53,627 bases of DNA from Desulfovibrionaceae bacterium (GTDB lineage Bacteria; Desulfobacterota; Desulfovibrionia; Desulfovibrionales; Desulfovibrionaceae): contig JACCQO010000016.1 in assembly GCA_015709205.1 (NCBI GenBank), forward strand, positions 1 to 53,627. Direction: 5' to 3'. This document shows, in pieces, positions 1-53,627 of this stretch. Position 1 is the stretch's first letter. Each line of letters begins with the position of its first letter. Position numbers and translations under genes: made by a program. Below the pieces are notes generated by a model. It worked only from the letters and a program-made list of their open reading frames with translations, was not told the origin of the DNA and ran no database searches.

Positions 1-70
1 GCAGGCGCGCCAAAAAGTTTGGGAGAGTCCGGAGAACCCTTTTCAAAGGGTTCTCCGGCCGCCGGAGGCC
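1..70 (-). terminator. Conserved repeat/intrinsic terminator, copy 1
   Basis: On the minus strand a perfect hairpin (arms 45-58 and 29-42, core GAGAACCCTTT) is followed by ACTCTCCCAAACTTTTT. It lies just past the stop of the SLC13 transporter, so it is its likely terminator. The same sequence, not just the same structure, recurs at 20875-20948 and 46933-47010. The window edge may cut this copy. Confidence 0.75.
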
Positions 71-87
71 GCCCCGAAGGGGCCCGG

Positions 88-1899
88 TCAGTAGAAAAGC
101 CCGATCATCAGCGTGAGCACGAAGAGGAAGAGCACCGAGAGCGGCGCGCCCGCCTTGACGAAGTCCAGGCTGCGGTAGCGGCCAGGGCCCATGTACAGGG
201 CGTTGACCTGGTGCGTGGGCAGCACGAAGGAGTTGGAGGCCGCCAGGGCCACCACCAGCGCGGCCAGTCGCGGGTCCGTGCCCATGTCCGTGGCCATGCC
301 CACGGCCAGCGGCACCAGCAGCGCCACCGCGCCCACGTTGGAGACCACCAGGGTGAAGGCCGTGGCGATGAGTCCGAGCACGAAGTGGAAGACCAGCGGC
401 GGCGGCGAGCCCATGATCTCCACCAGGTGGTAGGCCAGCCAGCCCGCGGCCCCGGTCTTTTCCATGGCCACGCCCAGGGGAATGAGCCCGGCGAGCAGGA
501 AGACCGTGCGCCAGTCCACGCCGCGGTAGGCCTCGTCGATGGTCAGCACGCGCGTGAGCACCATGCCGAGGGCGCCGGTCATCAGGCACACGGAGAGCTG
601 CAGGTCCGTGAGGATGGTCAGGGCCGTGGCCAGGGCGAAGCAGCCCAGGGCCAGCCCGGCCTTTTCCGGGTGCAGGATTTCGTGGTCCAGGGACTGGGCG
701 AAGAGGATGTCGCGCCGGGGACGCATGGCGTGGAAGGCTTCCCACGTGCCGTGCATGAGCACGGAGTCGCCCGGCCGCAGGACCACGTCGGCGAAGCCGG
801 TGTAGCGCGTGACCTCGTCGTGGGTCACGGCCAGCGGGGCCATGAGGTGGTTGTGGCGGAAGCGGATCTCGCCCAGGGTGCGCCCGACGAACACGGAGTG
901 CGGCGGGATGAGCGCCTCGCGCACGCCGGAGACGTCGTCGGACAGCCGCGCGGCGAAGACTTCCAGGCCGGGCTTGATGGTGAACCCGTGGGCCCGGGCC
1001 AGGGCCGAGGCCTGTTCCGGCGTGGCATAGGCCGCGAGCACCGAGCCGGGCACGATGCGCATGGCCCGGTCCGGCGGCATGAGCACGTCGTGCCCGTTGT
1101 TCAGGGAAACGGCCACAGTGTGCACGTTGAACTCGTTGCACAGGTCCATGATGCGCAGGTCGCGCAGCAGGGCGGGCGGGGCGATCATTTCCACGGGATG
1201 GCCCAGGCCCGGGTAGTAGGCGATGGGGTCGCGCTCGGCCGGGCGCGCGGCCCGGCGCGCGGCGTCCTCGCCCCCGCCGGGCAAAAGGCGCGGCCCGGCC
1301 ACGACGAAATAGACGATGCCCATGGCCAGGAAGGCCAGCCCTACGGGCGTGACGCTGAAGAGGTTGAAGGGCTCCAGGCCGTAGGGCGTGAGCAGGTCGT
1401 TGAGCATGATCAGCGGGCTGGAGCCCACCAGGGTGATGGTCCCGCCGAGGATGGCGGCGAAGCCCACGGGCATGAGCAACTGCGAAACCGGGATCTCCGC
1501 GTGGCGGCCCAGGCGGCGGATCGCGGGCAGGAACAGCGCGGCCGCGCCCACGTTCTGCATGAAGCTGGAGATCACGCCCACGGTGGCCGACAGGAGCACG
1601 ATGATGCGCCGCCGGCTGGTGCCCGCCAGGGCCATGAGCGGCTTGACCAGCCGGTTGATGACCCCGGCGTGGTCCAGCCCGCGGCCCATGATGACCACGG
1701 CGATGATCGAGACCACCGCGTTGCTGGACAGCCCGGCGAAGGCCTCGCGGCCGTGCAGGATGCCGATGAGCGGCAGCAGGACCATGATCAGGATGGCGAC
1801 CACGTCCACGCGGATCCAGTCCAGGAGGAAGAGCAGGACCGTGGCCCCCACGAGGCCGAGAACGATGGCGATTTCCAGCGTGAATTCGGGCGTGTACAT
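88..1899 (-). CDS. SLC13/DASS-family anion transporter with RCK_C domains
   Basis: A 603-residue inner-membrane permease of the divalent anion:Na+ symporter type, probably for sulfate, dicarboxylate or a similar anion. Hydrophobic helices fill residues 1-190 and 400-603. Between them lie two soluble TrkA-C (RCK_C)-like domains, about residues 215-385, the layout of SLC13 members such as SAC1-type sulfate transporters. The start ATG at 1899 has GAGGAG just upstream (minus strand) and opens straight into the first membrane helix; the frame stays open further upstream but without recognisable protein. It is monocistronic: a sigma-70-like promoter lies upstream and a terminator repeat follows. 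Sulfate is an attractive substrate in a sulfate reducer but is inference only. Confidence 0.88.
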   Translation of the reverse strand: MYTPEFTLEIAIVLGLVGATVLLFLLDWIRVDVVAILIMVLLPLIGILHGREAFAGLSSNAVVSIIAVVIMGRGLDHAGVINRLVKPLMALAGTSRRRIIVLLSATVGVISSFMQNVGAAALFLPAIRRLGRHAEIPVSQLLMPVGFAAILGGTITLVGSSPLIMLNDLLTPYGLEPFNLFSVTPVGLAFLAMGIVYFVVAGPRLLPGGGEDAARRAARPAERDPIAYYPGLGHPVEMIAPPALLRDLRIMDLCNEFNVHTVAVSLNNGHDVLMPPDRAMRIVPGSVLAAYATPEQASALARAHGFTIKPGLEVFAARLSDDVSGVREALIPPHSVFVGRTLGEIRFRHNHLMAPLAVTHDEVTRYTGFADVVLRPGDSVLMHGTWEAFHAMRPRRDILFAQSLDHEILHPEKAGLALGCFALATALTILTDLQLSVCLMTGALGMVLTRVLTIDEAYRGVDWRTVFLLAGLIPLGVAMEKTGAAGWLAYHLVEIMGSPPPLVFHFVLGLIATAFTLVVSNVGAVALLVPLAVGMATDMGTDPRLAALVVALAASNSFVLPTHQVNALYMGPGRYRSLDFVKAGAPLSVLFLFVLTLMIGLFY

Positions 1900-2211
1900 C
1901 CGGAAGGCTCCTCGGGCGGGTTTGCGTGCCGGTGCGCGGGCCGCTATCGGGCTCCACGGGGGGGCCCGCTGGGGCGGGCCGGGCGCGGCGGAAGCGGCAT
2001 GTTGCTGCGAATAATACCTGTTGTCTTCGGCCTTGCAACCATTTAATGGGACGCCCGGGCGGGGCATTGCGCCGGACCCGCCGCCGGACCCGCGCCGCGG
2101 CGCGCACTTTCCGGCGCGCACCGGCTGGACCTCGCCGGAACGCCGGTATACAAGAACAGGGCACGAAAAAGGTCCTTCGGTCGTCAGCGCGAACTTCCGG
2201 GAGCCGCGAAC
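1900..2211. other. Divergent intergenic region, SLC13 transporter / sigma-54 activator
   Basis: 312 bases between divergent genes. It holds the minus-strand promoter at 2011-2038 and a possible plus-strand -10 box TATACA at 2147-2152 with only a weak -35 (CTGGAC, 2125-2130). I saw no -24/-12 sigma-54 site and no reading frame with gene-like features. Confidence 0.6.
2011..2038 (-). promoter_or_regulatory. Sigma-70-like promoter for the SLC13 transporter
   Basis: On the minus strand TTGCAA (2033-2038), a 16-base spacer and TATTAT (2011-2016) give near-consensus -35 and -10 boxes about 110 bases before the transporter ATG. Confidence 0.5.
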
Positions 2212-3609
<1,398 letters not shown>

Positions 3610-3624
3610 GCAGGCAGCAATGCT

Positions 3625-3775
3625 GCTGCACCCTTTTCGCCGCCGTCGCGTGCCGCGATGGGGCGGGGGCTTTCCCGCGTCGGCGCGTGACGGGCGGGGG
3701 CGTGACGCTGCACCCTTTACGCCGCCTGTACTGCGCTGGGGAGAGGCCTTCCCGCGTCGGCGCGCGAGAGGGGGC
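3625..3775. repeat. Imperfect tandem repeat of about 80 bp
   Basis: Two related copies: GCTGCACCCTTT starts at 3625 and 3707, and TTCCCGCGTCGGCGCG at 3672 and 3749. The block lies between the convergent regulator and SMR genes (3610-3855). No coding signal was seen in it. Confidence 0.55.
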
Positions 3776-3855
3776 GTGGTTGGGCGGGAGCGGCCGGGCG
3801 TGCTTCGCCTTTTGCCGCCGGTCGGCGGGGCGCGGCCCCTGCGCCGCGCCGGGGG

Positions 3856-4200
3856 CTAGTGGGGGACGGTCTTGGAGAACAGGTTGATGACGACCACGCC
3901 CGCGACGATGAGCGCCATGCCCAGCACTGCGGGCAGGTCCAGCGCCTGGCGGAGGACGAAGTGGTTCACCAGGGCCACCAGGACGATGCCCGCGCCGCTC
4001 CAGATGGCGTAGACCACGCCGACCGGGATGGTGCGCACCACGATGGTCATCAGGTAGAAGGACAGGGCGTAGAGCAGCAGCATGGCGATGGTCGGCACGG
4101 GTCTGCTGAACTCCTTGGTGAGCGGGAGGAGCGACGTGGCGGTCACCTCCGAGGTGATCGCCGCGCCCAGCGCGGCATAGGTCGCTTGCAGGGGGGTCAT
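3856..4200 (-). CDS. Small multidrug resistance (SMR, EmrE-like) efflux protein
   Basis: A 114-residue, four-helix inner-membrane protein of the usual SMR length. Glu18 sits in the first helix where EmrE has its proton/substrate-binding Glu14. The stretch GVVYAIWSGAGIVL closely follows the conserved EmrE GIAYAIWSG helix. SMR proteins act as dimers exchanging protons for quaternary cations or guanidinium-type compounds. Its ATG overlaps the stop of the upstream TetR gene as ATGA, so the two are translationally coupled and the regulator probably controls this pump. The substrate cannot be told from sequence. Confidence 0.9.
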   Translation of the reverse strand: MTPLQATYAALGAAITSEVTATSLLPLTKEFSRPVPTIAMLLLYALSFYLMTIVVRTIPVGVVYAIWSGAGIVLVALVNHFVLRQALDLPAVLGMALIVAGVVVINLFSKTVPH

Positions 4201-4760
4201 GGCATTTTCCTTTCGATGGGCGCCAGGAGGCGCTCCCGCAACGCCGCGGTCCGCGCGGCGGTTTTCGGTTCGGTTCCAAGCAGGTCGGCAAGCCAGGCGC
4301 CGTCCGCGGCATGGCGCACCACCTCCAGGTCGGGGTCCGCGTCGGTGTCGGCGTGGCGCGCGAGCCGGGCCTCCAGCCAGCGGGCCCAGAGTGCGCGCAG
4401 GTCGGGATCCGTGAGCGCGGCCATGGACAGCGCCGCCCACGGGTTGCCGCGTGGCGGCCGCTCCAGCGTGGCCAGCACGTAGGCCCGGGTGAAGGCCCCG
4501 TAGACGCGCGGCCCCGCGGCCATGTGCCCGTCGATGAGTGCGTCCATGGCCGCCACGAGGTCGGCGCAAACGGCCTCCACCAGATTCTTTCTGGTCGGGA
4601 AATGGTGGAACAGGCCGCCCTTGGTCACTCCTGCGGCCCTGGCCACAGCCGCCAGGGAAATGTTGCCCAGTCCCCTTGCGGCGGCCATTTCGGCAGCGTG
4701 GTCCAGCAGCGCCCGGCGGATTTGTTCCGGGGCCTTCTTGCGGTGGTGCGCCCTGCTCAT
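4197..4760 (-). CDS. TetR/AcrR-family repressor
   Basis: A 187-residue regulator. The N-terminal helix-turn-helix around residues 34-65 has the family pattern ISLAAVARAAGVTKGGLFHH followed by F-P-T-R-K. The C-terminal half is the variable ligand-binding/dimerisation domain and resembles short TetR members with a TetR_C-type domain. It is first in an operon with the SMR pump and presumably represses its own promoter until a pump substrate binds. The ATG has no usable Shine-Dalgarno (AAGGG abuts it directly), and a promoter placed just upstream would start the RNA at or near the ATG, so the message may be leaderless. Confidence 0.88.
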   Translation of the reverse strand: MSRAHHRKKAPEQIRRALLDHAAEMAAARGLGNISLAAVARAAGVTKGGLFHHFPTRKNLVEAVCADLVAAMDALIDGHMAAGPRVYGAFTRAYVLATLERPPRGNPWAALSMAALTDPDLRALWARWLEARLARHADTDADPDLEVVRHAADGAWLADLLGTEPKTAARTAALRERLLAPIERKMP

Positions 4761-5092
4761 CCCTTAAAAATGCCGCACGGTATGTTTCCTGTCAAAGGGG
4801 TGCGGTGCCCTCTCTCCTCCTCCCCCCTCCCTTCTTTCCCGTGCTTCGGGCCGGTTGCGTATTTCTTTTCGCGATCACGCGGCCGTTCTCGGCCGCCGCG
4901 CGGGATCGGTACTGCGCGGACCCCTTTCCGAGGGCTTCCGGCGCATATCGGAATCACCGGTTCCTGTTTTTGTCGATCTTTTTCGTAAATTACTATATAT
5001 TTCAAATTATTATAGTGTTGGCCCCGGATTTGCCTAGCGCGGTTTGAGTGCGGCCGCATCGGTGCGGCCGCGTTGGTGCGAGGTGTGTGGGC
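4761..5092. other. Divergent intergenic region with AT-rich core
   Basis: 332 bases between tetR and a small plus-strand gene. Besides the tetR promoter it holds a markedly AT-rich stretch (4975-5020) with a possible -10 TATAGT at 5011-5016 for the rightward genes. Two NotI-like palindromes GCGGCCGC (5050-5057 and 5064-5071) lie in the presumed leader and can pair as a hairpin. Confidence 0.5.
4767..4795 (-). promoter_or_regulatory. Candidate promoter for tetR-SMR
   Basis: Minus strand: consensus -35 TTGACA (4790-4795), a 17-base spacer and CATTTT (4767-4772). The expected start is close to the ATG at 4760. CCGCAC (4773-4778) and GTGCGG (4800-4805) form an inverted repeat overlapping the promoter and could be part of an operator. 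Confidence 0.4.
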
Positions 5093-5347
5093 ATGATCGC
5101 GAAGACCGACGCGCGGCGGGTGAGTGTGGAGGGGGTTCTGGCCCCCTGTGCCTGGGACGAGGACTGCAACGTCACCGCGTTGATGATCCATTCGGCCCAG
5201 GAAAAGGACTATTCCGTGCTGGAATCCGGGTGCGGCAGGACCTTGTTCAAGCACTGTCCCGCCGTGGTGTCCGTGACCGGTTACGCCTTTTGCGAGGCCG
5301 GAAGGACCATGCTGGACGTGGAGTCCTTCCGGATTCTTTCTCGCTGA
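5093..5347 (+). CDS. Small protein, possible OB-fold, unknown function
   Basis: An 84-residue protein with no signal peptide. I do not recognise a named family. The ATG at 5093 is chosen because GAGGTG lies eight bases upstream. The pattern is a short all-beta domain: an opening strand RRVSVEGVL, a middle block YSVLESGCGRTLF and a closing VSVTG...DVESFRIL. The next gene shows the same order of elements (SVEG, TYVLAGAVLF, AIVTG, DVLEYVIL), so the two are probably diverged paralogues. Four cysteines (in APCAWDEDC, SGC and KHC) plus one in AFCEAG could bind metal or form disulfides. It likely shares an operon with the exported neighbour. Confidence 0.6.
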   Translation: MIAKTDARRVSVEGVLAPCAWDEDCNVTALMIHSAQEKDYSVLESGCGRTLFKHCPAVVSVTGYAFCEAGRTMLDVESFRILSR

Positions 5348-5373
5348 ACGTGTGGAGGCCAAGCGGAGCGCAT

Positions 5374-5790
5374 ATGGCTGGCAAGGTGGTTGTTCAAGGG
5401 GTCGCGGCGCGGGCGGGGATGATCGCCGCCGGCGCGCTGCTGGCCTGGGGGCTGCTGTTCGGCGCTGTGGCGCCGGGCGCGGCCCGGGCCGGAGACTTGT
5501 TGGAGGAGATCAGCGTGGAGGGCGAGGTGGGCTGCACCGAATCCTCCCCGTGCCTCAAGGCCGTGGACGGCGTGACGTACGTCCTGGCCGGGGCCGTGCT
5601 CTTCCCCGGGGAAAAGGCCATCGTCACGGGCATCCTGGGCAAGGACGCCAAGGGTCATCCCAAGATCGACGTGCTCGAGTACGTGATCCTGGACGACGAG
5701 CCCGATGACAAGGGGGATGGCGGAGGCCAGGACGACAAGGGATTGGGCGACAAGGCGTCCGGCGAGAATTCCGGGGCCAGCGTAGGCTAA
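5374..5790 (+). CDS. Exported small OB-fold-like protein, unknown function
   Basis: A 138-residue protein. Residues 1-40 look like a long signal peptide or membrane anchor (hydrophobic AGALLAWGLLFGAVAPG, then AARAG as a possible cleavage site). Residues 42-110 form a small beta domain with two cysteines (GCTESSPC) and the segment VTYVLAGAVLFPGEKAIVTG. The C-terminus is an acidic, Asp/Gly/Lys-rich tail without obvious structure. The start at 5374 has GGAG five bases upstream and lies 26 bases after the previous stop. It resembles the preceding cytoplasmic protein across the beta domain. The role is unknown; a periplasmic binding or envelope function is only a guess. Confidence 0.6.
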   Translation: MAGKVVVQGVAARAGMIAAGALLAWGLLFGAVAPGAARAGDLLEEISVEGEVGCTESSPCLKAVDGVTYVLAGAVLFPGEKAIVTGILGKDAKGHPKIDVLEYVILDDEPDDKGDGGGQDDKGLGDKASGENSGASVG

Positions 5791-5854
5791 CTGTGGCGGC
5801 CCCCGCCCCGTGCGGCGGCCGCGTTCACCTTACTACAAAGGACAGGTACACAAG

Positions 5855-7215
<1,361 letters not shown>

Positions 7216-7219
<4 letters not shown>

Positions 7220-8304
7220 TCGTCGGACTGACCTACGACCTGCGCCAGGACTACCTGGACCGCGGGTTCGGCCTGGACGAGACGGCCGAGTTCGACCGCC
7301 CGGACACCATCACGGCCATCGAGGCCGCGCTGGAGGGGCTGGGTTACGAGACGCGGCGCATCGGCAACGCCTACGACCTGATCAAGGCCCTGGCTTCGGG
7401 CGCGCGCTGGGACCTGGTCTTCAACATCGCCGAAGGGCTCTACGGCTACGGCCGCGAGTCCCTGGTGCCCGCGCTGCTGGACGCGCACCGCATCCCCTAC
7501 GTGTTCTCGGATCCGCTGACCCTGGCCGTGACGCTGCACAAGGCCGTGGCCAAGCGCGTGGTGCGCGACGCGGGCGTGCCCACGCCGCGCTTCGTGGTCT
7601 TCGAGGACCTGGACACGGTGAGCGACGCGGCCCTGGCCGCGGCCGGGCTGACCTATCCGGTCTTCGCCAAGCCCGTGGCCGAGGGCACGGGCAAGGGCGT
7701 GGGCCCGAGCTCGCGCGTGGCGGACGGGGACGGCCTGCGCACGACCTGCGCCGCGCTCCTGGCCACGTACCGCCAGCCCGTGCTCGTGGAGGAATACCTG
7801 CCGGGCCGCGAGTTCACCGTGGGCATCGTGGGCACGGGCAGCGCCGCGCGCGTGCTCGCGACCATGGAGATCGTGCCCGGCGCGGGCGCGGAGTGCGTGG
7901 ACTACACCTTCGTGAACAAGGACGAGTGCGATTCGCGCGTGGAGTACCGCCTGGGCCTGGACGAGGCGGGCCGCGGCGCGGCGCGCGTGGCCCTGGCCGC
8001 CTACCGCGCCCTGAACGTGGCCGACGCCGGGCGCGTGGACGTGCGCCTGGCGGCCGACGGCACGCCCAGCTTCATGGAGATCAACCCGCTGGCCGGGCTG
8101 CACCCCGAGCATTCGGACCTGCCCATTCTCTGCACCCTGGCGGACATCTCCTTCACGGACCTCATGGATGCGATCATGCGCTCGGCCATGGAGCGCGTGC
8201 GCAACGCCCGGGCCGTCCGGGCCGAGGCGCCCGCGGGCGTCGTGACGACGTGCGGCCCGGCAGCGTGTGGTTCCGACGAGGTGGAGAAGGCCCCATGCGC
8301 GTAA
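7216..8304 (+). CDS. ATP-grasp ligase, D-Ala-D-Ala ligase-like (first of pair)
   Basis: A 362-residue ATP-grasp enzyme. The N-terminal Rossmann-like part starts MIVGLTYDLRQDY. The ATP-binding core includes FAKPVAEGTGKGV and VLVEEYLPGREFTVGI, and the metal-binding end is FMEINPLAGLHPEHSDLP. This order matches Ddl enzymes, but the N-terminal SGxxxE-type substrate loop is altered, so D-alanine is not assured. Family members join a carboxylate, via acyl phosphate, to an amine. Its ATG overlaps the kamA stop. In this setting a beta-amino acid made by KamA is a likely substrate. A role in peptidoglycan is less likely, because two such genes sit here away from any mur cluster. Confidence 0.8.
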
Positions 8305-9479
8305 TCGTGCTCCACAACCATGTGCCGCCCGAGGCGGCCGAAGCCGACCAGGACACCCTGGTCCAGGTCCAGGCCGTGGAGCGCGAGCTTGCGCGGCTGG
8401 GCCACGAGACCGCACGGCTGGCCGTGCGCGCCGGAACCGACACGGCCGCCGCGGCCGACGGCGTGTTCGGCCCGGCCGAGCGGGAGCGCATCGCCGAGGC
8501 CGACGCGGTCTTCAACCTGGTGGAATCCTACGGCGGTGCCGAGCACGCCCATCTGGCGGCCCGGGCCCTGGAGGACCTGGGCGCGCCCTTCACGGGCAGC
8601 GGCTCGGAACCCCTGCGCCGCTCCACGGGCAAGCTGCTGGCCAAGCAAACGCTGCAGGCCGCCGGGCTGGCCACGCCCGCCTGGGCCGATCCGGCGGACC
8701 CGGCCGCGGGCGACGACGTTCTGGGCGGGACCGGGAGTCCGACGGACGGCGGCCCGGGCGACTGGATCGTCAAGTCCGTGTGGGAGCACGCCTCCCTGGG
8801 ACTGGACCAGGACGCGGTGCTGCGCGGCGCGGATGCGGCCGCTGCGGCCCGCGCCGCGCGCGGGCGCGCCGCGGCCCACGGCGGGAGCTGGTTCGCCGAG
8901 CGGTTCGTGCACGGCCGGGAGTTCAATCTGGCGGTGCTGGAAACCGTGATGGGCGGGCCCCTGGTGCTGCCCCCGGCGGAGATCGACTTCGCGGCCTTCG
9001 GCCCGGAGCGCGCGCGCATCGTGGGCCAGGCCGCCAAGTGGGACGAGGGTTCCTTCGAGTACGAGAACACGCCGCGGCGTTTCGACTTTCCGGAGGCGGA
9101 CCGGCCTCTGTTGCGCGAGCTGGGGCGTTTGGCCCTGGCCTGCTGGCGCGCCTTCGACCTGCGCGGCTACGCGCGGGTGGATTTTCGCGTGGATGGCGAC
9201 GGCAAACCCTGGATCATCGACGTGAACGCCAATCCGTGCCTGTCGCCGGACGCGGGGTTTGCCGCGGCCCTGGCGCGCACGGGCATGAGCCTGGGCGAGG
9301 CCGTGGCGGCCGTGCTCGAGGTGGCGGCCGACGGCGCGGGGGCCGGAGCCGACGCGGCCGCGGGCGCGTCTTGGCGGACCATCGGGCGGACCATCGGGAC
9401 CGAGGGCCGCGCCCCGTCCGCGCGCGAGGGCCGTCGCGGCCAGGGTCGCCGGTCCGGGCAACGGGAGGCGCGCGAATGA
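8295..9479 (+). CDS. ATP-grasp ligase, D-Ala-D-Ala ligase-like (second of pair)
   Basis: A 394-residue ATP-grasp protein related to, but well diverged from, the preceding one. It opens MRVIVLHNHVP, carries DWIVKSVWEHASLGLDQDAV as the lysine/glycine-rich ATP loop, then WFAERFVHGREFNLAVLE and the metal site PWIIDVNANPCLSPDAGF. The C-terminal 50 residues are low-complexity. The start overlaps the previous gene by 10 bases and the stop overlaps the acetyltransferase start (ATGA). Two successive ATP-grasp enzymes suggest stepwise amide-bond formation, as in small-peptide assembly. The product is unknown. Confidence 0.78.
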   Translation: MRVIVLHNHVPPEAAEADQDTLVQVQAVERELARLGHETARLAVRAGTDTAAAADGVFGPAERERIAEADAVFNLVESYGGAEHAHLAARALEDLGAPFTGSGSEPLRRSTGKLLAKQTLQAAGLATPAWADPADPAAGDDVLGGTGSPTDGGPGDWIVKSVWEHASLGLDQDAVLRGADAAAAARAARGRAAAHGGSWFAERFVHGREFNLAVLETVMGGPLVLPPAEIDFAAFGPERARIVGQAAKWDEGSFEYENTPRRFDFPEADRPLLRELGRLALACWRAFDLRGYARVDFRVDGDGKPWIIDVNANPCLSPDAGFAAALARTGMSLGEAVAAVLEVAADGAGAGADAAAGASWRTIGRTIGTEGRAPSAREGRRGQGRRSGQREARE

Positions 9480-10102
9480 GCAACGCCACCGGATCCGGCC
9501 CCCGGGCCGGGTGTGCGTGCGAAGGCCTGTCCGGCTGCGTGCCCGCGCCTTCCGTCGCGGCCCGTGCGGACGCCGCCGCCGTGGAAGCCTTTCGCGAGGA
9601 GCCCGTGGCCGCCGACGCGGCCGAGGTGCGCGCGATCACCACGTCCACGGGAGCCTTTGCCCCGGCCGAGGTGGACGTGGCCGTGGAACTGGTCGAGGAA
9701 CGCCTCGCCAAGGGACCGGCCAGCGGCTATTTCTTCCTGTTCGCCGACGCGGCGCCCGCAACCGGGCGCGCGGCGGGCGCGGTTGACGGCTACGCGTGCT
9801 TCGGGCCCATCGCCTGCACCGTGTCCAGCTACGACCTCTACTGGATCGCCGTGCGCCAGGACCTGCGCGGTTCCGGGCTGGGCACCCGGCTGCTCGCGGC
9901 GGCCGAGGCGCGCATCCGGGCCATGGGCGGCACGCGCATCTACGTGGAGACCTCATCGCGGCCGGACTACGCGGCCACGCGCGGGTTCTACGTGGCGCGC
10001 GGCTACCGCGTTGAGGGCGTGTTCGAAGACTTCTACGCCCCGGGCGACCACAAGGTGGTCTACGTGCGCGTGCTCGGCCCGGGCGCGGCCATCCGTTCGT
10101 AG
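9476..10102 (+). CDS. GNAT-family N-acetyltransferase
   Basis: A 208-residue acetyl-CoA-dependent acetyltransferase. The acetyl-CoA pyrophosphate loop is R-G-S-G-L-G in VRQDLRGSGLGTRLL, and motif B follows in YAATRGFYVARGYR. The N-terminal 40 residues are a Cys/Ala-rich extension of unknown role. Lysine aminomutase with an acetyltransferase is the known route to N-epsilon-acetyl-beta-lysine, a compatible solute (ablA/ablB), so this could acetylate beta-lysine or a beta-lysine amide made by the neighbours. It is shorter than typical AblB. Last gene of the coupled operon. Confidence 0.8.
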   Translation: MSNATGSGPRAGCACEGLSGCVPAPSVAARADAAAVEAFREEPVAADAAEVRAITTSTGAFAPAEVDVAVELVEERLAKGPASGYFFLFADAAPATGRAAGAVDGYACFGPIACTVSSYDLYWIAVRQDLRGSGLGTRLLAAAEARIRAMGGTRIYVETSSRPDYAATRGFYVARGYRVEGVFEDFYAPGDHKVVYVRVLGPGAAIRS

Positions 10103-10170
10103 TGCCGACCGCGCGGCCGTTCGGCCGTTGCGGCGAAACCGGGCCAGCGGCCCGGACGCTTCTTCCTTCT

Positions 10171-10279
10171 CCCGGCTTCGGGCCGGGACGTTGCGGATAC
10201 AACGCCTCCATGCGCCCCTGGAACAGAGGGGGCCCGTGGAGACGCATCGGCGAGGGTCGTAACCACGATGTGGCGATGC
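10171..10279 (+). promoter_or_regulatory. Structured leader before the YeiH gene
   Basis: Three successive hairpins. The first is CCCGGC-ttcgg-GCCGGG (about 10171-10187). The second has outer arms CTCCA/TGGAG (10206-10210 and 10237-10241) with inner CCCCT/AGGGG. The third has GCATCG (10243-10248) with CGATGC (10274-10279) enclosing TCGT-AACC-ACGA. None has a U-tract, and a strong ribosome site follows at 10341-10349. It could be a cis-acting RNA, or the first hairpin could simply mark the end of the previous operon. I cannot match it to a known riboswitch class. Confidence 0.4.
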
Positions 10280-10354
10280 CGCCCGGGGCCTGCGCGCCGT
10301 TGGCCGCGGGAGAGCGGGCGGTCCTTCCTTCACCCGTACCAAGGAGGAGTGGCA

Positions 10355-12109
10355 ATGGCAGAGGAAACCAGAAACAAGGCAGGAGCCGAGGTCGTCGTCG
10401 ACAAGGGGAAGAGCTCGATCTCGGATCTCTGGAAAAAGGAGGACTACTGGGCCATCTGGCTTGGGTTCGTCATTCTGGCCATCGGCTCGTTGATCTACCT
10501 GCCGAACCCGCCGGAAAACATGCGCGAAAACTTCGACAAGGCCAACGCCGTGCTCGCGGCCGAGGCCGCGCGCGCACCGTTCAAGACCATCGAGTGGTAC
10601 AAGGCCTCGGACGCCAAGGGCAAGATCAAGGGCACGGACATGCCCTACGCCAAGTCCATCGCCGCGTTCCTCGCCCATCCCAAGGGTTGGTCGGCCAACC
10701 CGGTGGACGCCTTCTACATGAGCAAGGAGGCGGCCGACGCCAAGAACGAGAAGGCCCTGCCCGCCTATGAGGAGGCCAAGGCCAAGGAGGCGGCGGCCCT
10801 GGCCAAGGCCAAGGAGTCGCAGGCGGCGGCCGAGGCCGCGGCCTTTGGCGACGAAACCCTCAACGCCCAGGCCAAGGGCGACATCGCGGCCTGGCGCGCG
10901 GCCCACAAGAAGGCCTCGGGCGCCAAGAAGAAGGCCGGGCACAAGCCCTACAGCCTGTTCCCCTCGGTCATCTTCCTGGGCCTGGCCATCGGCGTGTTCT
11001 TCGCCATCGGCATGGCCGTCATGGGCCATTCGCCGGTCAGGTTCTTCGTGGGCTTCCTCTTCGTCTTCGCCCTGGGCACCCTGGCCTACGCGGGCGAGAC
11101 GCAGTCGATCATGAAGTACTACGGCATCGGCTACGCGGCCTGGGCCATCATCTTCGGCCTGCTCATCTCCAACACCGTGGGCACGCCCAAATGGGTCATG
11201 CCCGGCGTGCAGACCGAGTACTACATCAAGACCGGCCTCGTGCTCCTTGGCGCGGAGGTGCTCTTCAACAAGATCGTGGCCATCGGCATCCCGGGCATCT
11301 TCGTGGCCTGGGTGGTCACGCCCATCGTGCTCGTGTGCACCTACATCTTCGGCCAGAAGGTGCTGAAGATGCCCTCCAAGACCCTGAACATCACCATCTC
11401 CGCGGACATGAGCGTCTGCGGCGTCTCCGCCGCCATCGCCACGGCCGCGGCCTGCCGGGCCAAGAAGGAGGAGCTGACGCTCTCCGTGGGCCTGTCCCTG
11501 GTGTTCACCTCGATCATGATGATCGTCATGCCCGCCTTCATCAAGGCCGTGGGCATGCCCCACATCCTGGGCGGTGCCTGGATGGGCGGCACCATCGACG
11601 CCACGGGCGCGGTGGCCGCGGCGGGCGCCTTCCTCTCGGACAAGGCCATGTACGTGGCCGCGACGATCAAGATGATCCAGAACGTGCTCATCGGCGTGAC
11701 CGCCTTCGGCGTGGCCGTGTACTGGTGCTACCGCGTGGATTGCGTGCCCGGCGAACACGTCAGCCTCTGGGAGATCTGGCACCGCTTCCCCAAGTTCGTG
11801 CTCGGCTTCCTGGCGGCCTCGGTGCTCTTCTCCCTGGTCTACGCCTCGGTGGGCTCCGACGTGGGCAACGCCATCGTGGACCATGGCGTGCTGCGCGGGT
11901 TCAGCCGCATGCTGCGCGGCTGGTTCTTCTGCCTGGCCTTCACGAGCATCGGCCTGGCCACGAACTTCCGCGAGCTGGCGCACTACTTCAAGGGCGGCAA
12001 GCCCCTCATCCTCTATGTTTGCGGCCAATCCTTCAACCTGGTCCTGACCCTGACCATGGCCTACATCATGTTCTACAAGGTCTTCCCCGAGATCACCGCC
12101 ACCATCTGA
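10355..12109 (+). CDS. YeiH-family putative sulfate/anion exporter
   Basis: A 584-residue integral membrane protein of the YeiH/UPF0324 (Cons_hypoth698) family. The family core spans about residues 195-584, with conserved stretches such as TGLVLLGAEVLFNKIV, ADMSVCGVSAAIATAAAC, GGAWMGGTIDATGAVAAAG and TIKMIQNVLIG. N-terminal to it is one membrane helix (about 32-50) and then a roughly 140-residue Lys/Ala-rich soluble, coiled-coil-like insert not found in short YeiH proteins. AAGGAGGAG gives an excellent ribosome site. It stands alone between a structured leader and a strong terminator. Homologues are annotated as sulfate exporters without much biochemistry, so substrate and direction are inference. 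Confidence 0.85.
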   Translation: MAEETRNKAGAEVVVDKGKSSISDLWKKEDYWAIWLGFVILAIGSLIYLPNPPENMRENFDKANAVLAAEAARAPFKTIEWYKASDAKGKIKGTDMPYAKSIAAFLAHPKGWSANPVDAFYMSKEAADAKNEKALPAYEEAKAKEAAALAKAKESQAAAEAAAFGDETLNAQAKGDIAAWRAAHKKASGAKKKAGHKPYSLFPSVIFLGLAIGVFFAIGMAVMGHSPVRFFVGFLFVFALGTLAYAGETQSIMKYYGIGYAAWAIIFGLLISNTVGTPKWVMPGVQTEYYIKTGLVLLGAEVLFNKIVAIGIPGIFVAWVVTPIVLVCTYIFGQKVLKMPSKTLNITISADMSVCGVSAAIATAAACRAKKEELTLSVGLSLVFTSIMMIVMPAFIKAVGMPHILGGAWMGGTIDATGAVAAAGAFLSDKAMYVAATIKMIQNVLIGVTAFGVAVYWCYRVDCVPGEHVSLWEIWHRFPKFVLGFLAASVLFSLVYASVGSDVGNAIVDHGVLRGFSRMLRGWFFCLAFTSIGLATNFRELAHYFKGGKPLILYVCGQSFNLVLTLTMAYIMFYKVFPEITATI

Positions 12110-12144
12110 CCGGTCCCGCCGACCGGTTTGGCGTTGAACCGAAA

Positions 12145-12179
12145 AGGGGCCCGGCGCAAGCCGGGCCCCTGCTCTTTTC
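12145..12179 (+). terminator. Intrinsic terminator after YeiH gene
   Basis: Perfect 11-bp stem (AGGGGCCCGGC, 12145-12155, with 12160-12170) with loop GCAA, followed by gctcTTTTcg. A run of A on the left side lets it also work, more weakly, on the minus strand for the acyltransferase gene. Confidence 0.85.
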
Positions 12180-12211
12180 GTCCGGTCCGCCGGAGCGTCC
12201 GGTCCGTTTGC

Positions 12212-13342
12212 TCAGAGCACGAAGCGCCGCACCGCGCGCACGCGCGAGAGCGCCAGCACCAGCAGCACGGACGCGGGGTAGACCAGCAGGGGCACGGACA
12301 GCTCGGTCCAGGGCGAGTCGCGCAGCAGGTCGGCCAGCTCCAGCTCCTCGGCCAGGTCCAGCAGAAAGACGTGGCACAGGTACACGCCCATGGTCAGCCG
12401 CCCCAGCCAGGGCAGCGGTCCGCGCGCCAGCAACCCCGGGTTGGCCACGGCCAGGCGCAGTAGCCCGGCGGCCACCAGGGCCGAGCCCGCGTAGTATTCC
12501 GCCACCCACAGCCGCCCGGTCCAGAGGTAGAGCAGGCCGATCTCCGCGAGCATCAGCGCCCAGCCCGCGCCGATGAGCGCCAGGGGCCAGGCCAGCCCCG
12601 GGCGCGGGTTCTCCGGAAACGCGAAGCCCATGGCGAAGAGGAACGCGCCGTAGAAGGGCCCCACGCGCGTGCCCAGGGGCAGGTGCAGCCCCACGGGCAG
12701 CTCGGCGTAGCCCTGGCCCAGCAGGCCCGCGACGAACAGGGCGAAGGTCAGCGGCAGGAGCAGCCGGGAGAGCCCGAGCCGCACCAGCACGAAGACGATG
12801 ACGGCCGCCAGGCACAGCGAGGGCAGGAACCAGAGCTGGTAGGACGTGCCCACGAAGAGCAGCACTTCCGGGGCCTGCAGCCAGGGCAGGAGGTTTTCGG
12901 CGATGGTCCGCAGGGGATGGTTCCACGCGCCCGGGGGGTAGCGGCGCGTGCACAGGGAAAAGGCGAAGTAGAACACGTTCCAGGCCACGAACACGGGCAC
13001 GATGCGCGCCAGCAGGTTGCCCAGGGCGCGGCCGATGGACGCGCTGCGGCGATAGCTGCGGCCGAAGAAGAAGCCGGAGATGACGAAGAAGTAGGGCACC
13101 GCAAACAGGGCCAGGGATTCCAGGACCAGATTGGCCGCCGCGGTCAGGGCCGGGTGGTTCTCGAACTCCAGGGGCACGTAGAGTTCCGAATGCAGGTAGA
13201 TGACCCCCAGGATGGCGAAGACGCGCAGCCCGTCCACGCTGGGGATGCGCCCGGCGGCCGCGGGCGCTCCCGCGCCGGGGATGGGCCCGGGCATGGACGG
13301 CGGAGGCGTCGGGACCCTGTGTGTGGGGGCGGTGCTGGGCAT
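12212..13342 (-). CDS. Acyltransferase-3 family membrane protein (OafA/YrhL-like)
   Basis: A 376-residue protein with about ten membrane helices. The family's opening signature is visible: RIPSVDGLRVFAILGVIYLH, with the expected Asp-Gly-Leu-Arg and a following His. The pattern FFVISGFFFGRSYRR matches the conserved S-G-F-x-x-x-x-S/R region. Such proteins O-acetylate (or otherwise acylate) surface polysaccharide or other envelope sugars. ATG at 13342 with AGGCGG upstream is preferred over a TTG five codons earlier. No polysaccharide gene is adjacent, so the target is unknown. The gene stands alone. Confidence 0.85.
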   Translation of the reverse strand: MPSTAPTHRVPTPPPSMPGPIPGAGAPAAAGRIPSVDGLRVFAILGVIYLHSELYVPLEFENHPALTAAANLVLESLALFAVPYFFVISGFFFGRSYRRSASIGRALGNLLARIVPVFVAWNVFYFAFSLCTRRYPPGAWNHPLRTIAENLLPWLQAPEVLLFVGTSYQLWFLPSLCLAAVIVFVLVRLGLSRLLLPLTFALFVAGLLGQGYAELPVGLHLPLGTRVGPFYGAFLFAMGFAFPENPRPGLAWPLALIGAGWALMLAEIGLLYLWTGRLWVAEYYAGSALVAAGLLRLAVANPGLLARGPLPWLGRLTMGVYLCHVFLLDLAEELELADLLRDSPWTELSVPLLVYPASVLLVLALSRVRAVRRFVL

Positions 13343-13555
13343 GCCCCGCCTGAGCAAAGGACGTGCCTGGCGGCATTATGGCGAAATCATTGAAGAGGAA
13401 TTTCTTGCCCGGGGAAATCGGAACTTTTTGTTCCTGTCCTTGAGGGCCGGGGGGCACGAGGAGAACCCGGGATGCCGGAGACCGGCCCCGACCGGCCCCC
13501 GAACGCGACGGGCCGCGCCGGGGCCGGTGCGCGGGGGGTGGGGATTGCGGGCGCA

Positions 13556-15643
13556 CTAGAACCGTTCGAATTCCCGGTCGTCCTCCTCGCCCAGGGCGAT
13601 CCGCACGCCTTCGCCTTCCCGGAGGGCCTTGCCCGATCCGGTCCGGTCCTGCGGGCGCTGGGCCTTGGCCCGCCCGCCCGCCGGTCCCGGGCCTCCGGCC
13701 CGGGGCAGGGCCTTGGGGCGCGCCGCCCGTGCCTTCACGGTGCGCGGACCGGAACCGGACGTGCCGATGTCGAAGAAGGAGACGGTCTGCTGCAACTGCT
13801 CGGCCTGCCCGGCCAGCTCCTCGGAGGTGGAGGCCATCTCTTCGGAGGCCGAGGCGTTTTGCTGCACGACCTGGTCGAGCTGCTGGATGGCGCGGTTGAT
13901 CTGCTCCGCGCCGGCGTTCTGCTCGTTGCTGGCCGCGGCGATTTCCTGCACGAGCTGGGCGTTTTTCTGGATGTCGGGCACGAGCTTTTCGAGCATGGCG
14001 CCCGCGCGTTCGGCCACGCCCACGGTGGAGGTGGACAGTTCGCTGATTTCGGCCGCGGCCGCGCCGGAGCGCTCGGCCAGCTTGCGCACCTCGGCCGCGA
14101 CCACGGCGAAGCCCTTGCCGTGCTCGCCCGCGCGCGCGGCCTCGATGGCCGCGTTGAGCGCCAGCAGGTTGGTCTGGCGCGCGATCTCCTCGATGATGGA
14201 GATCTTTTCCGCGATGTTCTTCATGGCGTCCACGGCCCGGGCCACGGCTTGGCCGCCGTCCTGGGCGTCCTGGGCGGCCTTGAGGGCGATCCGCTCGGTC
14301 TGCGCGGCGTTGTCCGCGTTCTGGCGGATGTTCGCGCCCATCTCCTCCATGGACGAGGTGATCTCCTCCACGCTGGCGGCCTGCTCCGTGGCCCCTTGCG
14401 AGAGCCCCTCGGAGGCCGCCGAGAGTTCCTCGGAGCCCGAGGCCACGTTCTCGCCCGCGGCCTGGATCTCGCCCACGATGGCGCGCAGCTTGGCGACCAT
14501 GTCGTTGAGCGCGCGCGCCAGGCTGCCGATCTCGTCCTTCTGGTCGATGTCCAGGGAGCGGGAGAAGTCGCCCCTGGACATGGCCTCGGCAAAGCGCACG
14601 CCCTTGAAGATGGGCCGGGTGATGGCCCGGGTGAGCAGCAGCCCCAGGGCCAGGGCCACGACCACGCCGATGCCCATGCCCGTCGCGGAAACGGTCATGC
14701 CGCCGGAGCTGGCTTCCTGGGCCGCGGCCACGGCCGCGGCGCTTTCGGACACGTTGCCTTGCACCAGCCGCCCCACGGAGTCCAGGGCCTCCTCCACGGA
14801 CTGGCGGGCTTGGCCCATGAGCAGGTCGTTCATATCCCTGAACAGGTTCTTGGACCGCTGGGCCTCGTCGCGCATCCGGCTGAAGACGTCGAAGACCCGT
14901 TGCGCGGCCGGGAGCATCCTTTCGGCGTACAGCTCCCGGGCCCGCTGGTCCTGTCCGACGGCCAGGGCCCGCTTGATTTCGTGCACCGCGTGGTGGAAGG
15001 CGTCGTGAAAGGGCCGGACCTCGTCGAGCAGCGCCTTGAGCGTGGGATTGGTGGTCTTGAAGGCGGCCATCCACTTGCCGAAGGCGCAGGCCGTGGCGTC
15101 GTCGCCGCCCTCCAGGCGGGTGTGCTCCAGGAGCATCTCGGCCACGGCGGCCTCCAGTTTGTAGTGGTCGCCGCGGAACTGCTGCAGGCCGGCCATGAGG
15201 TCGTCGGGATTGAGGATGTCCGCTTCCGAGAGTCGCCGGGACATGGCCAGGACCTTGTCGTTGAGCTCGTTGGCCGTGGCGAGCTGCGGGCCGAAGGCCT
15301 GCCAGAGGGCGGCGTCGGCCTTGCCGCGCGGCAGGGGGGCGTAGACGGCGAGGGCCTTTTGCATCCCCTCGCGTGCGTTTTCCACGGTGGCGAACAGGTT
15401 TTCGCGGTCCTGCCTGGAGAGGTGCGGGCTGGCCATGGTGCGCATGGCCGTGGCCTGGCGGCGCAGGCCGATTTCCGCGTCCTGCAGGCTCTGGACGCTG
15501 GGCATGCGCACTGTGCCGAGATCCTTGACGTGGCCCGTCAGGACCTCGAGTTCGTAGATGCCCATCAGCCCGATGCCCAGGGCGATGAGGGCAGTGAGGA
15601 TGAAGCCGCCGGTCAGTTTGATGCCGAGTTTGAGATTTTTCAT
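13556..15643 (-). CDS. Methyl-accepting chemotaxis protein with extracytoplasmic CZB-like domain
   Basis: A 695-residue chemoreceptor. Membrane helix 1 is about residues 8-30 and helix 2 about 318-340, with a HAMP segment next ([19 protein letters not shown]...). The long signalling domain has its kinase-contact tip at [20 protein letters not shown]. The periplasmic region contains a CZB-like zinc site: His160, the C-x-F-G-K-W motif starting at Cys186, then His213 and His217. CZB domains are more often cytoplasmic. The last five residues EFERF fit the CheR/CheB-tethering pentapeptide pattern x-aromatic-x-x-aromatic. ATG 15643 has AGGAG upstream. It probably senses zinc-dependent oxidants or a related cue; this is inference. 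Confidence 0.9.
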
Positions 15644-15842
15644 GCCGTCACTCCTGGGAGCTGCCCCAACGGATTTCGTTGCGGCTTGCCACGCTCGTGG
15701 CGAAAATGGTTGCTGCGCCGTGGCGCGCGGCCTTGGCCAGAGGACCCGGAACAGAGCAGGAAACGGGAAAAAATTTGCATGTAACATCTTGTAGCTGAAT
15801 GATAAATTTTCATACTGTTGCGAAGTGTTACCGTTGTGGTTT

Positions 15843-15869
15843 TTATCGGGTGAAAAAAATGACGTTTTT
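15843..15869 (-). promoter_or_regulatory. Candidate flagellar sigma-28 promoter for the chemoreceptor
   Basis: Minus strand AAAA (15866-15869), 15 bases, CCCGATAA (15843-15850), close to the FliA consensus TAAA-N15-GCCGATAA. It lies about 200 bases before the chemoreceptor ATG in the only AT-rich part of this gap (15644-15936), which otherwise shows nothing but the gapA terminator. Confidence 0.4.
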
Positions 15870-15886
15870 TTCTGCTACACGGGCAT

Positions 15887-15919
15887 AAAAAAAGGGGCCG
15901 GTCCCAGGACCGGCCCCTT
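15887..15919 (-). terminator. Intrinsic terminator of the GAF-gapA operon
   Basis: Minus strand: AAGGGGCCGGTCC pairs with GGACCGGCCCCTT around a tiny loop, and a run of seven T follows. It begins 18 bases past the gapA stop. Confidence 0.92.
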
Positions 15920-15936
15920 GCGTGGCGGAGACGGGT

Positions 15937-16956
15937 CTACAGGCCGCGTTCGGCCATGTAGTGGATCAGGTCGGCCACCCGGCAGGAATAGCCCCATTCG
16001 TTGTCGTACCAGGCGTAGATCTTGGCCATGTCGCCGGACTGCACGCAGGTGAAGTCCGCCTCCACGATGCCCGAGCGCGGGTCGCCGATGAAGTCCGAGG
16101 AAACCAGCGGGTCCTCGGAATAGCCCAGGATGCCCTTGAGCGGCCCCTCGGCCGCGGCCTTGAGCGTGGCGCGCAGCGCCTCGGTGGTGGTGGGCTTTTC
16201 CAGCAGGGCCACGAAGTCCACCAGCGAGACCGTGGGCGTGGGCACGCGCACGGAATAGCCCTCGAAGCGGCCCTTCATCTCAGGAATGACCAGGGCCACG
16301 GCCTTGGCCGCGCCCGTGGAGGTGGGGATCATGTTGCAGGCCGCGGCGCGCGCCCGGCGCAGGTCCTTGTGCGGCAGGTCCAGGATGCGCTGGTCGTTGG
16401 TGTAGGAGTGCACCGTGGTCATCACGCCCTTGGCGATGCCGTAGGCCTCGTGCACGACCTTGACCACCGGGGCCAGGCAGTTGGTGGTGCAGGAGGCGTT
16501 GGAGATGATGTGGTGCTTGGCCGGGTCGTAGTCCTGGTGGTTCACGCCCAGGACCAGGGTGATGTCCTCTTCCTTGGCCGGGGCGGAGATGATCACCTTC
16601 TTGGCGCCGGCCTCCATGTGCTGCGCGGCCTTGGGCCCGGTGCGGAAGATGCCCGTGGACTCCACGACCACGTCCACGCCGAGCTTGCCCCAGGGCAGGA
16701 GGCGCGGGTCGCGCTCGGCGAAGTTCTTGACCTCGAAGTCGTCGGCGATGCGCATCACGTCGCCGTCCACGGCCACGTCGGCGGCGAAGCGGCGGTAGTT
16801 GGTGTCGTGGCGCATGAGGTGCGCGTTGGTCTGGATGTCGAAGAGGTCGTTGACCGCGACGACCTCGATGCTGTCACGATAGGCCTCCCAGATCCGTTTG
16901 AGGACCTGGCGGCCGATGCGGCCGAAACCGTTGATGGCGACTCTGACTTTGCTCAT
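15937..16956 (-). CDS. gap: Glyceraldehyde-3-phosphate dehydrogenase, type I
   Basis: A 339-residue glycolytic/gluconeogenic enzyme converting glyceraldehyde 3-phosphate, phosphate and NAD+ to 1,3-bisphosphoglycerate. The nucleotide fold starts [13 protein letters not shown]. Asp37 in AVNDLFD indicates NAD rather than NADP. The catalytic cysteine is Cys156 in SNASCTTN, and the substrate-binding segment [10 protein letters not shown] and C-terminal WYDNEWGYS are intact. Full length for the family. It follows a GAF-domain gene by 78 bases and ends at a strong terminator, so the two likely form one transcript. Confidence 0.97.
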
Positions 16957-17034
16957 TGCGTCCTCCGGGCGCGCGGTTGGCGCCGGTTGTTGTCCTGCGG
17001 TGCTTGCCCCGTTCGGTGGCGGTTCCTTCCGGCG

Positions 17035-17595
17035 CTAGTCCTCGAAGGTCCGGTAGGTGAAGTCCGAGGCCAGTTCGCTGGCGCGCTTGAGGGCGTGGTA
17101 CATGCGCGCGTTCTCCAGGGCCAGGCCCGAGAGGTTGGCGATGCAGTTCACGAACTCGATCTCGTCCTCGGTGAATTCGCGCACCTGGCCCGAATAGACG
17201 CGCAGCACGCCCACCACCCGCTCGCCGCGCGCCGTGAGCGGGACCACGAGCATGGACACGAGCCCTTCCTCCTTGGCCTCGGCCGGGTACTGGAAACGGT
17301 CGTCGCAGGTCACGTCGGCCATCTTGATGACGCGGCCCTTGAGCACCTCCTGGTCCAGGCGGCTCTTGGCCACCTCCACCGGGCCCTTTTGGGCGTACCG
17401 CTCGCTCAGGCCGTAGTACGCGCTGGGTTCCAGCGTGGAGCCGCTCTTGTCCAGCAGGCGGATGAAGCAACCCTTGGCCTGCATGGCGCCGGTGACCTGT
17501 TCGACGATGCCCGCGAGCACGCGGGAGGGGTCCAGGCTCGAGTTGATGGCCTTGGCCACGCTGTAGATGGTTTTGTAGAGTCTCTGCTGTTCCAT
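17035..17595 (-). CDS. GAF-domain protein upstream of gap
   Basis: A 186-residue stand-alone GAF sensor. A helical N-terminus is followed by GAF features: SSLDPSRVLAGIVEQVTGAM, GCFIRLLD, a middle block VTCDDRFQYPAEAKEEGLVS, MLVVPLTARGERVVGVLRVY and REFTEDEIEFVNCIANLSGLA. There is no attached output domain, so it probably acts by binding a small molecule and touching a partner. ATG 17595 has AAGGAAGG upstream. Its position directly before gap suggests a link to central carbon flux or redox state; the ligand is unknown. Confidence 0.88.
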   Translation of the reverse strand: MEQQRLYKTIYSVAKAINSSLDPSRVLAGIVEQVTGAMQAKGCFIRLLDKSGSTLEPSAYYGLSERYAQKGPVEVAKSRLDQEVLKGRVIKMADVTCDDRFQYPAEAKEEGLVSMLVVPLTARGERVVGVLRVYSGQVREFTEDEIEFVNCIANLSGLALENARMYHALKRASELASDFTYRTFED

Positions 17596-17999
17596 GTTCG
17601 GAGCCTTCCTTGTTGGGGTGAGCAGGGGGTCTGCCGGGGCGCCGCAAGCGGCATGGGCCGGGCGGCGGGGATCGCCGCCCGTGAGGAATTTCCGCCCCCC
17701 GGCCGGTCCGTTCCGCGCGCGCCATCGGGCCAGTGGCCATGGGGTTGCGCCCATCGGCGCGTCGCATCATCGAACCTGCGGCCAATCTATATCACGCATG
17801 TCGCGATGGCGTGAAGGGGGCGGGGGGCCTGCGCGAAAATAATCTGCGCCCGGGGGCGGGCTCTGCGCCGGGATGTTGCCCTGGGAGAAAAATTTATTGA
17901 CAAACGATAAATATTAACCGAAAAACAGTGCGCGACGGGGATGGCCTCGTGGCGAAAAAATACGGCGCGCGGTGCGCCGGGAACAATGGAGGAACGACC
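17596..17999. other. Divergent intergenic region GAF / DUF2975
   Basis: 404 bases. For the leftward genes a weak promoter TTCACG (17810-17815), 18 bases, TATAGA (17786-17791) can be drawn on the minus strand. For the rightward genes an AT-rich block at 17890-17925 includes TTGACA (17897-17902) and a perfect inverted repeat ATTTAT-N9-ATAAAT (17892-17912), a possible operator for the HTH protein encoded downstream. The rest is GC-rich and featureless to me. Confidence 0.5.
17892..17912 (+). promoter_or_regulatory. Inverted repeat, candidate operator of the DUF2975-HTH pair
   Basis: ATTTAT and ATAAAT arms separated by nine bases, in an AT-rich island about 90 bases before the DUF2975 start. The encoded Cro/CI-type HTH protein is the natural candidate binder. 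Confidence 0.4.
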
Positions 18000-18608
18000 A
18001 TGCACGCACGGCACGGAGCGGACGGACCGGCGGCGGCCGGGAGCCCGCGCAGGGACGGAACGGACAAGGAACGGGACAACCTGGAGCGCATCCGCAACGC
18101 CAGCCGCAGGCTCAACCGGGTGTTTCTCACGACATTCTGGGCCGCGCCCGCGCTCGTGGCCCTGTTCTGGATCTGCATGGATCTGCTCCCGCCCGCGGAA
18201 CTGGCGCGCATGCTGCCGACGGGGGTGCGGCTGCCCCTGCCCGTTTCCGCGCGCATCATGGGCTTCGTGGTCAGCATGATCCCCGTGGGCGTGACCATGT
18301 ACGGGCTGCGCACCCTGGCCGCACTCTTCGCGCTCTACGCGCGCGGGGAGATCTTCGGGGCCGGATGCGTGCACCGTTATCGGCTGCTGGCGCGCACGCT
18401 GCTGTGGTGGTTCGCGGCGAGCCTGGTGTCCGGGTCGCTGATGTCCCTGGCCCTGACCCTGCACAACCCGCCGGGCCGGCGCATGATCTCGCTCGGCGTG
18501 GGCTCGCCGGATCTCACGGCCCTGCTCGTGGGCGCGGTGCTCTGGGTGCTGGCGCGGGTCATGGAGGAGGCGCGCGCCCTGCAGGAAGAACAGGACCTCA
18601 CGGTCTAG
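18000..18608 (+). CDS. DUF2975-family membrane protein
   Basis: A 202-residue inner-membrane protein. A polar N-terminus (about 40 residues) precedes four predicted helices: TTFWAAPALVALFWIC, IMGFVVSMIPVGVTMYGL, LLWWFAASLVSGSLMSLA and LTALLVGAVLWVLARV. The segment LFALYARGEIFGAGCVHRYRL between helices 2 and 3, and the closing MEEARALQEEQDLTV, match the DUF2975 pattern (L-Y-x-x-G-x-I-F and E-x-x-x-x-x-E-x-x-x-T/V). GGAGG gives the start at 18000. As usual for the family, the next gene is a small HTH regulator. Function unknown. Confidence 0.8.
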   Translation: MHARHGADGPAAAGSPRRDGTDKERDNLERIRNASRRLNRVFLTTFWAAPALVALFWICMDLLPPAELARMLPTGVRLPLPVSARIMGFVVSMIPVGVTMYGLRTLAALFALYARGEIFGAGCVHRYRLLARTLLWWFAASLVSGSLMSLALTLHNPPGRRMISLGVGSPDLTALLVGAVLWVLARVMEEARALQEEQDLTV

Positions 18609-18624
18609 GCGCGCGGGAGGAACC

Positions 18625-18828
18625 ATGCCCATCCGCATCAATCTCGACGTGATGCTCGCCCGGCGCAAGATGCAGTCCAACGAGCTGGCCGCCCTGGTGG
18701 GCATCACGGCCCAGAACCTCTCGGTGCTCAAGACCGGTCGGGCCAAGGCCGTCCGCCTCTCCACCCTGGAGGCCATCTGCCGCCACCTGGACTGCCAGCC
18801 GGGCGATATCCTGGAGTACGAGCCCTGA
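18625..18828 (+). CDS. Small Cro/CI-type HTH regulator (YozG-like)
   Basis: A 67-residue protein that is essentially one helix-turn-helix domain: MPIRINLDVMLARRKM, then the recognition region ELAALVGITAQNLSVLKTGR and AVRLSTLEAICRHLDCQPGDI. This is the single-domain XRE type commonly paired with DUF2975 membrane proteins. It starts 16 bases after that gene, with GGAGG upstream. Likely autoregulates the pair through the inverted repeat ahead of it. Confidence 0.9.
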   Translation: MPIRINLDVMLARRKMQSNELAALVGITAQNLSVLKTGRAKAVRLSTLEAICRHLDCQPGDILEYEP

Positions 18829-18966
18829 TGGAATACGGCCCGAAGCGCGCCGCCCGTCCGGCTCCGACGTTGAAAGGCACGGGCAAAAGGCTTAGGGTGG
18901 CGGCAGGCTGATCGAACGTTCAATGGCCGCAACCGCAGAAGCACCGGCACCGGAAAGGGGAAGAGC

Positions 18967-19854
18967 ATGACGACCTACGAACCCTCCAAGACGCGCATCG
19001 CCTGGATCGGCACGGGCGTGATGGGCGCGCCCATGTGCGGGCACCTCATGGCCGCGGGCTGCGCGGCCACGGTCTACAACCGCACGCGCGGCAAGGCCGC
19101 CGACCTGCTGGACAAGGGCGCGAAATGGGCGGATTCGCCCCGCGCGGCCGCCGAGGGCGCGGACGTGGTTTTCACCATCGTCGGCTTTCCCAAGGACGTG
19201 CGCGAGGTCTATTTCGGCGAGAACGGCGTGCTCAAGGGATTGGGCAAGGACTGCACGGCCGTGGACATGACCACCACCAGCCCGAGCCTGTCCGTGGAGA
19301 TCGCCGCGGCGGCGCGGGCCCAGGGGGCCTGGGCCGTGGATGCGCCGGTCTCCGGCGGCGACGTGGGCGCGCGGGGCGCGGCCCTGTCGATCATGGTCGG
19401 CGGCGACGACGGGCCCGTGGCGCGCGTCATGCCGCTGCTGACGTGCATGGGCCGCGACATCGTGCACCAGGGCGGCCCGGGCGCGGGCCAGCACGCCAAG
19501 ATGTGCAACCAGATCGCCATCGCCGGGAACATGATCGGCGTGTGCGAGAGCATGCGCTACGCCGTGCGCTCCGGCCTGGACCCCGAAACCGTGCTCTCCT
19601 CCATCACCAAGGGCGCGGCGGGCTCCTGGTCGCTGCAGAACCTGGCTCCGCGCATGATCAAGGGCGACAAGGCCCCGGGCTTCATGATCGACCACTTCCT
19701 CAAGGACATGGGCATCGCCCTGGACGAGGCCCGGCGCATGGAGCTGGGCATGCCCGGCCTGTCCCTGGTGGAGGGCCTCTACCGCCACGCCTCCGAGGCG
19801 GGCTACGGCAGGAACGGCACCCAGGCGCTCTACGAGGCCCTGGACAAGCTGTAG
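18967..19854 (+). CDS. 3-hydroxyisobutyrate dehydrogenase-family oxidoreductase (first copy)
   Basis: A 295-residue beta-hydroxyacid dehydrogenase. The Rossmann motif GTGVMG is at residues 15-20. YNRTR after the second strand suggests NADP(H) preference. The substrate-binding signature DAPVSGGDVGA and the catalytic lysine, Lys178 in GQHAKMCNQ, are present. Family members oxidise or reduce small beta-hydroxyacids such as 3-hydroxyisobutyrate, tartronate semialdehyde or succinic semialdehyde; which one is not decided here. AAAGGGG lies upstream of the start. The next gene is a close paralogue. Confidence 0.9.
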   Translation: MTTYEPSKTRIAWIGTGVMGAPMCGHLMAAGCAATVYNRTRGKAADLLDKGAKWADSPRAAAEGADVVFTIVGFPKDVREVYFGENGVLKGLGKDCTAVDMTTTSPSLSVEIAAAARAQGAWAVDAPVSGGDVGARGAALSIMVGGDDGPVARVMPLLTCMGRDIVHQGGPGAGQHAKMCNQIAIAGNMIGVCESMRYAVRSGLDPETVLSSITKGAAGSWSLQNLAPRMIKGDKAPGFMIDHFLKDMGIALDEARRMELGMPGLSLVEGLYRHASEAGYGRNGTQALYEALDKL

Positions 19855-19925
19855 GCCCGTCCCGGCGGAGTTCGTTCCCGGCCCGTCGCGCCCCGGCGCG
19901 CGGGCCGGTCCCATCGCCGTTTCCC

Positions 19926-19948
19926 GGCGTCCGGCGCAGGCCGGACGC
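19926..19948 (+). other. Hairpin between the two dehydrogenase paralogues
   Basis: GGCGTCCGGC (19926-19935) pairs with GCCGGACGCC (19939-19948). No U-tract follows. It may stabilise or attenuate the upstream message. Confidence 0.5.
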
Positions 19949-19980
19949 CGCCATTATCCGCAACCTTTCCGGAGGAGCAC

Positions 19981-20874
19981 ATGAGCACGTTGCAGGGCAC
20001 TCGCATCGGCTTCATCGGCACCGGCATCATGGGCGCGCCCATGTGCGGCCATCTCATGGACGCGGGCTGCGTCGCCACCATCCACAACCGCACCCGGTCC
20101 AAGGCCGAACCCCTGCTCGCGCGCGGCGCCGCCTGGGCGGACACGCCCCGAGCCGTGGCCCAGGGCGCGGACGTGGTCTTCACCATCCTGGGCTTTCCCA
20201 AGGACGTGCGCGAGGTCTATTTCGGCGCAGACGGCGTGCTCGCGGGCCTGGGCAAGGATTGCATCGCCGTGGACATGACCACCACCAGCCCGAGCCTGTC
20301 CGTGGAGATCGCCGCGGCCGCGCGCAAGCAGGGCTCCTGGGCCGTGGACGGACCGGTCTCGGGCGGCGACATCGGCGCGCAAAAGGGCACCCTGTCGATC
20401 ATGGTCGGCGGCGACGACGAGCCCGTGGGCCGCGTGCGCCCGTTCCTGGAGACCATGGGCGCGCACATCGAGCACCTGGGCGTGGCCGGCGCGGGCCAGC
20501 ACACCAAGATGTGCAACCAGATCGTCATCGCCGGATCCATGATCGGCATGTGCGAGAGCATGCTCTACGCCGCGCGCACCGGGCTGGACCGCGCCGCGAT
20601 CCTGGCCGCCATCACCGCGGGCACGGCGCGCTGCCGCTCCCTGGAGGCCGTGGCCCCACGCATCCTCAAGGAGGACTTCACCCCCGGCTTCATGGTCGAC
20701 CACTTCATCAAGGACATGGGCATCGCCCTGGACGAATCGCGGCGCATGGGCCTCGACCTGCCCGGCCTGGCCCTGGTGGAACGGCTCTACCGCGTGGCCT
20801 CCAAACTGGGCCACGGCCGCGACGGCACGCACTCCCTGTTCCTGGCGCTCCAGGAAATCCTGGTGGAACGGTAG
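19981..20874 (+). CDS. 3-hydroxyisobutyrate dehydrogenase-family oxidoreductase (second copy)
   Basis: A 297-residue paralogue of the preceding gene. Long blocks are identical or nearly so, for example GAPMCGHLM, GFPKDVREVYFG, AVDMTTTSPSLSVEIAAAAR and SIMVGGDD. The catalytic lysine is kept in GQHTKMCNQIVIAG. Differences cluster in the C-terminal substrate/dimer domain (residues 195-225 and 280-297), so substrate choice may have diverged after a tandem duplication. GGAGGA is six bases before the start. A double terminator follows. Confidence 0.9.
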   Translation: MSTLQGTRIGFIGTGIMGAPMCGHLMDAGCVATIHNRTRSKAEPLLARGAAWADTPRAVAQGADVVFTILGFPKDVREVYFGADGVLAGLGKDCIAVDMTTTSPSLSVEIAAAARKQGSWAVDGPVSGGDIGAQKGTLSIMVGGDDEPVGRVRPFLETMGAHIEHLGVAGAGQHTKMCNQIVIAGSMIGMCESMLYAARTGLDRAAILAAITAGTARCRSLEAVAPRILKEDFTPGFMVDHFIKDMGIALDESRRMGLDLPGLALVERLYRVASKLGHGRDGTHSLFLALQEILVER

Positions 20875-20948
20875 GCCTCCGGCGGCCAGAGAACCCTTTG
20901 GAAAGGGTTCTCTGGACTCTCCTAAACTTTTTTACGCGCCTGCGGCGG
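20875..20948 (+). terminator. Conserved repeat/intrinsic terminator, copy 2
   Basis: Hairpin 20886-20915 (CCAGAGAACCCTTT and its complement) followed by ACTCTCCTAAACTTTTTT, then GCGCCTGCGGCGG. Same sequence family as 1-70 and 46933-47010, again directly after a stop codon. Confidence 0.85.
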
Positions 20949-20950
20949 AG

Positions 20951-20995
20951 GACGCCGCGCTCCACGCCTTCGGCGTCGGGCGCGGCGTTTTTTGG
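20951..20995 (+). terminator. Second intrinsic terminator after the dehydrogenase pair
   Basis: Long stem ACGCCGCGCTCCACGCC (20952-20968) with GGCGTCGGGCGCGGCGT (20972-20988), loop TTC, then six T. It faces the 3' end of the leftward 12-gene operon and may also block its readthrough. Confidence 0.75.
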
Positions 20996-21017
20996 TGATG
21001 GGGCCGGGCGCGAAGCT

Positions 21018-22340
21018 TCAGCCCGCGTCGCGCAATACGTCGAGGATTTCCAGCCGCGAGGCCTGCCAGGCCGGATAGGCTCCGGCCGCCAGGCCGAAGA
21101 GCGCGGAGAGCGCGCAGACCCCGGCGAGCACCGGCGCGTCGAAGACCGGCGGCAGGGACGCGGCCCGGAAAAGCACCGGGGCCAGGGCCATGAAGGCCGC
21201 CACGCCCAGCGCCCCGCCCGCGCCCGAGACCAGGGCCGCCTCCACCAGGAAGAGCTGCACGATGTCCCGCCGCCGCGCGCCCGTGGCCCGGCGCAGGCCG
21301 ATCTCCAGCCGCCGCGTGCGGACCATGAGCAGCATCAGCGACAGGATGCCCAGGGTGCCGATGGTGAAGGAGACCAGCGCGCCGGAAAGCCCCAGGGCCC
21401 AGACCAGCCGCAGCGTCTTGGCGCGCACCGCGCGCGCCTGGCTGGCCGGGAACACGGAAAAGTCGTCGGGCCGCACGGCCGGGCCGGAGTTTCTGGCGGA
21501 GCGTTTGCCCGAGCCCGGCGAGGCCTTGGCGCCCCATGCCCCGGCCCCCGTCCCGCCCGTCCCACTCGTCCCGTGGCGCGCGCGCAGCAGGGCCGTGGCG
21601 CTGCGCACGGCCTCGGCGGCCTGGGCGTCGGTCAGCTCGCCGCGCGCGCCCGCGCCCGCCAGGTGCGCGTAGATCCCATCCAGCCAGGTGCGCGGCACCA
21701 GGGTGCGCAGGAAGAGGTCCAGGGGCACGAAGACCTGCTCATCTTGATCCGCGCCCGAGAGGTCCGCGCCCTTTTCCTCCATGATCCCGACCACGGTCAG
21801 CGGCGTGCGGCCCACGGCCACGCTGCGCTCCAGGGCCGCCTCCGCCCGGCCGAAGAGCGTGGCGGCCACGGAGCGGCCGAGCACGCAGACCTTGCGGCCG
21901 CGCCCGGCCTCCAGGGGCGTGAAGAAGCGTCCGGTCTCCGGCGCGAAGGCGCGCACCTGTGGATAGTCCGGCGTGGTGCCCACCAGGCGGCAGGTGGTCT
22001 GCGTGCGGCCGTTGCGGATCGGGAGGGGTTCGGTGGCGTAGGGCGCGCAGGCCTCGACCCCGGGCAGGGCGCGCTCCAGGGCGCGGGCGTCCGCCGTGGT
22101 CAGGGTGTGCGCGGCGTTGCCGAGCACCGTGCCCGAGCGCAGGAAGGTGGCCTTGCCCGCCATGACCACCAGGAGGTTGGGCCCCAGGCGGCGGGTCTGC
22201 TGCTCGGCCTTGAGCGCCATGGCCTGGCTCAGGTGCAGGGTTCCGGCCAGCGACAGCGCGCCGAGCACGGCCCCGGCCAGGCCGGGCAGGAGCCGTTTCC
22301 AGTGCAGGGCCAGGGAGGCCAGGGTCACGCGTGCGTTCAT
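21018..22340 (-). CDS. MacB/FtsX-type ABC efflux permease (second of pair)
   Basis: A 440-residue ABC permease of the FtsX/MacB type. It has one N-terminal helix (about 14-34), a large periplasmic MacB_PCD-like domain and three C-terminal helices (LGLSGALVSFTIGTLGILS, LVEAALVSGAGGALGVAAFM, VLAGVCALSALFGLAAGAYP). RRLEIGLRRATGARRRDI is the conserved coupling segment before the third helix. A Gly/Thr-rich insert (G-T-S-G-T-G-G-T-G) interrupts the periplasmic domain. Its ATG overlaps the stop of the upstream permease gene. Last gene of the leftward operon; pairs with the preceding permease and ATPase. Confidence 0.85.
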   Translation of the reverse strand: MNARVTLASLALHWKRLLPGLAGAVLGALSLAGTLHLSQAMALKAEQQTRRLGPNLLVVMAGKATFLRSGTVLGNAAHTLTTADARALERALPGVEACAPYATEPLPIRNGRTQTTCRLVGTTPDYPQVRAFAPETGRFFTPLEAGRGRKVCVLGRSVAATLFGRAEAALERSVAVGRTPLTVVGIMEEKGADLSGADQDEQVFVPLDLFLRTLVPRTWLDGIYAHLAGAGARGELTDAQAAEAVRSATALLRARHGTSGTGGTGAGAWGAKASPGSGKRSARNSGPAVRPDDFSVFPASQARAVRAKTLRLVWALGLSGALVSFTIGTLGILSLMLLMVRTRRLEIGLRRATGARRRDIVQLFLVEAALVSGAGGALGVAAFMALAPVLFRAASLPPVFDAPVLAGVCALSALFGLAAGAYPAWQASRLEILDVLRDAG

Positions 22341-23566
22341 GCCTTGAGCGAGGCCAGCGGGTCCAGCCGCGCGGCGCGGCGCGCCGGACCCAGTCCGAAG
22401 AGCAGTCCCACGGCCAGGGCCGCGCCCAACCCCGTGGCGAACACCCGCCAGGAAACGGCGGTTTCCATGATGTCCAGGGCCGCGAACGCGGCGCAGGCCC
22501 CCACGCCCAGCGCCAGCCCGGGCAGCGCGCCCGCCAGGGTCAGGAGCAGGGCCTCCAGCAGGAGCTGGGCCAGGATGGACGAGCTCCGCCAGCCCAGGGC
22601 GCGTTTGAGTCCAATTTCCGGCCGCCGGTCGAGCACGGCCAGGGAGAGCAGGTTGGCGAGCACGAACCCGGCCACGCCCAGGGACGTGGCCGCCGTGAGG
22701 CTTAAAAAGCCGGTCATGCCCGAGGTCAGCGCCGACCAGTAGTCCAGGGCCTCGGCCGCGCCGAGCACGGTGAAGTCGTCCGGCCTGCCCGGGCCCAGGC
22801 CGTGCATCTCGCGCACGAAGGCGCGCAGCGCGGCCTTGTTCGCGTCCATGCGCTCGGGGCTGCCGTGGAAGGTCACGCGCAGCACGCGGTAGTTGTGCGG
22901 GTCCAGGCCGAAGCGGCGGATGGCCGTGGTGATGGGCACGATGATGCGGTCGTTGACGTCGCCGTGCGCCCCGGCCACGTCGCGCCGCTCCAGCACGCCG
23001 ACGACCAGGAACGGCGTGTTGCGCAGCACGATGGTCCGGCCCACGGGATCGGCCCGGCCGAAGAGCGCGCGCGCCGGGGTGGCGCCGAGCAGGCACACGC
23101 GCGCCGACGTGGCCACGTCCGGTTCGGTCAGGTCGCGGCCCTGGACGATGGTCCAGTCCCAGGCGCGGCAGTAGGACGCGGGCGAGCCGCTGACGAAGAG
23201 CGCGTTGTGCGTCGCGCCCTCGGCGCGCACGGTCACGCGCGTGATGGTCACGGACGGGGCCACCTGGTCCACGCCGGGCAGCCCGGTGGCCAGCCGGTCG
23301 GCCTCGGCGAAGGTGAAGGTGCGCGTGCGCTGGCCCGCCGGGCGGTTCTTGAGGTCCCCGCCGATGAGCACCACGCCCGAGGGGCCGTAGAGCGCGGCGT
23401 GCTCCAGGGCCTTTTGCCGCGCCCCGTCCATGGCCGCGCCGATGACCGTGAGCGCGGCGATGCCCAGGGCCATGGCCAGGCTGATGCACGCCGCGTGCGC
23501 GCGGTGCGCCCACAGGGCCCGGGCCCCGGCGCGCGCCAGCACCGGCAGTTGCCTAGCGCCGAACAT
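22337..23566 (-). CDS. MacB/FtsX-type ABC efflux permease (first of pair)
   Basis: A 409-residue permease with the same architecture: helix 1 (about 25-45, HAACISLAMALGIAALTVIG), a MacB-like periplasmic domain and three C-terminal helices. RRPEIGLKRALGWRSSSI is the coupling segment. The ATG overlaps the end of the ATPase gene by 14 bases. Two different FtsX permeases with one ATPase suggest a heterodimeric exporter of the LolCDE or MacB type. With the HlyD-like adaptor encoded just upstream, export of a small molecule, lipid or peptide from the periplasm is the likely job. Confidence 0.85.
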   Translation of the reverse strand: MFGARQLPVLARAGARALWAHRAHAACISLAMALGIAALTVIGAAMDGARQKALEHAALYGPSGVVLIGGDLKNRPAGQRTRTFTFAEADRLATGLPGVDQVAPSVTITRVTVRAEGATHNALFVSGSPASYCRAWDWTIVQGRDLTEPDVATSARVCLLGATPARALFGRADPVGRTIVLRNTPFLVVGVLERRDVAGAHGDVNDRIIVPITTAIRRFGLDPHNYRVLRVTFHGSPERMDANKAALRAFVREMHGLGPGRPDDFTVLGAAEALDYWSALTSGMTGFLSLTAATSLGVAGFVLANLLSLAVLDRRPEIGLKRALGWRSSSILAQLLLEALLLTLAGALPGLALGVGACAAFAALDIMETAVSWRVFATGLGAALAVGLLFGLGPARRAARLDPLASLKA

Positions 23567-24359
23567 CGCTCTCCACGCGTCCGTCGCGCAGCACGATGGT
23601 GCGCCGGGCGAAGGCCGCGGTGTCCCGGTCGTGCGTGGCCAGGATCACGGTGCGCCCGGCGGCGTTGATGGTCGCGAGCATCTCCATGATCCGCCGCCCG
23701 GTGGTCGCGTCGAGCTGGCCCGTGGGCTCGTCGGCCAGGATCAGGGCCGGGTCGTTGAACAGGGCGCGGGCCAGGGCCACGCGCTGCTGCTGCCCGCCGG
23801 AAAGCCGCCCGGGCCTGAAGGTCGCGCGCTCCTCCAGCCCCATGTCGCGCAGCAGGGAGCGCGCCCGCTCGCGCAGCGCGCGCGCGGATTCCGGCCGGTA
23901 GATGGAGGCCAGGAGCACGTTCTCCAGGGCCGTGGCGTAGGGCAGCAGGTGGAAGCTCTGGAACACGAAGCCCATGAGCCGGTTGCGCGCCGCGCTCTTG
24001 GCGTCGTCGTCCAGGCGCGCGGTGTCGTCGCCGCGCAGCAGGTAGGTTCCGGCCGTGGGCCGGTCCAGCAGGCCGAGCACGTGCAGCAGCGTGGACTTGC
24101 CCGAGCCCGACGTGCCCTGCAGGGCCACGAATTCGCCCTCGGCCACGTCCAGGCTCACGTCCTCCAGCGCCGCGACCTCGCGGTCGCCCTGGCGGAAGCG
24201 CTTGCCCAGGGCGCGCAGGCGGATCAGGGGGGCTGGCGCGGTTCCCCGCGCGACTGCGCCGGTCACGCCGGTCACGCCGGTCGCGCCGGACGCGAGGCCC
24301 GCCCCGGGCCCGGGGGCGGAAGCGGCCTCCGTCGCGGGAGAGAAAACGTCCTGGGCCAC
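23553..24359 (-). CDS. ABC transporter ATPase, MacB/LolD type
   Basis: A 268-residue ATPase. Walker A GTSGSGKST, Q-loop VFQSFHLLPY, signature LSGGQQQRVALARAL and Walker B LILADEPTGQLD are intact, followed by the switch histidine in LATHD. The start is taken as GTG 24359, four bases after the adaptor gene's stop, with GGGAAG upstream. About 40 residues of low-complexity sequence then precede the domain, including a nine-base repeat (V-T-G units). It drives the two FtsX permeases downstream. A start nearer the conserved domain cannot be excluded. Confidence 0.88.
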   Translation of the reverse strand: MAQDVFSPATEAASAPGPGAGLASGATGVTGVTGAVARGTAPAPLIRLRALGKRFRQGDREVAALEDVSLDVAEGEFVALQGTSGSGKSTLLHVLGLLDRPTAGTYLLRGDDTARLDDDAKSAARNRLMGFVFQSFHLLPYATALENVLLASIYRPESARALRERARSLLRDMGLEERATFRPGRLSGGQQQRVALARALFNDPALILADEPTGQLDATTGRRIMEMLATINAAGRTVILATHDRDTAAFARRTIVLRDGRVESDVRR

Positions 24360-24363
24360 GGCG

Positions 24364-25632
24364 TCACTTCCCGTCCGCCAGGACCAGCTTAACGGCCACC
24401 ACGTCGTCCTCGGCCAGGCCTTCGAGCACCTCGCAGCGCTCGCGGCCCATGACCCCGAGCTTCGGGGTCGCGGCGAGCACCGCGCCGTTCGTCCCGCCCC
24501 CGTCCGTCCCCTTTCCGCCGGTTTTCCCAACCACGAAGACCACCTGCTTGCCGCCCACCCACTTGAGCGCGGCGTTGGGCACCGAGAGCGCATTTTCGCG
24601 CACCCGGGCCGTGATCCGGCAGCGCGCGCTCATCTCCGGGCGCAGGAGTTCGGCCGTGGCGCGGTCCAGCCGCACGGTGGCCAGGTAGTAGACCAGGTCG
24701 TCGCGCAGTTCGGGCTCGGGCGCGATGCGCTCCACCGCGCCGGAAAAGGTCCGGTCCGGGTAGCCGTCCACGGCGAAGTCCACCGGGCTGCCCGGGTGCA
24801 CGCGGGTCACGTCGTTCTCGTCCACGAAGATCTGCAGTTCCAGCCGCGCCGGGTCCACGATGGTGATCAGGTTGGCGACCTGCAGTCCGGCGACCACGGT
24901 CTCGCCCTCCTGCGCGGCCACGCGGCTGACCACGCCGTCGATGGGGCTGGTGATCTGGGTGTAGGTCTGGCGCACGGCGGCGGTCTGCAGGGCCGAGGCG
25001 GCCGTGGCCACGTCCTCGCGGGCCTTTTCCAGGGCGCGGGCCTGCTCGGCGCGCAGCCGGGTCAACCGCGCGGCGCGCACGCGCTCGTCGTTGGCGGCCA
25101 CGTCGGCGTCGGCCAGGGCCGAATCCAGGGCGTCGCGCGAGGTCAGCCGCTGGGCCTCCAGCTGGCGCACACGGTCCAGGTTCAGGGCCGCGTAGCGCGC
25201 CGTGGCCCGGGCCGCGGTCAGCTCGGCCGCGGCCTCGTCGATCTCCAGGGGGTAGACGGACTCCACGCGGCCCAGCTCGGCTCGGGCGTGGCGCAGTTCG
25301 GCCTCGGCCTCGGCGCGCTCGGCGGCCAGCTCGCGGTCGTCGATCTCCGCGATGAGGTCGCCCTCGCGCACGGCTTGGCCCACGCGCACGCGCATGCGCT
25401 TGATGCGGCCCGTGGCCTGGCAGCCGACCTTGACGATGGCTCCGACCTCGGGCTTGATCGTGCCCGTGGCCGAAAGCTCCTCGCGCACGGTGGCGCGCTC
25501 CACGCGCGCGGTCTGCAGCACGCGGGGCTCGGCCGCGTCCGACCCGTGCGCGCGCAGCAGCCAGATGGCGGCGGCGGCCAGGCCGAGGAACGCGAGCAGC
25601 AGGGCCAGACGCGAAAGGCGGGGCATGCGCAT
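24364..25632 (-). CDS. Periplasmic adaptor, HlyD/MacA type
   Basis: A 422-residue membrane-fusion protein. An N-terminal anchor (LALLLAFLGLAAAAIWLL) is followed by a barrel-sandwich half-motif (IVKVGCQATGRIKRMRVRVG), a long alpha-hairpin rich in Ala, Glu and Arg (about 95-225), the returning lipoyl half (ITSPIDGVVSRVAAQEGETV) and beta-barrel domains. It should bridge the inner-membrane FtsX/ATPase exporter to an outer-membrane channel, which is not encoded here. AAGGA precedes ATG 25632. Sits between the TonB-system TPR gene and the MacB-like genes in one leftward operon. Confidence 0.88.
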   Translation of the reverse strand: MRMPRLSRLALLLAFLGLAAAAIWLLRAHGSDAAEPRVLQTARVERATVREELSATGTIKPEVGAIVKVGCQATGRIKRMRVRVGQAVREGDLIAEIDDRELAAERAEAEAELRHARAELGRVESVYPLEIDEAAAELTAARATARYAALNLDRVRQLEAQRLTSRDALDSALADADVAANDERVRAARLTRLRAEQARALEKAREDVATAASALQTAAVRQTYTQITSPIDGVVSRVAAQEGETVVAGLQVANLITIVDPARLELQIFVDENDVTRVHPGSPVDFAVDGYPDRTFSGAVERIAPEPELRDDLVYYLATVRLDRATAELLRPEMSARCRITARVRENALSVPNAALKWVGGKQVVFVVGKTGGKGTDGGGTNGAVLAATPKLGVMGRERCEVLEGLAEDDVVAVKLVLADGK

Positions 25633-25643
25633 GGGCGGGTCCT

Positions 25644-27329
25644 TCAGTTTTTCGCCGTGCGGCGCGCGGCGGCGCTTGCGCCGGACCGGTCCGCCGGGTC
25701 CGGCGGGGCCTTTGCGGTCCGGTCGGCGTTGCGGTCGGCCGTTTTCTCGACGTTGCGAGCGGCGGCCGGTTCGTCCGCCCCGTCGGCGATCCGGTCGGCG
25801 CTTTCCGGGTTCGCCAGGGGCTCGACCACTTCGAGCGCCTGGCGGGCCAGGCGGTTGTCGTCGCCCGCGCGCGCGACGCGCGCGGCGCGGCGGAAGTGCG
25901 CGGCGGCCGAGGGCCAGTCCGCGCGGTCCCAGGCCGCGAAGCCCAGGAGCAGGTCCGGTTCGCCCAGGTCCGGGTTCTCGCGGCCGCAGGTTTCCAGAAC
26001 CTCGCGCGCGGCCTCCGCGCGGCCGAAGTCCAGGAGCAGGCGGCCCCGCAGCAGGCAGGCGGGCCGGTCCGCTGCGGCTTTGGTCCCCGTGGCGGCGCTG
26101 CGGCCGGTCCCGGCGGTGCGCGCCAGCGCGGCGGCGCGCAGGGCATCGTCCCCGCGCCGGGCCCGGGCGTAGGTCCGGGCGATGTCGGCGAAGACGTCCG
26201 TGCCGTTTTCGTCCGCGTTTTTCCCGTTCGCAGTCTTTTCGTCCGGGCTTTTTTGGGCCGGGCTTTTTTGGGCCTCGCCGTTCCCGTTCCTTCCCGCGCC
26301 GTTCCTGTCTGTGTCGTGCCCTTGCGGGGCGTCCGGGCCCGTTGCGCCGGGGCGCGCGTTTCCGCGTTCCCGGGCCCCGTACTCCCGCTCCAGGGCCTGC
26401 GCGGCCAAGGCAGGCACGTTGGCCGCCTGGTACAGGGAGGCCAACGTGCGTTGGTCCTCGGCCGCACCCCGCCTCTCCGGGTGGTCCGGCGGGCTCGGCG
26501 GGGCCAGGGCCAGGGCCGTCTCCAGGGCGCAGGCCGCGCCCGGCCAGTCCTCGCTCCCCAGCCGGGTCTGGGCCAGCAGGCGCCAGTCCTCGGCCTCGCC
26601 CGGGTCGTTTTTCAGGGCGGCCAGGAGCAGCCCCTCGGCCTCGCGCCAGCGTTCCAGGGCCAGGCAGGCGTAGATGTCCAGCCGGTCCAGGTCGCGGCGC
26701 GCCGCGCGCACGGCGGCGGCGTCCGCTTCCGAAGCCTCGGGCAGGGCCTCTTTGGCGCGCGTCAGCACGGTGCGGCAGCGTGCGTAGTCCCCGGCGCGGT
26801 ACAGGGACGCGGCCGCGTTGCGCAGCAGGTCGGCGCGCGCGCCGCGTTCGGCCTTCGCCTCCCCCGCGCCCTTCGCCGCCAGCTCGGCCGCCCGCAGAAA
26901 GACCTCGGCCGCGCGCGAAAACTCCTCGGCCGCGGCCAGGGAGGCGGCCAGGTTGCGGGCCATGTCCAGGTTTTCCGGCTCCAGGGCCAGCCCTTGTTCG
27001 TAGGCGCGCGCGGCCTCGGCCGGGCGGCCGTCCAGGTGCAGGGCGTTGCCCAGCAGGAGCAGGGCCGTGGCCCGCGCCGGGCCCTCGGCCTTGGCCAGCG
27101 GGGCCAGGGTCGTTTGCGCGGCGCGGTAGTCCTGGGCGTCCATCTGCTGCGAGGCCTGGCGCAGCACGCGCAGGGCCGACGGCGGCAGGCCGCCCTTGGC
27201 CTGGGCCGGGTCAGGCGCGAGCGCCAGCCCCAGCGTCAGCCAGAGCGTCACGGGCAGCGCAAGGAGCGCGGAGCGGCAACGGTGGCGCGGAAGGGGCGGC
27301 CGGGCGGCCCGGCGTTCGGTCGCGTTCAT
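25644..27329 (-). CDS. TPR-repeat periplasmic protein of the TonB2-type system
   Basis: A 561-residue protein. A signal peptide (LLALPVTLWLTLGLALAPDPAQA) is followed by many tetratricopeptide-like helix pairs, best seen at residues 45-150 (for example AEAARAYEQGLALEPENLDMA) and 190-300. A low-complexity linker near 320-370 contains short duplicated units (SPAQK). The C-terminal 60 residues are disordered. Vibrio TonB2 operons end with a TPR gene in the same place, needed for some receptors. The start overlaps the tonB stop as ATGA. Confidence 0.8.
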   Translation of the reverse strand: MNATERRAARPPLPRHRCRSALLALPVTLWLTLGLALAPDPAQAKGGLPPSALRVLRQASQQMDAQDYRAAQTTLAPLAKAEGPARATALLLLGNALHLDGRPAEAARAYEQGLALEPENLDMARNLAASLAAAEEFSRAAEVFLRAAELAAKGAGEAKAERGARADLLRNAAASLYRAGDYARCRTVLTRAKEALPEASEADAAAVRAARRDLDRLDIYACLALERWREAEGLLLAALKNDPGEAEDWRLLAQTRLGSEDWPGAACALETALALAPPSPPDHPERRGAAEDQRTLASLYQAANVPALAAQALEREYGARERGNARPGATGPDAPQGHDTDRNGAGRNGNGEAQKSPAQKSPDEKTANGKNADENGTDVFADIARTYARARRGDDALRAAALARTAGTGRSAATGTKAAADRPACLLRGRLLLDFGRAEAAREVLETCGRENPDLGEPDLLLGFAAWDRADWPSAAAHFRRAARVARAGDDNRLARQALEVVEPLANPESADRIADGADEPAAARNVEKTADRNADRTAKAPPDPADRSGASAAARRTAKN

Positions 27330-27973
27330 GAGAGTTGGAAGCGGATGGGCAGGACCATCCAGGTCGGCACGGGCTCGCCGCCCAGGCTGGCCGGGCGGAA
27401 GACCCACTGTTGCACGGCGGAGAGCACCGCGTGGTCGAACACGCCGCTGGGCTCGGCCTCGACCACCCGGGGCTGCTGCACGCGGCCGCGCGCGTCCACC
27501 AGGAAGCGCACCGTGACCGTGCCGGTGATGCCCCTGCGCTTGGCCGCGTGCGGGTACACGGGCTCCACGCGGCGCAGCAGGGTGGGCGGCTGGTCCACGT
27601 CGCCCAGCTCGAAGACGTCGCCCGGGCCGGGCGCGGCCAGCGGGACCAGGGCCACGTCCGTGGCCACGCTGGGGCTGAAGGAGGGCAGGTCCAGCTTGAG
27701 GCGCGGCGGCGCGGGCCGGGGCGCGCGCAGGGCGGGCGCGCGCAGGACCAGGGTGCGCGGCTGCTTGGGCGGGTGCGGCTTTTCCTCGGGTTCGCGTTCG
27801 GGCCTGGTGCGCGGCGGCGGGGCCAGGTTCAGGGGCAGGGCGGCCAGGGTCGGCGCGAGCGGCTCGTCGCGCGCCGAAAGATGGGCCACGGCCAGGCAGA
27901 GCAGCGCGTTGATGGCCACGGCCGCGCAGACGGCCGCGAGCAGCCGCCGGGTGCGGCGCGCGCGCGCGCTCAT
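27326..27973 (-). CDS. tonB: TonB energy transducer (TonB2-like)
   Basis: A 215-residue inner-membrane protein. One N-terminal helix (LLAAVCAAVAINALLCLAVA) is followed by a short Pro/Arg/Lys spacer (about 50-95) and the TonB C-terminal domain (about 130-215) with the conserved VEPVYPHAAKRRGITGTV and AVLSAVQQWVFRPA segments. It transmits proton-motive force from ExbB/ExbD to outer-membrane receptors, presumably including the one encoded divergently at 37439. Coupled by ATGA overlaps to exbD before it and the TPR gene after it. The spacer is short, as in TonB2 proteins. Confidence 0.92.
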   Translation of the reverse strand: MSARARRTRRLLAAVCAAVAINALLCLAVAHLSARDEPLAPTLAALPLNLAPPPRTRPEREPEEKPHPPKQPRTLVLRAPALRAPRPAPPRLKLDLPSFSPSVATDVALVPLAAPGPGDVFELGDVDQPPTLLRRVEPVYPHAAKRRGITGTVTVRFLVDARGRVQQPRVVEAEPSGVFDHAVLSAVQQWVFRPASLGGEPVPTWMVLPIRFQLS

Positions 27974-28380
27974 GGCCGCCTCGCCGCCACGCTGACGTTG
28001 CGCACCCCGGCCAACCGGCAGCCGTCCAGCACGCGGATGACCAGGCCGGTGTTGGAGTCCTCGTCCGCGGCGATGACCACGGAGCCGTCCGGAAATTCGG
28101 CCAGGAACCGCTCCATGTAGGCGCGCACCGAGCGCACGTCGATGACCCGGCCCTCCACGTGCACCGTGCCCTTGGCGGTCACGGCCACGATGACGTTGGC
28201 CTTGTCCAGGGTCTGGGCCGTGTGCGCCTGGGGGCGGCGCACGTCCACCCCGGCCTCGCGCACGAAGCTGGTGGTCACGATGAAGAAGATCAGCAGGATG
28301 AAGACCATGTCGATGAGCGGGGTCATGTCCAGCCCCGAGGCGCGCGTGCGCCGCGCCCGGCCGGTGCGCAGGGAGTTCAT
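27970..28380 (-). CDS. exbD: ExbD biopolymer transport protein
   Basis: A 136-residue protein with one membrane helix and a periplasmic domain. The helix carries the essential proton-coupling Asp24 in DMTPLIDMVFILLIFFIV. The periplasmic part (about 50-136) ends VRNVSVAARRP. It forms the TonB motor with ExbB. Start and stop overlap both neighbours as ATGA. Confidence 0.95.
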   Translation of the reverse strand: MNSLRTGRARRTRASGLDMTPLIDMVFILLIFFIVTTSFVREAGVDVRRPQAHTAQTLDKANVIVAVTAKGTVHVEGRVIDVRSVRAYMERFLAEFPDGSVVIAADEDSNTGLVIRVLDGCRLAGVRNVSVAARRP

Positions 28381-29009
28381 GCGCCCTCCGTGGCGGCGGC
28401 GCGCCGGACCGTGGCCCTGCCGTTTGTTTCGCCGCCGGGCTCGACGTGCGTCTTGACGTCGGGCCCGGCGCCAGGCTCGGCGCAGGTCGCCGCGTCCGGT
28501 CCGCCCTCGCGCGCCAGCACGGCGCGTTCGGCGCGGGTGCGGAGCATGGCCGCGCGGCGGCGCAGGTGCGCGCCGATGACCAGCCCCGGCAGCGCGGCCA
28601 CGAGCCCGAACTGGGTGGTGATCAGCGCCTGGGAGATGCCCGCCGAGAGCGCGCGGGCGTTGCCCGTGCCGAACTGGCGGATGACGTCGAAGGTGGCGAT
28701 CATGCCCGTGACCGTGCCCAGGAGCCCGAGCAGTGGGCAGGCCGCGGCCAGGGTCAGGATGGTGCCCACGTGGCGCTCCACCCCGTCGGCCTGGCGCGCG
28801 AGCAGGCGGCGCATGGTCTCGGGCGCGCAGTTGCCCCCGGCGGCCAGGAGCCGCGCCAGGGTCGGCCCCAGGGTCCGGGACATGCGCCGCATCTCAAGGG
28901 ATTTCTTGACGATCAGCGTCCACATCCAGGCCGAGGCCGCGAGCAGCGGAACCATCACCGGCCCGCCGTCGGCCAGGTGTTCCAGGGTGTGGTGCAGCGC
29001 CTGCAGCAT
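28377..29009 (-). CDS. exbB: ExbB/TolQ/MotA-family proton channel (short ExbB2)
   Basis: A 210-residue motor subunit. Helix 1 is about residues 18-36 (VMVPLLAASAWMWTLIV). The conserved TolQ/ExbB core AACPLLGLLGTVTGMIATF and ALITTQFGLVAALPGLVIGA give helices 2 and 3. Sequence after about residue 170 is a low-complexity tail. The gene lies 212 bases after the long ExbB gene, with a 14-bp tandem repeat between them. Partner of ExbD and TonB in the TonB2-like unit. Confidence 0.92.
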   Translation of the reverse strand: MLQALHHTLEHLADGGPVMVPLLAASAWMWTLIVKKSLEMRRMSRTLGPTLARLLAAGGNCAPETMRRLLARQADGVERHVGTILTLAAACPLLGLLGTVTGMIATFDVIRQFGTGNARALSAGISQALITTQFGLVAALPGLVIGAHLRRRAAMLRTRAERAVLAREGGPDAATCAEPGAGPDVKTHVEPGGETNGRATVRRAAATEGA

Positions 29010-29029
29010 GGTTCGCTCCGTTCGTTCCC

Positions 29030-29085
29030 TTCCGGCGATCCTGTTCCGGTGGTCTTGTTTCGGCGGCCCCGTTCCGGCGGGCTTG
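29030..29085 (-). repeat. 14-bp tandem minisatellite, four units
   Basis: Four adjacent 14-base units (29030-29043, 29044-29057, 29058-29071, 29072-29085) of the form TTCCGGYGGTCTTG on the plus strand. They lie in the non-coding gap 29010-29221 between the two exbB-like genes. Unlike the repeats inside genes here, the unit is not a multiple of three. Confidence 0.8.
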
Positions 29086-29221
29086 CCCGTCGGTTCCTTG
29101 CCGTGGCCCTTGTCCGTTCGTTCTTGAAAAAGAGTTCCGCCGCTTTGTCCGCGCCGCGCGCCGCGCGGCGACGCGGCGCGGGTTCGGGCCGGGTGCGAGC
29201 CGGGCTTGCGTCCGGATCGGA

Positions 29222-30826
29222 TCAGACGGCCCGCGCGGCCCGGCTCCGCCGTGGGGCCGGGCTTTCCGCCGCGTCTGCCATCTCCGAGTCCCCCGCGCCC
29301 TGCAGGACCACGGCCAGGGCCGCGCCCTTTTCCTCCATGTCCGCCAGCAGCGTATCCACGCGGCGCTCCAGGAAGTGGTGCAGCACGAGCAGCGGCACGG
29401 CCACGGACAGGCCGAGCTGCGTGGTCACCAGGGCCTCGGAGATGCCGCCCGAGAGCATGCGCGGGTCGCCCGCGCCGAACACGGTGATGGCGTGGAAGGT
29501 GGTGATCATGCCCGTGACCGTGCCGAGCAGCCCGAGCAGCGGGGCCACGGCCGCGAGCACGGAGAGGGTCGGCAGGAACCGCTCCAGCCGGGGCAGTTCG
29601 CCGAGCAGGGCCTCCTGCAGCGCGCTTTCGGCCACGGCGGCGCGGCCGCGCATGGCCGCCAGGGCCCGCGCGGCCACGCGGCAGGCGGGCATGCGCGGCC
29701 GCTCTGCGCACAGCTCGCGGCAGGCCTCCAGCTCGCCCCCGCGCGCCAGGCTCCGGGCGCGCTCCATCACGGAACCGGAATCGGCGGAGAGCCGGAACAG
29801 GGCGATGGTGCGCTCGGCCGCCAGGAGCAGCCCGGCCAACCCGACCAGCAGGATGGGCCAGACGAGCACGCCGCCCGAGGCCAGCCATTCGGAAACGTCC
29901 TTGGACTGCGCCAGCCGCGCGAAGGCCGCGCCGTGGGACACGTCGATGGGCAGGCGAAGGGGCGCGGCACCGGTCGAACCGGCCGCACCGGTCGAACCGG
30001 CCGCACCGGTCGAACCGGTCGCACCGGCGTCCGTGGCGGCGAAGGCGGTCTCCAGGCCGCTGCGCAGCGCGCGCGGCGGCGCGACCGAGGCCGCCGCGGG
30101 CACGGACCCGCCCGCGGGCAGCAGGAAGCCCACTGCCCCGTCGGCCGCGCGCCAGTAGCCGGTGAAGGCTCCGGCCTGGAGCAGGTCCGCGTCCACGGTG
30201 CGGCCGTCGGGCGCGATCATCGGCCCGCGCGTGCGCAGCACGCGGCCGGACAGGGCCATTTCCTCGAAACAGGCGTCGGCCAGGGCCGCGACCGAGTCCG
30301 GGCCCGGGAAGGTCCGGCCGTCGAGCAGTTCGCCGAGCAGCGCGGAGAGCCGCGCCGCGCGCTCCGGGCCGCCCCCGGCCACGGCGCGCGCGCGGAGCAG
30401 GCCGTCGAGCCCCTTGGCCGAGGCGCGCACCGCGCCCTCCACGGTCTTGAGCTCCTCGCCCTGTTCGGCCAGCTCGGCGTTGAGGGCGTCCTCGCGCGCC
30501 AGAAGTTTCTGCAGCTCGTCCTGCAAGGCGGCCAAGCGCTGTTCGCCGCTCTTGGTCGTGGCCTTGAGCCGGGCCAGTTCGTCGCGCAGCCCGGCGCGTT
30601 CGGCGCGCACGGCCGCGTCCAGCCGCGCGGCCTCGGCGCGGCGTGCGGCGGCGGTCTCCAGGGCCTGGGCGGCGGCCGCGTTCCAGTCCGCGCCGCGCGC
30701 CGGAAGCGCGGCGGCGCAGATGAGCAGGCCCGCGACGCAGAGCCCGCGCAGAGCCGCCCAGCCGGACGAGGTGGACCGAACGGGCCGGCCGGGTCGGGCG
30801 GCGTGGGTGAAGAGGCGAGGGATCAT
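29222..30826 (-). CDS. Long ExbB/TolQ protein with periplasmic coiled coil (TtpC-like)
   Basis: A 534-residue protein. A signal peptide (about 28-45, ending ARGA) is followed by an Ala/Glu/Arg-rich coiled coil (about 48-150) and a further soluble region to about 320. The C-terminus is a TolQ/ExbB channel domain (about 325-510) with VLVWPILLVGLAGLLLAAE and AVAPLLGLLGTVTGMITTF. This is the layout of TtpC, the extra ExbB-like component of Vibrio TonB2 systems. An 18-bp repeat encoding G-A-A-G-S-T units interrupts the linker at 29967-30020. The start overlaps the DUF3450 stop as ATGA. Confidence 0.87.
   Translation of the reverse strand: MIPRLFTHAARPGRPVRSTSSGWAALRGLCVAGLLICAAALPARGADWNAAAAQALETAAARRAEAARLDAAVRAERAGLRDELARLKATTKSGEQRLAALQDELQKLLAREDALNAELAEQGEELKTVEGAVRASAKGLDGLLRARAVAGGGPERAARLSALLGELLDGRTFPGPDSVAALADACFEEMALSGRVLRTRGPMIAPDGRTVDADLLQAGAFTGYWRAADGAVGFLLPAGGSVPAAASVAPPRALRSGLETAFAATDAGATGSTGAAGSTGAAGSTGAAPLRLPIDVSHGAAFARLAQSKDVSEWLASGGVLVWPILLVGLAGLLLAAERTIALFRLSADSGSVMERARSLARGGELEACRELCAERPRMPACRVAARALAAMRGRAAVAESALQEALLGELPRLERFLPTLSVLAAVAPLLGLLGTVTGMITTFHAITVFGAGDPRMLSGGISEALVTTQLGLSVAVPLLVLHHFLERRVDTLLADMEEKGAALAVVLQGAGDSEMADAAESPAPRRSRAARAV
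29967..30020 (-). repeat. 18-bp in-frame minisatellite, three units
   Basis: Three nearly identical 18-base units (plus strand GCACCGGTCGAACCGGCC), each six codons, inside the TtpC-like gene. Copy number changes would keep the frame. Confidence 0.85.
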
Positions 30827-32052
30827 TGCGCCGCCCCCTTTGCCGTGGCGGTCGTCGCGGCGCTTGCCGCGCCGTTTCCGTGCGCACCGGAAGCGGCCGT
30901 GGTCGGGCCGGAGGGGGGCGGCCCGGCCGCGGCCTGCGGGCCGGTCGGCCCGGAATCGGTTGGCCCGGACTCGGTCACTCTGGACTCGGTCGGGCGGGAC
31001 TCGGTCAGTCCGGATATGGCCGGTCCGGATTCGATGGGCCCGGACTGGGGCGGGGCAGGCGCGTCCTCCGGCCCGGGGCCGGGCCCGGGCAGGGGAAATT
31101 CCAGGAAGTCGGCGGCGCGGCGGCGTTCGGCCATGTCGATGGCCTGGCGCAGGGTGCGCGCCAGGTCCGTCCCGGCGTCGCCGTCCAGCCGCCGCCAGGC
31201 CCGCGCGGCCGGATCCCAGCGCCCGGCCGCGCCGACCCCGGCGTCCGGGTCCGCGGCCAGATAGAAATAGCCCAACCGGCCCAGCCGGTAGGTGGCCACG
31301 CGCACCGTGGGGCCGGTGGCGGCATTCGCGGCGGCCGCGCCGCGCGCCTCTCCCGCAGAGGCCGCGCCGTCCGTTGGGATTGCGCCGTCCGTTGCGACTG
31401 CGCCGCCCTTGGCAGTGGCGGAGTTCAGGGGCAGTTCCACGGTTCCGGCCTCCACGCCGCGGCCGTAGTCGGCCTCCACCTGCAGGGCCTCCAGTACCCG
31501 GCGCAGCTTTTCGCCCAGCCCCAACCGGCAGTCGTCCAGCGACTCGCGCAGGAAGGCCAGCCGCGCGCGCCGCTCCTGGGCCAGGAAGGGCAGATCGGCG
31601 GCCACGAAGGCCTCCAGCCGCGCCAGGACGGCCTCCAGCAGGGGCTCCAGCTCCTGGCCCAGGCGCGCGGCCTCGGCCTTGCGGCGCTCCAGCTCGGCCA
31701 CGCGGCGTCGGCGTTCGGCCACGTAGCCCTCGTGCCTGCGCACCTGGAATTCCAGCCAGGCCTCGCGCGCCTTGAGCTCGCGCGCCTCGGCCTCCAGGCC
31801 GGGCTTTTCCTCGGCCCAGCGGTCGGCGCGCTCCTGGGCCTTGGCCACCTCGGCCACGGCCGCGCGCGTGGCGCGGTCCACCTCGGCGGCGTCCGGCGCG
31901 CCCGCCGCTTGCGCCCGGGCCGGGCCCGCGCAGGCCGGCGCGAGCAGCAACGCCAGGGCCAGGAACAGCGGCAGATATCGCGCACGGTGCCGCGCTGTCG
32001 GGTGGTTCGGGCGGGCCCCGGGGGCCGCGTGCGTCGGTCGGGTCGTCGGCAT
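30823..32052 (-). CDS. DUF3450-family periplasmic coiled-coil protein
   Basis: A 409-residue protein. A signal peptide (YLPLFLALALLLAPACAGPARAQA) is followed by a long helical coiled coil (about 50-180, many Glu/Arg/Ala heptads such as ELERRKAEAARLGQELEPLL) and a small C-terminal domain with VRVATYRLGRLGYFYLAADP, typical of DUF3450. The last 95 residues are a low-complexity Ser/Gly/Pro/Thr tail built on six 15-bp repeats. In Vibrio and Shewanella TonB2 operons a DUF3450 gene precedes ttpC, as here. It probably assembles with the TtpC-like protein in the periplasm. Confidence 0.85.
   Translation of the reverse strand: MPTTRPTHAAPGARPNHPTARHRARYLPLFLALALLLAPACAGPARAQAAGAPDAAEVDRATRAAVAEVAKAQERADRWAEEKPGLEAEARELKAREAWLEFQVRRHEGYVAERRRRVAELERRKAEAARLGQELEPLLEAVLARLEAFVAADLPFLAQERRARLAFLRESLDDCRLGLGEKLRRVLEALQVEADYGRGVEAGTVELPLNSATAKGGAVATDGAIPTDGAASAGEARGAAAANAATGPTVRVATYRLGRLGYFYLAADPDAGVGAAGRWDPAARAWRRLDGDAGTDLARTLRQAIDMAERRRAADFLEFPLPGPGPGPEDAPAPPQSGPIESGPAISGLTESRPTESRVTESGPTDSGPTGPQAAAGPPPSGPTTAASGAHGNGAASAATTATAKGAAQ
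30953..31042 (-). repeat. 15-bp in-frame minisatellite, six units
   Basis: Six 15-base units beginning GACTCGGTC or close variants (plus strand), coding S-G-P-T-E/D-type pentapeptides in the DUF3450 protein's tail. Confidence 0.8.
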
Positions 32053-32084
32053 GGCGTCTTCTCGTCTCCTCGTCTTCAGGTCCC

Positions 32085-32828
32085 TTAGTCCCGGGCCCGG
32101 CCCACGCAGCGCAGGGCGACCACGAAGAAGATCAGCCCGAGCGCGGCGAGCAGCACGTAGGAAAGGCCGTTGGGCGTCTCGCCGAAGGCCGCGGCGCGGA
32201 TGGCGTGGGCCGCGTGCGTGAGCGGCAGGAAGTGCAGGGGCACGCGCGCCCATTCCGGCAGCCGCTCCACCGGAAAGAACGTGCCGCCGAGAAAGGCCAT
32301 GGGCGTGATCACGAAGCTGGTCATCATGGCCTGGTCCGCGTGCGACTTGACGAGCATGGCCACGGCCACGGCCAGGGAGGCGAAGACAAAGGCGTTGAGC
32401 AGCGCGGCCAGCCAGAACAGGGGGCTGAGGAAGCGCAGGTGCACGCCGAAGGCCAACCCCATGACCAGGATCACGAGCATGGACAGACAGGCCCGGGTGA
32501 TCCCGGCGAGCACCTCCCCGGCCACGTAGTCCGCGCCGGTGATCGGCGCGATCTGGAACTCCTCGAAGATGCGCCAGTAGAAGCGGGCGATGTTGATCTC
32601 GCTGGCGATGGCCCAGGCCTGGGTCATGGACGTCATGGCGATGAGCCCGGGCACCAGGAATTCGGCGTAGGGCCTGCCCTGCACGGTGACGTCGCCCATG
32701 GCCGAGCCGAAGGCCACCATGTAGAGCAGCGGCGAGACGGCCATGGAGCCGAGCAGGCGCGGGAGCCGTTTCTTGAGCACCAGGAGCTCGCGGTAGTACA
32801 CGGCCCGGCTTCCGGACGTAAGCGGCAT
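32085..32828 (-). CDS. ABC-2 type export permease (NodJ/DrrB-like)
   Basis: A 247-residue inner-membrane permease with about six helices and the ABC2_membrane pattern: VYYRELLVLKKRLPRLLGS at the start, FLVPGLIAMTSMTQAW, and PMAFLGGTFFPVERLPEW near the C-terminus. Works with the ATPase encoded 27 bases upstream. It resembles NodJ and drug/polysaccharide exporters; substrate unknown. The next gene (DUF3450) follows after 32 bases, so it is operon-linked to the TonB2-like unit. Confidence 0.9.
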   Translation of the reverse strand: MPLTSGSRAVYYRELLVLKKRLPRLLGSMAVSPLLYMVAFGSAMGDVTVQGRPYAEFLVPGLIAMTSMTQAWAIASEINIARFYWRIFEEFQIAPITGADYVAGEVLAGITRACLSMLVILVMGLAFGVHLRFLSPLFWLAALLNAFVFASLAVAVAMLVKSHADQAMMTSFVITPMAFLGGTFFPVERLPEWARVPLHFLPLTHAAHAIRAAAFGETPNGLSYVLLAALGLIFFVVALRCVGRARD

Positions 32829-32855
32829 GTGCTTCTCCCTTCGTGTCCGTTCGAT

Positions 32856-33704
32856 TCAATTCGCCCGGGGGGCGATCTTCTTTCCGGTCATGTGCAGGAA
32901 ACAGTCCTCGAGGTTCACGCGGCGCAGGGTGAAGGACCCGTCGTGCCGGGCCGCGTGCGCCGCGGCCTCCTCGCGCGTGCGAAAGTGCAGGGTGTCGATG
33001 TGCCCGTTGCGCACGCTGTCCAGCGACCATTCGCCCAGGGCGTTCATCAGCGCGGCCGGGGTGTCCTGGGCCACGATGGCCCCCTCGTCCAGGAAGACCA
33101 CGCGGTCGGCCAGGAACTCGGCCTCCTCGATGTAGTGGGTGGTCAGGAACACGGTGGTGCCGTCGAGCTGGACCTGCTTGATCAGCGCCCAGGTGCGGCG
33201 GCGGATCTCCGCGTCCAGGCCCACGGTGGGCTCGTCCAGAAAAAGCACGCGCGGCGAGTGGATCAGCGCGCGGGCGATCATCAGCCGCCGCTTGAGCCCG
33301 CCGGAGAGCCCGCGCACGGCCATCTTCGCGCGGTCGGCCAGCTCGATGTACTCCAGGAGCTCGTCGATGCGCCGCCCGCGCGCCGGGGATTCCAGGCCGA
33401 AGAGCCGGGCGTGCACGTCAAGATTTTCGCGCACCGACAGCTCGTGGTCCAGGTTCATGGCCTGGGAGACCACGCCGCAGGCGCGCTTGGCCTCCACGGG
33501 CTCGACCGTGATGTCGTGGCCCGCCACGAACGCCGCGCCCGAGGTCATGCGCGTCAGGCCCGTGAGGATGCGGATGGTCGTGGTCTTGCCCGCGCCGTTG
33601 GGGCCCAGGTAGGCGAAGAGTTCGCCCGGCTCGACGCGCAGGTTGATCCCGCCCAGTGCGGTCTTGTTTTTGTAGCGCTTGGTCAGCGCCTCGATGCGGA
33701 TCAT
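32856..33704 (-). CDS. ABC-2 exporter ATPase (NodI/DrrA-like)
   Basis: A 282-residue ATPase with Walker A GPNGAGKTT, Q-loop VSQAMNLDHELSVREN, signature LSGGLKRRL and Walker B VLFLDEPTVGLD, then the switch His in LTTHYIEEAE. The extended C-terminal part (about 215-282) is typical of DrrA/NodI proteins. AGGAG precedes ATG 33704. It is the first gene of a leftward operon of about 12 genes reaching 21018, and lies roughly 420 bases from a candidate promoter in the shared AT-rich control region. Confidence 0.92.
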   Translation of the reverse strand: MIRIEALTKRYKNKTALGGINLRVEPGELFAYLGPNGAGKTTTIRILTGLTRMTSGAAFVAGHDITVEPVEAKRACGVVSQAMNLDHELSVRENLDVHARLFGLESPARGRRIDELLEYIELADRAKMAVRGLSGGLKRRLMIARALIHSPRVLFLDEPTVGLDAEIRRRTWALIKQVQLDGTTVFLTTHYIEEAEFLADRVVFLDEGAIVAQDTPAALMNALGEWSLDSVRNGHIDTLHFRTREEAAAHAARHDGSFTLRRVNLEDCFLHMTGKKIAPRAN

Positions 33705-34130
33705 GTGCTGTGCTCCTGGGTGCGGCGTCCCGGCCTGCGGGCCGGCGGTCCGGCCGGGTCGGGCGCGGCGCGGGACGGTGCGATCGCGCGCCCTGTGCTC
33801 GTGCGTCCTGCGGCTGTGCGTCCTTCAAGAATGTTTGCTCGGGCGCGCCGTGTTCGGGCGGCCTGCGCGCGGGCGTCGGCGCGCCGACATGCCCGTCGGG
33901 CGCGTTCCGCGATACCGGCAAGGCGGGGTCGGACCCCACCCGGTGGCTGCGCCGTGACCCGGGCCGCCCGGCCCGCTTTTCGTTTTCCTCGACTCGCCTG
34001 CCGCGTCCCGGGCCCGCTTCCCTGCGTCTTCTTCCGGCAAGAGCGGCAATCGTCCGGCGCGCCGGGGCGATCGCGCAAGCCGGGCCTCCCGGCGCGCAAA
34101 ATATCACCCGTGCGTGTCATTGTTTTTGAT

Positions 34131-34159
34131 TTAGTATTCAATTTCGGATTGATTAGCAA
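34131..34159 (-). promoter_or_regulatory. Candidate promoter of the leftward 12-gene operon
   Basis: Minus strand TTGCTA (34154-34159), 17 bases, TACTAA (34131-34136). A transcript starting near 34124 would have a leader of about 420 bases before the ABC-2 ATPase gene. Confidence 0.4.
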
Positions 34160-34172
34160 ATCTTTTTATACT
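34143..34172 (+). promoter_or_regulatory. Candidate promoter of the rightward btuF/cobN operon
   Basis: A good -10 box TATACT (34167-34172) with a poor -35 (TTCGGA, 34143-34148, spacer 18), which suggests activation or repression by a regulator. It overlaps the leftward promoter. Confidence 0.35.
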
Positions 34173-34221
34173 ATTGCTTCGTCTGCTTTTGCTGGAAAAG
34201 CGCGCAATAAGGTATGCTGAA

Positions 34222-35337
34222 ATGAAAACGATATGCATAGTGGACATAAGAATGAGTAGAATAGCACGATATAGGTATATTTGTGCTACGATATGCATAT
34301 CAATTTGTGCGATGTTGCCCGCAACGCCTGCCGCGCGCGCCGTCGACGTCGTTGTGGTGCCGGATGCGCTGGGTCGCGAGGTGCGGGTGCGCCGGCCAGC
34401 GCGCAGCGTGGTGGCGTTGAACAAGAATGCGGCCGAGATCATGCGCGTGCTCGGCGTGCAGGACCGCATCGTGGGCATCTCGCGCTGGCTGGACAAGACG
34501 CGCGCCTTTTGGCCGGAACTGGCCAACGCCGCCTACGTGGGCACGTTCAACGATCCGGACCTGGAGGCCGTGGCCGCGCTGAGGCCCGACCTGGTGCTGG
34601 CCTACGGGCACACGCCCGGGCCCGAGCTGGAGGCCAAGCTCACGCCCTTCGGCATCGACGTGCTGCGTCTGGACCTGCACAAGTATGCGGATTTTCATCG
34701 TGACGTGACCACGCTGGGCCGCGTGTTCGGCCGCGAGGCGGCCGCGCGGGAATTTCTGGACTGGGAGGCCGAGCGCGTGCGCGCGGTGGAGCGTTGCACC
34801 GCGGCGGATGCGCACCGGCCCACGGTGTACATGGAAAGCTACGGCGCATTCTTCGCCCTGGGGCCGGGCTCCAGCGGGCACGAGCGCTGTACCCTGGCCA
34901 ACGGAGCCAACCTGGGTGCGGAGCTTTCGGCCATGCGCGTGCTCGTGAGTCCGGAATGGGTCATGGCCCGCGATCCCGAGGTGGTGGTCAAGTCCGGCTC
35001 GTTCCCGGACACCTACGCCACGGGCTCCCCGGTTCCGCTGGAGGAGGCCCGCCGGGAGCTGTTGCGCCGCCCGGGGCTGCGCGAGACGCGCGCCGCCGGG
35101 ACCGGGCGCGTCTACGTGCTCAACGCGGACATCTACACCGGCCCGCGCACCGTGGTGGCCCTGGCCTATCTGGCCCGCTGGCTGCATCCGGCCACCTGCG
35201 CGGACATCGACCCGCGCGCTCTGCACGCCGAGTACATGGCCCGCTTCCAGCACATGCCCCTGCGCGACGGCTCGGCCACGCCGCCCGATGTGGCCGGCGA
35301 CGCCGGGACCGGCCCGAAGCCGGAGGTCGCGCCATGA
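34222..35337 (+). CDS. FecB/BtuF-like periplasmic binding protein
   Basis: A 371-residue class III substrate-binding protein. The signal peptide is unusually rich in Ile and Cys (YICATICISICAML, cleavage near AARA). The mature part has the FecB/BtuF layout: VVVVPDALGREVRVRRPARS, AAEIMRVLGVQDRIVGIS, then VGTFNDPDLEAVAALRPDLV and a second lobe after a long helix. It should deliver a metal chelate (corrinoid, heme or siderophore type) to the FecCD permease encoded next. ATG 34222 has AAGG nearby; ATG 34252 is possible. The first 90 bases use rare ATA, AGA and CGA codons unlike the rest. It overlaps the permease gene as ATGA. Confidence 0.87.
   Translation: MKTICIVDIRMSRIARYRYICATICISICAMLPATPAARAVDVVVVPDALGREVRVRRPARSVVALNKNAAEIMRVLGVQDRIVGISRWLDKTRAFWPELANAAYVGTFNDPDLEAVAALRPDLVLAYGHTPGPELEAKLTPFGIDVLRLDLHKYADFHRDVTTLGRVFGREAAAREFLDWEAERVRAVERCTAADAHRPTVYMESYGAFFALGPGSSGHERCTLANGANLGAELSAMRVLVSPEWVMARDPEVVVKSGSFPDTYATGSPVPLEEARRELLRRPGLRETRAAGTGRVYVLNADIYTGPRTVVALAYLARWLHPATCADIDPRALHAEYMARFQHMPLRDGSATPPDVAGDAGTGPKPEVAP
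34228..34299 (+). promoter_or_regulatory. Repeat and dyad signals within the signal-peptide codons
   Basis: ACGATATGCATA occurs at 34228-34239 and again exactly 60 bases on, at 34288-34299. Between them lies a perfect inverted repeat TAGCAC (34262-34267) / GTGCTA (34283-34288) with a 15-base AT-rich spacer. These could be regulator sites overlapping the coding start, or chance features of an AT-rich tract. Confidence 0.35.
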
Positions 35338-36482
35338 CTGCCGCTCCGCCCACGGCGCCCGACTGCAGGTCCGGCTGTACGCCCGACTGTACGTCCGGCT
35401 GCGCGCCGGGCATGAACCCCGGCTGCGTGTCCGGACAGGCCCTCGGCCTCGATCCGTCCGCCTCGCCCACCGCGGTCTACGGCGCGCTGCTGGCGCGCAA
35501 GACCGGCATGCTCGCGCTGCTCGCCGTGCTGCTCGTCGCCGTGGTCCTGGCCGGGCTGTGCGCCGGGGCGTCCGGACTGTCGCCCGCGCAGGTGCTCGGC
35601 GGCCTGGCGCGCCAGAACGATTTCGCCGCCACCGTTGTCTGGCAGCTGCGCCTGCCGCGCGTGCTCATGGCCGCGCTGGTGGGTGCGGGGCTGGCCGCGG
35701 GCGGCGTGGCCTCCCAGGCCATCCTGCGCAACCCGCTGGCCTCGCCCTTCACCCTGGGCGTGGCTTCGGGCGCGGCCTTCGGCGCGGCCCTGGTCATCGT
35801 CTCCGGGTCCATGAGCCGCTGGCTGCCCGCGGCCAGCGCCTTCTGCTTCGCGCTGGCGGCCTCGTTCCTGGTGCTGGGCATCGCGCGCATCAAGCGCGGG
35901 GCCGCCGGGGGCTCGTCGGTGCTCATCCTCGGCGGCGTGGCGATCATGTTCCTCTTCTCCTCGCTGACTTCCTTCATCCAGTACCTGGGCACCGAGCACG
36001 AGGTGCAGGCCATCGTGTTCTGGGCCTTCGGCAGCCTGTCCAAGGCCTGCTGGCCCGAGGTGGCCGTGGCCTGCCTGATGATCCTGCCGCCGCTGCCCCT
36101 GCTGCTGCGCGTCTCGTGGGATCTGAACCTGCTGGCCGCGGGCGACGACGCGGCGCGCTCCATGGGCGTGGACGTGGCCCGACTGCGCGCCGGGGGACTG
36201 GTGCTCGGCGCGCTGGCCACGGCCGGGGCCATCTGTTTCACCGGCGTGGTCGGGTTCATCGGCCTGGTGGCCCCGCACCTGGCGCGCATGCTCGTGGGCG
36301 GCGATCACCGCGTGCTGCTGCCCGCGGCCTGCTGTCTGGGCGCGGCCCTGGTGGCCGCCGCGGACCTGGTCGGCCGCACCCTGTGGCAGCCGCAGATCAT
36401 CCCCATCGGGATCATGACCTCGTTTCTGGGGGTGCCCTTTTTCCTGCACCTCTTGCTGCGCAGGGGCCGGGAGGACTGGTGA
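35334..36482 (+). CDS. FecCD-family ABC permease with Cys-rich N-terminus
   Basis: A 382-residue inner-membrane permease. The BtuC/FecCD core (about residues 55-382) is complete: LRLPRVLMAALVGAGLAAGG, QAILRNPLASPFTLGVASGA, the ATPase-coupling region MGVDVARLRAGG and GFIGLVAPHLARMLVGGDHR. The first 50 residues are an added cytoplasmic segment with Cys11, Cys15, Cys19, Cys23 and Cys31, that is C-x3-C-x3-C-x3-C-x7-C, made of short repeats. BtuC-type permeases do not normally have this, and it could bind metal. CGGAGG precedes the start, which overlaps the binding-protein stop. Confidence 0.9.
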   Translation: MTAAPPTAPDCRSGCTPDCTSGCAPGMNPGCVSGQALGLDPSASPTAVYGALLARKTGMLALLAVLLVAVVLAGLCAGASGLSPAQVLGGLARQNDFAATVVWQLRLPRVLMAALVGAGLAAGGVASQAILRNPLASPFTLGVASGAAFGAALVIVSGSMSRWLPAASAFCFALAASFLVLGIARIKRGAAGGSSVLILGGVAIMFLFSSLTSFIQYLGTEHEVQAIVFWAFGSLSKACWPEVAVACLMILPPLPLLLRVSWDLNLLAAGDDAARSMGVDVARLRAGGLVLGALATAGAICFTGVVGFIGLVAPHLARMLVGGDHRVLLPAACCLGAALVAAADLVGRTLWQPQIIPIGIMTSFLGVPFFLHLLLRRGREDW

Positions 36483-37417
36483 TGCTCGAAGTCCGCGACC
36501 TGCGCTTCGCCTACAACGGGGCCGACGTGTTTTCCGGGGTGGATTTCGCCGTGGCCCCGGGCGCGGTGCTCGGCGTGCTCGGGCCCAACGGCGCGGGCAA
36601 GTCCACGCTGCTCAGGTGCGTGCTGCACCTGCTCAGGCCCCGCGCGGGCGAGGTCCTGGTGGACGGGCGGGCCAGCGCGGCCATGGGCCCGCGCGAGCGC
36701 GCCGCGCTCCTGGCCTACGTGCCCCAGGCCAGGCCCCTGAAGCTTCCCCTGACCGTGTTCGAGGCCGTGCTCATGGGCCGCAGGCCGCACATGGCCTGGC
36801 GACCCTCGGCCCACGACCTGGAGCGCGCCGACGCGGCCATCCGCGCCCTGGGGCTGGCCGCGCTGGCGGGCCGCGACTTCGATGCGCTTTCCGGCGGCCA
36901 GGGCCAGAAGGTGCTCCTGGCCCGCGCCTTTGCCCAGGAGGCGCGCTACCTGCTCCTGGACGAGCCCACCAGCAGCCTGGACCTGCGCCATCAGGAAGAG
37001 GTGCTCGGCCTGGTGGCGGAAACCGCGCGCGAGCGGGCGGTGGGCGCGCTGGTGGCCATCCACGACCTCAACGCGGCCCTGCGCTTCTGCGATGCGGTGC
37101 TCGTGCTGCACCAGGGCGGCGTGGCCGCCTGCGGCGCGCCGGACGACGTGCTTTCGGCGCGCACCGTGCGCGAGGTCTACGGCGTGGACGTGGTCGAGGT
37201 GGACTGCGCGGGCAGGCGCGCCTTTCTGCCCGCCGGGCCGCCCGCGCCGCGCGCGGCCGAAACCGATGCAATGCGAGGAGGCGGCACGCCCTGCGGAAAC
37301 GTCGCTCTCCGCGGGGACGGCGCAGACGTTCCCGCCCCCTCCCGCGACGCCTGCGGGGGCGCTCCCCGCGACCCCGGTGCGCGCGCGGAGCGCGACCGTT
37401 CGTACACCAACCCTTGA
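36482..37417 (+). CDS. FecE/BtuD-like ABC transporter ATPase
   Basis: A 311-residue ATPase with Walker A GPNGAGKST, signature LSGGQGQKVLLARAF, Walker B LLLDEPTSSLD and the switch histidine in VAIHDLNAAL. It powers the FecCD permease; start and stop overlap as TGATG. The domain ends near residue 255. The remaining 55 residues are a Gly/Ala/Asp-rich tail without a known role. The receptor gene starts 21 bases on. Confidence 0.93.
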   Translation: MLEVRDLRFAYNGADVFSGVDFAVAPGAVLGVLGPNGAGKSTLLRCVLHLLRPRAGEVLVDGRASAAMGPRERAALLAYVPQARPLKLPLTVFEAVLMGRRPHMAWRPSAHDLERADAAIRALGLAALAGRDFDALSGGQGQKVLLARAFAQEARYLLLDEPTSSLDLRHQEEVLGLVAETARERAVGALVAIHDLNAALRFCDAVLVLHQGGVAACGAPDDVLSARTVREVYGVDVVEVDCAGRRAFLPAGPPAPRAAETDAMRGGGTPCGNVALRGDGADVPAPSRDACGGAPRDPGARAERDRSYTNP

Positions 37418-37438
37418 GCGATGATTTGGAGACGAGCC

Positions 37439-39589
37439 ATGACGTGTGCATTCATGCCCCCGGCCCAAAAGTTTTCCGTGACCACGGCCAAGACCTGCGC
37501 GCGCGCGGTCGTCCTGGCCCTGATCCTTGCCGCGTGCCTGTGCGTCGCGCCCGCCCTGGCGGCCGACCAGACGGACGGCCAGACGGACGGGCAGGTCGCG
37601 GAAGGGACCGGTCCCGACGCCAGTCGGGCCGCCCGCTCCGCCAACGCCACGGCCATGCGCGAGATGGTCGTCACGGCCACGCGCACCGAACGCGAGATGC
37701 AGTACGTGCCCAGCGCCGTCTCCGTGGTCACGCGCGAGGATATCGAGCGCTCGCCCTATCAGGACGCCATCAGCGTGCTCAAGGACACCGCCGGGGTCAT
37801 GGTCTACAACGGCCGCGGCCCGCTCTCCACGAGCACCTACAACAAGGTCATCATCCGCGGCATGGGCGCGGACTCGGGCCGCGTGCTCGTGCTCATCGAC
37901 GGCGTGCCCTACGCCGACGCCCAGTCCCAGCAGTTCGAATGGTCCCTGCTGAACAAGGACGATATCGAGCGCATCGAGGTGCTGCGCGGCCCGGCCTCGG
38001 CCCTCTACGGCAGCCACGCCATGGGCGGCGTGGTCAACGTCATCACCCGCAAGCCCGTGAAGGAAGGCTCCACCACCACCCTGGAGACGGGCTTCGGCAC
38101 CTTCGACACCTGGTCCGAGGGGCTGCGCCACTCGGCGCGCAAGGGCAAGCTGGGCTACACCCTGTCCGGCAAGATGACCGGCACCCAGGGCTACGCCACG
38201 CGGCCCGAGGACGAGCGCAGCGAAAACAACGGCGAGGATGTCCGCGCGCGGCGCGAGATGGCGCGCGGGGCCGTGACCTACGACTTCGACGAGACCAGCA
38301 GGCTGACCGTGGACACCTCCTACGGTAACTTCAGGAACCAGGGCATGTACAAGTTCGACCCGGACTTCCTGCTTTTCACCAACACCGACTACCGCGGCCG
38401 CGCCACCTACGAGAAGGACTTCGGCACGGTCAAGACCACCTTCACCGGCCACGCGGGCTACACCGACGGCAAGTACGAGAACCCCGACAGCACGACCAAT
38501 CCGACGCGGGTGGAATACACCAAGACCGGCGACCAGTGGCAGATGGGCGGCGAGGGCCAGGCCTCCTTCGCCCTGGGCGACAGCCACTTCATCACCACGG
38601 GGCTCTCCTTCACGCGCAACGGGATGGACACCAAGTACTCCTACCGCAGCGGCGCGCGCGAACGCACGCGCGGCGGCCTGCAGGACGTCTATTCCGTGTT
38701 CCTGCAGGACGAGATGACTTTCTTCAACGACCGCCTCGTGATCGTGCCCGGCCTGCGCTACGACTACTGGCGCACGCACGAGGGCTTCGACAAGGACACG
38801 GACCTGAGCCCGACCAAGAACGAATACGACGCCGCCAGCCACTCCAGCGTGTCCCCGCGCGTGGGCGTGCGCTACAACGTGTCCGAGGGCCTCGCCCTGC
38901 GCGCCGCCGTGGGCCAGGCCTTCCGCGTGGCCAACCTGAACAAGCTCTACGGCGAGTTTATCTCCGGCTCGACCGTCTATCAGGCCAACCCCAACCTCGA
39001 TCCCGAGAAGTCCACCACCTACGAGATCGGCATGGACGTGAGCAACGACCAGGGCATGTCCGTGGGGCTGACCGCCTACAAGACCTCGGCCCACGACTAC
39101 ATCGCCACCGTGGACAACGGCGTGGACGCCGGCGGCAACACCCTGAAGACCTACCGCAACGAGGACCGCGTGGACATCCACGGGGCCGAGATCGAGGCCG
39201 CCTGGCAGTTCAGCGAGCGCTGGCGCTTCTTCGGCGGCTACACCATGACCGACGCCGAGATCCTTTCCGGCACCTACAAGGGCAAGCGGCCCACCGGCAT
39301 CCCCAATTCCAAGGTCTCCTACGGCTTCGACTACGCCAACCCGGCCCTGTTCAACCTGCGCATCGTGGGCCGCACAATGGGCTCCATCGAATACAACAGC
39401 GCCAACACCCAGACCTACGGCGACTATACGGACTTCGACGCGCAGGTCTCCCGGGCCTTCGCCATCGGCGAAACCCAGCTGGAGGCCTCGCTCGACGTGA
39501 CCAACATCCTCAACGAGGAGATCAGGGAGACCAAGTCCAGCGAAGCGCCGGGCCGCTCCTTCTTCGTGACCCTGCGCTATACCTTCTAG
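37439..39589 (+). CDS. TonB-dependent outer-membrane receptor (BtuB/heme-receptor type)
   Basis: A 716-residue receptor. A signal peptide (about 20-42) is followed by a TonB box EMVVTA near residues 75-80, a plug domain (VPSAVSVVTREDIE, VIIRGMG, VLVLIDGVPY, RIEVLRGPASALYGSHAMGG) and a 22-strand barrel ending in aromatic LRYTF. The region FRVANLNKLYGEF...NPNLDPEKS matches the FRAP/NPNL area shared by BtuB and heme receptors, but there is no His between the two motifs, which heme receptors usually have. Start 37439 has TGGAG eight bases upstream, better than the ATG six codons earlier. Energised presumably by the divergent TonB system. Confidence 0.93.
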   Translation: MTCAFMPPAQKFSVTTAKTCARAVVLALILAACLCVAPALAADQTDGQTDGQVAEGTGPDASRAARSANATAMREMVVTATRTEREMQYVPSAVSVVTREDIERSPYQDAISVLKDTAGVMVYNGRGPLSTSTYNKVIIRGMGADSGRVLVLIDGVPYADAQSQQFEWSLLNKDDIERIEVLRGPASALYGSHAMGGVVNVITRKPVKEGSTTTLETGFGTFDTWSEGLRHSARKGKLGYTLSGKMTGTQGYATRPEDERSENNGEDVRARREMARGAVTYDFDETSRLTVDTSYGNFRNQGMYKFDPDFLLFTNTDYRGRATYEKDFGTVKTTFTGHAGYTDGKYENPDSTTNPTRVEYTKTGDQWQMGGEGQASFALGDSHFITTGLSFTRNGMDTKYSYRSGARERTRGGLQDVYSVFLQDEMTFFNDRLVIVPGLRYDYWRTHEGFDKDTDLSPTKNEYDAASHSSVSPRVGVRYNVSEGLALRAAVGQAFRVANLNKLYGEFISGSTVYQANPNLDPEKSTTYEIGMDVSNDQGMSVGLTAYKTSAHDYIATVDNGVDAGGNTLKTYRNEDRVDIHGAEIEAAWQFSERWRFFGGYTMTDAEILSGTYKGKRPTGIPNSKVSYGFDYANPALFNLRIVGRTMGSIEYNSANTQTYGDYTDFDAQVSRAFAIGETQLEASLDVTNILNEEIRETKSSEAPGRSFFVTLRYTF

Positions 39590-39708
39590 CCCGTACGCCC
39601 TGAGCGGCGGGACGCGGATCGTTCCTTGGGGGACGGGCCGCGCCCCGCCGGAGGCCCGGCTCCGGGACAACCGGCGACCGGCGAACGACAGACCCGCGGA
39701 GAGACGCA

Positions 39709-42700
39709 ATGCGCATCGCAGCCATCGTGTGGAACAGCCACGCCGGGGCCCTGGCACGGGCCGCGGCCCAAGTGGAAGAGGTCGAGCTCGCGCTCTATTC
39801 CTCCAAGACCCTGGAAACCGAGCCCGAGCGCTGCGCCGAGGCCCTGGAAAAACTGCGCGCGGCCGACGCGGTCTTCCTCTACCGCTCCACGGAATCGTTC
39901 TGGGAGACCATGGAGGAGGACATCCGCGCCCTGGGCGAGCGCACGCCCGTGGTCTGCCTGAGCTACGACCCCACCTACTGGACCCTGTCCTCGGTCTCCC
40001 CGGGGATCCTGGAGGTCGCCAACCGCTACATGACCTACGGCGGCGCGGACAACGTGGCCAACCTGCTGCGCTATCTGGCGGCCAATTTCACGCCCGGCGA
40101 CTCCCCCGCGCGCACGGCCGAACGCGTTGCCGCCTGCGCCGCGCCCGCGCCCGTGCCCTGGGACGGGCTCTACCACCCCGACGCGCCCCTGCCGCACTTC
40201 GACGCCGTGGAGGACTATCTGCGCTGGTACGAGATCTACGCCGAGGGCCGGGGCCTGGAAAACGCGCCCGTGGTCGGCCTGCTCATGGGCCGCTACTTCT
40301 GGGTCAACGGCGTCACCGACGTGGAGGACGCGCTGGTCCACGAATTCGAAACGCGCGGCTTCCGCGTGCTCTGCGCCTTCTCCAACTCCATCAAGGACGA
40401 CGCCCTGGGCAACAAGGGCGCCCTGGCCTGGACCGAGGAAGCCTTCCTGGGGCCGGACGGCAAGAGCCGGGTGGAACTGCTCGTCAAGCTGCAGCCCTTC
40501 TTCCTGGGCAGCCGCCGGGGCCAGGAGGCCAACGCCGAGTGCGCGGCGGCCGACGGCGCGGCCCTGTTCAAGCGGCTGAACGTGCCCGTGCTCCAGCCCG
40601 TGTTCTCCTCGGCCAAGACGGTGGAGGAGTGGGAGGCCGACCCGCAGGGGCTCGGCGCGGAAGTGGCCTGGGGCGTGGCCATGCCCGAGTTCGAGGGCGT
40701 CATCGAGCCCTTCTACCTCGGCGGGGGCAAGCGGTTCGAGGACGACGGCTCCGGCGCGTCCATCGAGCGCCGCGTGCCGCACGCCGAGCGCTGCGCCAAG
40801 CTGGTGCGCCGCGCCGCGCGCTGGGTGAGGCTGCGCCGCGTGCCCGTGGCCGAGCGCAGGATCGCCTTCGTGCTGCACAACAATCCCTGCGCCTCGGTGG
40901 AGGCCTCGGTGGGCGGCGCGGCCAAGCTGGATTCCCTGGAGTCCACGGCGCGCATCCTGCAAGCCATGCGCGACGCGGGCTATCGCGTGGACCCGCCTGC
41001 CAGCGGCGAGGAACTGATCGGCACGATCATGGAGCGCAAGGCCGTCTCCGAGTTCCGCTGGACCACGGTGGACGAGATCGCGAGAAAGGGCGGCGCGCTG
41101 GCGCGCCTCGACGCCGCGCACTACCGCAAATGGTTCGACACCTTTCCCCGGGCCGTGCGCGAGCGCATCTGCGCGGCCTGGGGCAATCCCCCGGGCGAGG
41201 AAGTCAACGGCGTGCCCGCGGCCATGGTCCACGAGGGCGAGATGCTCGTCACCGGCGTGTCCTACGGCAACGCCGTGGTCTGCGTGCAGCCCAAGCGCGG
41301 CTGCGCGGGCCCACGCTGCGACGGCCGGGTCTGCAAGATCCTCCACGACCCGGACATCCCGCCGCCGCACCAGTACCTGGCCACCTACCGCTGGCTCATG
41401 GACGACTTCGGCGCGCACGCCATCGTGCACGTGGGCACGCACGGCAACCTGGAATTCCTCCCGGGCAAGAGCGTGGGTCTGTCCGAATCCTGTCTGCCGG
41501 ACATCGCCATCCACGACTGCCCGCACCTGTACATCTACAATTCCGACAACCCGCCCGAGGGCACCATCGCCAAGCGCCGCTCCTACGCCACCCTGGTGGA
41601 CCACATGCAGACCGCCATGGTCCGCGGCGGGCTCTACGAGGAGCTGGAGGAGCTGGACCGGCTGCTCGGCGACTACGAGCGCGCGCGCCACGCCGATCCC
41701 GCGCGCGCGCACCAGCTCGAACACCTCATTCGGGAAGGCGTGGCCGCCGCGAACCTGGAATCGCAGGTCAAGCCGCGCGAAGGCGAGGAATTCTCCGCCT
41801 TTGCCGCGCGCGTGCACGAGGCCCTGGGGCTGATCCGCAACACGCGCATCTGCGACGGCATGCACGTCTTCGGCTCCCTGCCCGAGGGCGAGCGGCGCAC
41901 GGAGTTCGTCTACAACATCGTGCGCTACGACGCGGGCGACGAACGCTCCCTGCGGCGCACCCTGTGCCGCGCCCTGGGGCTGGACCTGGGCGCGCTGCTG
42001 GCCGAGCCCGGGGCCGTGGACGCGCGCTATCTGCGCAGCCACGCCGACCTCCTGGAAGAGATCGAGCGGCTCGGCGCGGCCTACGTGGGCGCGGTGCTGG
42101 CGGCGGACGAGAACGGCGGCGCGGCGGGCCTGCCCGCGCGCGTGGCCGCCCTGGGCGAAGGGCGCGACGCGGCCATCGCGCGCGCCCTGGAGACGGACGA
42201 AAATCTCGCGGGTGAACTCGCGCCCTTCACCCCGCGCATCCTGGACATCGATCGGCGCATGAAGGATTCGCGCGAGATCGACGCCCTGCTCGGCGCGGCG
42301 GCCGGGGGCCACGTGCCCGCCGGGCCCTCGGGCGTCATCAGCCGGGGCCGCGAGGACATCCTGCCCACGGGCCGCAATTTCTATTCCCTGGACCCCCGGC
42401 GCATCCCGACCAAGGCCGGGTACCGCGTGGGCGACCGGCTGGCCGCCGCGCTGGTGGAAAAGCACCTGGCCGAGGAGGGCCGTTATCCCGAGAACGTGGC
42501 CCTGTTCTGGATGTGCAACGACATGATGTGGGCCGACGGCGAGGGCATGGGCCAGATCCTTTCGCTCCTCGGCGTGCGCCCGCGCTGGCTCTCCAACGGC
42601 TGGGTGCGCGGCTTCGACGTCATCCCGCTGGAAGAGCTCGGCCGCCCGCGCATCGACGTGACCATCCGCGTCTCCGGGCTGCTGCGCGACAGCTTCCCCG

Positions 42701-43680
42701 AGGCCATGGACTTCGTGGACGAGGCCGTGCGCGCCGTGGCCGCGCTGGACGAGCCCCTGGACCGGAACTTCGTGCGCAGGCACGCCCTGGAGAAGGTGGG
42801 CGACGAAACCGAGCCCGACGCGGCCGCCGAGGCCTGGCGGCGCGCCACGCTGCGCCTCTTCTCGGCCAAGCCCGGCACCTACCAGGCCGGGGTCAACCTC
42901 GCGGTCTACGCCTCGGCCTGGAAGGACGAGAAGGACCTCTCGGACATCTTCATCTATTGGAACAGCTTCGCCTACGGCAAGGGCGTGTTCGGCGAAAAGA
43001 GCCCGCGCGAGCTGGAATCGAGCCTGAAGACCGTGGACGTGACCTACAACAAGGTCGTCTCCGACGAGCACGACCTCTTCGGCTGCTGCGCCTACTACGG
43101 CTCGCACGGCGGCATGACCGCCGCGGCCCGCGCGGTCAAGGGCGCGCCCGTGCGCACCTACTACGGCGACACGCGCGAGCCCGAGCGCGTGCAGGTCCGC
43201 GACCTGGCCGACGAGGTCCGCCGCGTGGTGCGCACCAAGCTGCTCAACCCCAAGTGGATCGAGGGCATGAAGCGCCACGGCTACAAGGGCGCGGGCGACA
43301 TCTCCAAGCGCGTGGGCCGCGTCTACGGCTGGGAGGCCACCACCGAGGAGGTGGACGACTGGATCTTCGACGACATCGCCAAGACCTTCGTGCTCGACGA
43401 GGAGAACCGCGAGTTCTTCCGCGAGCACAACCCCTGGGCCCTGGAGGAGATCGGCCGCCGTCTGCTGGAGGCCGAGAGCCGGGGGCTCTGGCAGGCCGAT
43501 CCCGAGGTCCTCGACGGGCTGCGCGAGGCCTATCTGGAGATGGAGGGGTGGCTGGAGGAGGACATGGGCGAGGTTCAGGGCGAGTTCCAGGGCGGGGCCG
43601 TGGACGTGCTGCGGCCCGAGGACGTGGAACAGTGGAAGGCCATGATGGACGAGATGGCGCGCGAGCGCGCCGGGCGCTGA
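39709..43680 (+). CDS. cobN: CobN-family chelatase large subunit
   Basis: A 1323-residue protein of the CobN/magnesium-chelatase H family, full length. Recognisable blocks are RIAFVLHNNPCASVEASVGG, GNAVVCVQPKRGC, the conserved HVGTHGNLEFLPGKSVGLSE near residue 575, NSDNPPEGTIAKRRSYATLV, and the C-terminal VVSDEHDLFGCCAYYGSHGG. No signal peptide, so cytoplasmic. With AAA+ partners it inserts cobalt into hydrogenobyrinate diamide in aerobic B12 synthesis. Anaerobes with a CbiK-type chelatase do not need that, and CobN relatives also occur in heme-uptake (HmuS) loci. The receptor/ABC genes beside it favour a role in handling an imported tetrapyrrole. Metal and direction are undecided. Confidence 0.92.
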   Translation: MRIAAIVWNSHAGALARAAAQVEEVELALYSSKTLETEPERCAEALEKLRAADAVFLYRSTESFWETMEEDIRALGERTPVVCLSYDPTYWTLSSVSPGILEVANRYMTYGGADNVANLLRYLAANFTPGDSPARTAERVAACAAPAPVPWDGLYHPDAPLPHFDAVEDYLRWYEIYAEGRGLENAPVVGLLMGRYFWVNGVTDVEDALVHEFETRGFRVLCAFSNSIKDDALGNKGALAWTEEAFLGPDGKSRVELLVKLQPFFLGSRRGQEANAECAAADGAALFKRLNVPVLQPVFSSAKTVEEWEADPQGLGAEVAWGVAMPEFEGVIEPFYLGGGKRFEDDGSGASIERRVPHAERCAKLVRRAARWVRLRRVPVAERRIAFVLHNNPCASVEASVGGAAKLDSLESTARILQAMRDAGYRVDPPASGEELIGTIMERKAVSEFRWTTVDEIARKGGALARLDAAHYRKWFDTFPRAVRERICAAWGNPPGEEVNGVPAAMVHEGEMLVTGVSYGNAVVCVQPKRGCAGPRCDGRVCKILHDPDIPPPHQYLATYRWLMDDFGAHAIVHVGTHGNLEFLPGKSVGLSESCLPDIAIHDCPHLYIYNSDNPPEGTIAKRRSYATLVDHMQTAMVRGGLYEELEELDRLLGDYERARHADPARAHQLEHLIREGVAAANLESQVKPREGEEFSAFAARVHEALGLIRNTRICDGMHVFGSLPEGERRTEFVYNIVRYDAGDERSLRRTLCRALGLDLGALLAEPGAVDARYLRSHADLLEEIERLGAAYVGAVLAADENGGAAGLPARVAALGEGRDAAIARALETDENLAGELAPFTPRILDIDRRMKDSREIDALLGAAAGGHVPAGPSGVISRGREDILPTGRNFYSLDPRRIPTKAGYRVGDRLAAALVEKHLAEEGRYPENVALFWMCNDMMWADGEGMGQILSLLGVRPRWLSNGWVRGFDVIPLEELGRPRIDVTIRVSGLLRDSFPEAMDFVDEAVRAVAALDEPLDRNFVRRHALEKVGDETEPDAAAEAWRRATLRLFSAKPGTYQAGVNLAVYASAWKDEKDLSDIFIYWNSFAYGKGVFGEKSPRELESSLKTVDVTYNKVVSDEHDLFGCCAYYGSHGGMTAAARAVKGAPVRTYYGDTREPERVQVRDLADEVRRVVRTKLLNPKWIEGMKRHGYKGAGDISKRVGRVYGWEATTEEVDDWIFDDIAKTFVLDEENREFFREHNPWALEEIGRRLLEAESRGLWQADPEVLDGLREAYLEMEGWLEEDMGEVQGEFQGGAVDVLRPEDVEQWKAMMDEMARERAGR

Positions 43681-43731
43681 CCCGGCCCCCGGCGGGACGC
43701 GCCGTTACGCAAGAATCGCAAGGAGCTGGAA

Positions 43732-44760
43732 GTGCGGCATTACACCTATCCCTTCACGGCCATCGTGGGCCAAGAGAAGATGAAGACGGCCCTGGTCCTC
43801 AACCTCGTGGACCCGACCATCGGCGGGGTGCTCATCCGCGGGGAAAAGGGCACGGCCAAGTCCACGGCCGTGCGCGGCCTGGCCCTGCTGCTGCCGGAGA
43901 TGGCCGCCGTGGCCGGGTGCCGGTTCGCCTGCGACCCGGCGGCGGGCGACTGCCTCTGCCCGGACTGCGCCGCGCGCGTGGCCGCGGGCGAGGCCCTGGA
44001 GACCGAGCGCCGCCGCGTGCGCGTGGTGGACCTGCCCGTGGGCTCCACCGAGGACCGCGTGCTCGGCACCCTGGACCTGGAATGGGCCATCAAGAAGGGC
44101 GAGCGCCGCTTCGAGCCCGGCATCCTGGCCGAGGCCAACCGCTCCATCCTCTATGTGGACGAGGTCAACCTGCTCGACGACCACATCGTGGACGTGCTCC
44201 TGGACGCGGCGGCCATGGGCGTGAACACCGTGGAGCGCGAGAGCGTGTCCTTTTCGCACCCGGCGCGCTTCGTGCTCGTGGGCACCATGAACCCGGAGGA
44301 GGGCGAGCTGCGGCCCCAGCTCCTGGACCGTTTCGGCCTGTGCGTGGAGGTGCGCGGGATCATGGACCTGGAGGCGCGCGTGGAGCTGGTGCGCCGCCGC
44401 GCGGCCTTCGAGGCCGACCCGGCCGGGTTCTGCGCCGCGCGCGAGGCCGAGGAAAGGCGTCTGGGCGAGCGCATCGTGGCCGCGCGCGAGCGCGTGCCGT
44501 CCGTGGAGGTCTGCGACGACGTGCTGCGCAACGTGGCCGAGATCGCCATCGGCATGAACGTGGACGGCCACCGCGCCGACCTGGTCATGGTCCGCGCGGC
44601 GCGGGCGCTCGCGGCCCTGGAGGGCCGGGAGGCGGCCACGCGCGAGGACGTGAAACGCGCCGCGGAAATGGCCCTGCCGCACCGGATGCGCAAGAAGCCC
44701 TTCCAGAAGATCGGCCTGGACGCGGACCGCGTGGACGCCATCCTCGGCGCGGCCTCCTGA
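43732..44760 (+). CDS. BchI/ChlI-type AAA+ chelatase subunit
   Basis: A 342-residue ATPase. GTG start with AAGGAG nine bases upstream. Walker A is R-G-E-K-G-T-A-K-S-T, Walker B ILYVDEVNLLDDHIVD, and sensor 1 VLVGTMNPEEGELRPQLLDR with the arginine finger region following. After Walker A a cysteine cluster (C-R-F-A-C, then C-L-C-x-x-C) probably binds zinc or a cluster, as in other BchI proteins. It should form hexameric rings with the next gene product and drive the CobN-like subunit by ATP hydrolysis. Confidence 0.93.
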   Translation: MRHYTYPFTAIVGQEKMKTALVLNLVDPTIGGVLIRGEKGTAKSTAVRGLALLLPEMAAVAGCRFACDPAAGDCLCPDCAARVAAGEALETERRRVRVVDLPVGSTEDRVLGTLDLEWAIKKGERRFEPGILAEANRSILYVDEVNLLDDHIVDVLLDAAAMGVNTVERESVSFSHPARFVLVGTMNPEEGELRPQLLDRFGLCVEVRGIMDLEARVELVRRRAAFEADPAGFCAAREAEERRLGERIVAARERVPSVEVCDDVLRNVAEIAIGMNVDGHRADLVMVRAARALAALEGREAATREDVKRAAEMALPHRMRKKPFQKIGLDADRVDAILGAAS

Positions 44761-44781
44761 TCCGGTCCCGTGAGGACAGGC

Positions 44782-46911
44782 ATGACCGTTTTTTCTTCAG
44801 GCTCGCCCAGCCCGGCCAATCCGGCCGGTCCGGCCGGTCCGGCGGCGTCGAAAGCCTCGGCGCGTCGCCTGGTCTATCCCTTCACGGCCCTGGTGGGCCA
44901 GGAGCGCATGCGCACCGCCCTGGTGCTCAACGCCGTGTGCCCGGCCATCGGCGGGGTGCTCGTGCGCGGGCAGAAGGGCACGGCCAAGTCCACGGCCGTG
45001 CGCGGCCTGGCCGCGCTGCTGCCCGAGATCGAGGTGGTCGGGGGCTGCGCCTTCGGCTGCGACCCGGACGGCGTGCTCTGCGACGCCTGCCGCGCGCGCG
45101 CGGACGCGGGCGAACGGCTGCCCCGCGCCCGGCGCGTCACGCGCGTGGTGGACATGCCCCTCGGGGCCACCGAGGACCGCGTGGCCGGCACCCTGGACCT
45201 GGAGCACGCCGTGCGCCTGGGCCGCCGCGTGCTGCAGCCCGGCCTGTTGGCCCTGGCGCACCGCGCCATCCTCTACGTGGACGAGGTCAACCTCCTGCAC
45301 GACCACATCGTGGACCTGGTCCTGGACGCGGCGGCCACGGGCATCAACGTGGTCGAGCGCGAGGGCGTGTCCGCCGCGCACCCGGCGGCCTTCATCCTCG
45401 TGGGCACCATGAACCCCGAGGAGGGCGAGCTGCGGCCCCAGCTTCTGGACCGCTTCGGCCTGTGCGTGGAGGTGGCCGCGCCCACGGACGTGGACACGCG
45501 CATGGAGGTGGTCCGCCTGCGCGACGCCTTCGAGCGCGACCCCGTTGCCTTCGCCCGGCACTGGGAGCCGGAGCAGGAGCGTCTGCGCGCGGCCATCGTC
45601 CAGGCCCGGCGTATCCTGCCCCTGGTGCGCATGCCCGAGGACCTGCAACGCAAGGGCTGCGAGCTGTGTTTGGAGGCCAACGTGGCCGGGCACCGCGCGG
45701 ACGTGACCCTGCGCCGCGCGGCCCGCGCCCTGGCCGCCCTGGCCGACCGCCAGGAGGTCCGGCTGGAGGACGTGCTCCTGGCCGCCGAGCTGGTGCTCGC
45801 CAGCCGCGCCCGACCCGCGCCCCCGCCGCCGCCCGAGCAGGACGAGCCCGAGCCGGACGAGGAGCACGAGCACGAGGAACAGCAGGAACAGGACGAATCC
45901 GAGGAAGAGCAGCCCCAAGAGGAGCATCCCGAAGACGAGCGCCCTCGGGAAGAGCAGCGCGGCCAGGGGGCCGAGCCCGAGGAGCGCGAGGCCGAGGAGC
46001 GCGACGAGCCCCAGGAGAACGAGGGCGAGGAACAGGCCCCGCCGCGCGCGGCGCGCGAAACGGTCTTCGACGTGGGCGAGCCCTTCCGCGTGCGCGACGT
46101 GCCCCTGGCGCGCGACCGCGTGCCGCGCACCGGCCCGGGCAAGCGTACGCGCTCGCGCACGCCGCTCAAGGCCGGGCGCTACGTGCGCAGCCGCCGCGAC
46201 CCCAAGCCGTCCGACCTGGCCCTGGACGCCACCCTGCGCGCGGCCGCCCCGCACCAGCGCGCCCGCGCGGGCACCCATCCGGGGCTCGCCCTGGCCGTGG
46301 AAACCGGCGATTTGATGCGCAAGGTGCGCGAAAAGCGCGTGGGCAGCTGCATCGTGCTGGCCGTGGACGCCAGCGGGTCCATGGGCGCGGCGCGGCGCAT
46401 GGTCGAGGCCAAGGGCGCGGTGCTCTCGCTCCTGCTCGACGCCTATCAGAAGCGCGACACCGTGGCCTTCGTGGCCTTCCGCGGCCAGGAGGCCGAACTG
46501 CTCCTGCCGCCCACCGGCAGCGTGGAGCTGGCCTACCGCCATCTCGAAGAGCTGCCCACGGGCGGACGCACGCCGCTGTCCGACGGGCTGTCCATGGCCT
46601 ATCAAGTGCTCGACGCGCGGCTGCGCAAGGACCCGGCCACCTTCCCGGTGCTCGTGCTCGTGTCCGACGGCCGGGCCAACGTCGCCAGCTTCGGCGGCAA
46701 GCCCCTGGCCGAGGCCATGGAGGTGGCCGACGCCGTGCGCGAGGACGGACGCATCCGCGCCGTGGTCGTGGACGTGGAGAAGCCGGGGCTGGTCAGCTTC
46801 GGCCTGGCCGGGGAGCTGGCCGCGCGCATGGGCGCGCGCTGCTACAAGGTGGAGGAGCTGCGCGCGGACACCCTGGTGCGCGTGCTGCGCGAGGAAATCC
46901 TGCCGGAGTAG
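44782..46911 (+). CDS. BchD/ChlD-type chelatase subunit (AAA+ plus VWA)
   Basis: A 709-residue protein. Its N-terminal AAA+ domain (about 35-345) is closely related to the preceding subunit and keeps Walker A (RGQKGTAKST), Walker B ILYVDEVNLLHDH and the C-x3-C...C-x2-C cluster. A strongly acidic, Glu/Gln/Pro-rich linker (about 350-435) follows. The C-terminal von Willebrand A domain has the MIDAS motif DASGSMG and GGRTPLSDGL. This is the classic BchD/CobT-like middle subunit that docks the motor to the chelatase. ATG 44782 (GAGGA upstream) is preferred over a GTG four codons earlier. A terminator repeat follows. Confidence 0.93.
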   Translation: MTVFSSGSPSPANPAGPAGPAASKASARRLVYPFTALVGQERMRTALVLNAVCPAIGGVLVRGQKGTAKSTAVRGLAALLPEIEVVGGCAFGCDPDGVLCDACRARADAGERLPRARRVTRVVDMPLGATEDRVAGTLDLEHAVRLGRRVLQPGLLALAHRAILYVDEVNLLHDHIVDLVLDAAATGINVVEREGVSAAHPAAFILVGTMNPEEGELRPQLLDRFGLCVEVAAPTDVDTRMEVVRLRDAFERDPVAFARHWEPEQERLRAAIVQARRILPLVRMPEDLQRKGCELCLEANVAGHRADVTLRRAARALAALADRQEVRLEDVLLAAELVLASRARPAPPPPPEQDEPEPDEEHEHEEQQEQDESEEEQPQEEHPEDERPREEQRGQGAEPEEREAEERDEPQENEGEEQAPPRAARETVFDVGEPFRVRDVPLARDRVPRTGPGKRTRSRTPLKAGRYVRSRRDPKPSDLALDATLRAAAPHQRARAGTHPGLALAVETGDLMRKVREKRVGSCIVLAVDASGSMGAARRMVEAKGAVLSLLLDAYQKRDTVAFVAFRGQEAELLLPPTGSVELAYRHLEELPTGGRTPLSDGLSMAYQVLDARLRKDPATFPVLVLVSDGRANVASFGGKPLAEAMEVADAVREDGRIRAVVVDVEKPGLVSFGLAGELAARMGARCYKVEELRADTLVRVLREEILPE

Positions 46912-47367
46912 GAAGAGGCCCCTGGCGGGGCTGCCTCCGGCGGCCAGAGAACCCTTTGAAAAGGGTTCTCTGGACTCTCCCAAACTTTTTGGTCCGCCTT
47001 CGGCGAAGACGCGTTGGCGGAGACCAGGCTGTTTCGAAAAGACGATGCCGTTGTTTGGCGCATCGCCGGGTTCGCTCGTCGGGCTTGACCGCCGAATTCA
47101 ATCCAGGTTGCGTCCATCCCGCGCGCGGGATACTCGGTGCGAAAGGCGCGGACAATGGGAAGGCCCGGGCGCGCGGACGTCTTTTCCGCCTTTCGGCGCG
47201 GGGCTGTTCCCGCCGCTTCCGGTCGGCGGCGCAACGGACATCGGGCGGCCCGCGTGACCGGCCCGTCCCGGTGAACGGAAGCTGACGAACGGACGCTGTG
47301 GACCGGCAGCGGCCCGGCTTGGGTGCGATTCGGTTCAGGCGCGACACACGGTTGCAAGGAGTTGGAC
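46912..47367. other. Intergenic region before precorrin-8X methylmutase
   Basis: 456 bases. The terminator repeat occupies 46933-47010. The remainder is GC-rich with several short dyads (for example CCCGCGCGCGGG near 47118) but no open frame with gene-like features. I checked for a cobalamin riboswitch by looking for the B12 box and did not find one. Confidence 0.55.
46933..47010 (+). terminator. Conserved repeat/intrinsic terminator, copy 3
   Basis: Hairpin 46944-46973 (CCAGAGAACCCTTT and complement), then ACTCTCCCAAACTTTTT, then a short GC-rich segment similar to that after copy 2. Ends the rightward cobN operon. Confidence 0.88.
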
Positions 47368-48045
47368 ATGGATACGGAACGGGCGGCCCGCGAGGGCACG
47401 ACCATGGAGCCCATGGTCATCGAGCGCGGCTCCATGGCGATCATCGAATCCGAGGTGCCGGAGCCCCGGCCCTACGCGGACCACGAGTGGCTGGTGGTGC
47501 GGCGCATGATCCACACCACGGCGGACTTCGAGATGCTCGACCTGGTGCGCTTCCATCCGCGCGCCACGGCCGCCGGGCGCGCGGCGCTGGCGCGCGGCTG
47601 CGCCATCTTCACGGATACGGAAATGGCCCGCGCGGGCATTCCGCTGCGGCGCATGGAGCCGCTCGGCTGCACCGTGTCCTGCCTGATGAGCGACCCGGAC
47701 GTGGCCGCCGCGGCCAAGGCCGCGGGCACCACGCGCGCGGTGGAGGCCATCGACCGCGCCGTGGCGCGCGGCGGGGCGTCCATCTTCGTCATCGGCAACG
47801 CGCCCACGGCGTTGCTGCGGCTCCTGGAGCACATGGACAAGGGCGCGGCGCGGCCGGACCTGGTGGTGGGCATGCCCGTGGGCTTCGTCAATGCGGCGGA
47901 GTCCAAGGCCCTGCTCATGGCCCGCCAGCCCGCCGCCGCGCCGGATTCCGTGCCCTGGGTGGTCATCGAGGGCCGCAAGGGCGGCTCGGCCCTGGCCGCC
48001 ACGGTCATCAACGCCCTGGCCGACACGGTCCTCGCCGAACGCTGA
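47368..48045 (+). CDS. cbiC: Precorrin-8X (cobalt-precorrin-8) methylmutase
   Basis: A 225-residue corrin-pathway enzyme that moves the C-11 methyl to C-12 to give (cobalt-)hydrogenobyrinate. The active-site histidine is His49 in RRMIHTTADFEM. Other family blocks are FTDTEMARAGI, VIGNAPTALLRLLEH, VVGMPVGFVNAAESK and EGRKGGSALAATVINAL. AAGGAG sits nine bases before ATG 47368. CbiC (cobalt route) is more likely than CobH in an anaerobe, but sequence alone does not separate them. It stands alone, downstream of the cobN operon and convergent with a CobC-like phosphatase gene. Confidence 0.93.
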   Translation: MDTERAAREGTTMEPMVIERGSMAIIESEVPEPRPYADHEWLVVRRMIHTTADFEMLDLVRFHPRATAAGRAALARGCAIFTDTEMARAGIPLRRMEPLGCTVSCLMSDPDVAAAAKAAGTTRAVEAIDRAVARGGASIFVIGNAPTALLRLLEHMDKGAARPDLVVGMPVGFVNAAESKALLMARQPAAAPDSVPWVVIEGRKGGSALAATVINALADTVLAER

Positions 48046-48275
48046 GCGCGGCGGGCTGGCCCGTTCCCGTTCGCGTGAATTCTTTCCCGCCGGGCGACGG
48101 CGAACGCGCGGTCGCTCCCGCGCATGCGCCCGCTGCCGGAGCTGGCGCGGCGGGGTGCTTCGCGGGGGCGCACCGCACCCGTGCCGGGTGGCGTGCGCAC
48201 GCCGCGCCGGAATGGGCCGGGGCCACGACGCACCGCAAGTGCGCGACGCAGGCGGAAACGGCGCGGCCGCCCGCC

Positions 48276-48950
48276 TCAGCGCGCACGGCGCGCGGCGAGC
48301 AGGGCGGCGAGGCCGGACGGCGGGCAGTTGCAGGCGATGAGGCGGAAATCGGATTTTTGCACGCGGCCCGGGGCGTCGGCCCCGGCCGCTTTTTTTGCGG
48401 CCGCGTCCTTGGCGGATTCCAAAACCAGGGCGCAGGCGTGCAGGGGGCGGAAGCGGAAGAGGTGTTCCAGCGGAAGGCCGGTGACGCGGCAGAAGAGCGC
48501 GCGCAGGATGCCCGCGTGGGCCACGGCGGCGCACGGCGCGTTCGCGGTGGCCAGGACGCGCAACGCGGCTTCGGCGCGCGCGGCCACGTCGGCGAAGGAT
48601 TCGCCGCCCGGCGGCCGGAAGCGGGCCATGTCGGCCCCGCGCGCCGCGAACCCTTCGGGATCGCTCGCGCGCACCTCGGCGAAGGTCCGGCCTTCCCAGG
48701 CCCCGAGATGAATTTCGGCCAGGTCCGGCAGCAGGGTCGTTTCCAGCCCACAGGCCTCGGCGGCGGCCCGCGCCGTGTCCCGCGCACGTGTCAGGGGGCT
48801 GGCGAACAGCGCACGTACCCCGCACCCGGCCAAGGCCGCGCCCAACTCTCGCGCCTGGGCCCGCCCGGCGTCGGAAAGCGGCAGGTCCGTGCTCCCGATA
48901 TAGCGTCCCTCGCCGCCCAAGGCTTGCGCGTGGCGCAGCAGCAGAATCAT
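48276..48950 (-). CDS. Histidine phosphatase, CobC-like (alpha-ribazole phosphatase type)
   Basis: A 224-residue phosphoglycerate-mutase-superfamily phosphatase. The catalytic motif is LLLRHAQALGGEGRYIGSTD (His6 expected to be phosphorylated), with ASPLTRARDTA, an acidic LAEIHLGAWEGRTFAEV block and the second histidine in AAVAHAGILRAL. These fit CobC, which removes phosphate from alpha-ribazole phosphate in lower-ligand assembly of B12. Similar proteins act on other sugar phosphates. The start overlaps the upstream nucleotidyltransferase-HD stop as ATGA, so an alternative is a role with that molybdenum-linked operon. Confidence 0.82.
   Translation of the reverse strand: MILLLRHAQALGGEGRYIGSTDLPLSDAGRAQARELGAALAGCGVRALFASPLTRARDTARAAAEACGLETTLLPDLAEIHLGAWEGRTFAEVRASDPEGFAARGADMARFRPPGGESFADVAARAEAALRVLATANAPCAAVAHAGILRALFCRVTGLPLEHLFRFRPLHACALVLESAKDAAAKKAAGADAPGRVQKSDFRLIACNCPPSGLAALLAARRAR
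48363..48396 (+). terminator. Plus-strand terminator inside the 3' end of the CobC-like gene
   Basis: A strong GC stem around 48363-48389 (CGGGGC...GCCCCG extended by GCGGCC/GGCCGC-like arms) is followed by seven T at 48390-48396 on the plus strand. It would end cbiC transcripts about 340 bases past the stop, antisense to the convergent gene. On the minus strand the A run codes lysine/alanine codons. Confidence 0.5.
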
Positions 48951-51085
48951 GGGGCCTCCTGGTCGGCGGCGTTCGCCGTCCCCGGCGTGCCCGGGTTGCC
49001 CGGGCCGCTGATTTCGCCGTTTCCGGCGTCCGGCTCCGGGGAATCCCCTAGCAGCAGATCCGGCAGACGCGCGCCGGATTCCTCCAGGAAGCGGCGGCGC
49101 ACTTCGGCGGCGCGCGCCAGGCGGCCCGCGACGGCCGCGCGCGCGTCCGGGGCGTCGCCGAACCGTTCCAGCTTGGCCGTGTAACGCTCCTCCATGTCCA
49201 CCACCTCGACGCCGCGCACGTACTTGTCCGCCAGAAACACGATTTCTCGCTCGGTGAGCGGCGCGTCCGCGGCCAGCTCCAGGTCCGCGTGGTCGGCCAC
49301 GATGGCCGCTGCTTCGGCGAACCCGTGGCGTGCGAGGAGGTCGGCACCGGCCCGTGCGTGGCGCGGCAGGGCCTTGGCCACGTCGTGGGCCAGGGCAGCG
49401 CCGAAGACCAGGGCCGTGTCCAAGGGGCAGGCCGCATGCGGGTGGCGGGCCGCGTCCGGGGAAAGGGCCATGCCCTGAGAAAGGACCATGGCCGGGGAAA
49501 GGGCTATGGCCGGGGGCTGCGGCCGCGCGGTGCTTTTGGCCCGGGAGGGCGGCGGGACGGAGCCCTCGGATGCCGTCGCGCCGGATGCGGGTGTTGCGGC
49601 GGCTCCGGTTGCTGCTGCGCCGAATGCGGGTGTTGCGGGCCCGGCAGGGGGCATTGCGCCGTGAGCCCCGGTGCGCTTGCCCGAAGCGGGGCCGGGGGCC
49701 GCCTCGGTTTCGGGTGCGCCCTCCGCGAATGCGCCGCGCCGCGCGCGCGCCGCGTTCAGGGCCAGGGCCATGCGGAGCGCGGCCTCGGCCACGGCGCGGC
49801 AGTGGGCGCGCACGTTTTCCGGCGTGGACGCGATGCCCCACAGGGCGCGGCATTCTGCCTCGGTGGGGCCGGGCGAGGCCAGATGCGCGCGCGCGGCGGC
49901 GTAGTCCTCGGGCCGGTCCATGTCCATGGCCACGCCCGTATCGGCCACGTCCACCTCGCCCACGGATTCCGGGTGCGCCTCTTCCCAGGCTGCGAGCACG
50001 GCGCGCAGGCCGCCCGCGCCGTCGTGAGCCAGCACGGCGTCGAAAAGCGCGGCGTCGATCACGGGCGGGTGCCCGCGCTCGCCGAGAAAGCGCGGATAGG
50101 TCAGGACGCGGGCGGCCGGGGCGGCGTGCGGCTCGTACTCGGTCCGCTCGCCAGGGCGTGCGCCTTCCCTTGCCGCTTCGCTTCGCGGCGCGGCCGCGTT
50201 TTTGGTCGGATGAAGCGCGGCCGTATTGTGAGCCGGATGAGGCGCGGCGGCCGCGTTGGCGGCCCCTTGGCAAGCGACGGTAGCGTCCGGTTTCGTAGCG
50301 GCTGCCGGTCCCGGCGTGGTTGCCGATTCCGGAGCCGGGAGGAGCAAGCCGTGATCCGCCCCCGATCCGCAGGGGGTGGGGCCTGCGGGCGGCGTGGCGG
50401 CGCTCGTTGCGCGGGGCTGCGGAGCCGGGATCGCCCGTTGCGCCGCGAAATGGTCGGCCAGGAGCAGGGCGATGGTCGCGGGGCGCACCAGGGGGATGTC
50501 CACGGGCAGGACCAGCGCGGTGCGCGGCGGGTCCTGTGCCTCGGGAGCGAGCGCCGCCGCCTCTCGTCCCTTCGGGGGCCGCTCGGGTGCGCCCGCTTCT
50601 TGCGCCGCCTTGTCGGCGGGCGCGGCCAGGGCCGCGAAGGCGGCGCGCACCGAGGAGAACATGCCCTGGGTCGGGTCCGGGTTGCGCACCACGCGCGCGC
50701 CCTGGGCGCGCGCCGCGGCCGCCGTCTCGTCGCCGTGGTGCCCGACGACCACGAGCACGTCCGCCACCCCGGCCGCGCGCAGGCAGCGCACGCAGCGCGC
50801 CAGGGCCGTGGGCGCGACCGTTTCGGCCGTCTGCTTTTCAGCCGTGGCCCGTTCTGCCCGGCTCTCTTTGAAAGGTGTCTTGGCGGCCGTTTCCGGGGGG
50901 GTGCCCCGCTCGATTCCGAAATCATCGGATTCCGGCCCCAGCGGCAGCAGCGGCTTGAACGCGCCCATGCGCGAGGAGAATCCGGCCGCCAGGACCACGC
51001 CCACGGTGCGTGCCAGGTCTTCGGAAGCGACGGGGGGCGCGGCGGCGGAGGGGGCCCGGAGCGGAGGAAGGAGAGAACCGGACAT
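48947..51085 (-). CDS. MocA/MobA-like nucleotidyltransferase fused to an HD domain
   Basis: A 712-residue two-domain protein. The N-terminal NTP-transferase has its nucleotide loop at about residues 32-50 (LAAGFSSRMGAFKPLLPLG) and the metal-binding Asp in LPVDIPLV. The C-terminal HD phosphohydrolase has HCRAVAEAALRMALALN, the HD pair in ALAHDVAKALPRHARAG, and ADHADLELAADAPLTEREIV. Long Ala/Pro inserts split both domains. MocA enzymes attach CMP to molybdopterin for Mo-hydroxylases such as aldehyde oxidoreductase, and the XdhC gene upstream supports this. I recall the same fusion near the aldehyde oxidoreductase of Desulfovibrio vulgaris. AAGGAAAG precedes ATG 51085, which overlaps the previous stop as TAATG. 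Confidence 0.87.
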   Translation of the reverse strand: MSGSLLPPLRAPSAAAPPVASEDLARTVGVVLAAGFSSRMGAFKPLLPLGPESDDFGIERGTPPETAAKTPFKESRAERATAEKQTAETVAPTALARCVRCLRAAGVADVLVVVGHHGDETAAAARAQGARVVRNPDPTQGMFSSVRAAFAALAAPADKAAQEAGAPERPPKGREAAALAPEAQDPPRTALVLPVDIPLVRPATIALLLADHFAAQRAIPAPQPRATSAATPPAGPTPCGSGADHGLLLPAPESATTPGPAAATKPDATVACQGAANAAAAPHPAHNTAALHPTKNAAAPRSEAAREGARPGERTEYEPHAAPAARVLTYPRFLGERGHPPVIDAALFDAVLAHDGAGGLRAVLAAWEEAHPESVGEVDVADTGVAMDMDRPEDYAAARAHLASPGPTEAECRALWGIASTPENVRAHCRAVAEAALRMALALNAARARRGAFAEGAPETEAAPGPASGKRTGAHGAMPPAGPATPAFGAAATGAAATPASGATASEGSVPPPSRAKSTARPQPPAIALSPAMVLSQGMALSPDAARHPHAACPLDTALVFGAALAHDVAKALPRHARAGADLLARHGFAEAAAIVADHADLELAADAPLTEREIVFLADKYVRGVEVVDMEERYTAKLERFGDAPDARAAVAGRLARAAEVRRRFLEESGARLPDLLLGDSPEPDAGNGEISGPGNPGTPGTANAADQEAP

Positions 51086-51615
51086 TACGCCGCTTTCCTT
51101 GCGGGGCGGGTGGAGGCGGCCACTGCCGGGGCGGCCGTGGCGTCCGCCCCGGCAGTGGCGGTCGTCGGGCGGGCCTCGGCTCGGATGGTTGCGCGCGTCA
51201 ATACGTCCGGCAGGCCCGACGTGCCCGGCGATTGCATCGCACAACGGCGGTCAGGCGCGCGCCGCTTTTTCGGCGCGGCCGGGGCGTGCGCGCGGGGCAT
51301 CGGACCCGGCCTGCGGGGCGGGATCGGCGCATGCGCTGCGGTTGGGCCGCCGTCGGCCGTTTCGTGCGTCTTTTCCGGCGTGGCCGGGGCGGCGACGCCG
51401 GGAGGCCTTGCCCCATGGGCGCGGAGCGCCGGAGGGGGGCCGGGAGGGGCGGCCGATCCGTTCGACGCGCCCAGCGGGCCGGGTTCCTCCTTTCGCCCCC
51501 GTGCGGCTCGGTCGCCCGCGCGCGACGCCCGCGAGCCTCCCGGTGTGGACGGAGCGCCCGGCGCGCAGGATGCGCGGCGGGGGACGCGGCGGGGCGAACG
51601 GGCCGCACCGGTCAT
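51085..51615 (-). CDS. Possible disordered protein between xdhC and the MocA-HD gene
   Basis: A 176-codon reading frame rich in Ala, Pro, Arg and Gly with no recognisable domain. Its claim to be a gene is positional: the ATG overlaps the xdhC stop as ATGA and the TAA overlaps the next ATG as TAATG. Without it, a 526-base hole would interrupt a tightly coupled operon. In GC-rich DNA such frames also arise by chance, and no Shine-Dalgarno test is possible inside the overlap. It could be a species-specific linker protein or the decayed remains of a gene. Confidence 0.4.
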   Translation of the reverse strand: MTGAARSPRRVPRRASCAPGAPSTPGGSRASRAGDRAARGRKEEPGPLGASNGSAAPPGPPPALRAHGARPPGVAAPATPEKTHETADGGPTAAHAPIPPRRPGPMPRAHAPAAPKKRRAPDRRCAMQSPGTSGLPDVLTRATIRAEARPTTATAGADATAAPAVAASTRPARKAA

Positions 51616-52985
51616 CGCAGGGCTCCGGCGCGAGCGGCGATGAGTTCGGCGACGATGCTCACGGCGATCTCCTCCGGCGTCTGCGCGCCGATGGTCAGGC
51701 CGATGGGGCAGCGACAGCGGGCGATGTCCGCCTCCGTGTAGCCCTCGGCGCGCAGGGCGTCGTAGATGGCGTCGCGCTTCTTGCGGCTGCCGATCATGCC
51801 CACGTAGCGCGCCGGGGTGCGCAGGGCCTGGGCCAGCACGGTCTTGTCGTGCAGGTGGCCGCGCGTGAGGATGGCCAGGTAGGCGTCGTCGCCCGCGGGC
51901 CCGGCGGGTGCGCCGGGCGCGCCGTCGCCCAGCTCGGCCAGGGCCGTGTCCAGGCTTTGCAGCACCTGGACGCGCGTGGCGTGGGGAAAGCGTTCGCGGT
52001 TGGCGAATTCCGCGCGGTCGTCGAGCACGACCACGCTGAATCCGACCCCGGCGGCCACGGCGGCCGTGGCCTGGGACACGTGCCCCGCGCCGAAGAGGTA
52101 GAGCACGGGCGCGGCCGGAAAGGGGGAGGCCAGCAGCAGGGGCGCGCCGCCCGTCTCCTCGAGCGCGGGCGCGCCGCCCGAGGCGGCCCTGGGCAGAGCA
52201 CGCGCCAGGGCGGCGCAAAGCGCCGCGCCCGGCCGGAAGGGGCCGGATCCGACCTGTCCGTCGGCGTCGTCGTGTGCCGGGAACCATTGGATGGCCGCAT
52301 GGTCCGCGATCGAGCCGATGCCCTCGTCAGGGGCAGTGCCGTCGGCAAGGGCGGTGCCTTCGTCGGGGCCAGGGGCCACGTTCGGGGCGGAACCCACGTT
52401 TGGGCCGGCGAGCAGGGCCAGGCCGTGGCGCGCGGCGCGCGGCGCGGCCGCGTTGGCGTCGCTCTCCAGCACGGTGAGCAGCGCGGCCCCGCGCCCGGCG
52501 GAGAGCACCGCGTCCAGCGCGACCCAGGCGTGCGCGGCGTCCGAGGCCACGCCGGGCCCGGAACTCGTTGTAGCGCCGGGCCCGGCCGCGCTGTCGGGTC
52601 CGGAGGCCTCGCCGGTCCCGGGGACTTTGCCAGGCCCGGGGGGTTGGCCGGGGCCAGGGGGGCAGCCCGCGTCGAGGCGTTCCAGGAACAGCCGCAGCCG
52701 CCCGCCGCAGATCATGGATGTGGACGCGGCCTGTTCGCCGGTGAGGTCCATGTCCAGGAATCGGGTTGCGCCGGGCGCGGCGGCGAAGAGGCTCAGGGCC
52801 GCGCGCACGGCCGCGGCTTCGACCACGCCGCCGCCCACAGTGCCGTGGATGGAGCCGTCGCGCAGCACGGCCATGCGCGCCCCGGCGTCGCGCGGGGTGG
52901 AGCCGGAGTGGGCGCAGATGGTGGCCAGGACGAGGTCGTGGCCGCGTGCGAGCAGGTCGGCCACGGTATGCGCGAAGTGGATCAT
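51612..52985 (-). CDS. XdhC/CoxI-family molybdenum-hydroxylase maturation factor
   Basis: A 457-residue protein. The N-terminal XdhC/CoxI domain (about 1-110) has ATICAHSGSTPRDAGARMAV and GSIHGTVGGGVVE. A Pro/Gly-rich linker follows. The C-terminal Rossmann domain (about 315-457) has VLYLFGAGHVSQATAAVAA, GFSVVVLDDRAEFANRERFP and RYVGMIGSRKKRDAI. XdhC proteins bind molybdenum cofactor, protect it during sulfuration and hand it to xanthine dehydrogenase-type enzymes. The target hydroxylase is not in this window. The start overlaps the upstream gene's stop as ATGA. Confidence 0.9.
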   Translation of the reverse strand: MIHFAHTVADLLARGHDLVLATICAHSGSTPRDAGARMAVLRDGSIHGTVGGGVVEAAAVRAALSLFAAAPGATRFLDMDLTGEQAASTSMICGGRLRLFLERLDAGCPPGPGQPPGPGKVPGTGEASGPDSAAGPGATTSSGPGVASDAAHAWVALDAVLSAGRGAALLTVLESDANAAAPRAARHGLALLAGPNVGSAPNVAPGPDEGTALADGTAPDEGIGSIADHAAIQWFPAHDDADGQVGSGPFRPGAALCAALARALPRAASGGAPALEETGGAPLLLASPFPAAPVLYLFGAGHVSQATAAVAAGVGFSVVVLDDRAEFANRERFPHATRVQVLQSLDTALAELGDGAPGAPAGPAGDDAYLAILTRGHLHDKTVLAQALRTPARYVGMIGSRKKRDAIYDALRAEGYTEADIARCRCPIGLTIGAQTPEEIAVSIVAELIAARAGALR

Positions 52986-53627
52986 GACGGGTCCTCGGTG
53001 TTCGTTGCGGGTTCCGGGAGTGACTCTGGCGGCGTTTTCTCCAGGGCTTCGCGGCGCAGGCGGCGCTTGGCCAGCCCGGGTTCGGCCGGACCGTGGTGAC
53101 CCAGCAGCCGGACGAGCGGTGCCACGCCCGCGTCCCGAGTCGTCGCGCCCGCGATCGCCCCGGGGCCGGGGGCGCGGCGCGCCCCGTCCGCGTCCAGCGC
53201 CGCTTCAACGGCCGCTTCCATGGCCGCGCGCAGGGTGTCGCGGTCCGCGCCCGGCGCGGGGCAGACGTCCACGCGCAGCCGCCATGCGCCGTCCCGCGCC
53301 TGCGGCGCGTCCGTCCGGGCCGCCGAGTGCACCGGATGCACCGGATTCAACGCTTGCGCCGGGTCGTCCGGCCGCGCGGGGACCAGGACGGCGGAAAAGT
53401 CGGCCAGCCCGGGCAGGGCGTAGAGACGTTCCTGGAGCGCGGCCATGTCCGGCCAGTCCTGGTCCGGCGCATCGGCTCCCGGTGCATCGGCTCCGGACGC
53501 ATCGGCTCCGGGCGCGCCTGGGCTGGGCGCATCGGCCCTGGTCGCATCGGGCTTGGCCGCATCGGGCTTGGTCGCATCGGGCTTGGTCGCATCGGGCTTG
53601 GTCGCATCGGGCTTGGTCGCATCGGGC
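52982..53627 (-). CDS. C-terminal part of a probable AMP-dependent CoA ligase (partial)
   Basis: The frame is open to the window edge, so the 5' end is missing and at least 215 codons remain. Within it, LQERLYALPGLADFSAVLVP followed by WRLRVDVCPAPG and a helical segment resembles the small C-terminal domain of phenylacetate-CoA ligase-like adenylating enzymes. The gene order XdhC, then this, matches what I recall of the DVU_1553-type ligase beside XdhC in Desulfovibrio vulgaris; this is memory, not a search. Upstream of residue M at 53446 is a run of P-D-A-T-K pentapeptides made by a 15-bp repeat. Its stop overlaps the xdhC start. Confidence 0.5.
   Translation of the reverse strand, partial: PDATKPDATKPDATKPDATKPDAAKPDATRADAPSPGAPGADASGADAPGADAPDQDWPDMAALQERLYALPGLADFSAVLVPARPDDPAQALNPVHPVHSAARTDAPQARDGAWRLRVDVCPAPGADRDTLRAAMEAAVEAALDADGARRAPGPGAIAGATTRDAGVAPLVRLLGHHGPAEPGLAKRRLRREALEKTPPESLPEPATNTEDPS
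53469..53627 (-). repeat. 15-bp in-frame minisatellite, at least ten units, cut by window edge
   Basis: Units of 15 bases starting GCATCGG from 53469. The last five (from 53559, the final one cut by the edge) are identical, GCATCGGGCTTGGTC on the plus strand. Units nearer 53469 are diverged. They encode D-A-x-x-P-type pentapeptides in the partial ligase gene. Confidence 0.9.

What the first reader, a model, noticed from the sequence alone, without database searches (positions are those of the whole stretch)
21018..46911. Two divergent operons combining a TtpC/TonB2 motor, two exporters, receptor-ABC uptake and a CobN-BchI-BchD chelatase
Seen: twelve leftward genes (ABC-2 exporter, DUF3450, long ExbB, ExbB, ExbD, TonB, TPR, HlyD adaptor, ATPase, two FtsX permeases) and seven rightward genes (binding protein, FecCD, ATPase, TonB receptor, CobN, BchI, BchD) share one short AT-rich control region. 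Known: the order DUF3450-TtpC-ExbB-ExbD-TonB-TPR is that of Vibrio TonB2 systems. Inferred: import is powered by this dedicated motor, the cargo is processed by the chelatase, and the stripped ring, metal or a secreted chelator leaves by the two exporters. I know of no described system joining all these parts.
Basis: partly seen in the sequence, partly recalled or inferred. Interest (0 to 1): 0.8.

Follow-up and report, generated by a model that had tools for sequence, protein, structure and literature searches.

The report
CobN-based metal-ring uptake operon
A sulfate-reducer-type bacterium carries a conserved gene set that looks built to bring a metal-containing ring molecule into the cell, pull out the metal (nickel is the best guess from relatives, iron remains possible) and pump the empty ring out; a large neighbouring motor and a second exporter are probably local additions.

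Summary
The two divergent operons are real: all 19 genes are confirmed, and cbiC follows 411 bp downstream. They are not one conserved machine. Across the phylum the conserved core is TonB receptor, binding protein, FecCD/FecE and CobN-BchI/BchD, often with the ABC-2 exporter, which some relatives place inside the same operon. The TtpC/TonB2 motor is a general cassette (three copies in this genome); the MacAB-type exporter is a local addition.

The CobN is unusual. It falls in a clade separate from reference B12 CobN, HmuS heme dechelatase and BchH. All 51 clade members carry a three-cysteine insert that none of 15 other chelatases has.

The new lead is nickel. Published delta-proteobacterial NikR boxes are enriched upstream of these operons in relatives, and two relatives carry nikR beside the cluster. 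The window itself is ambiguous: a NikR-like pair with an unpublished 15-bp spacer, and a Fur-like site of 14/17 at least as good.

Best reading: import of a metal tetrapyrrole, most likely nickel (perhaps F430-derived), ATP-driven stripping by CobN-BchID, ring export by the ABC-2 pump. NikR linkage in several relatives is well supported; cargo, reaction direction and the metal in this genome are inferred.

The parts
21018..22340 (-). MacB/FtsX-type permease 2 (local addition, not seen with CobN elsewhere)
   Evidence: Pfam MacB_PCD + FtsX; 0 of 58 relatives' loci
22337..23566 (-). MacB/FtsX-type permease 1
   Evidence: Pfam MacB_PCD + FtsX
23553..24275 (-). MacB-type ABC ATPase (start codon uncertain)
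   Evidence: Pfam ABC_tran; possible starts listed
24364..25632 (-). HlyD/MacA-type membrane fusion adaptor
   Evidence: Pfam HlyD_3 and HlyD_D23; matches in 92 of 150 family genomes, 0 of 58 CobN loci
25644..27329 (-). TPR protein of the motor cassette
   Evidence: Pfam TPR; follows TonB in most of 20 TtpC loci
27326..27973 (-). TonB
   Evidence: Pfam TonB_C
27970..28380 (-). ExbD
   Evidence: Pfam ExbD
28377..29006 (-). ExbB
   Evidence: Pfam MotA_ExbB
29222..30826 (-). TtpC-type long ExbB with DUF3450-like N-terminus
   Evidence: Pfam MotA_ExbB, weak DUF3450 below cut-off
30823..32052 (-). DUF3450 protein
   Evidence: Pfam DUF3450, 197 bits
32085..32828 (-). ABC-2 exporter permease (part of the conserved system)
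   Evidence: Pfam ABC2_membrane; in 20 of 58 relatives' loci; in nine loci the pair lies directly between FecE and CobN
32856..33704 (-). ABC-2 exporter ATPase (DrrA/NodI-like)
   Evidence: Pfam ABC_tran; NCBIfam best hit DrrA, below cut-off
33705..34251 (.). shared control region between the divergent operons
   Evidence: GC; divergent layout kept in eight same-family genomes
34222..34238 (.). Fur-like site ATGAAAACGATATGCAT, 14 of 17 to the published delta-proteobacterial Fur consensus
   Evidence: 0 of 500 shuffles of the region, 7 of 500 of its AT-rich part score as well
34261..34289 (.). NikR-like reversed half-site pair ATAGCAC-N15-GTGCTAC (published spacer is 13/14; may overlap the start of the binding-protein gene)
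   Evidence: 11 of 500 shuffles of the region, 18 of 500 of its AT-rich part score as well; only match to RTARCACN{13,15}GTGYTAY in the 4.25-Mb genome, a pattern drawn after seeing the site
34252..35337 (+). periplasmic binding protein, Peripla_BP_2 (start 34222 or 34252)
   Evidence: Pfam; no NCBIfam cut-off met
35334..36482 (+). FecCD-type permease
   Evidence: NCBIfam best BtuC/FhuB-type hits, all below cut-off
36482..37417 (+). importer ATPase (FecE-type)
   Evidence: Pfam ABC_tran
37421..39589 (+). TonB-dependent receptor
   Evidence: Pfam Plug + barrel; best NCBIfam TIGR01785 at 229.7 bits, cut-off 316.85
39709..43680 (+). CobN-type chelatase large subunit with three-Cys insert (Cys532, 537, 542), His578, Cys1126-Cys1127
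   Evidence: Pfam CobN-Mg_chel; tree; motifs; residue check
43732..44760 (+). BchI-type AAA+ subunit
   Evidence: NCBIfam TIGR02442/TIGR02030 best hits, below cut-off
44770..46911 (+). BchD-type AAA+/VWA subunit
   Evidence: NCBIfam TIGR02442, 799.5 bits over the 779.45 cut-off
47323..48045 (+). cbiC, 411 bp downstream; membership of the operon uncertain
   Evidence: Pfam CbiC; only CbiC found in the genome; near the cluster also in L002, 1 of 58

Best explanation
A metal-acquisition system built round a distinct class-I chelatase. A TonB-dependent receptor brings a metal tetrapyrrole across the outer membrane; the binding protein and FecCD-FecE carry it into the cytoplasm; CobN with the ATP-using BchI-BchD removes the metal, with cysteines at the catalytic cleft; the ABC-2 pump exports the stripped ring. 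The metal is most likely nickel: in relatives the operon carries NikR boxes and sometimes the nikR gene. A nickel tetrapyrrole such as F430 or a breakdown product is the natural cargo. The TtpC/TonB2 cassette supplies energy here but is interchangeable; the MacAB-like pump is a local addition. Shown: gene content, conservation, a separate CobN clade with its own cysteines, NikR linkage in several relatives. Inferred: nickel in this genome, tetrapyrrole cargo, removal rather than insertion, ring export.
For: Conserved core, ABC-2 pump in-operon in nine loci; 0 of 20 background regions hold FecCD, receptor, binding protein, ABC-2 permease or BchI/D. Separate CobN clade of 51 rows, beside a 10-row clade with all three B12 reference CobNs; three Cys in 51 of 51, 0 of 15 others. 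Window CobN misses TIGR02257, the aerobic CobN model (791.8, cut-off 822.05); three of three canonical CobNs meet it. Three genomes carry both types in the tree (G420, G363, G705), so the jobs probably differ. CbiK on another contig makes a cobalt-insertion role unneeded. NikR: on the published consensus, 12/14 or better at gap 13 in 6 of 53 upstream regions, other gaps 0-2, 400 permuted half-sites at most 2, controls 1 of 40; on a degenerate consensus set later, 10 of 53 at gap 13 against 0-3 at 17 other gaps. Perfect boxes lie about 50 bp before CobN itself in two genomes of one genus. nikR lies beside the cluster in L070 and L072; L070 also has CbiM/Q/O-type genes behind a perfect box. No hydrophobic N-terminus on the window CobN.
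Against: The window has a Fur-like site, 14 of 17, rarer in shuffles than its NikR-like pair, and Fur-like sites of 14/17 or better occur in 6 of 53 regions, above shuffles (mean 1.1, 0 of 60 reach it) and above most permuted forms (mean 1.7, 1 of 60 reaches it). The window's NikR-like pair has a 15-bp spacer and its pattern was set after seeing it. 41 of 53 regions have no box of 11/14 at gap 13. NikR could govern the operon for another reason. Reaction direction cannot be read from sequence; known BchI/BchD partners serve insertion, and HmuS needs no ATP (PMC12583661). All ten receptors tested resemble the heme model most. cbiC is near here and in L002. B12 riboswitches lie in 3 of 28 loci searched. 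The ABC-2 permease is seen in 20 of 58 only. A structure test could not be run.
Confidence: 0.36

Rival explanations
1. Heme-iron acquisition: the same import route, but the cargo is heme (or another iron porphyrin), CobN-BchID is an ATP-driven analogue of HmuS, and protoporphyrin leaves by the ABC-2 pump (and here perhaps the MacAB-type pump).
For: HmuS, a CobN homologue, is a shown heme dechelatase (PMC12583661). The window has a Fur-like site (14/17 at 34222; 0 of 500 shuffles of the region, 7 of 500 of its AT-rich part); 6 of 53 regions reach 14/17, two of them 15/17. 10 of 10 receptors of this system match the heme receptor model best, against 4 of 10 comparison receptors. E. coli MacAB-TolC exports protoporphyrin (PMC4263509 abstract). 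GTHG motif as in HmuS.
Against: All receptor scores are below the curated heme cut-off. No region reaches 16/17 on the Fur consensus, and 1 to 4 of 60 permuted forms do as well as it. E. coli-type Fur boxes were weak. CobN lacks the HmuS LSLDHxxEFMGG motif and has BchI/BchD partners. nikR and perfect NikR boxes in relatives do not fit iron.
Confidence: 0.26
2. Cobalt/vitamin B12: corrinoid uptake with metal handling by a late cobaltochelatase, feeding the neighbouring cbiC step.
For: NCBIfam NF004646 (named cobaltochelatase CobN) is met, 1825.8 over 1468. cbiC is the only copy found and lies near here and in L002. Three relatives have cobalamin riboswitches in the locus. Permease best hits are BtuC models, below cut-off.
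Against: TIGR02257 not met; clade separate from B12 CobN. The genome has CbiK. No Rfam match in the window. The riboswitch receptor in L042 scores best to the B12 model, the ten CobN-operon receptors do not. cbiC in 1 of 58 other loci.
Confidence: 0.15
3. Nickel uptake as a different chelate, with CobN-BchID inserting nickel into, or remodelling, an endogenous tetrapyrrole that the ABC-2 pump secretes as a nickel-binding carrier to be re-imported (a metallophore cycle).
For: Same NikR and exporter evidence; class-I chelatases with BchI/BchD are known to insert metals (PMC7689651 passages).
Against: No ring-making gene was seen to recur: among unassigned frames of 62 loci only two groups reached four loci, one receptor-like and one Gate-domain; the gene finder was rough.
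Confidence: 0.12
4. One integrated machine of both whole operons, motor and both exporters included.
For: Tight operon spacing; a DUF3450-TtpC motor next to this CobN type also in L033 and L075.
Against: Motor and CobN separate in the same family; MacB permeases and HlyD in 0 of 58 loci.
Confidence: 0.08

Closest known systems
HmuS/BtuS heme dechelatase systems (hmuYRSTUV, Bacteroidota)
   Same: TonB receptor, ExbB-type motor genes and a CobN-family protein in one locus; metal removed from an imported ring (PMC12583661, sections 5, 14, 16, 23 and passages; PMC6460266, passages).
   Different: HmuS is membrane-anchored, works without ATP partners and lacks the three-Cys insert; here CobN has no hydrophobic N-terminus, has BchI/BchD and FecCD import, and relatives show NikR links.
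Aerobic cobaltochelatase CobN with CobST or ChlID
   Same: Same superfamily and the same kind of ATPase partner.
   Different: Separate clade, TIGR02257 cut-off not met, GTHG in place of the GKHG of 9 of 10 canonical rows, three extra cysteines, no B12 gene in the cluster except cbiC nearby.
Trichlorobacter (Geobacter) lovleyi pSZ77 cobN-exbB-exbD-tonB cluster (PMC3403914, passages)
   Same: CobN beside TonB receptors and a TonB motor; its authors left the role open.
   Different: Its CobN lacks the cysteines and sits with DUF2149 and DUF2162 genes, as an hmu-like locus does (one search shows DUF2149 beside an HmuS).
NikR regulon of delta-proteobacteria (nikMQO, hydAB; PMC545781, section 15 and passages)
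   Same: Same operator: 7-bp half-sites, 13/14-bp gap, both orientations published.
   Different: The parts read list no CobN/TonB operon; one Desulfotalea psychrophila target cluster is given as '?' and could not be identified here.
Vibrio TonB2/TtpC energy system (PMC6957404, search listing only)
   Different: In this family it is a general cassette beside varied genes.

Membership tests
B12 cobaltochelatase CobN | meets TIGR02257 (aerobic cobalto_cobN) cut-off | tested here: not met
   791.8 against 822.05. Canonical CobNs score 962, 962 (trimmed) and 1177; three other clade members, trimmed, score 643-778
B12 cobaltochelatase CobN | groups with reference B12 CobN in a tree | tested here: not met
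   51-row clade apart from the 10-row clade with the Deinococcus, Sphingobium and Halorussus references; quick method, some long branches flagged
B12 cobaltochelatase CobN | NCBIfam NF004646 named CobN | tested here: met
   1825.8 over 1468; of three other clade members, trimmed, one meets it. It seems to model this subfamily, whose function is not proven
HmuS heme dechelatase | LSLDHxxEFMGG motif | tested here: not met
   replaced by a stretch with CC; the two HmuS rows have LSLDHVYEFMGG
HmuS heme dechelatase | HFG(T/A)HG catalytic His | tested here: met
   HVGTHG, His578; His in that column is shared by 15 of 15 other chelatases
HmuS heme dechelatase | works without ATP partner subunits | not testable with these tools
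   BchI and BchD genes are adjacent, which argues against it
NikR regulon | box with 13/14-bp gap upstream of the operon, in relatives | tested here: met
   6 of 53 regions at 12/14 or better, gap 13, published consensus, plus L012 13/14 at gap 14; 41 of 53 have none at 11/14
NikR regulon | such a box in the window itself | tested here: inconclusive
   half-sites present with a 15-bp gap; no site of 11/14 at gap 13/14
NikR regulon | nikR in the genome | tested here: met
   9 of 10 genomes, own included; not found in G384
Fur regulon | site like WTGAAAATNATTTTCAW upstream | tested here: inconclusive
   window 14/17 at 34222-34238; 6 of 53 regions at 14/17 or better, none at 16
TonB2/TtpC system | DUF3450-TtpC-ExbB-ExbD-TonB-TPR order | tested here: met
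   Pfam; same order, TPR match missing in some, in 20 further loci
[4Fe-4S] protein | four Cys placed to hold a cluster | not testable with these tools
   structure prediction switched off

The most novel reading that the evidence does not exclude
The clade is a family of ATP-driven, cysteine-site (possibly [4Fe-4S]) nickel dechelatases that lets anaerobes scavenge nickel from F430 or other nickel tetrapyrroles shed by methanogens, under NikR control, with export of the stripped ring.
Probability: 0.26. Interest if true: 0.9.

Novelty: new variant of a known kind. Interest (0 to 1): 0.66.

Why it matters
I know of no described pathway for scavenging nickel from tetrapyrroles (recalled; not searched for by name). 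If true, proteins annotated as cobaltochelatase CobN in many Thermodesulfobacteriota do a different job, the open question in the 2025 HmuS paper about CobN-like proteins of unknown function gains a testable answer, and F430 could be a shared nutrient between methanogens and their neighbours. Even if the metal is iron, an ATP-partnered cytoplasmic dechelatase with its own importer and ring exporter would differ from HmuS.

Tried and rejected
Tried without result: Rfam on the window (no match); E. coli-type Fur boxes in the control region and seven relatives (weak); sigma-70-like promoters at 33600-34320 (none); a search for further recurrent neighbours with a rough gene finder (two groups in four loci each); an AlphaFold model of CobN (switched off).

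Results against the nickel reading. The first NikR scan at 11/14 or better found nothing in the window or L002. The reversed, looser and 15-bp scans came after reading more of the 2004 paper and seeing half-sites; the published-consensus counts are the fairer test. At the lower mark of 11/14, 4 of 300 shuffles and 2 of 300 permuted half-sites equalled the direct-orientation count, one of 400 permuted half-sites equalled or beat the two-orientation count of 12, and 4 of 40 control regions reached 11/14, one of them 12/14.

Rejected: one integrated machine with the MacAB-type pump (0 of 58 loci); ordinary B12 CobN; plain HmuS. Receptor type was weighed lightly: heme model best for 10 of 10, but also for 4 of 10 comparison receptors; three of those ten lie in CobN loci (L022, L042, L051), and all scores are below cut-off.

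Rows dropped: the tree left out 14 CobN pieces under 1100 aa and named duplicates. The census joined split loci of one genome and counted 58 loci besides the window, many on short contigs, at a 1e-8 cut; L090's ABC-2 permease and L012's, seen, fell outside that cut. BchI and BchD hits cross-react, so each 46 means at least one such gene. The background regions are arbitrary round coordinates, two each from eight genomes and one each from four, not a formal random draw. One upstream region was too short (L064); 52 were left and the window made 53. L035 and L036 are one genus and count twice.


Full report
What is there. Spacing fits two operons. A cbiC gene follows BchD after 411 bp; it is the only CbiC found in the genome, and CbiK lies on another contig. 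One CobN was found in the genome.

What is conserved. Genomes with a match to the CobN protein, own genome and all CobN types included: 11 of 150 in the family sample (E up to 1e-30), 19 of 349 in the class (1e-60), 72 of 395 in the phylum sample (1e-100) (samples overlap). Neighbourhoods were compared with window proteins. In 58 loci of this CobN type besides the window: FecCD 48, TonB receptor 49, binding protein 45, BchI/D type 46, ABC-2 permease 20, TonB or ExbD 14, DUF3450 2, CbiC 1, MacB permease 0, HlyD 0. Twenty arbitrary 20-kb regions held none of these; four held ABC ATPase cross-hits, one of them also GAPDH and MCP hits. The divergent ABC-2 layout of the window recurs in eight same-family genomes (L002-L007, G122, G020), and in nine loci further off the pair lies between FecE and CobN. 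I take the pump as part of the system for that reason.

What is not conserved. The window genome has three TtpC loci. Twenty motor loci were fetched, two from the window's own genome and 18 from relatives; none shows CobN. Of the ten other CobN genomes in the family sample none has a full TtpC match; G027 and G122 have weak partial ones. Outside the family, a DUF3450-TtpC motor adjoins this CobN type in L033 and L075 and a more distant CobN in L083 and L087, so the partnership recurs but is optional. The MacA-type adaptor is common in the family (92 of 150). A published Fur-controlled Desulfovibrio cluster with pqqL, ABC and exbB-exbD-tonB genes (PMC545781, passages) may be a relative of the left operon; I did not test this.

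The chelatase. A tree of 66 sequences puts the window in a 51-row clade (support 100), beside a ten-row clade with all three B12 references; HmuS and BchH fall outside. It is a quick tree and some long branches are flagged. A C-x4-C-x4-C insert is in 51 of 51 clade rows and 0 of 15 others. A CC pair stands in 44 of 51 at a loop where HmuS has LDH, and in 0 of 15 others, though six of ten canonical rows have a Cys at the first of the two places. The catalytic His column is His in 48 of 51; the residue before it is T in 50 and S in 1, against K in 9 of 10 canonical rows. In the window these are Cys532, 537, 542, His578 and Cys1126-1127. The two kinds of solved chelatase whose alignments were printed (CobN 7c6o, ChlH) have a gap at the insert, as do the two HmuS rows. 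By residue count (Cys542 is 36 before His578; Phe502 is 36 before His538) the insert borders the HmuS loop said to lie over the active site (PMC12583661 section 16). A metal or [4Fe-4S] site there is an inference; the fold test was not available. The window passes NF004646 and misses TIGR02257; three canonical CobNs do the reverse; three further clade members, given as trimmed sequence, all miss TIGR02257 and one of three passes NF004646. NF004646 is over cut-off in 2 of 14 control genomes, which are not named apart. The HmuS paper says many archaeal CobN-like proteins have unclear functions (section 23). Three genomes (G420, G363, G705) hold a clade member and a canonical CobN in the tree.

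Nickel. PMC545781 (section 15 and Table 4) gives the delta-proteobacterial NikR box GTGTTAC-N13/14-GTAACAC, also reversed. A first scan showed a perfect box at L070:1469 and 13/14 at L012:727, against two sites of 12/14 or better in 786 kb of 40 comparison loci. On the direct consensus, 4 of 53 upstream regions reached 12/14; 0 of 300 shuffles and 0 of 300 permuted half-sites did as well. With both orientations at gap 13, 6 of 53 reached 12/14 (L040, L058, L065, L070, L035, L036); other gaps gave 0-2, 400 permuted half-sites at most 2, control regions 1 of 40. L035 and L036 (one genus) have perfect reversed boxes about 50 bp before CobN itself. With a degenerate half-site, gap 13 gave 10 of 53 at 13/14 or better, the 17 other gaps 0-3; four of the ten are same-family genomes (L002, L028, L030, L076). 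In six genomes the exact direct pattern matched three times: upstream of hydG, hydE and a TonB receptor; read backwards, the tool's control, it also matched once in two of the six. A hydrogenase target of NikR was predicted before (PMC545781). The exact reversed pattern matched twice, in the window control region and inside a 407-codon frame in G197, not identified; its control gave none. nikR itself lies next to BchD in L070, followed by CbiM/CbiQ/CbiO-type genes behind the perfect box, and just upstream of the cluster in L072; among the loci held at that time it was found elsewhere only in the two loci fetched for it.

The window's own control region. ATAGCAC (34261-34267) and GTGCTAC (34283-34289) are reversed NikR half-sites 15 bp apart; 11 of 500 shuffles of the region and 18 of 500 of its AT-rich part do as well. 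The spacer is off the published 13/14, and with either longer reading the pair lies inside the start of the binding-protein gene. A Fur-like site, ATGAAAACGATATGCAT (34222-34238), matches 14 of 17 of the published delta-proteobacterial consensus; 0 of 500 and 7 of 500 shuffles do as well. Over all 53 regions 6 reach 14/17, 2 reach 15 and none 16; shuffles average 1.1 at 14/17, permuted forms 1.7, with 1 of 60 permuted forms reaching 6. One region, L039, has both signals. So NikR control is well supported for some relatives, while for the window nickel and iron both stay open.

Mechanism. Import, stripping and ring export follow from gene content. ATP use follows from BchI/BchD. Removal rather than insertion is inferred from the uptake genes, the pump and the lack of seen ring-making neighbours. 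Nickel is inferred from NikR in relatives. F430 is my proposal, on general knowledge that it is the nickel tetrapyrrole of methanogens; no call tests it.

Literature. Ten searches listed no paper whose title or listing joins CobN, TonB import and NikR; none of them used NikR or nickel as a term, since the lead came after the cap was nearly spent. I saw passages of PMC2667541 (nickel/cobalt survey) and PMC3840689 (RegPrecise), which mention no such operon, and passages of PMC10846266, where Methanosarcina barkeri CobN-like BtuS proteins change with iron and sulfur source. The RegPrecise database itself was not open to me, so an earlier prediction cannot be excluded. PMC3403914 (passages) left a related cobN-TonB cluster unexplained.

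Noticed in passing
L039, L043, L051-L059 (CobN loci): CobN of this clade is broken into separate open frames (under 1100 aa) in these loci; in L055, the one looked at closely, into 799 and 493 aa in different frames. A stable gene split or a programmed frameshift.
   Followed up: partly
window 34281-34290; L002 about 5920; L003, L004, L006, L007, L016 upstream regions: TTGTGC[T/C]ACG recurs in the divergent control regions of several same-family genomes, in the Humidesulfovibrio-type ones with GTATGC 13 bp on; perhaps a degenerate NikR site.
   Followed up: partly
L094, upstream of DUF3450-TtpC: The one control region with a 12/14 NikR-like box lies in a TtpC locus with its own binding protein, FecCD and FecE; a possible nickel uptake operon with a TtpC motor.
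   Followed up: no
L060, L063, L074: Two CobN genes of different type in one locus; in L063 and L074 they lie close together and the three-Cys member lacks the catalytic His.
   Followed up: no
L042 13870-14054; L062 958-1145 and 1749-1936; L051 4836-5021: Cobalamin riboswitches in three loci; in L042 it precedes a second receptor that scores best to the B12 receptor model.
   Followed up: partly
window 48276-53627: After cbiC lie a histidine phosphatase, a MobA-like/HD protein and an XdhC protein, all leftward; the phosphatase could be of the CobC kind.
   Followed up: no
L120 (NC_010815) 18773-30182: T. lovleyi plasmid has a CobN locus with DUF2149/DUF2162 genes and a TonB motor beside B12 genes; its CobN lacks the three cysteines.
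   Followed up: partly
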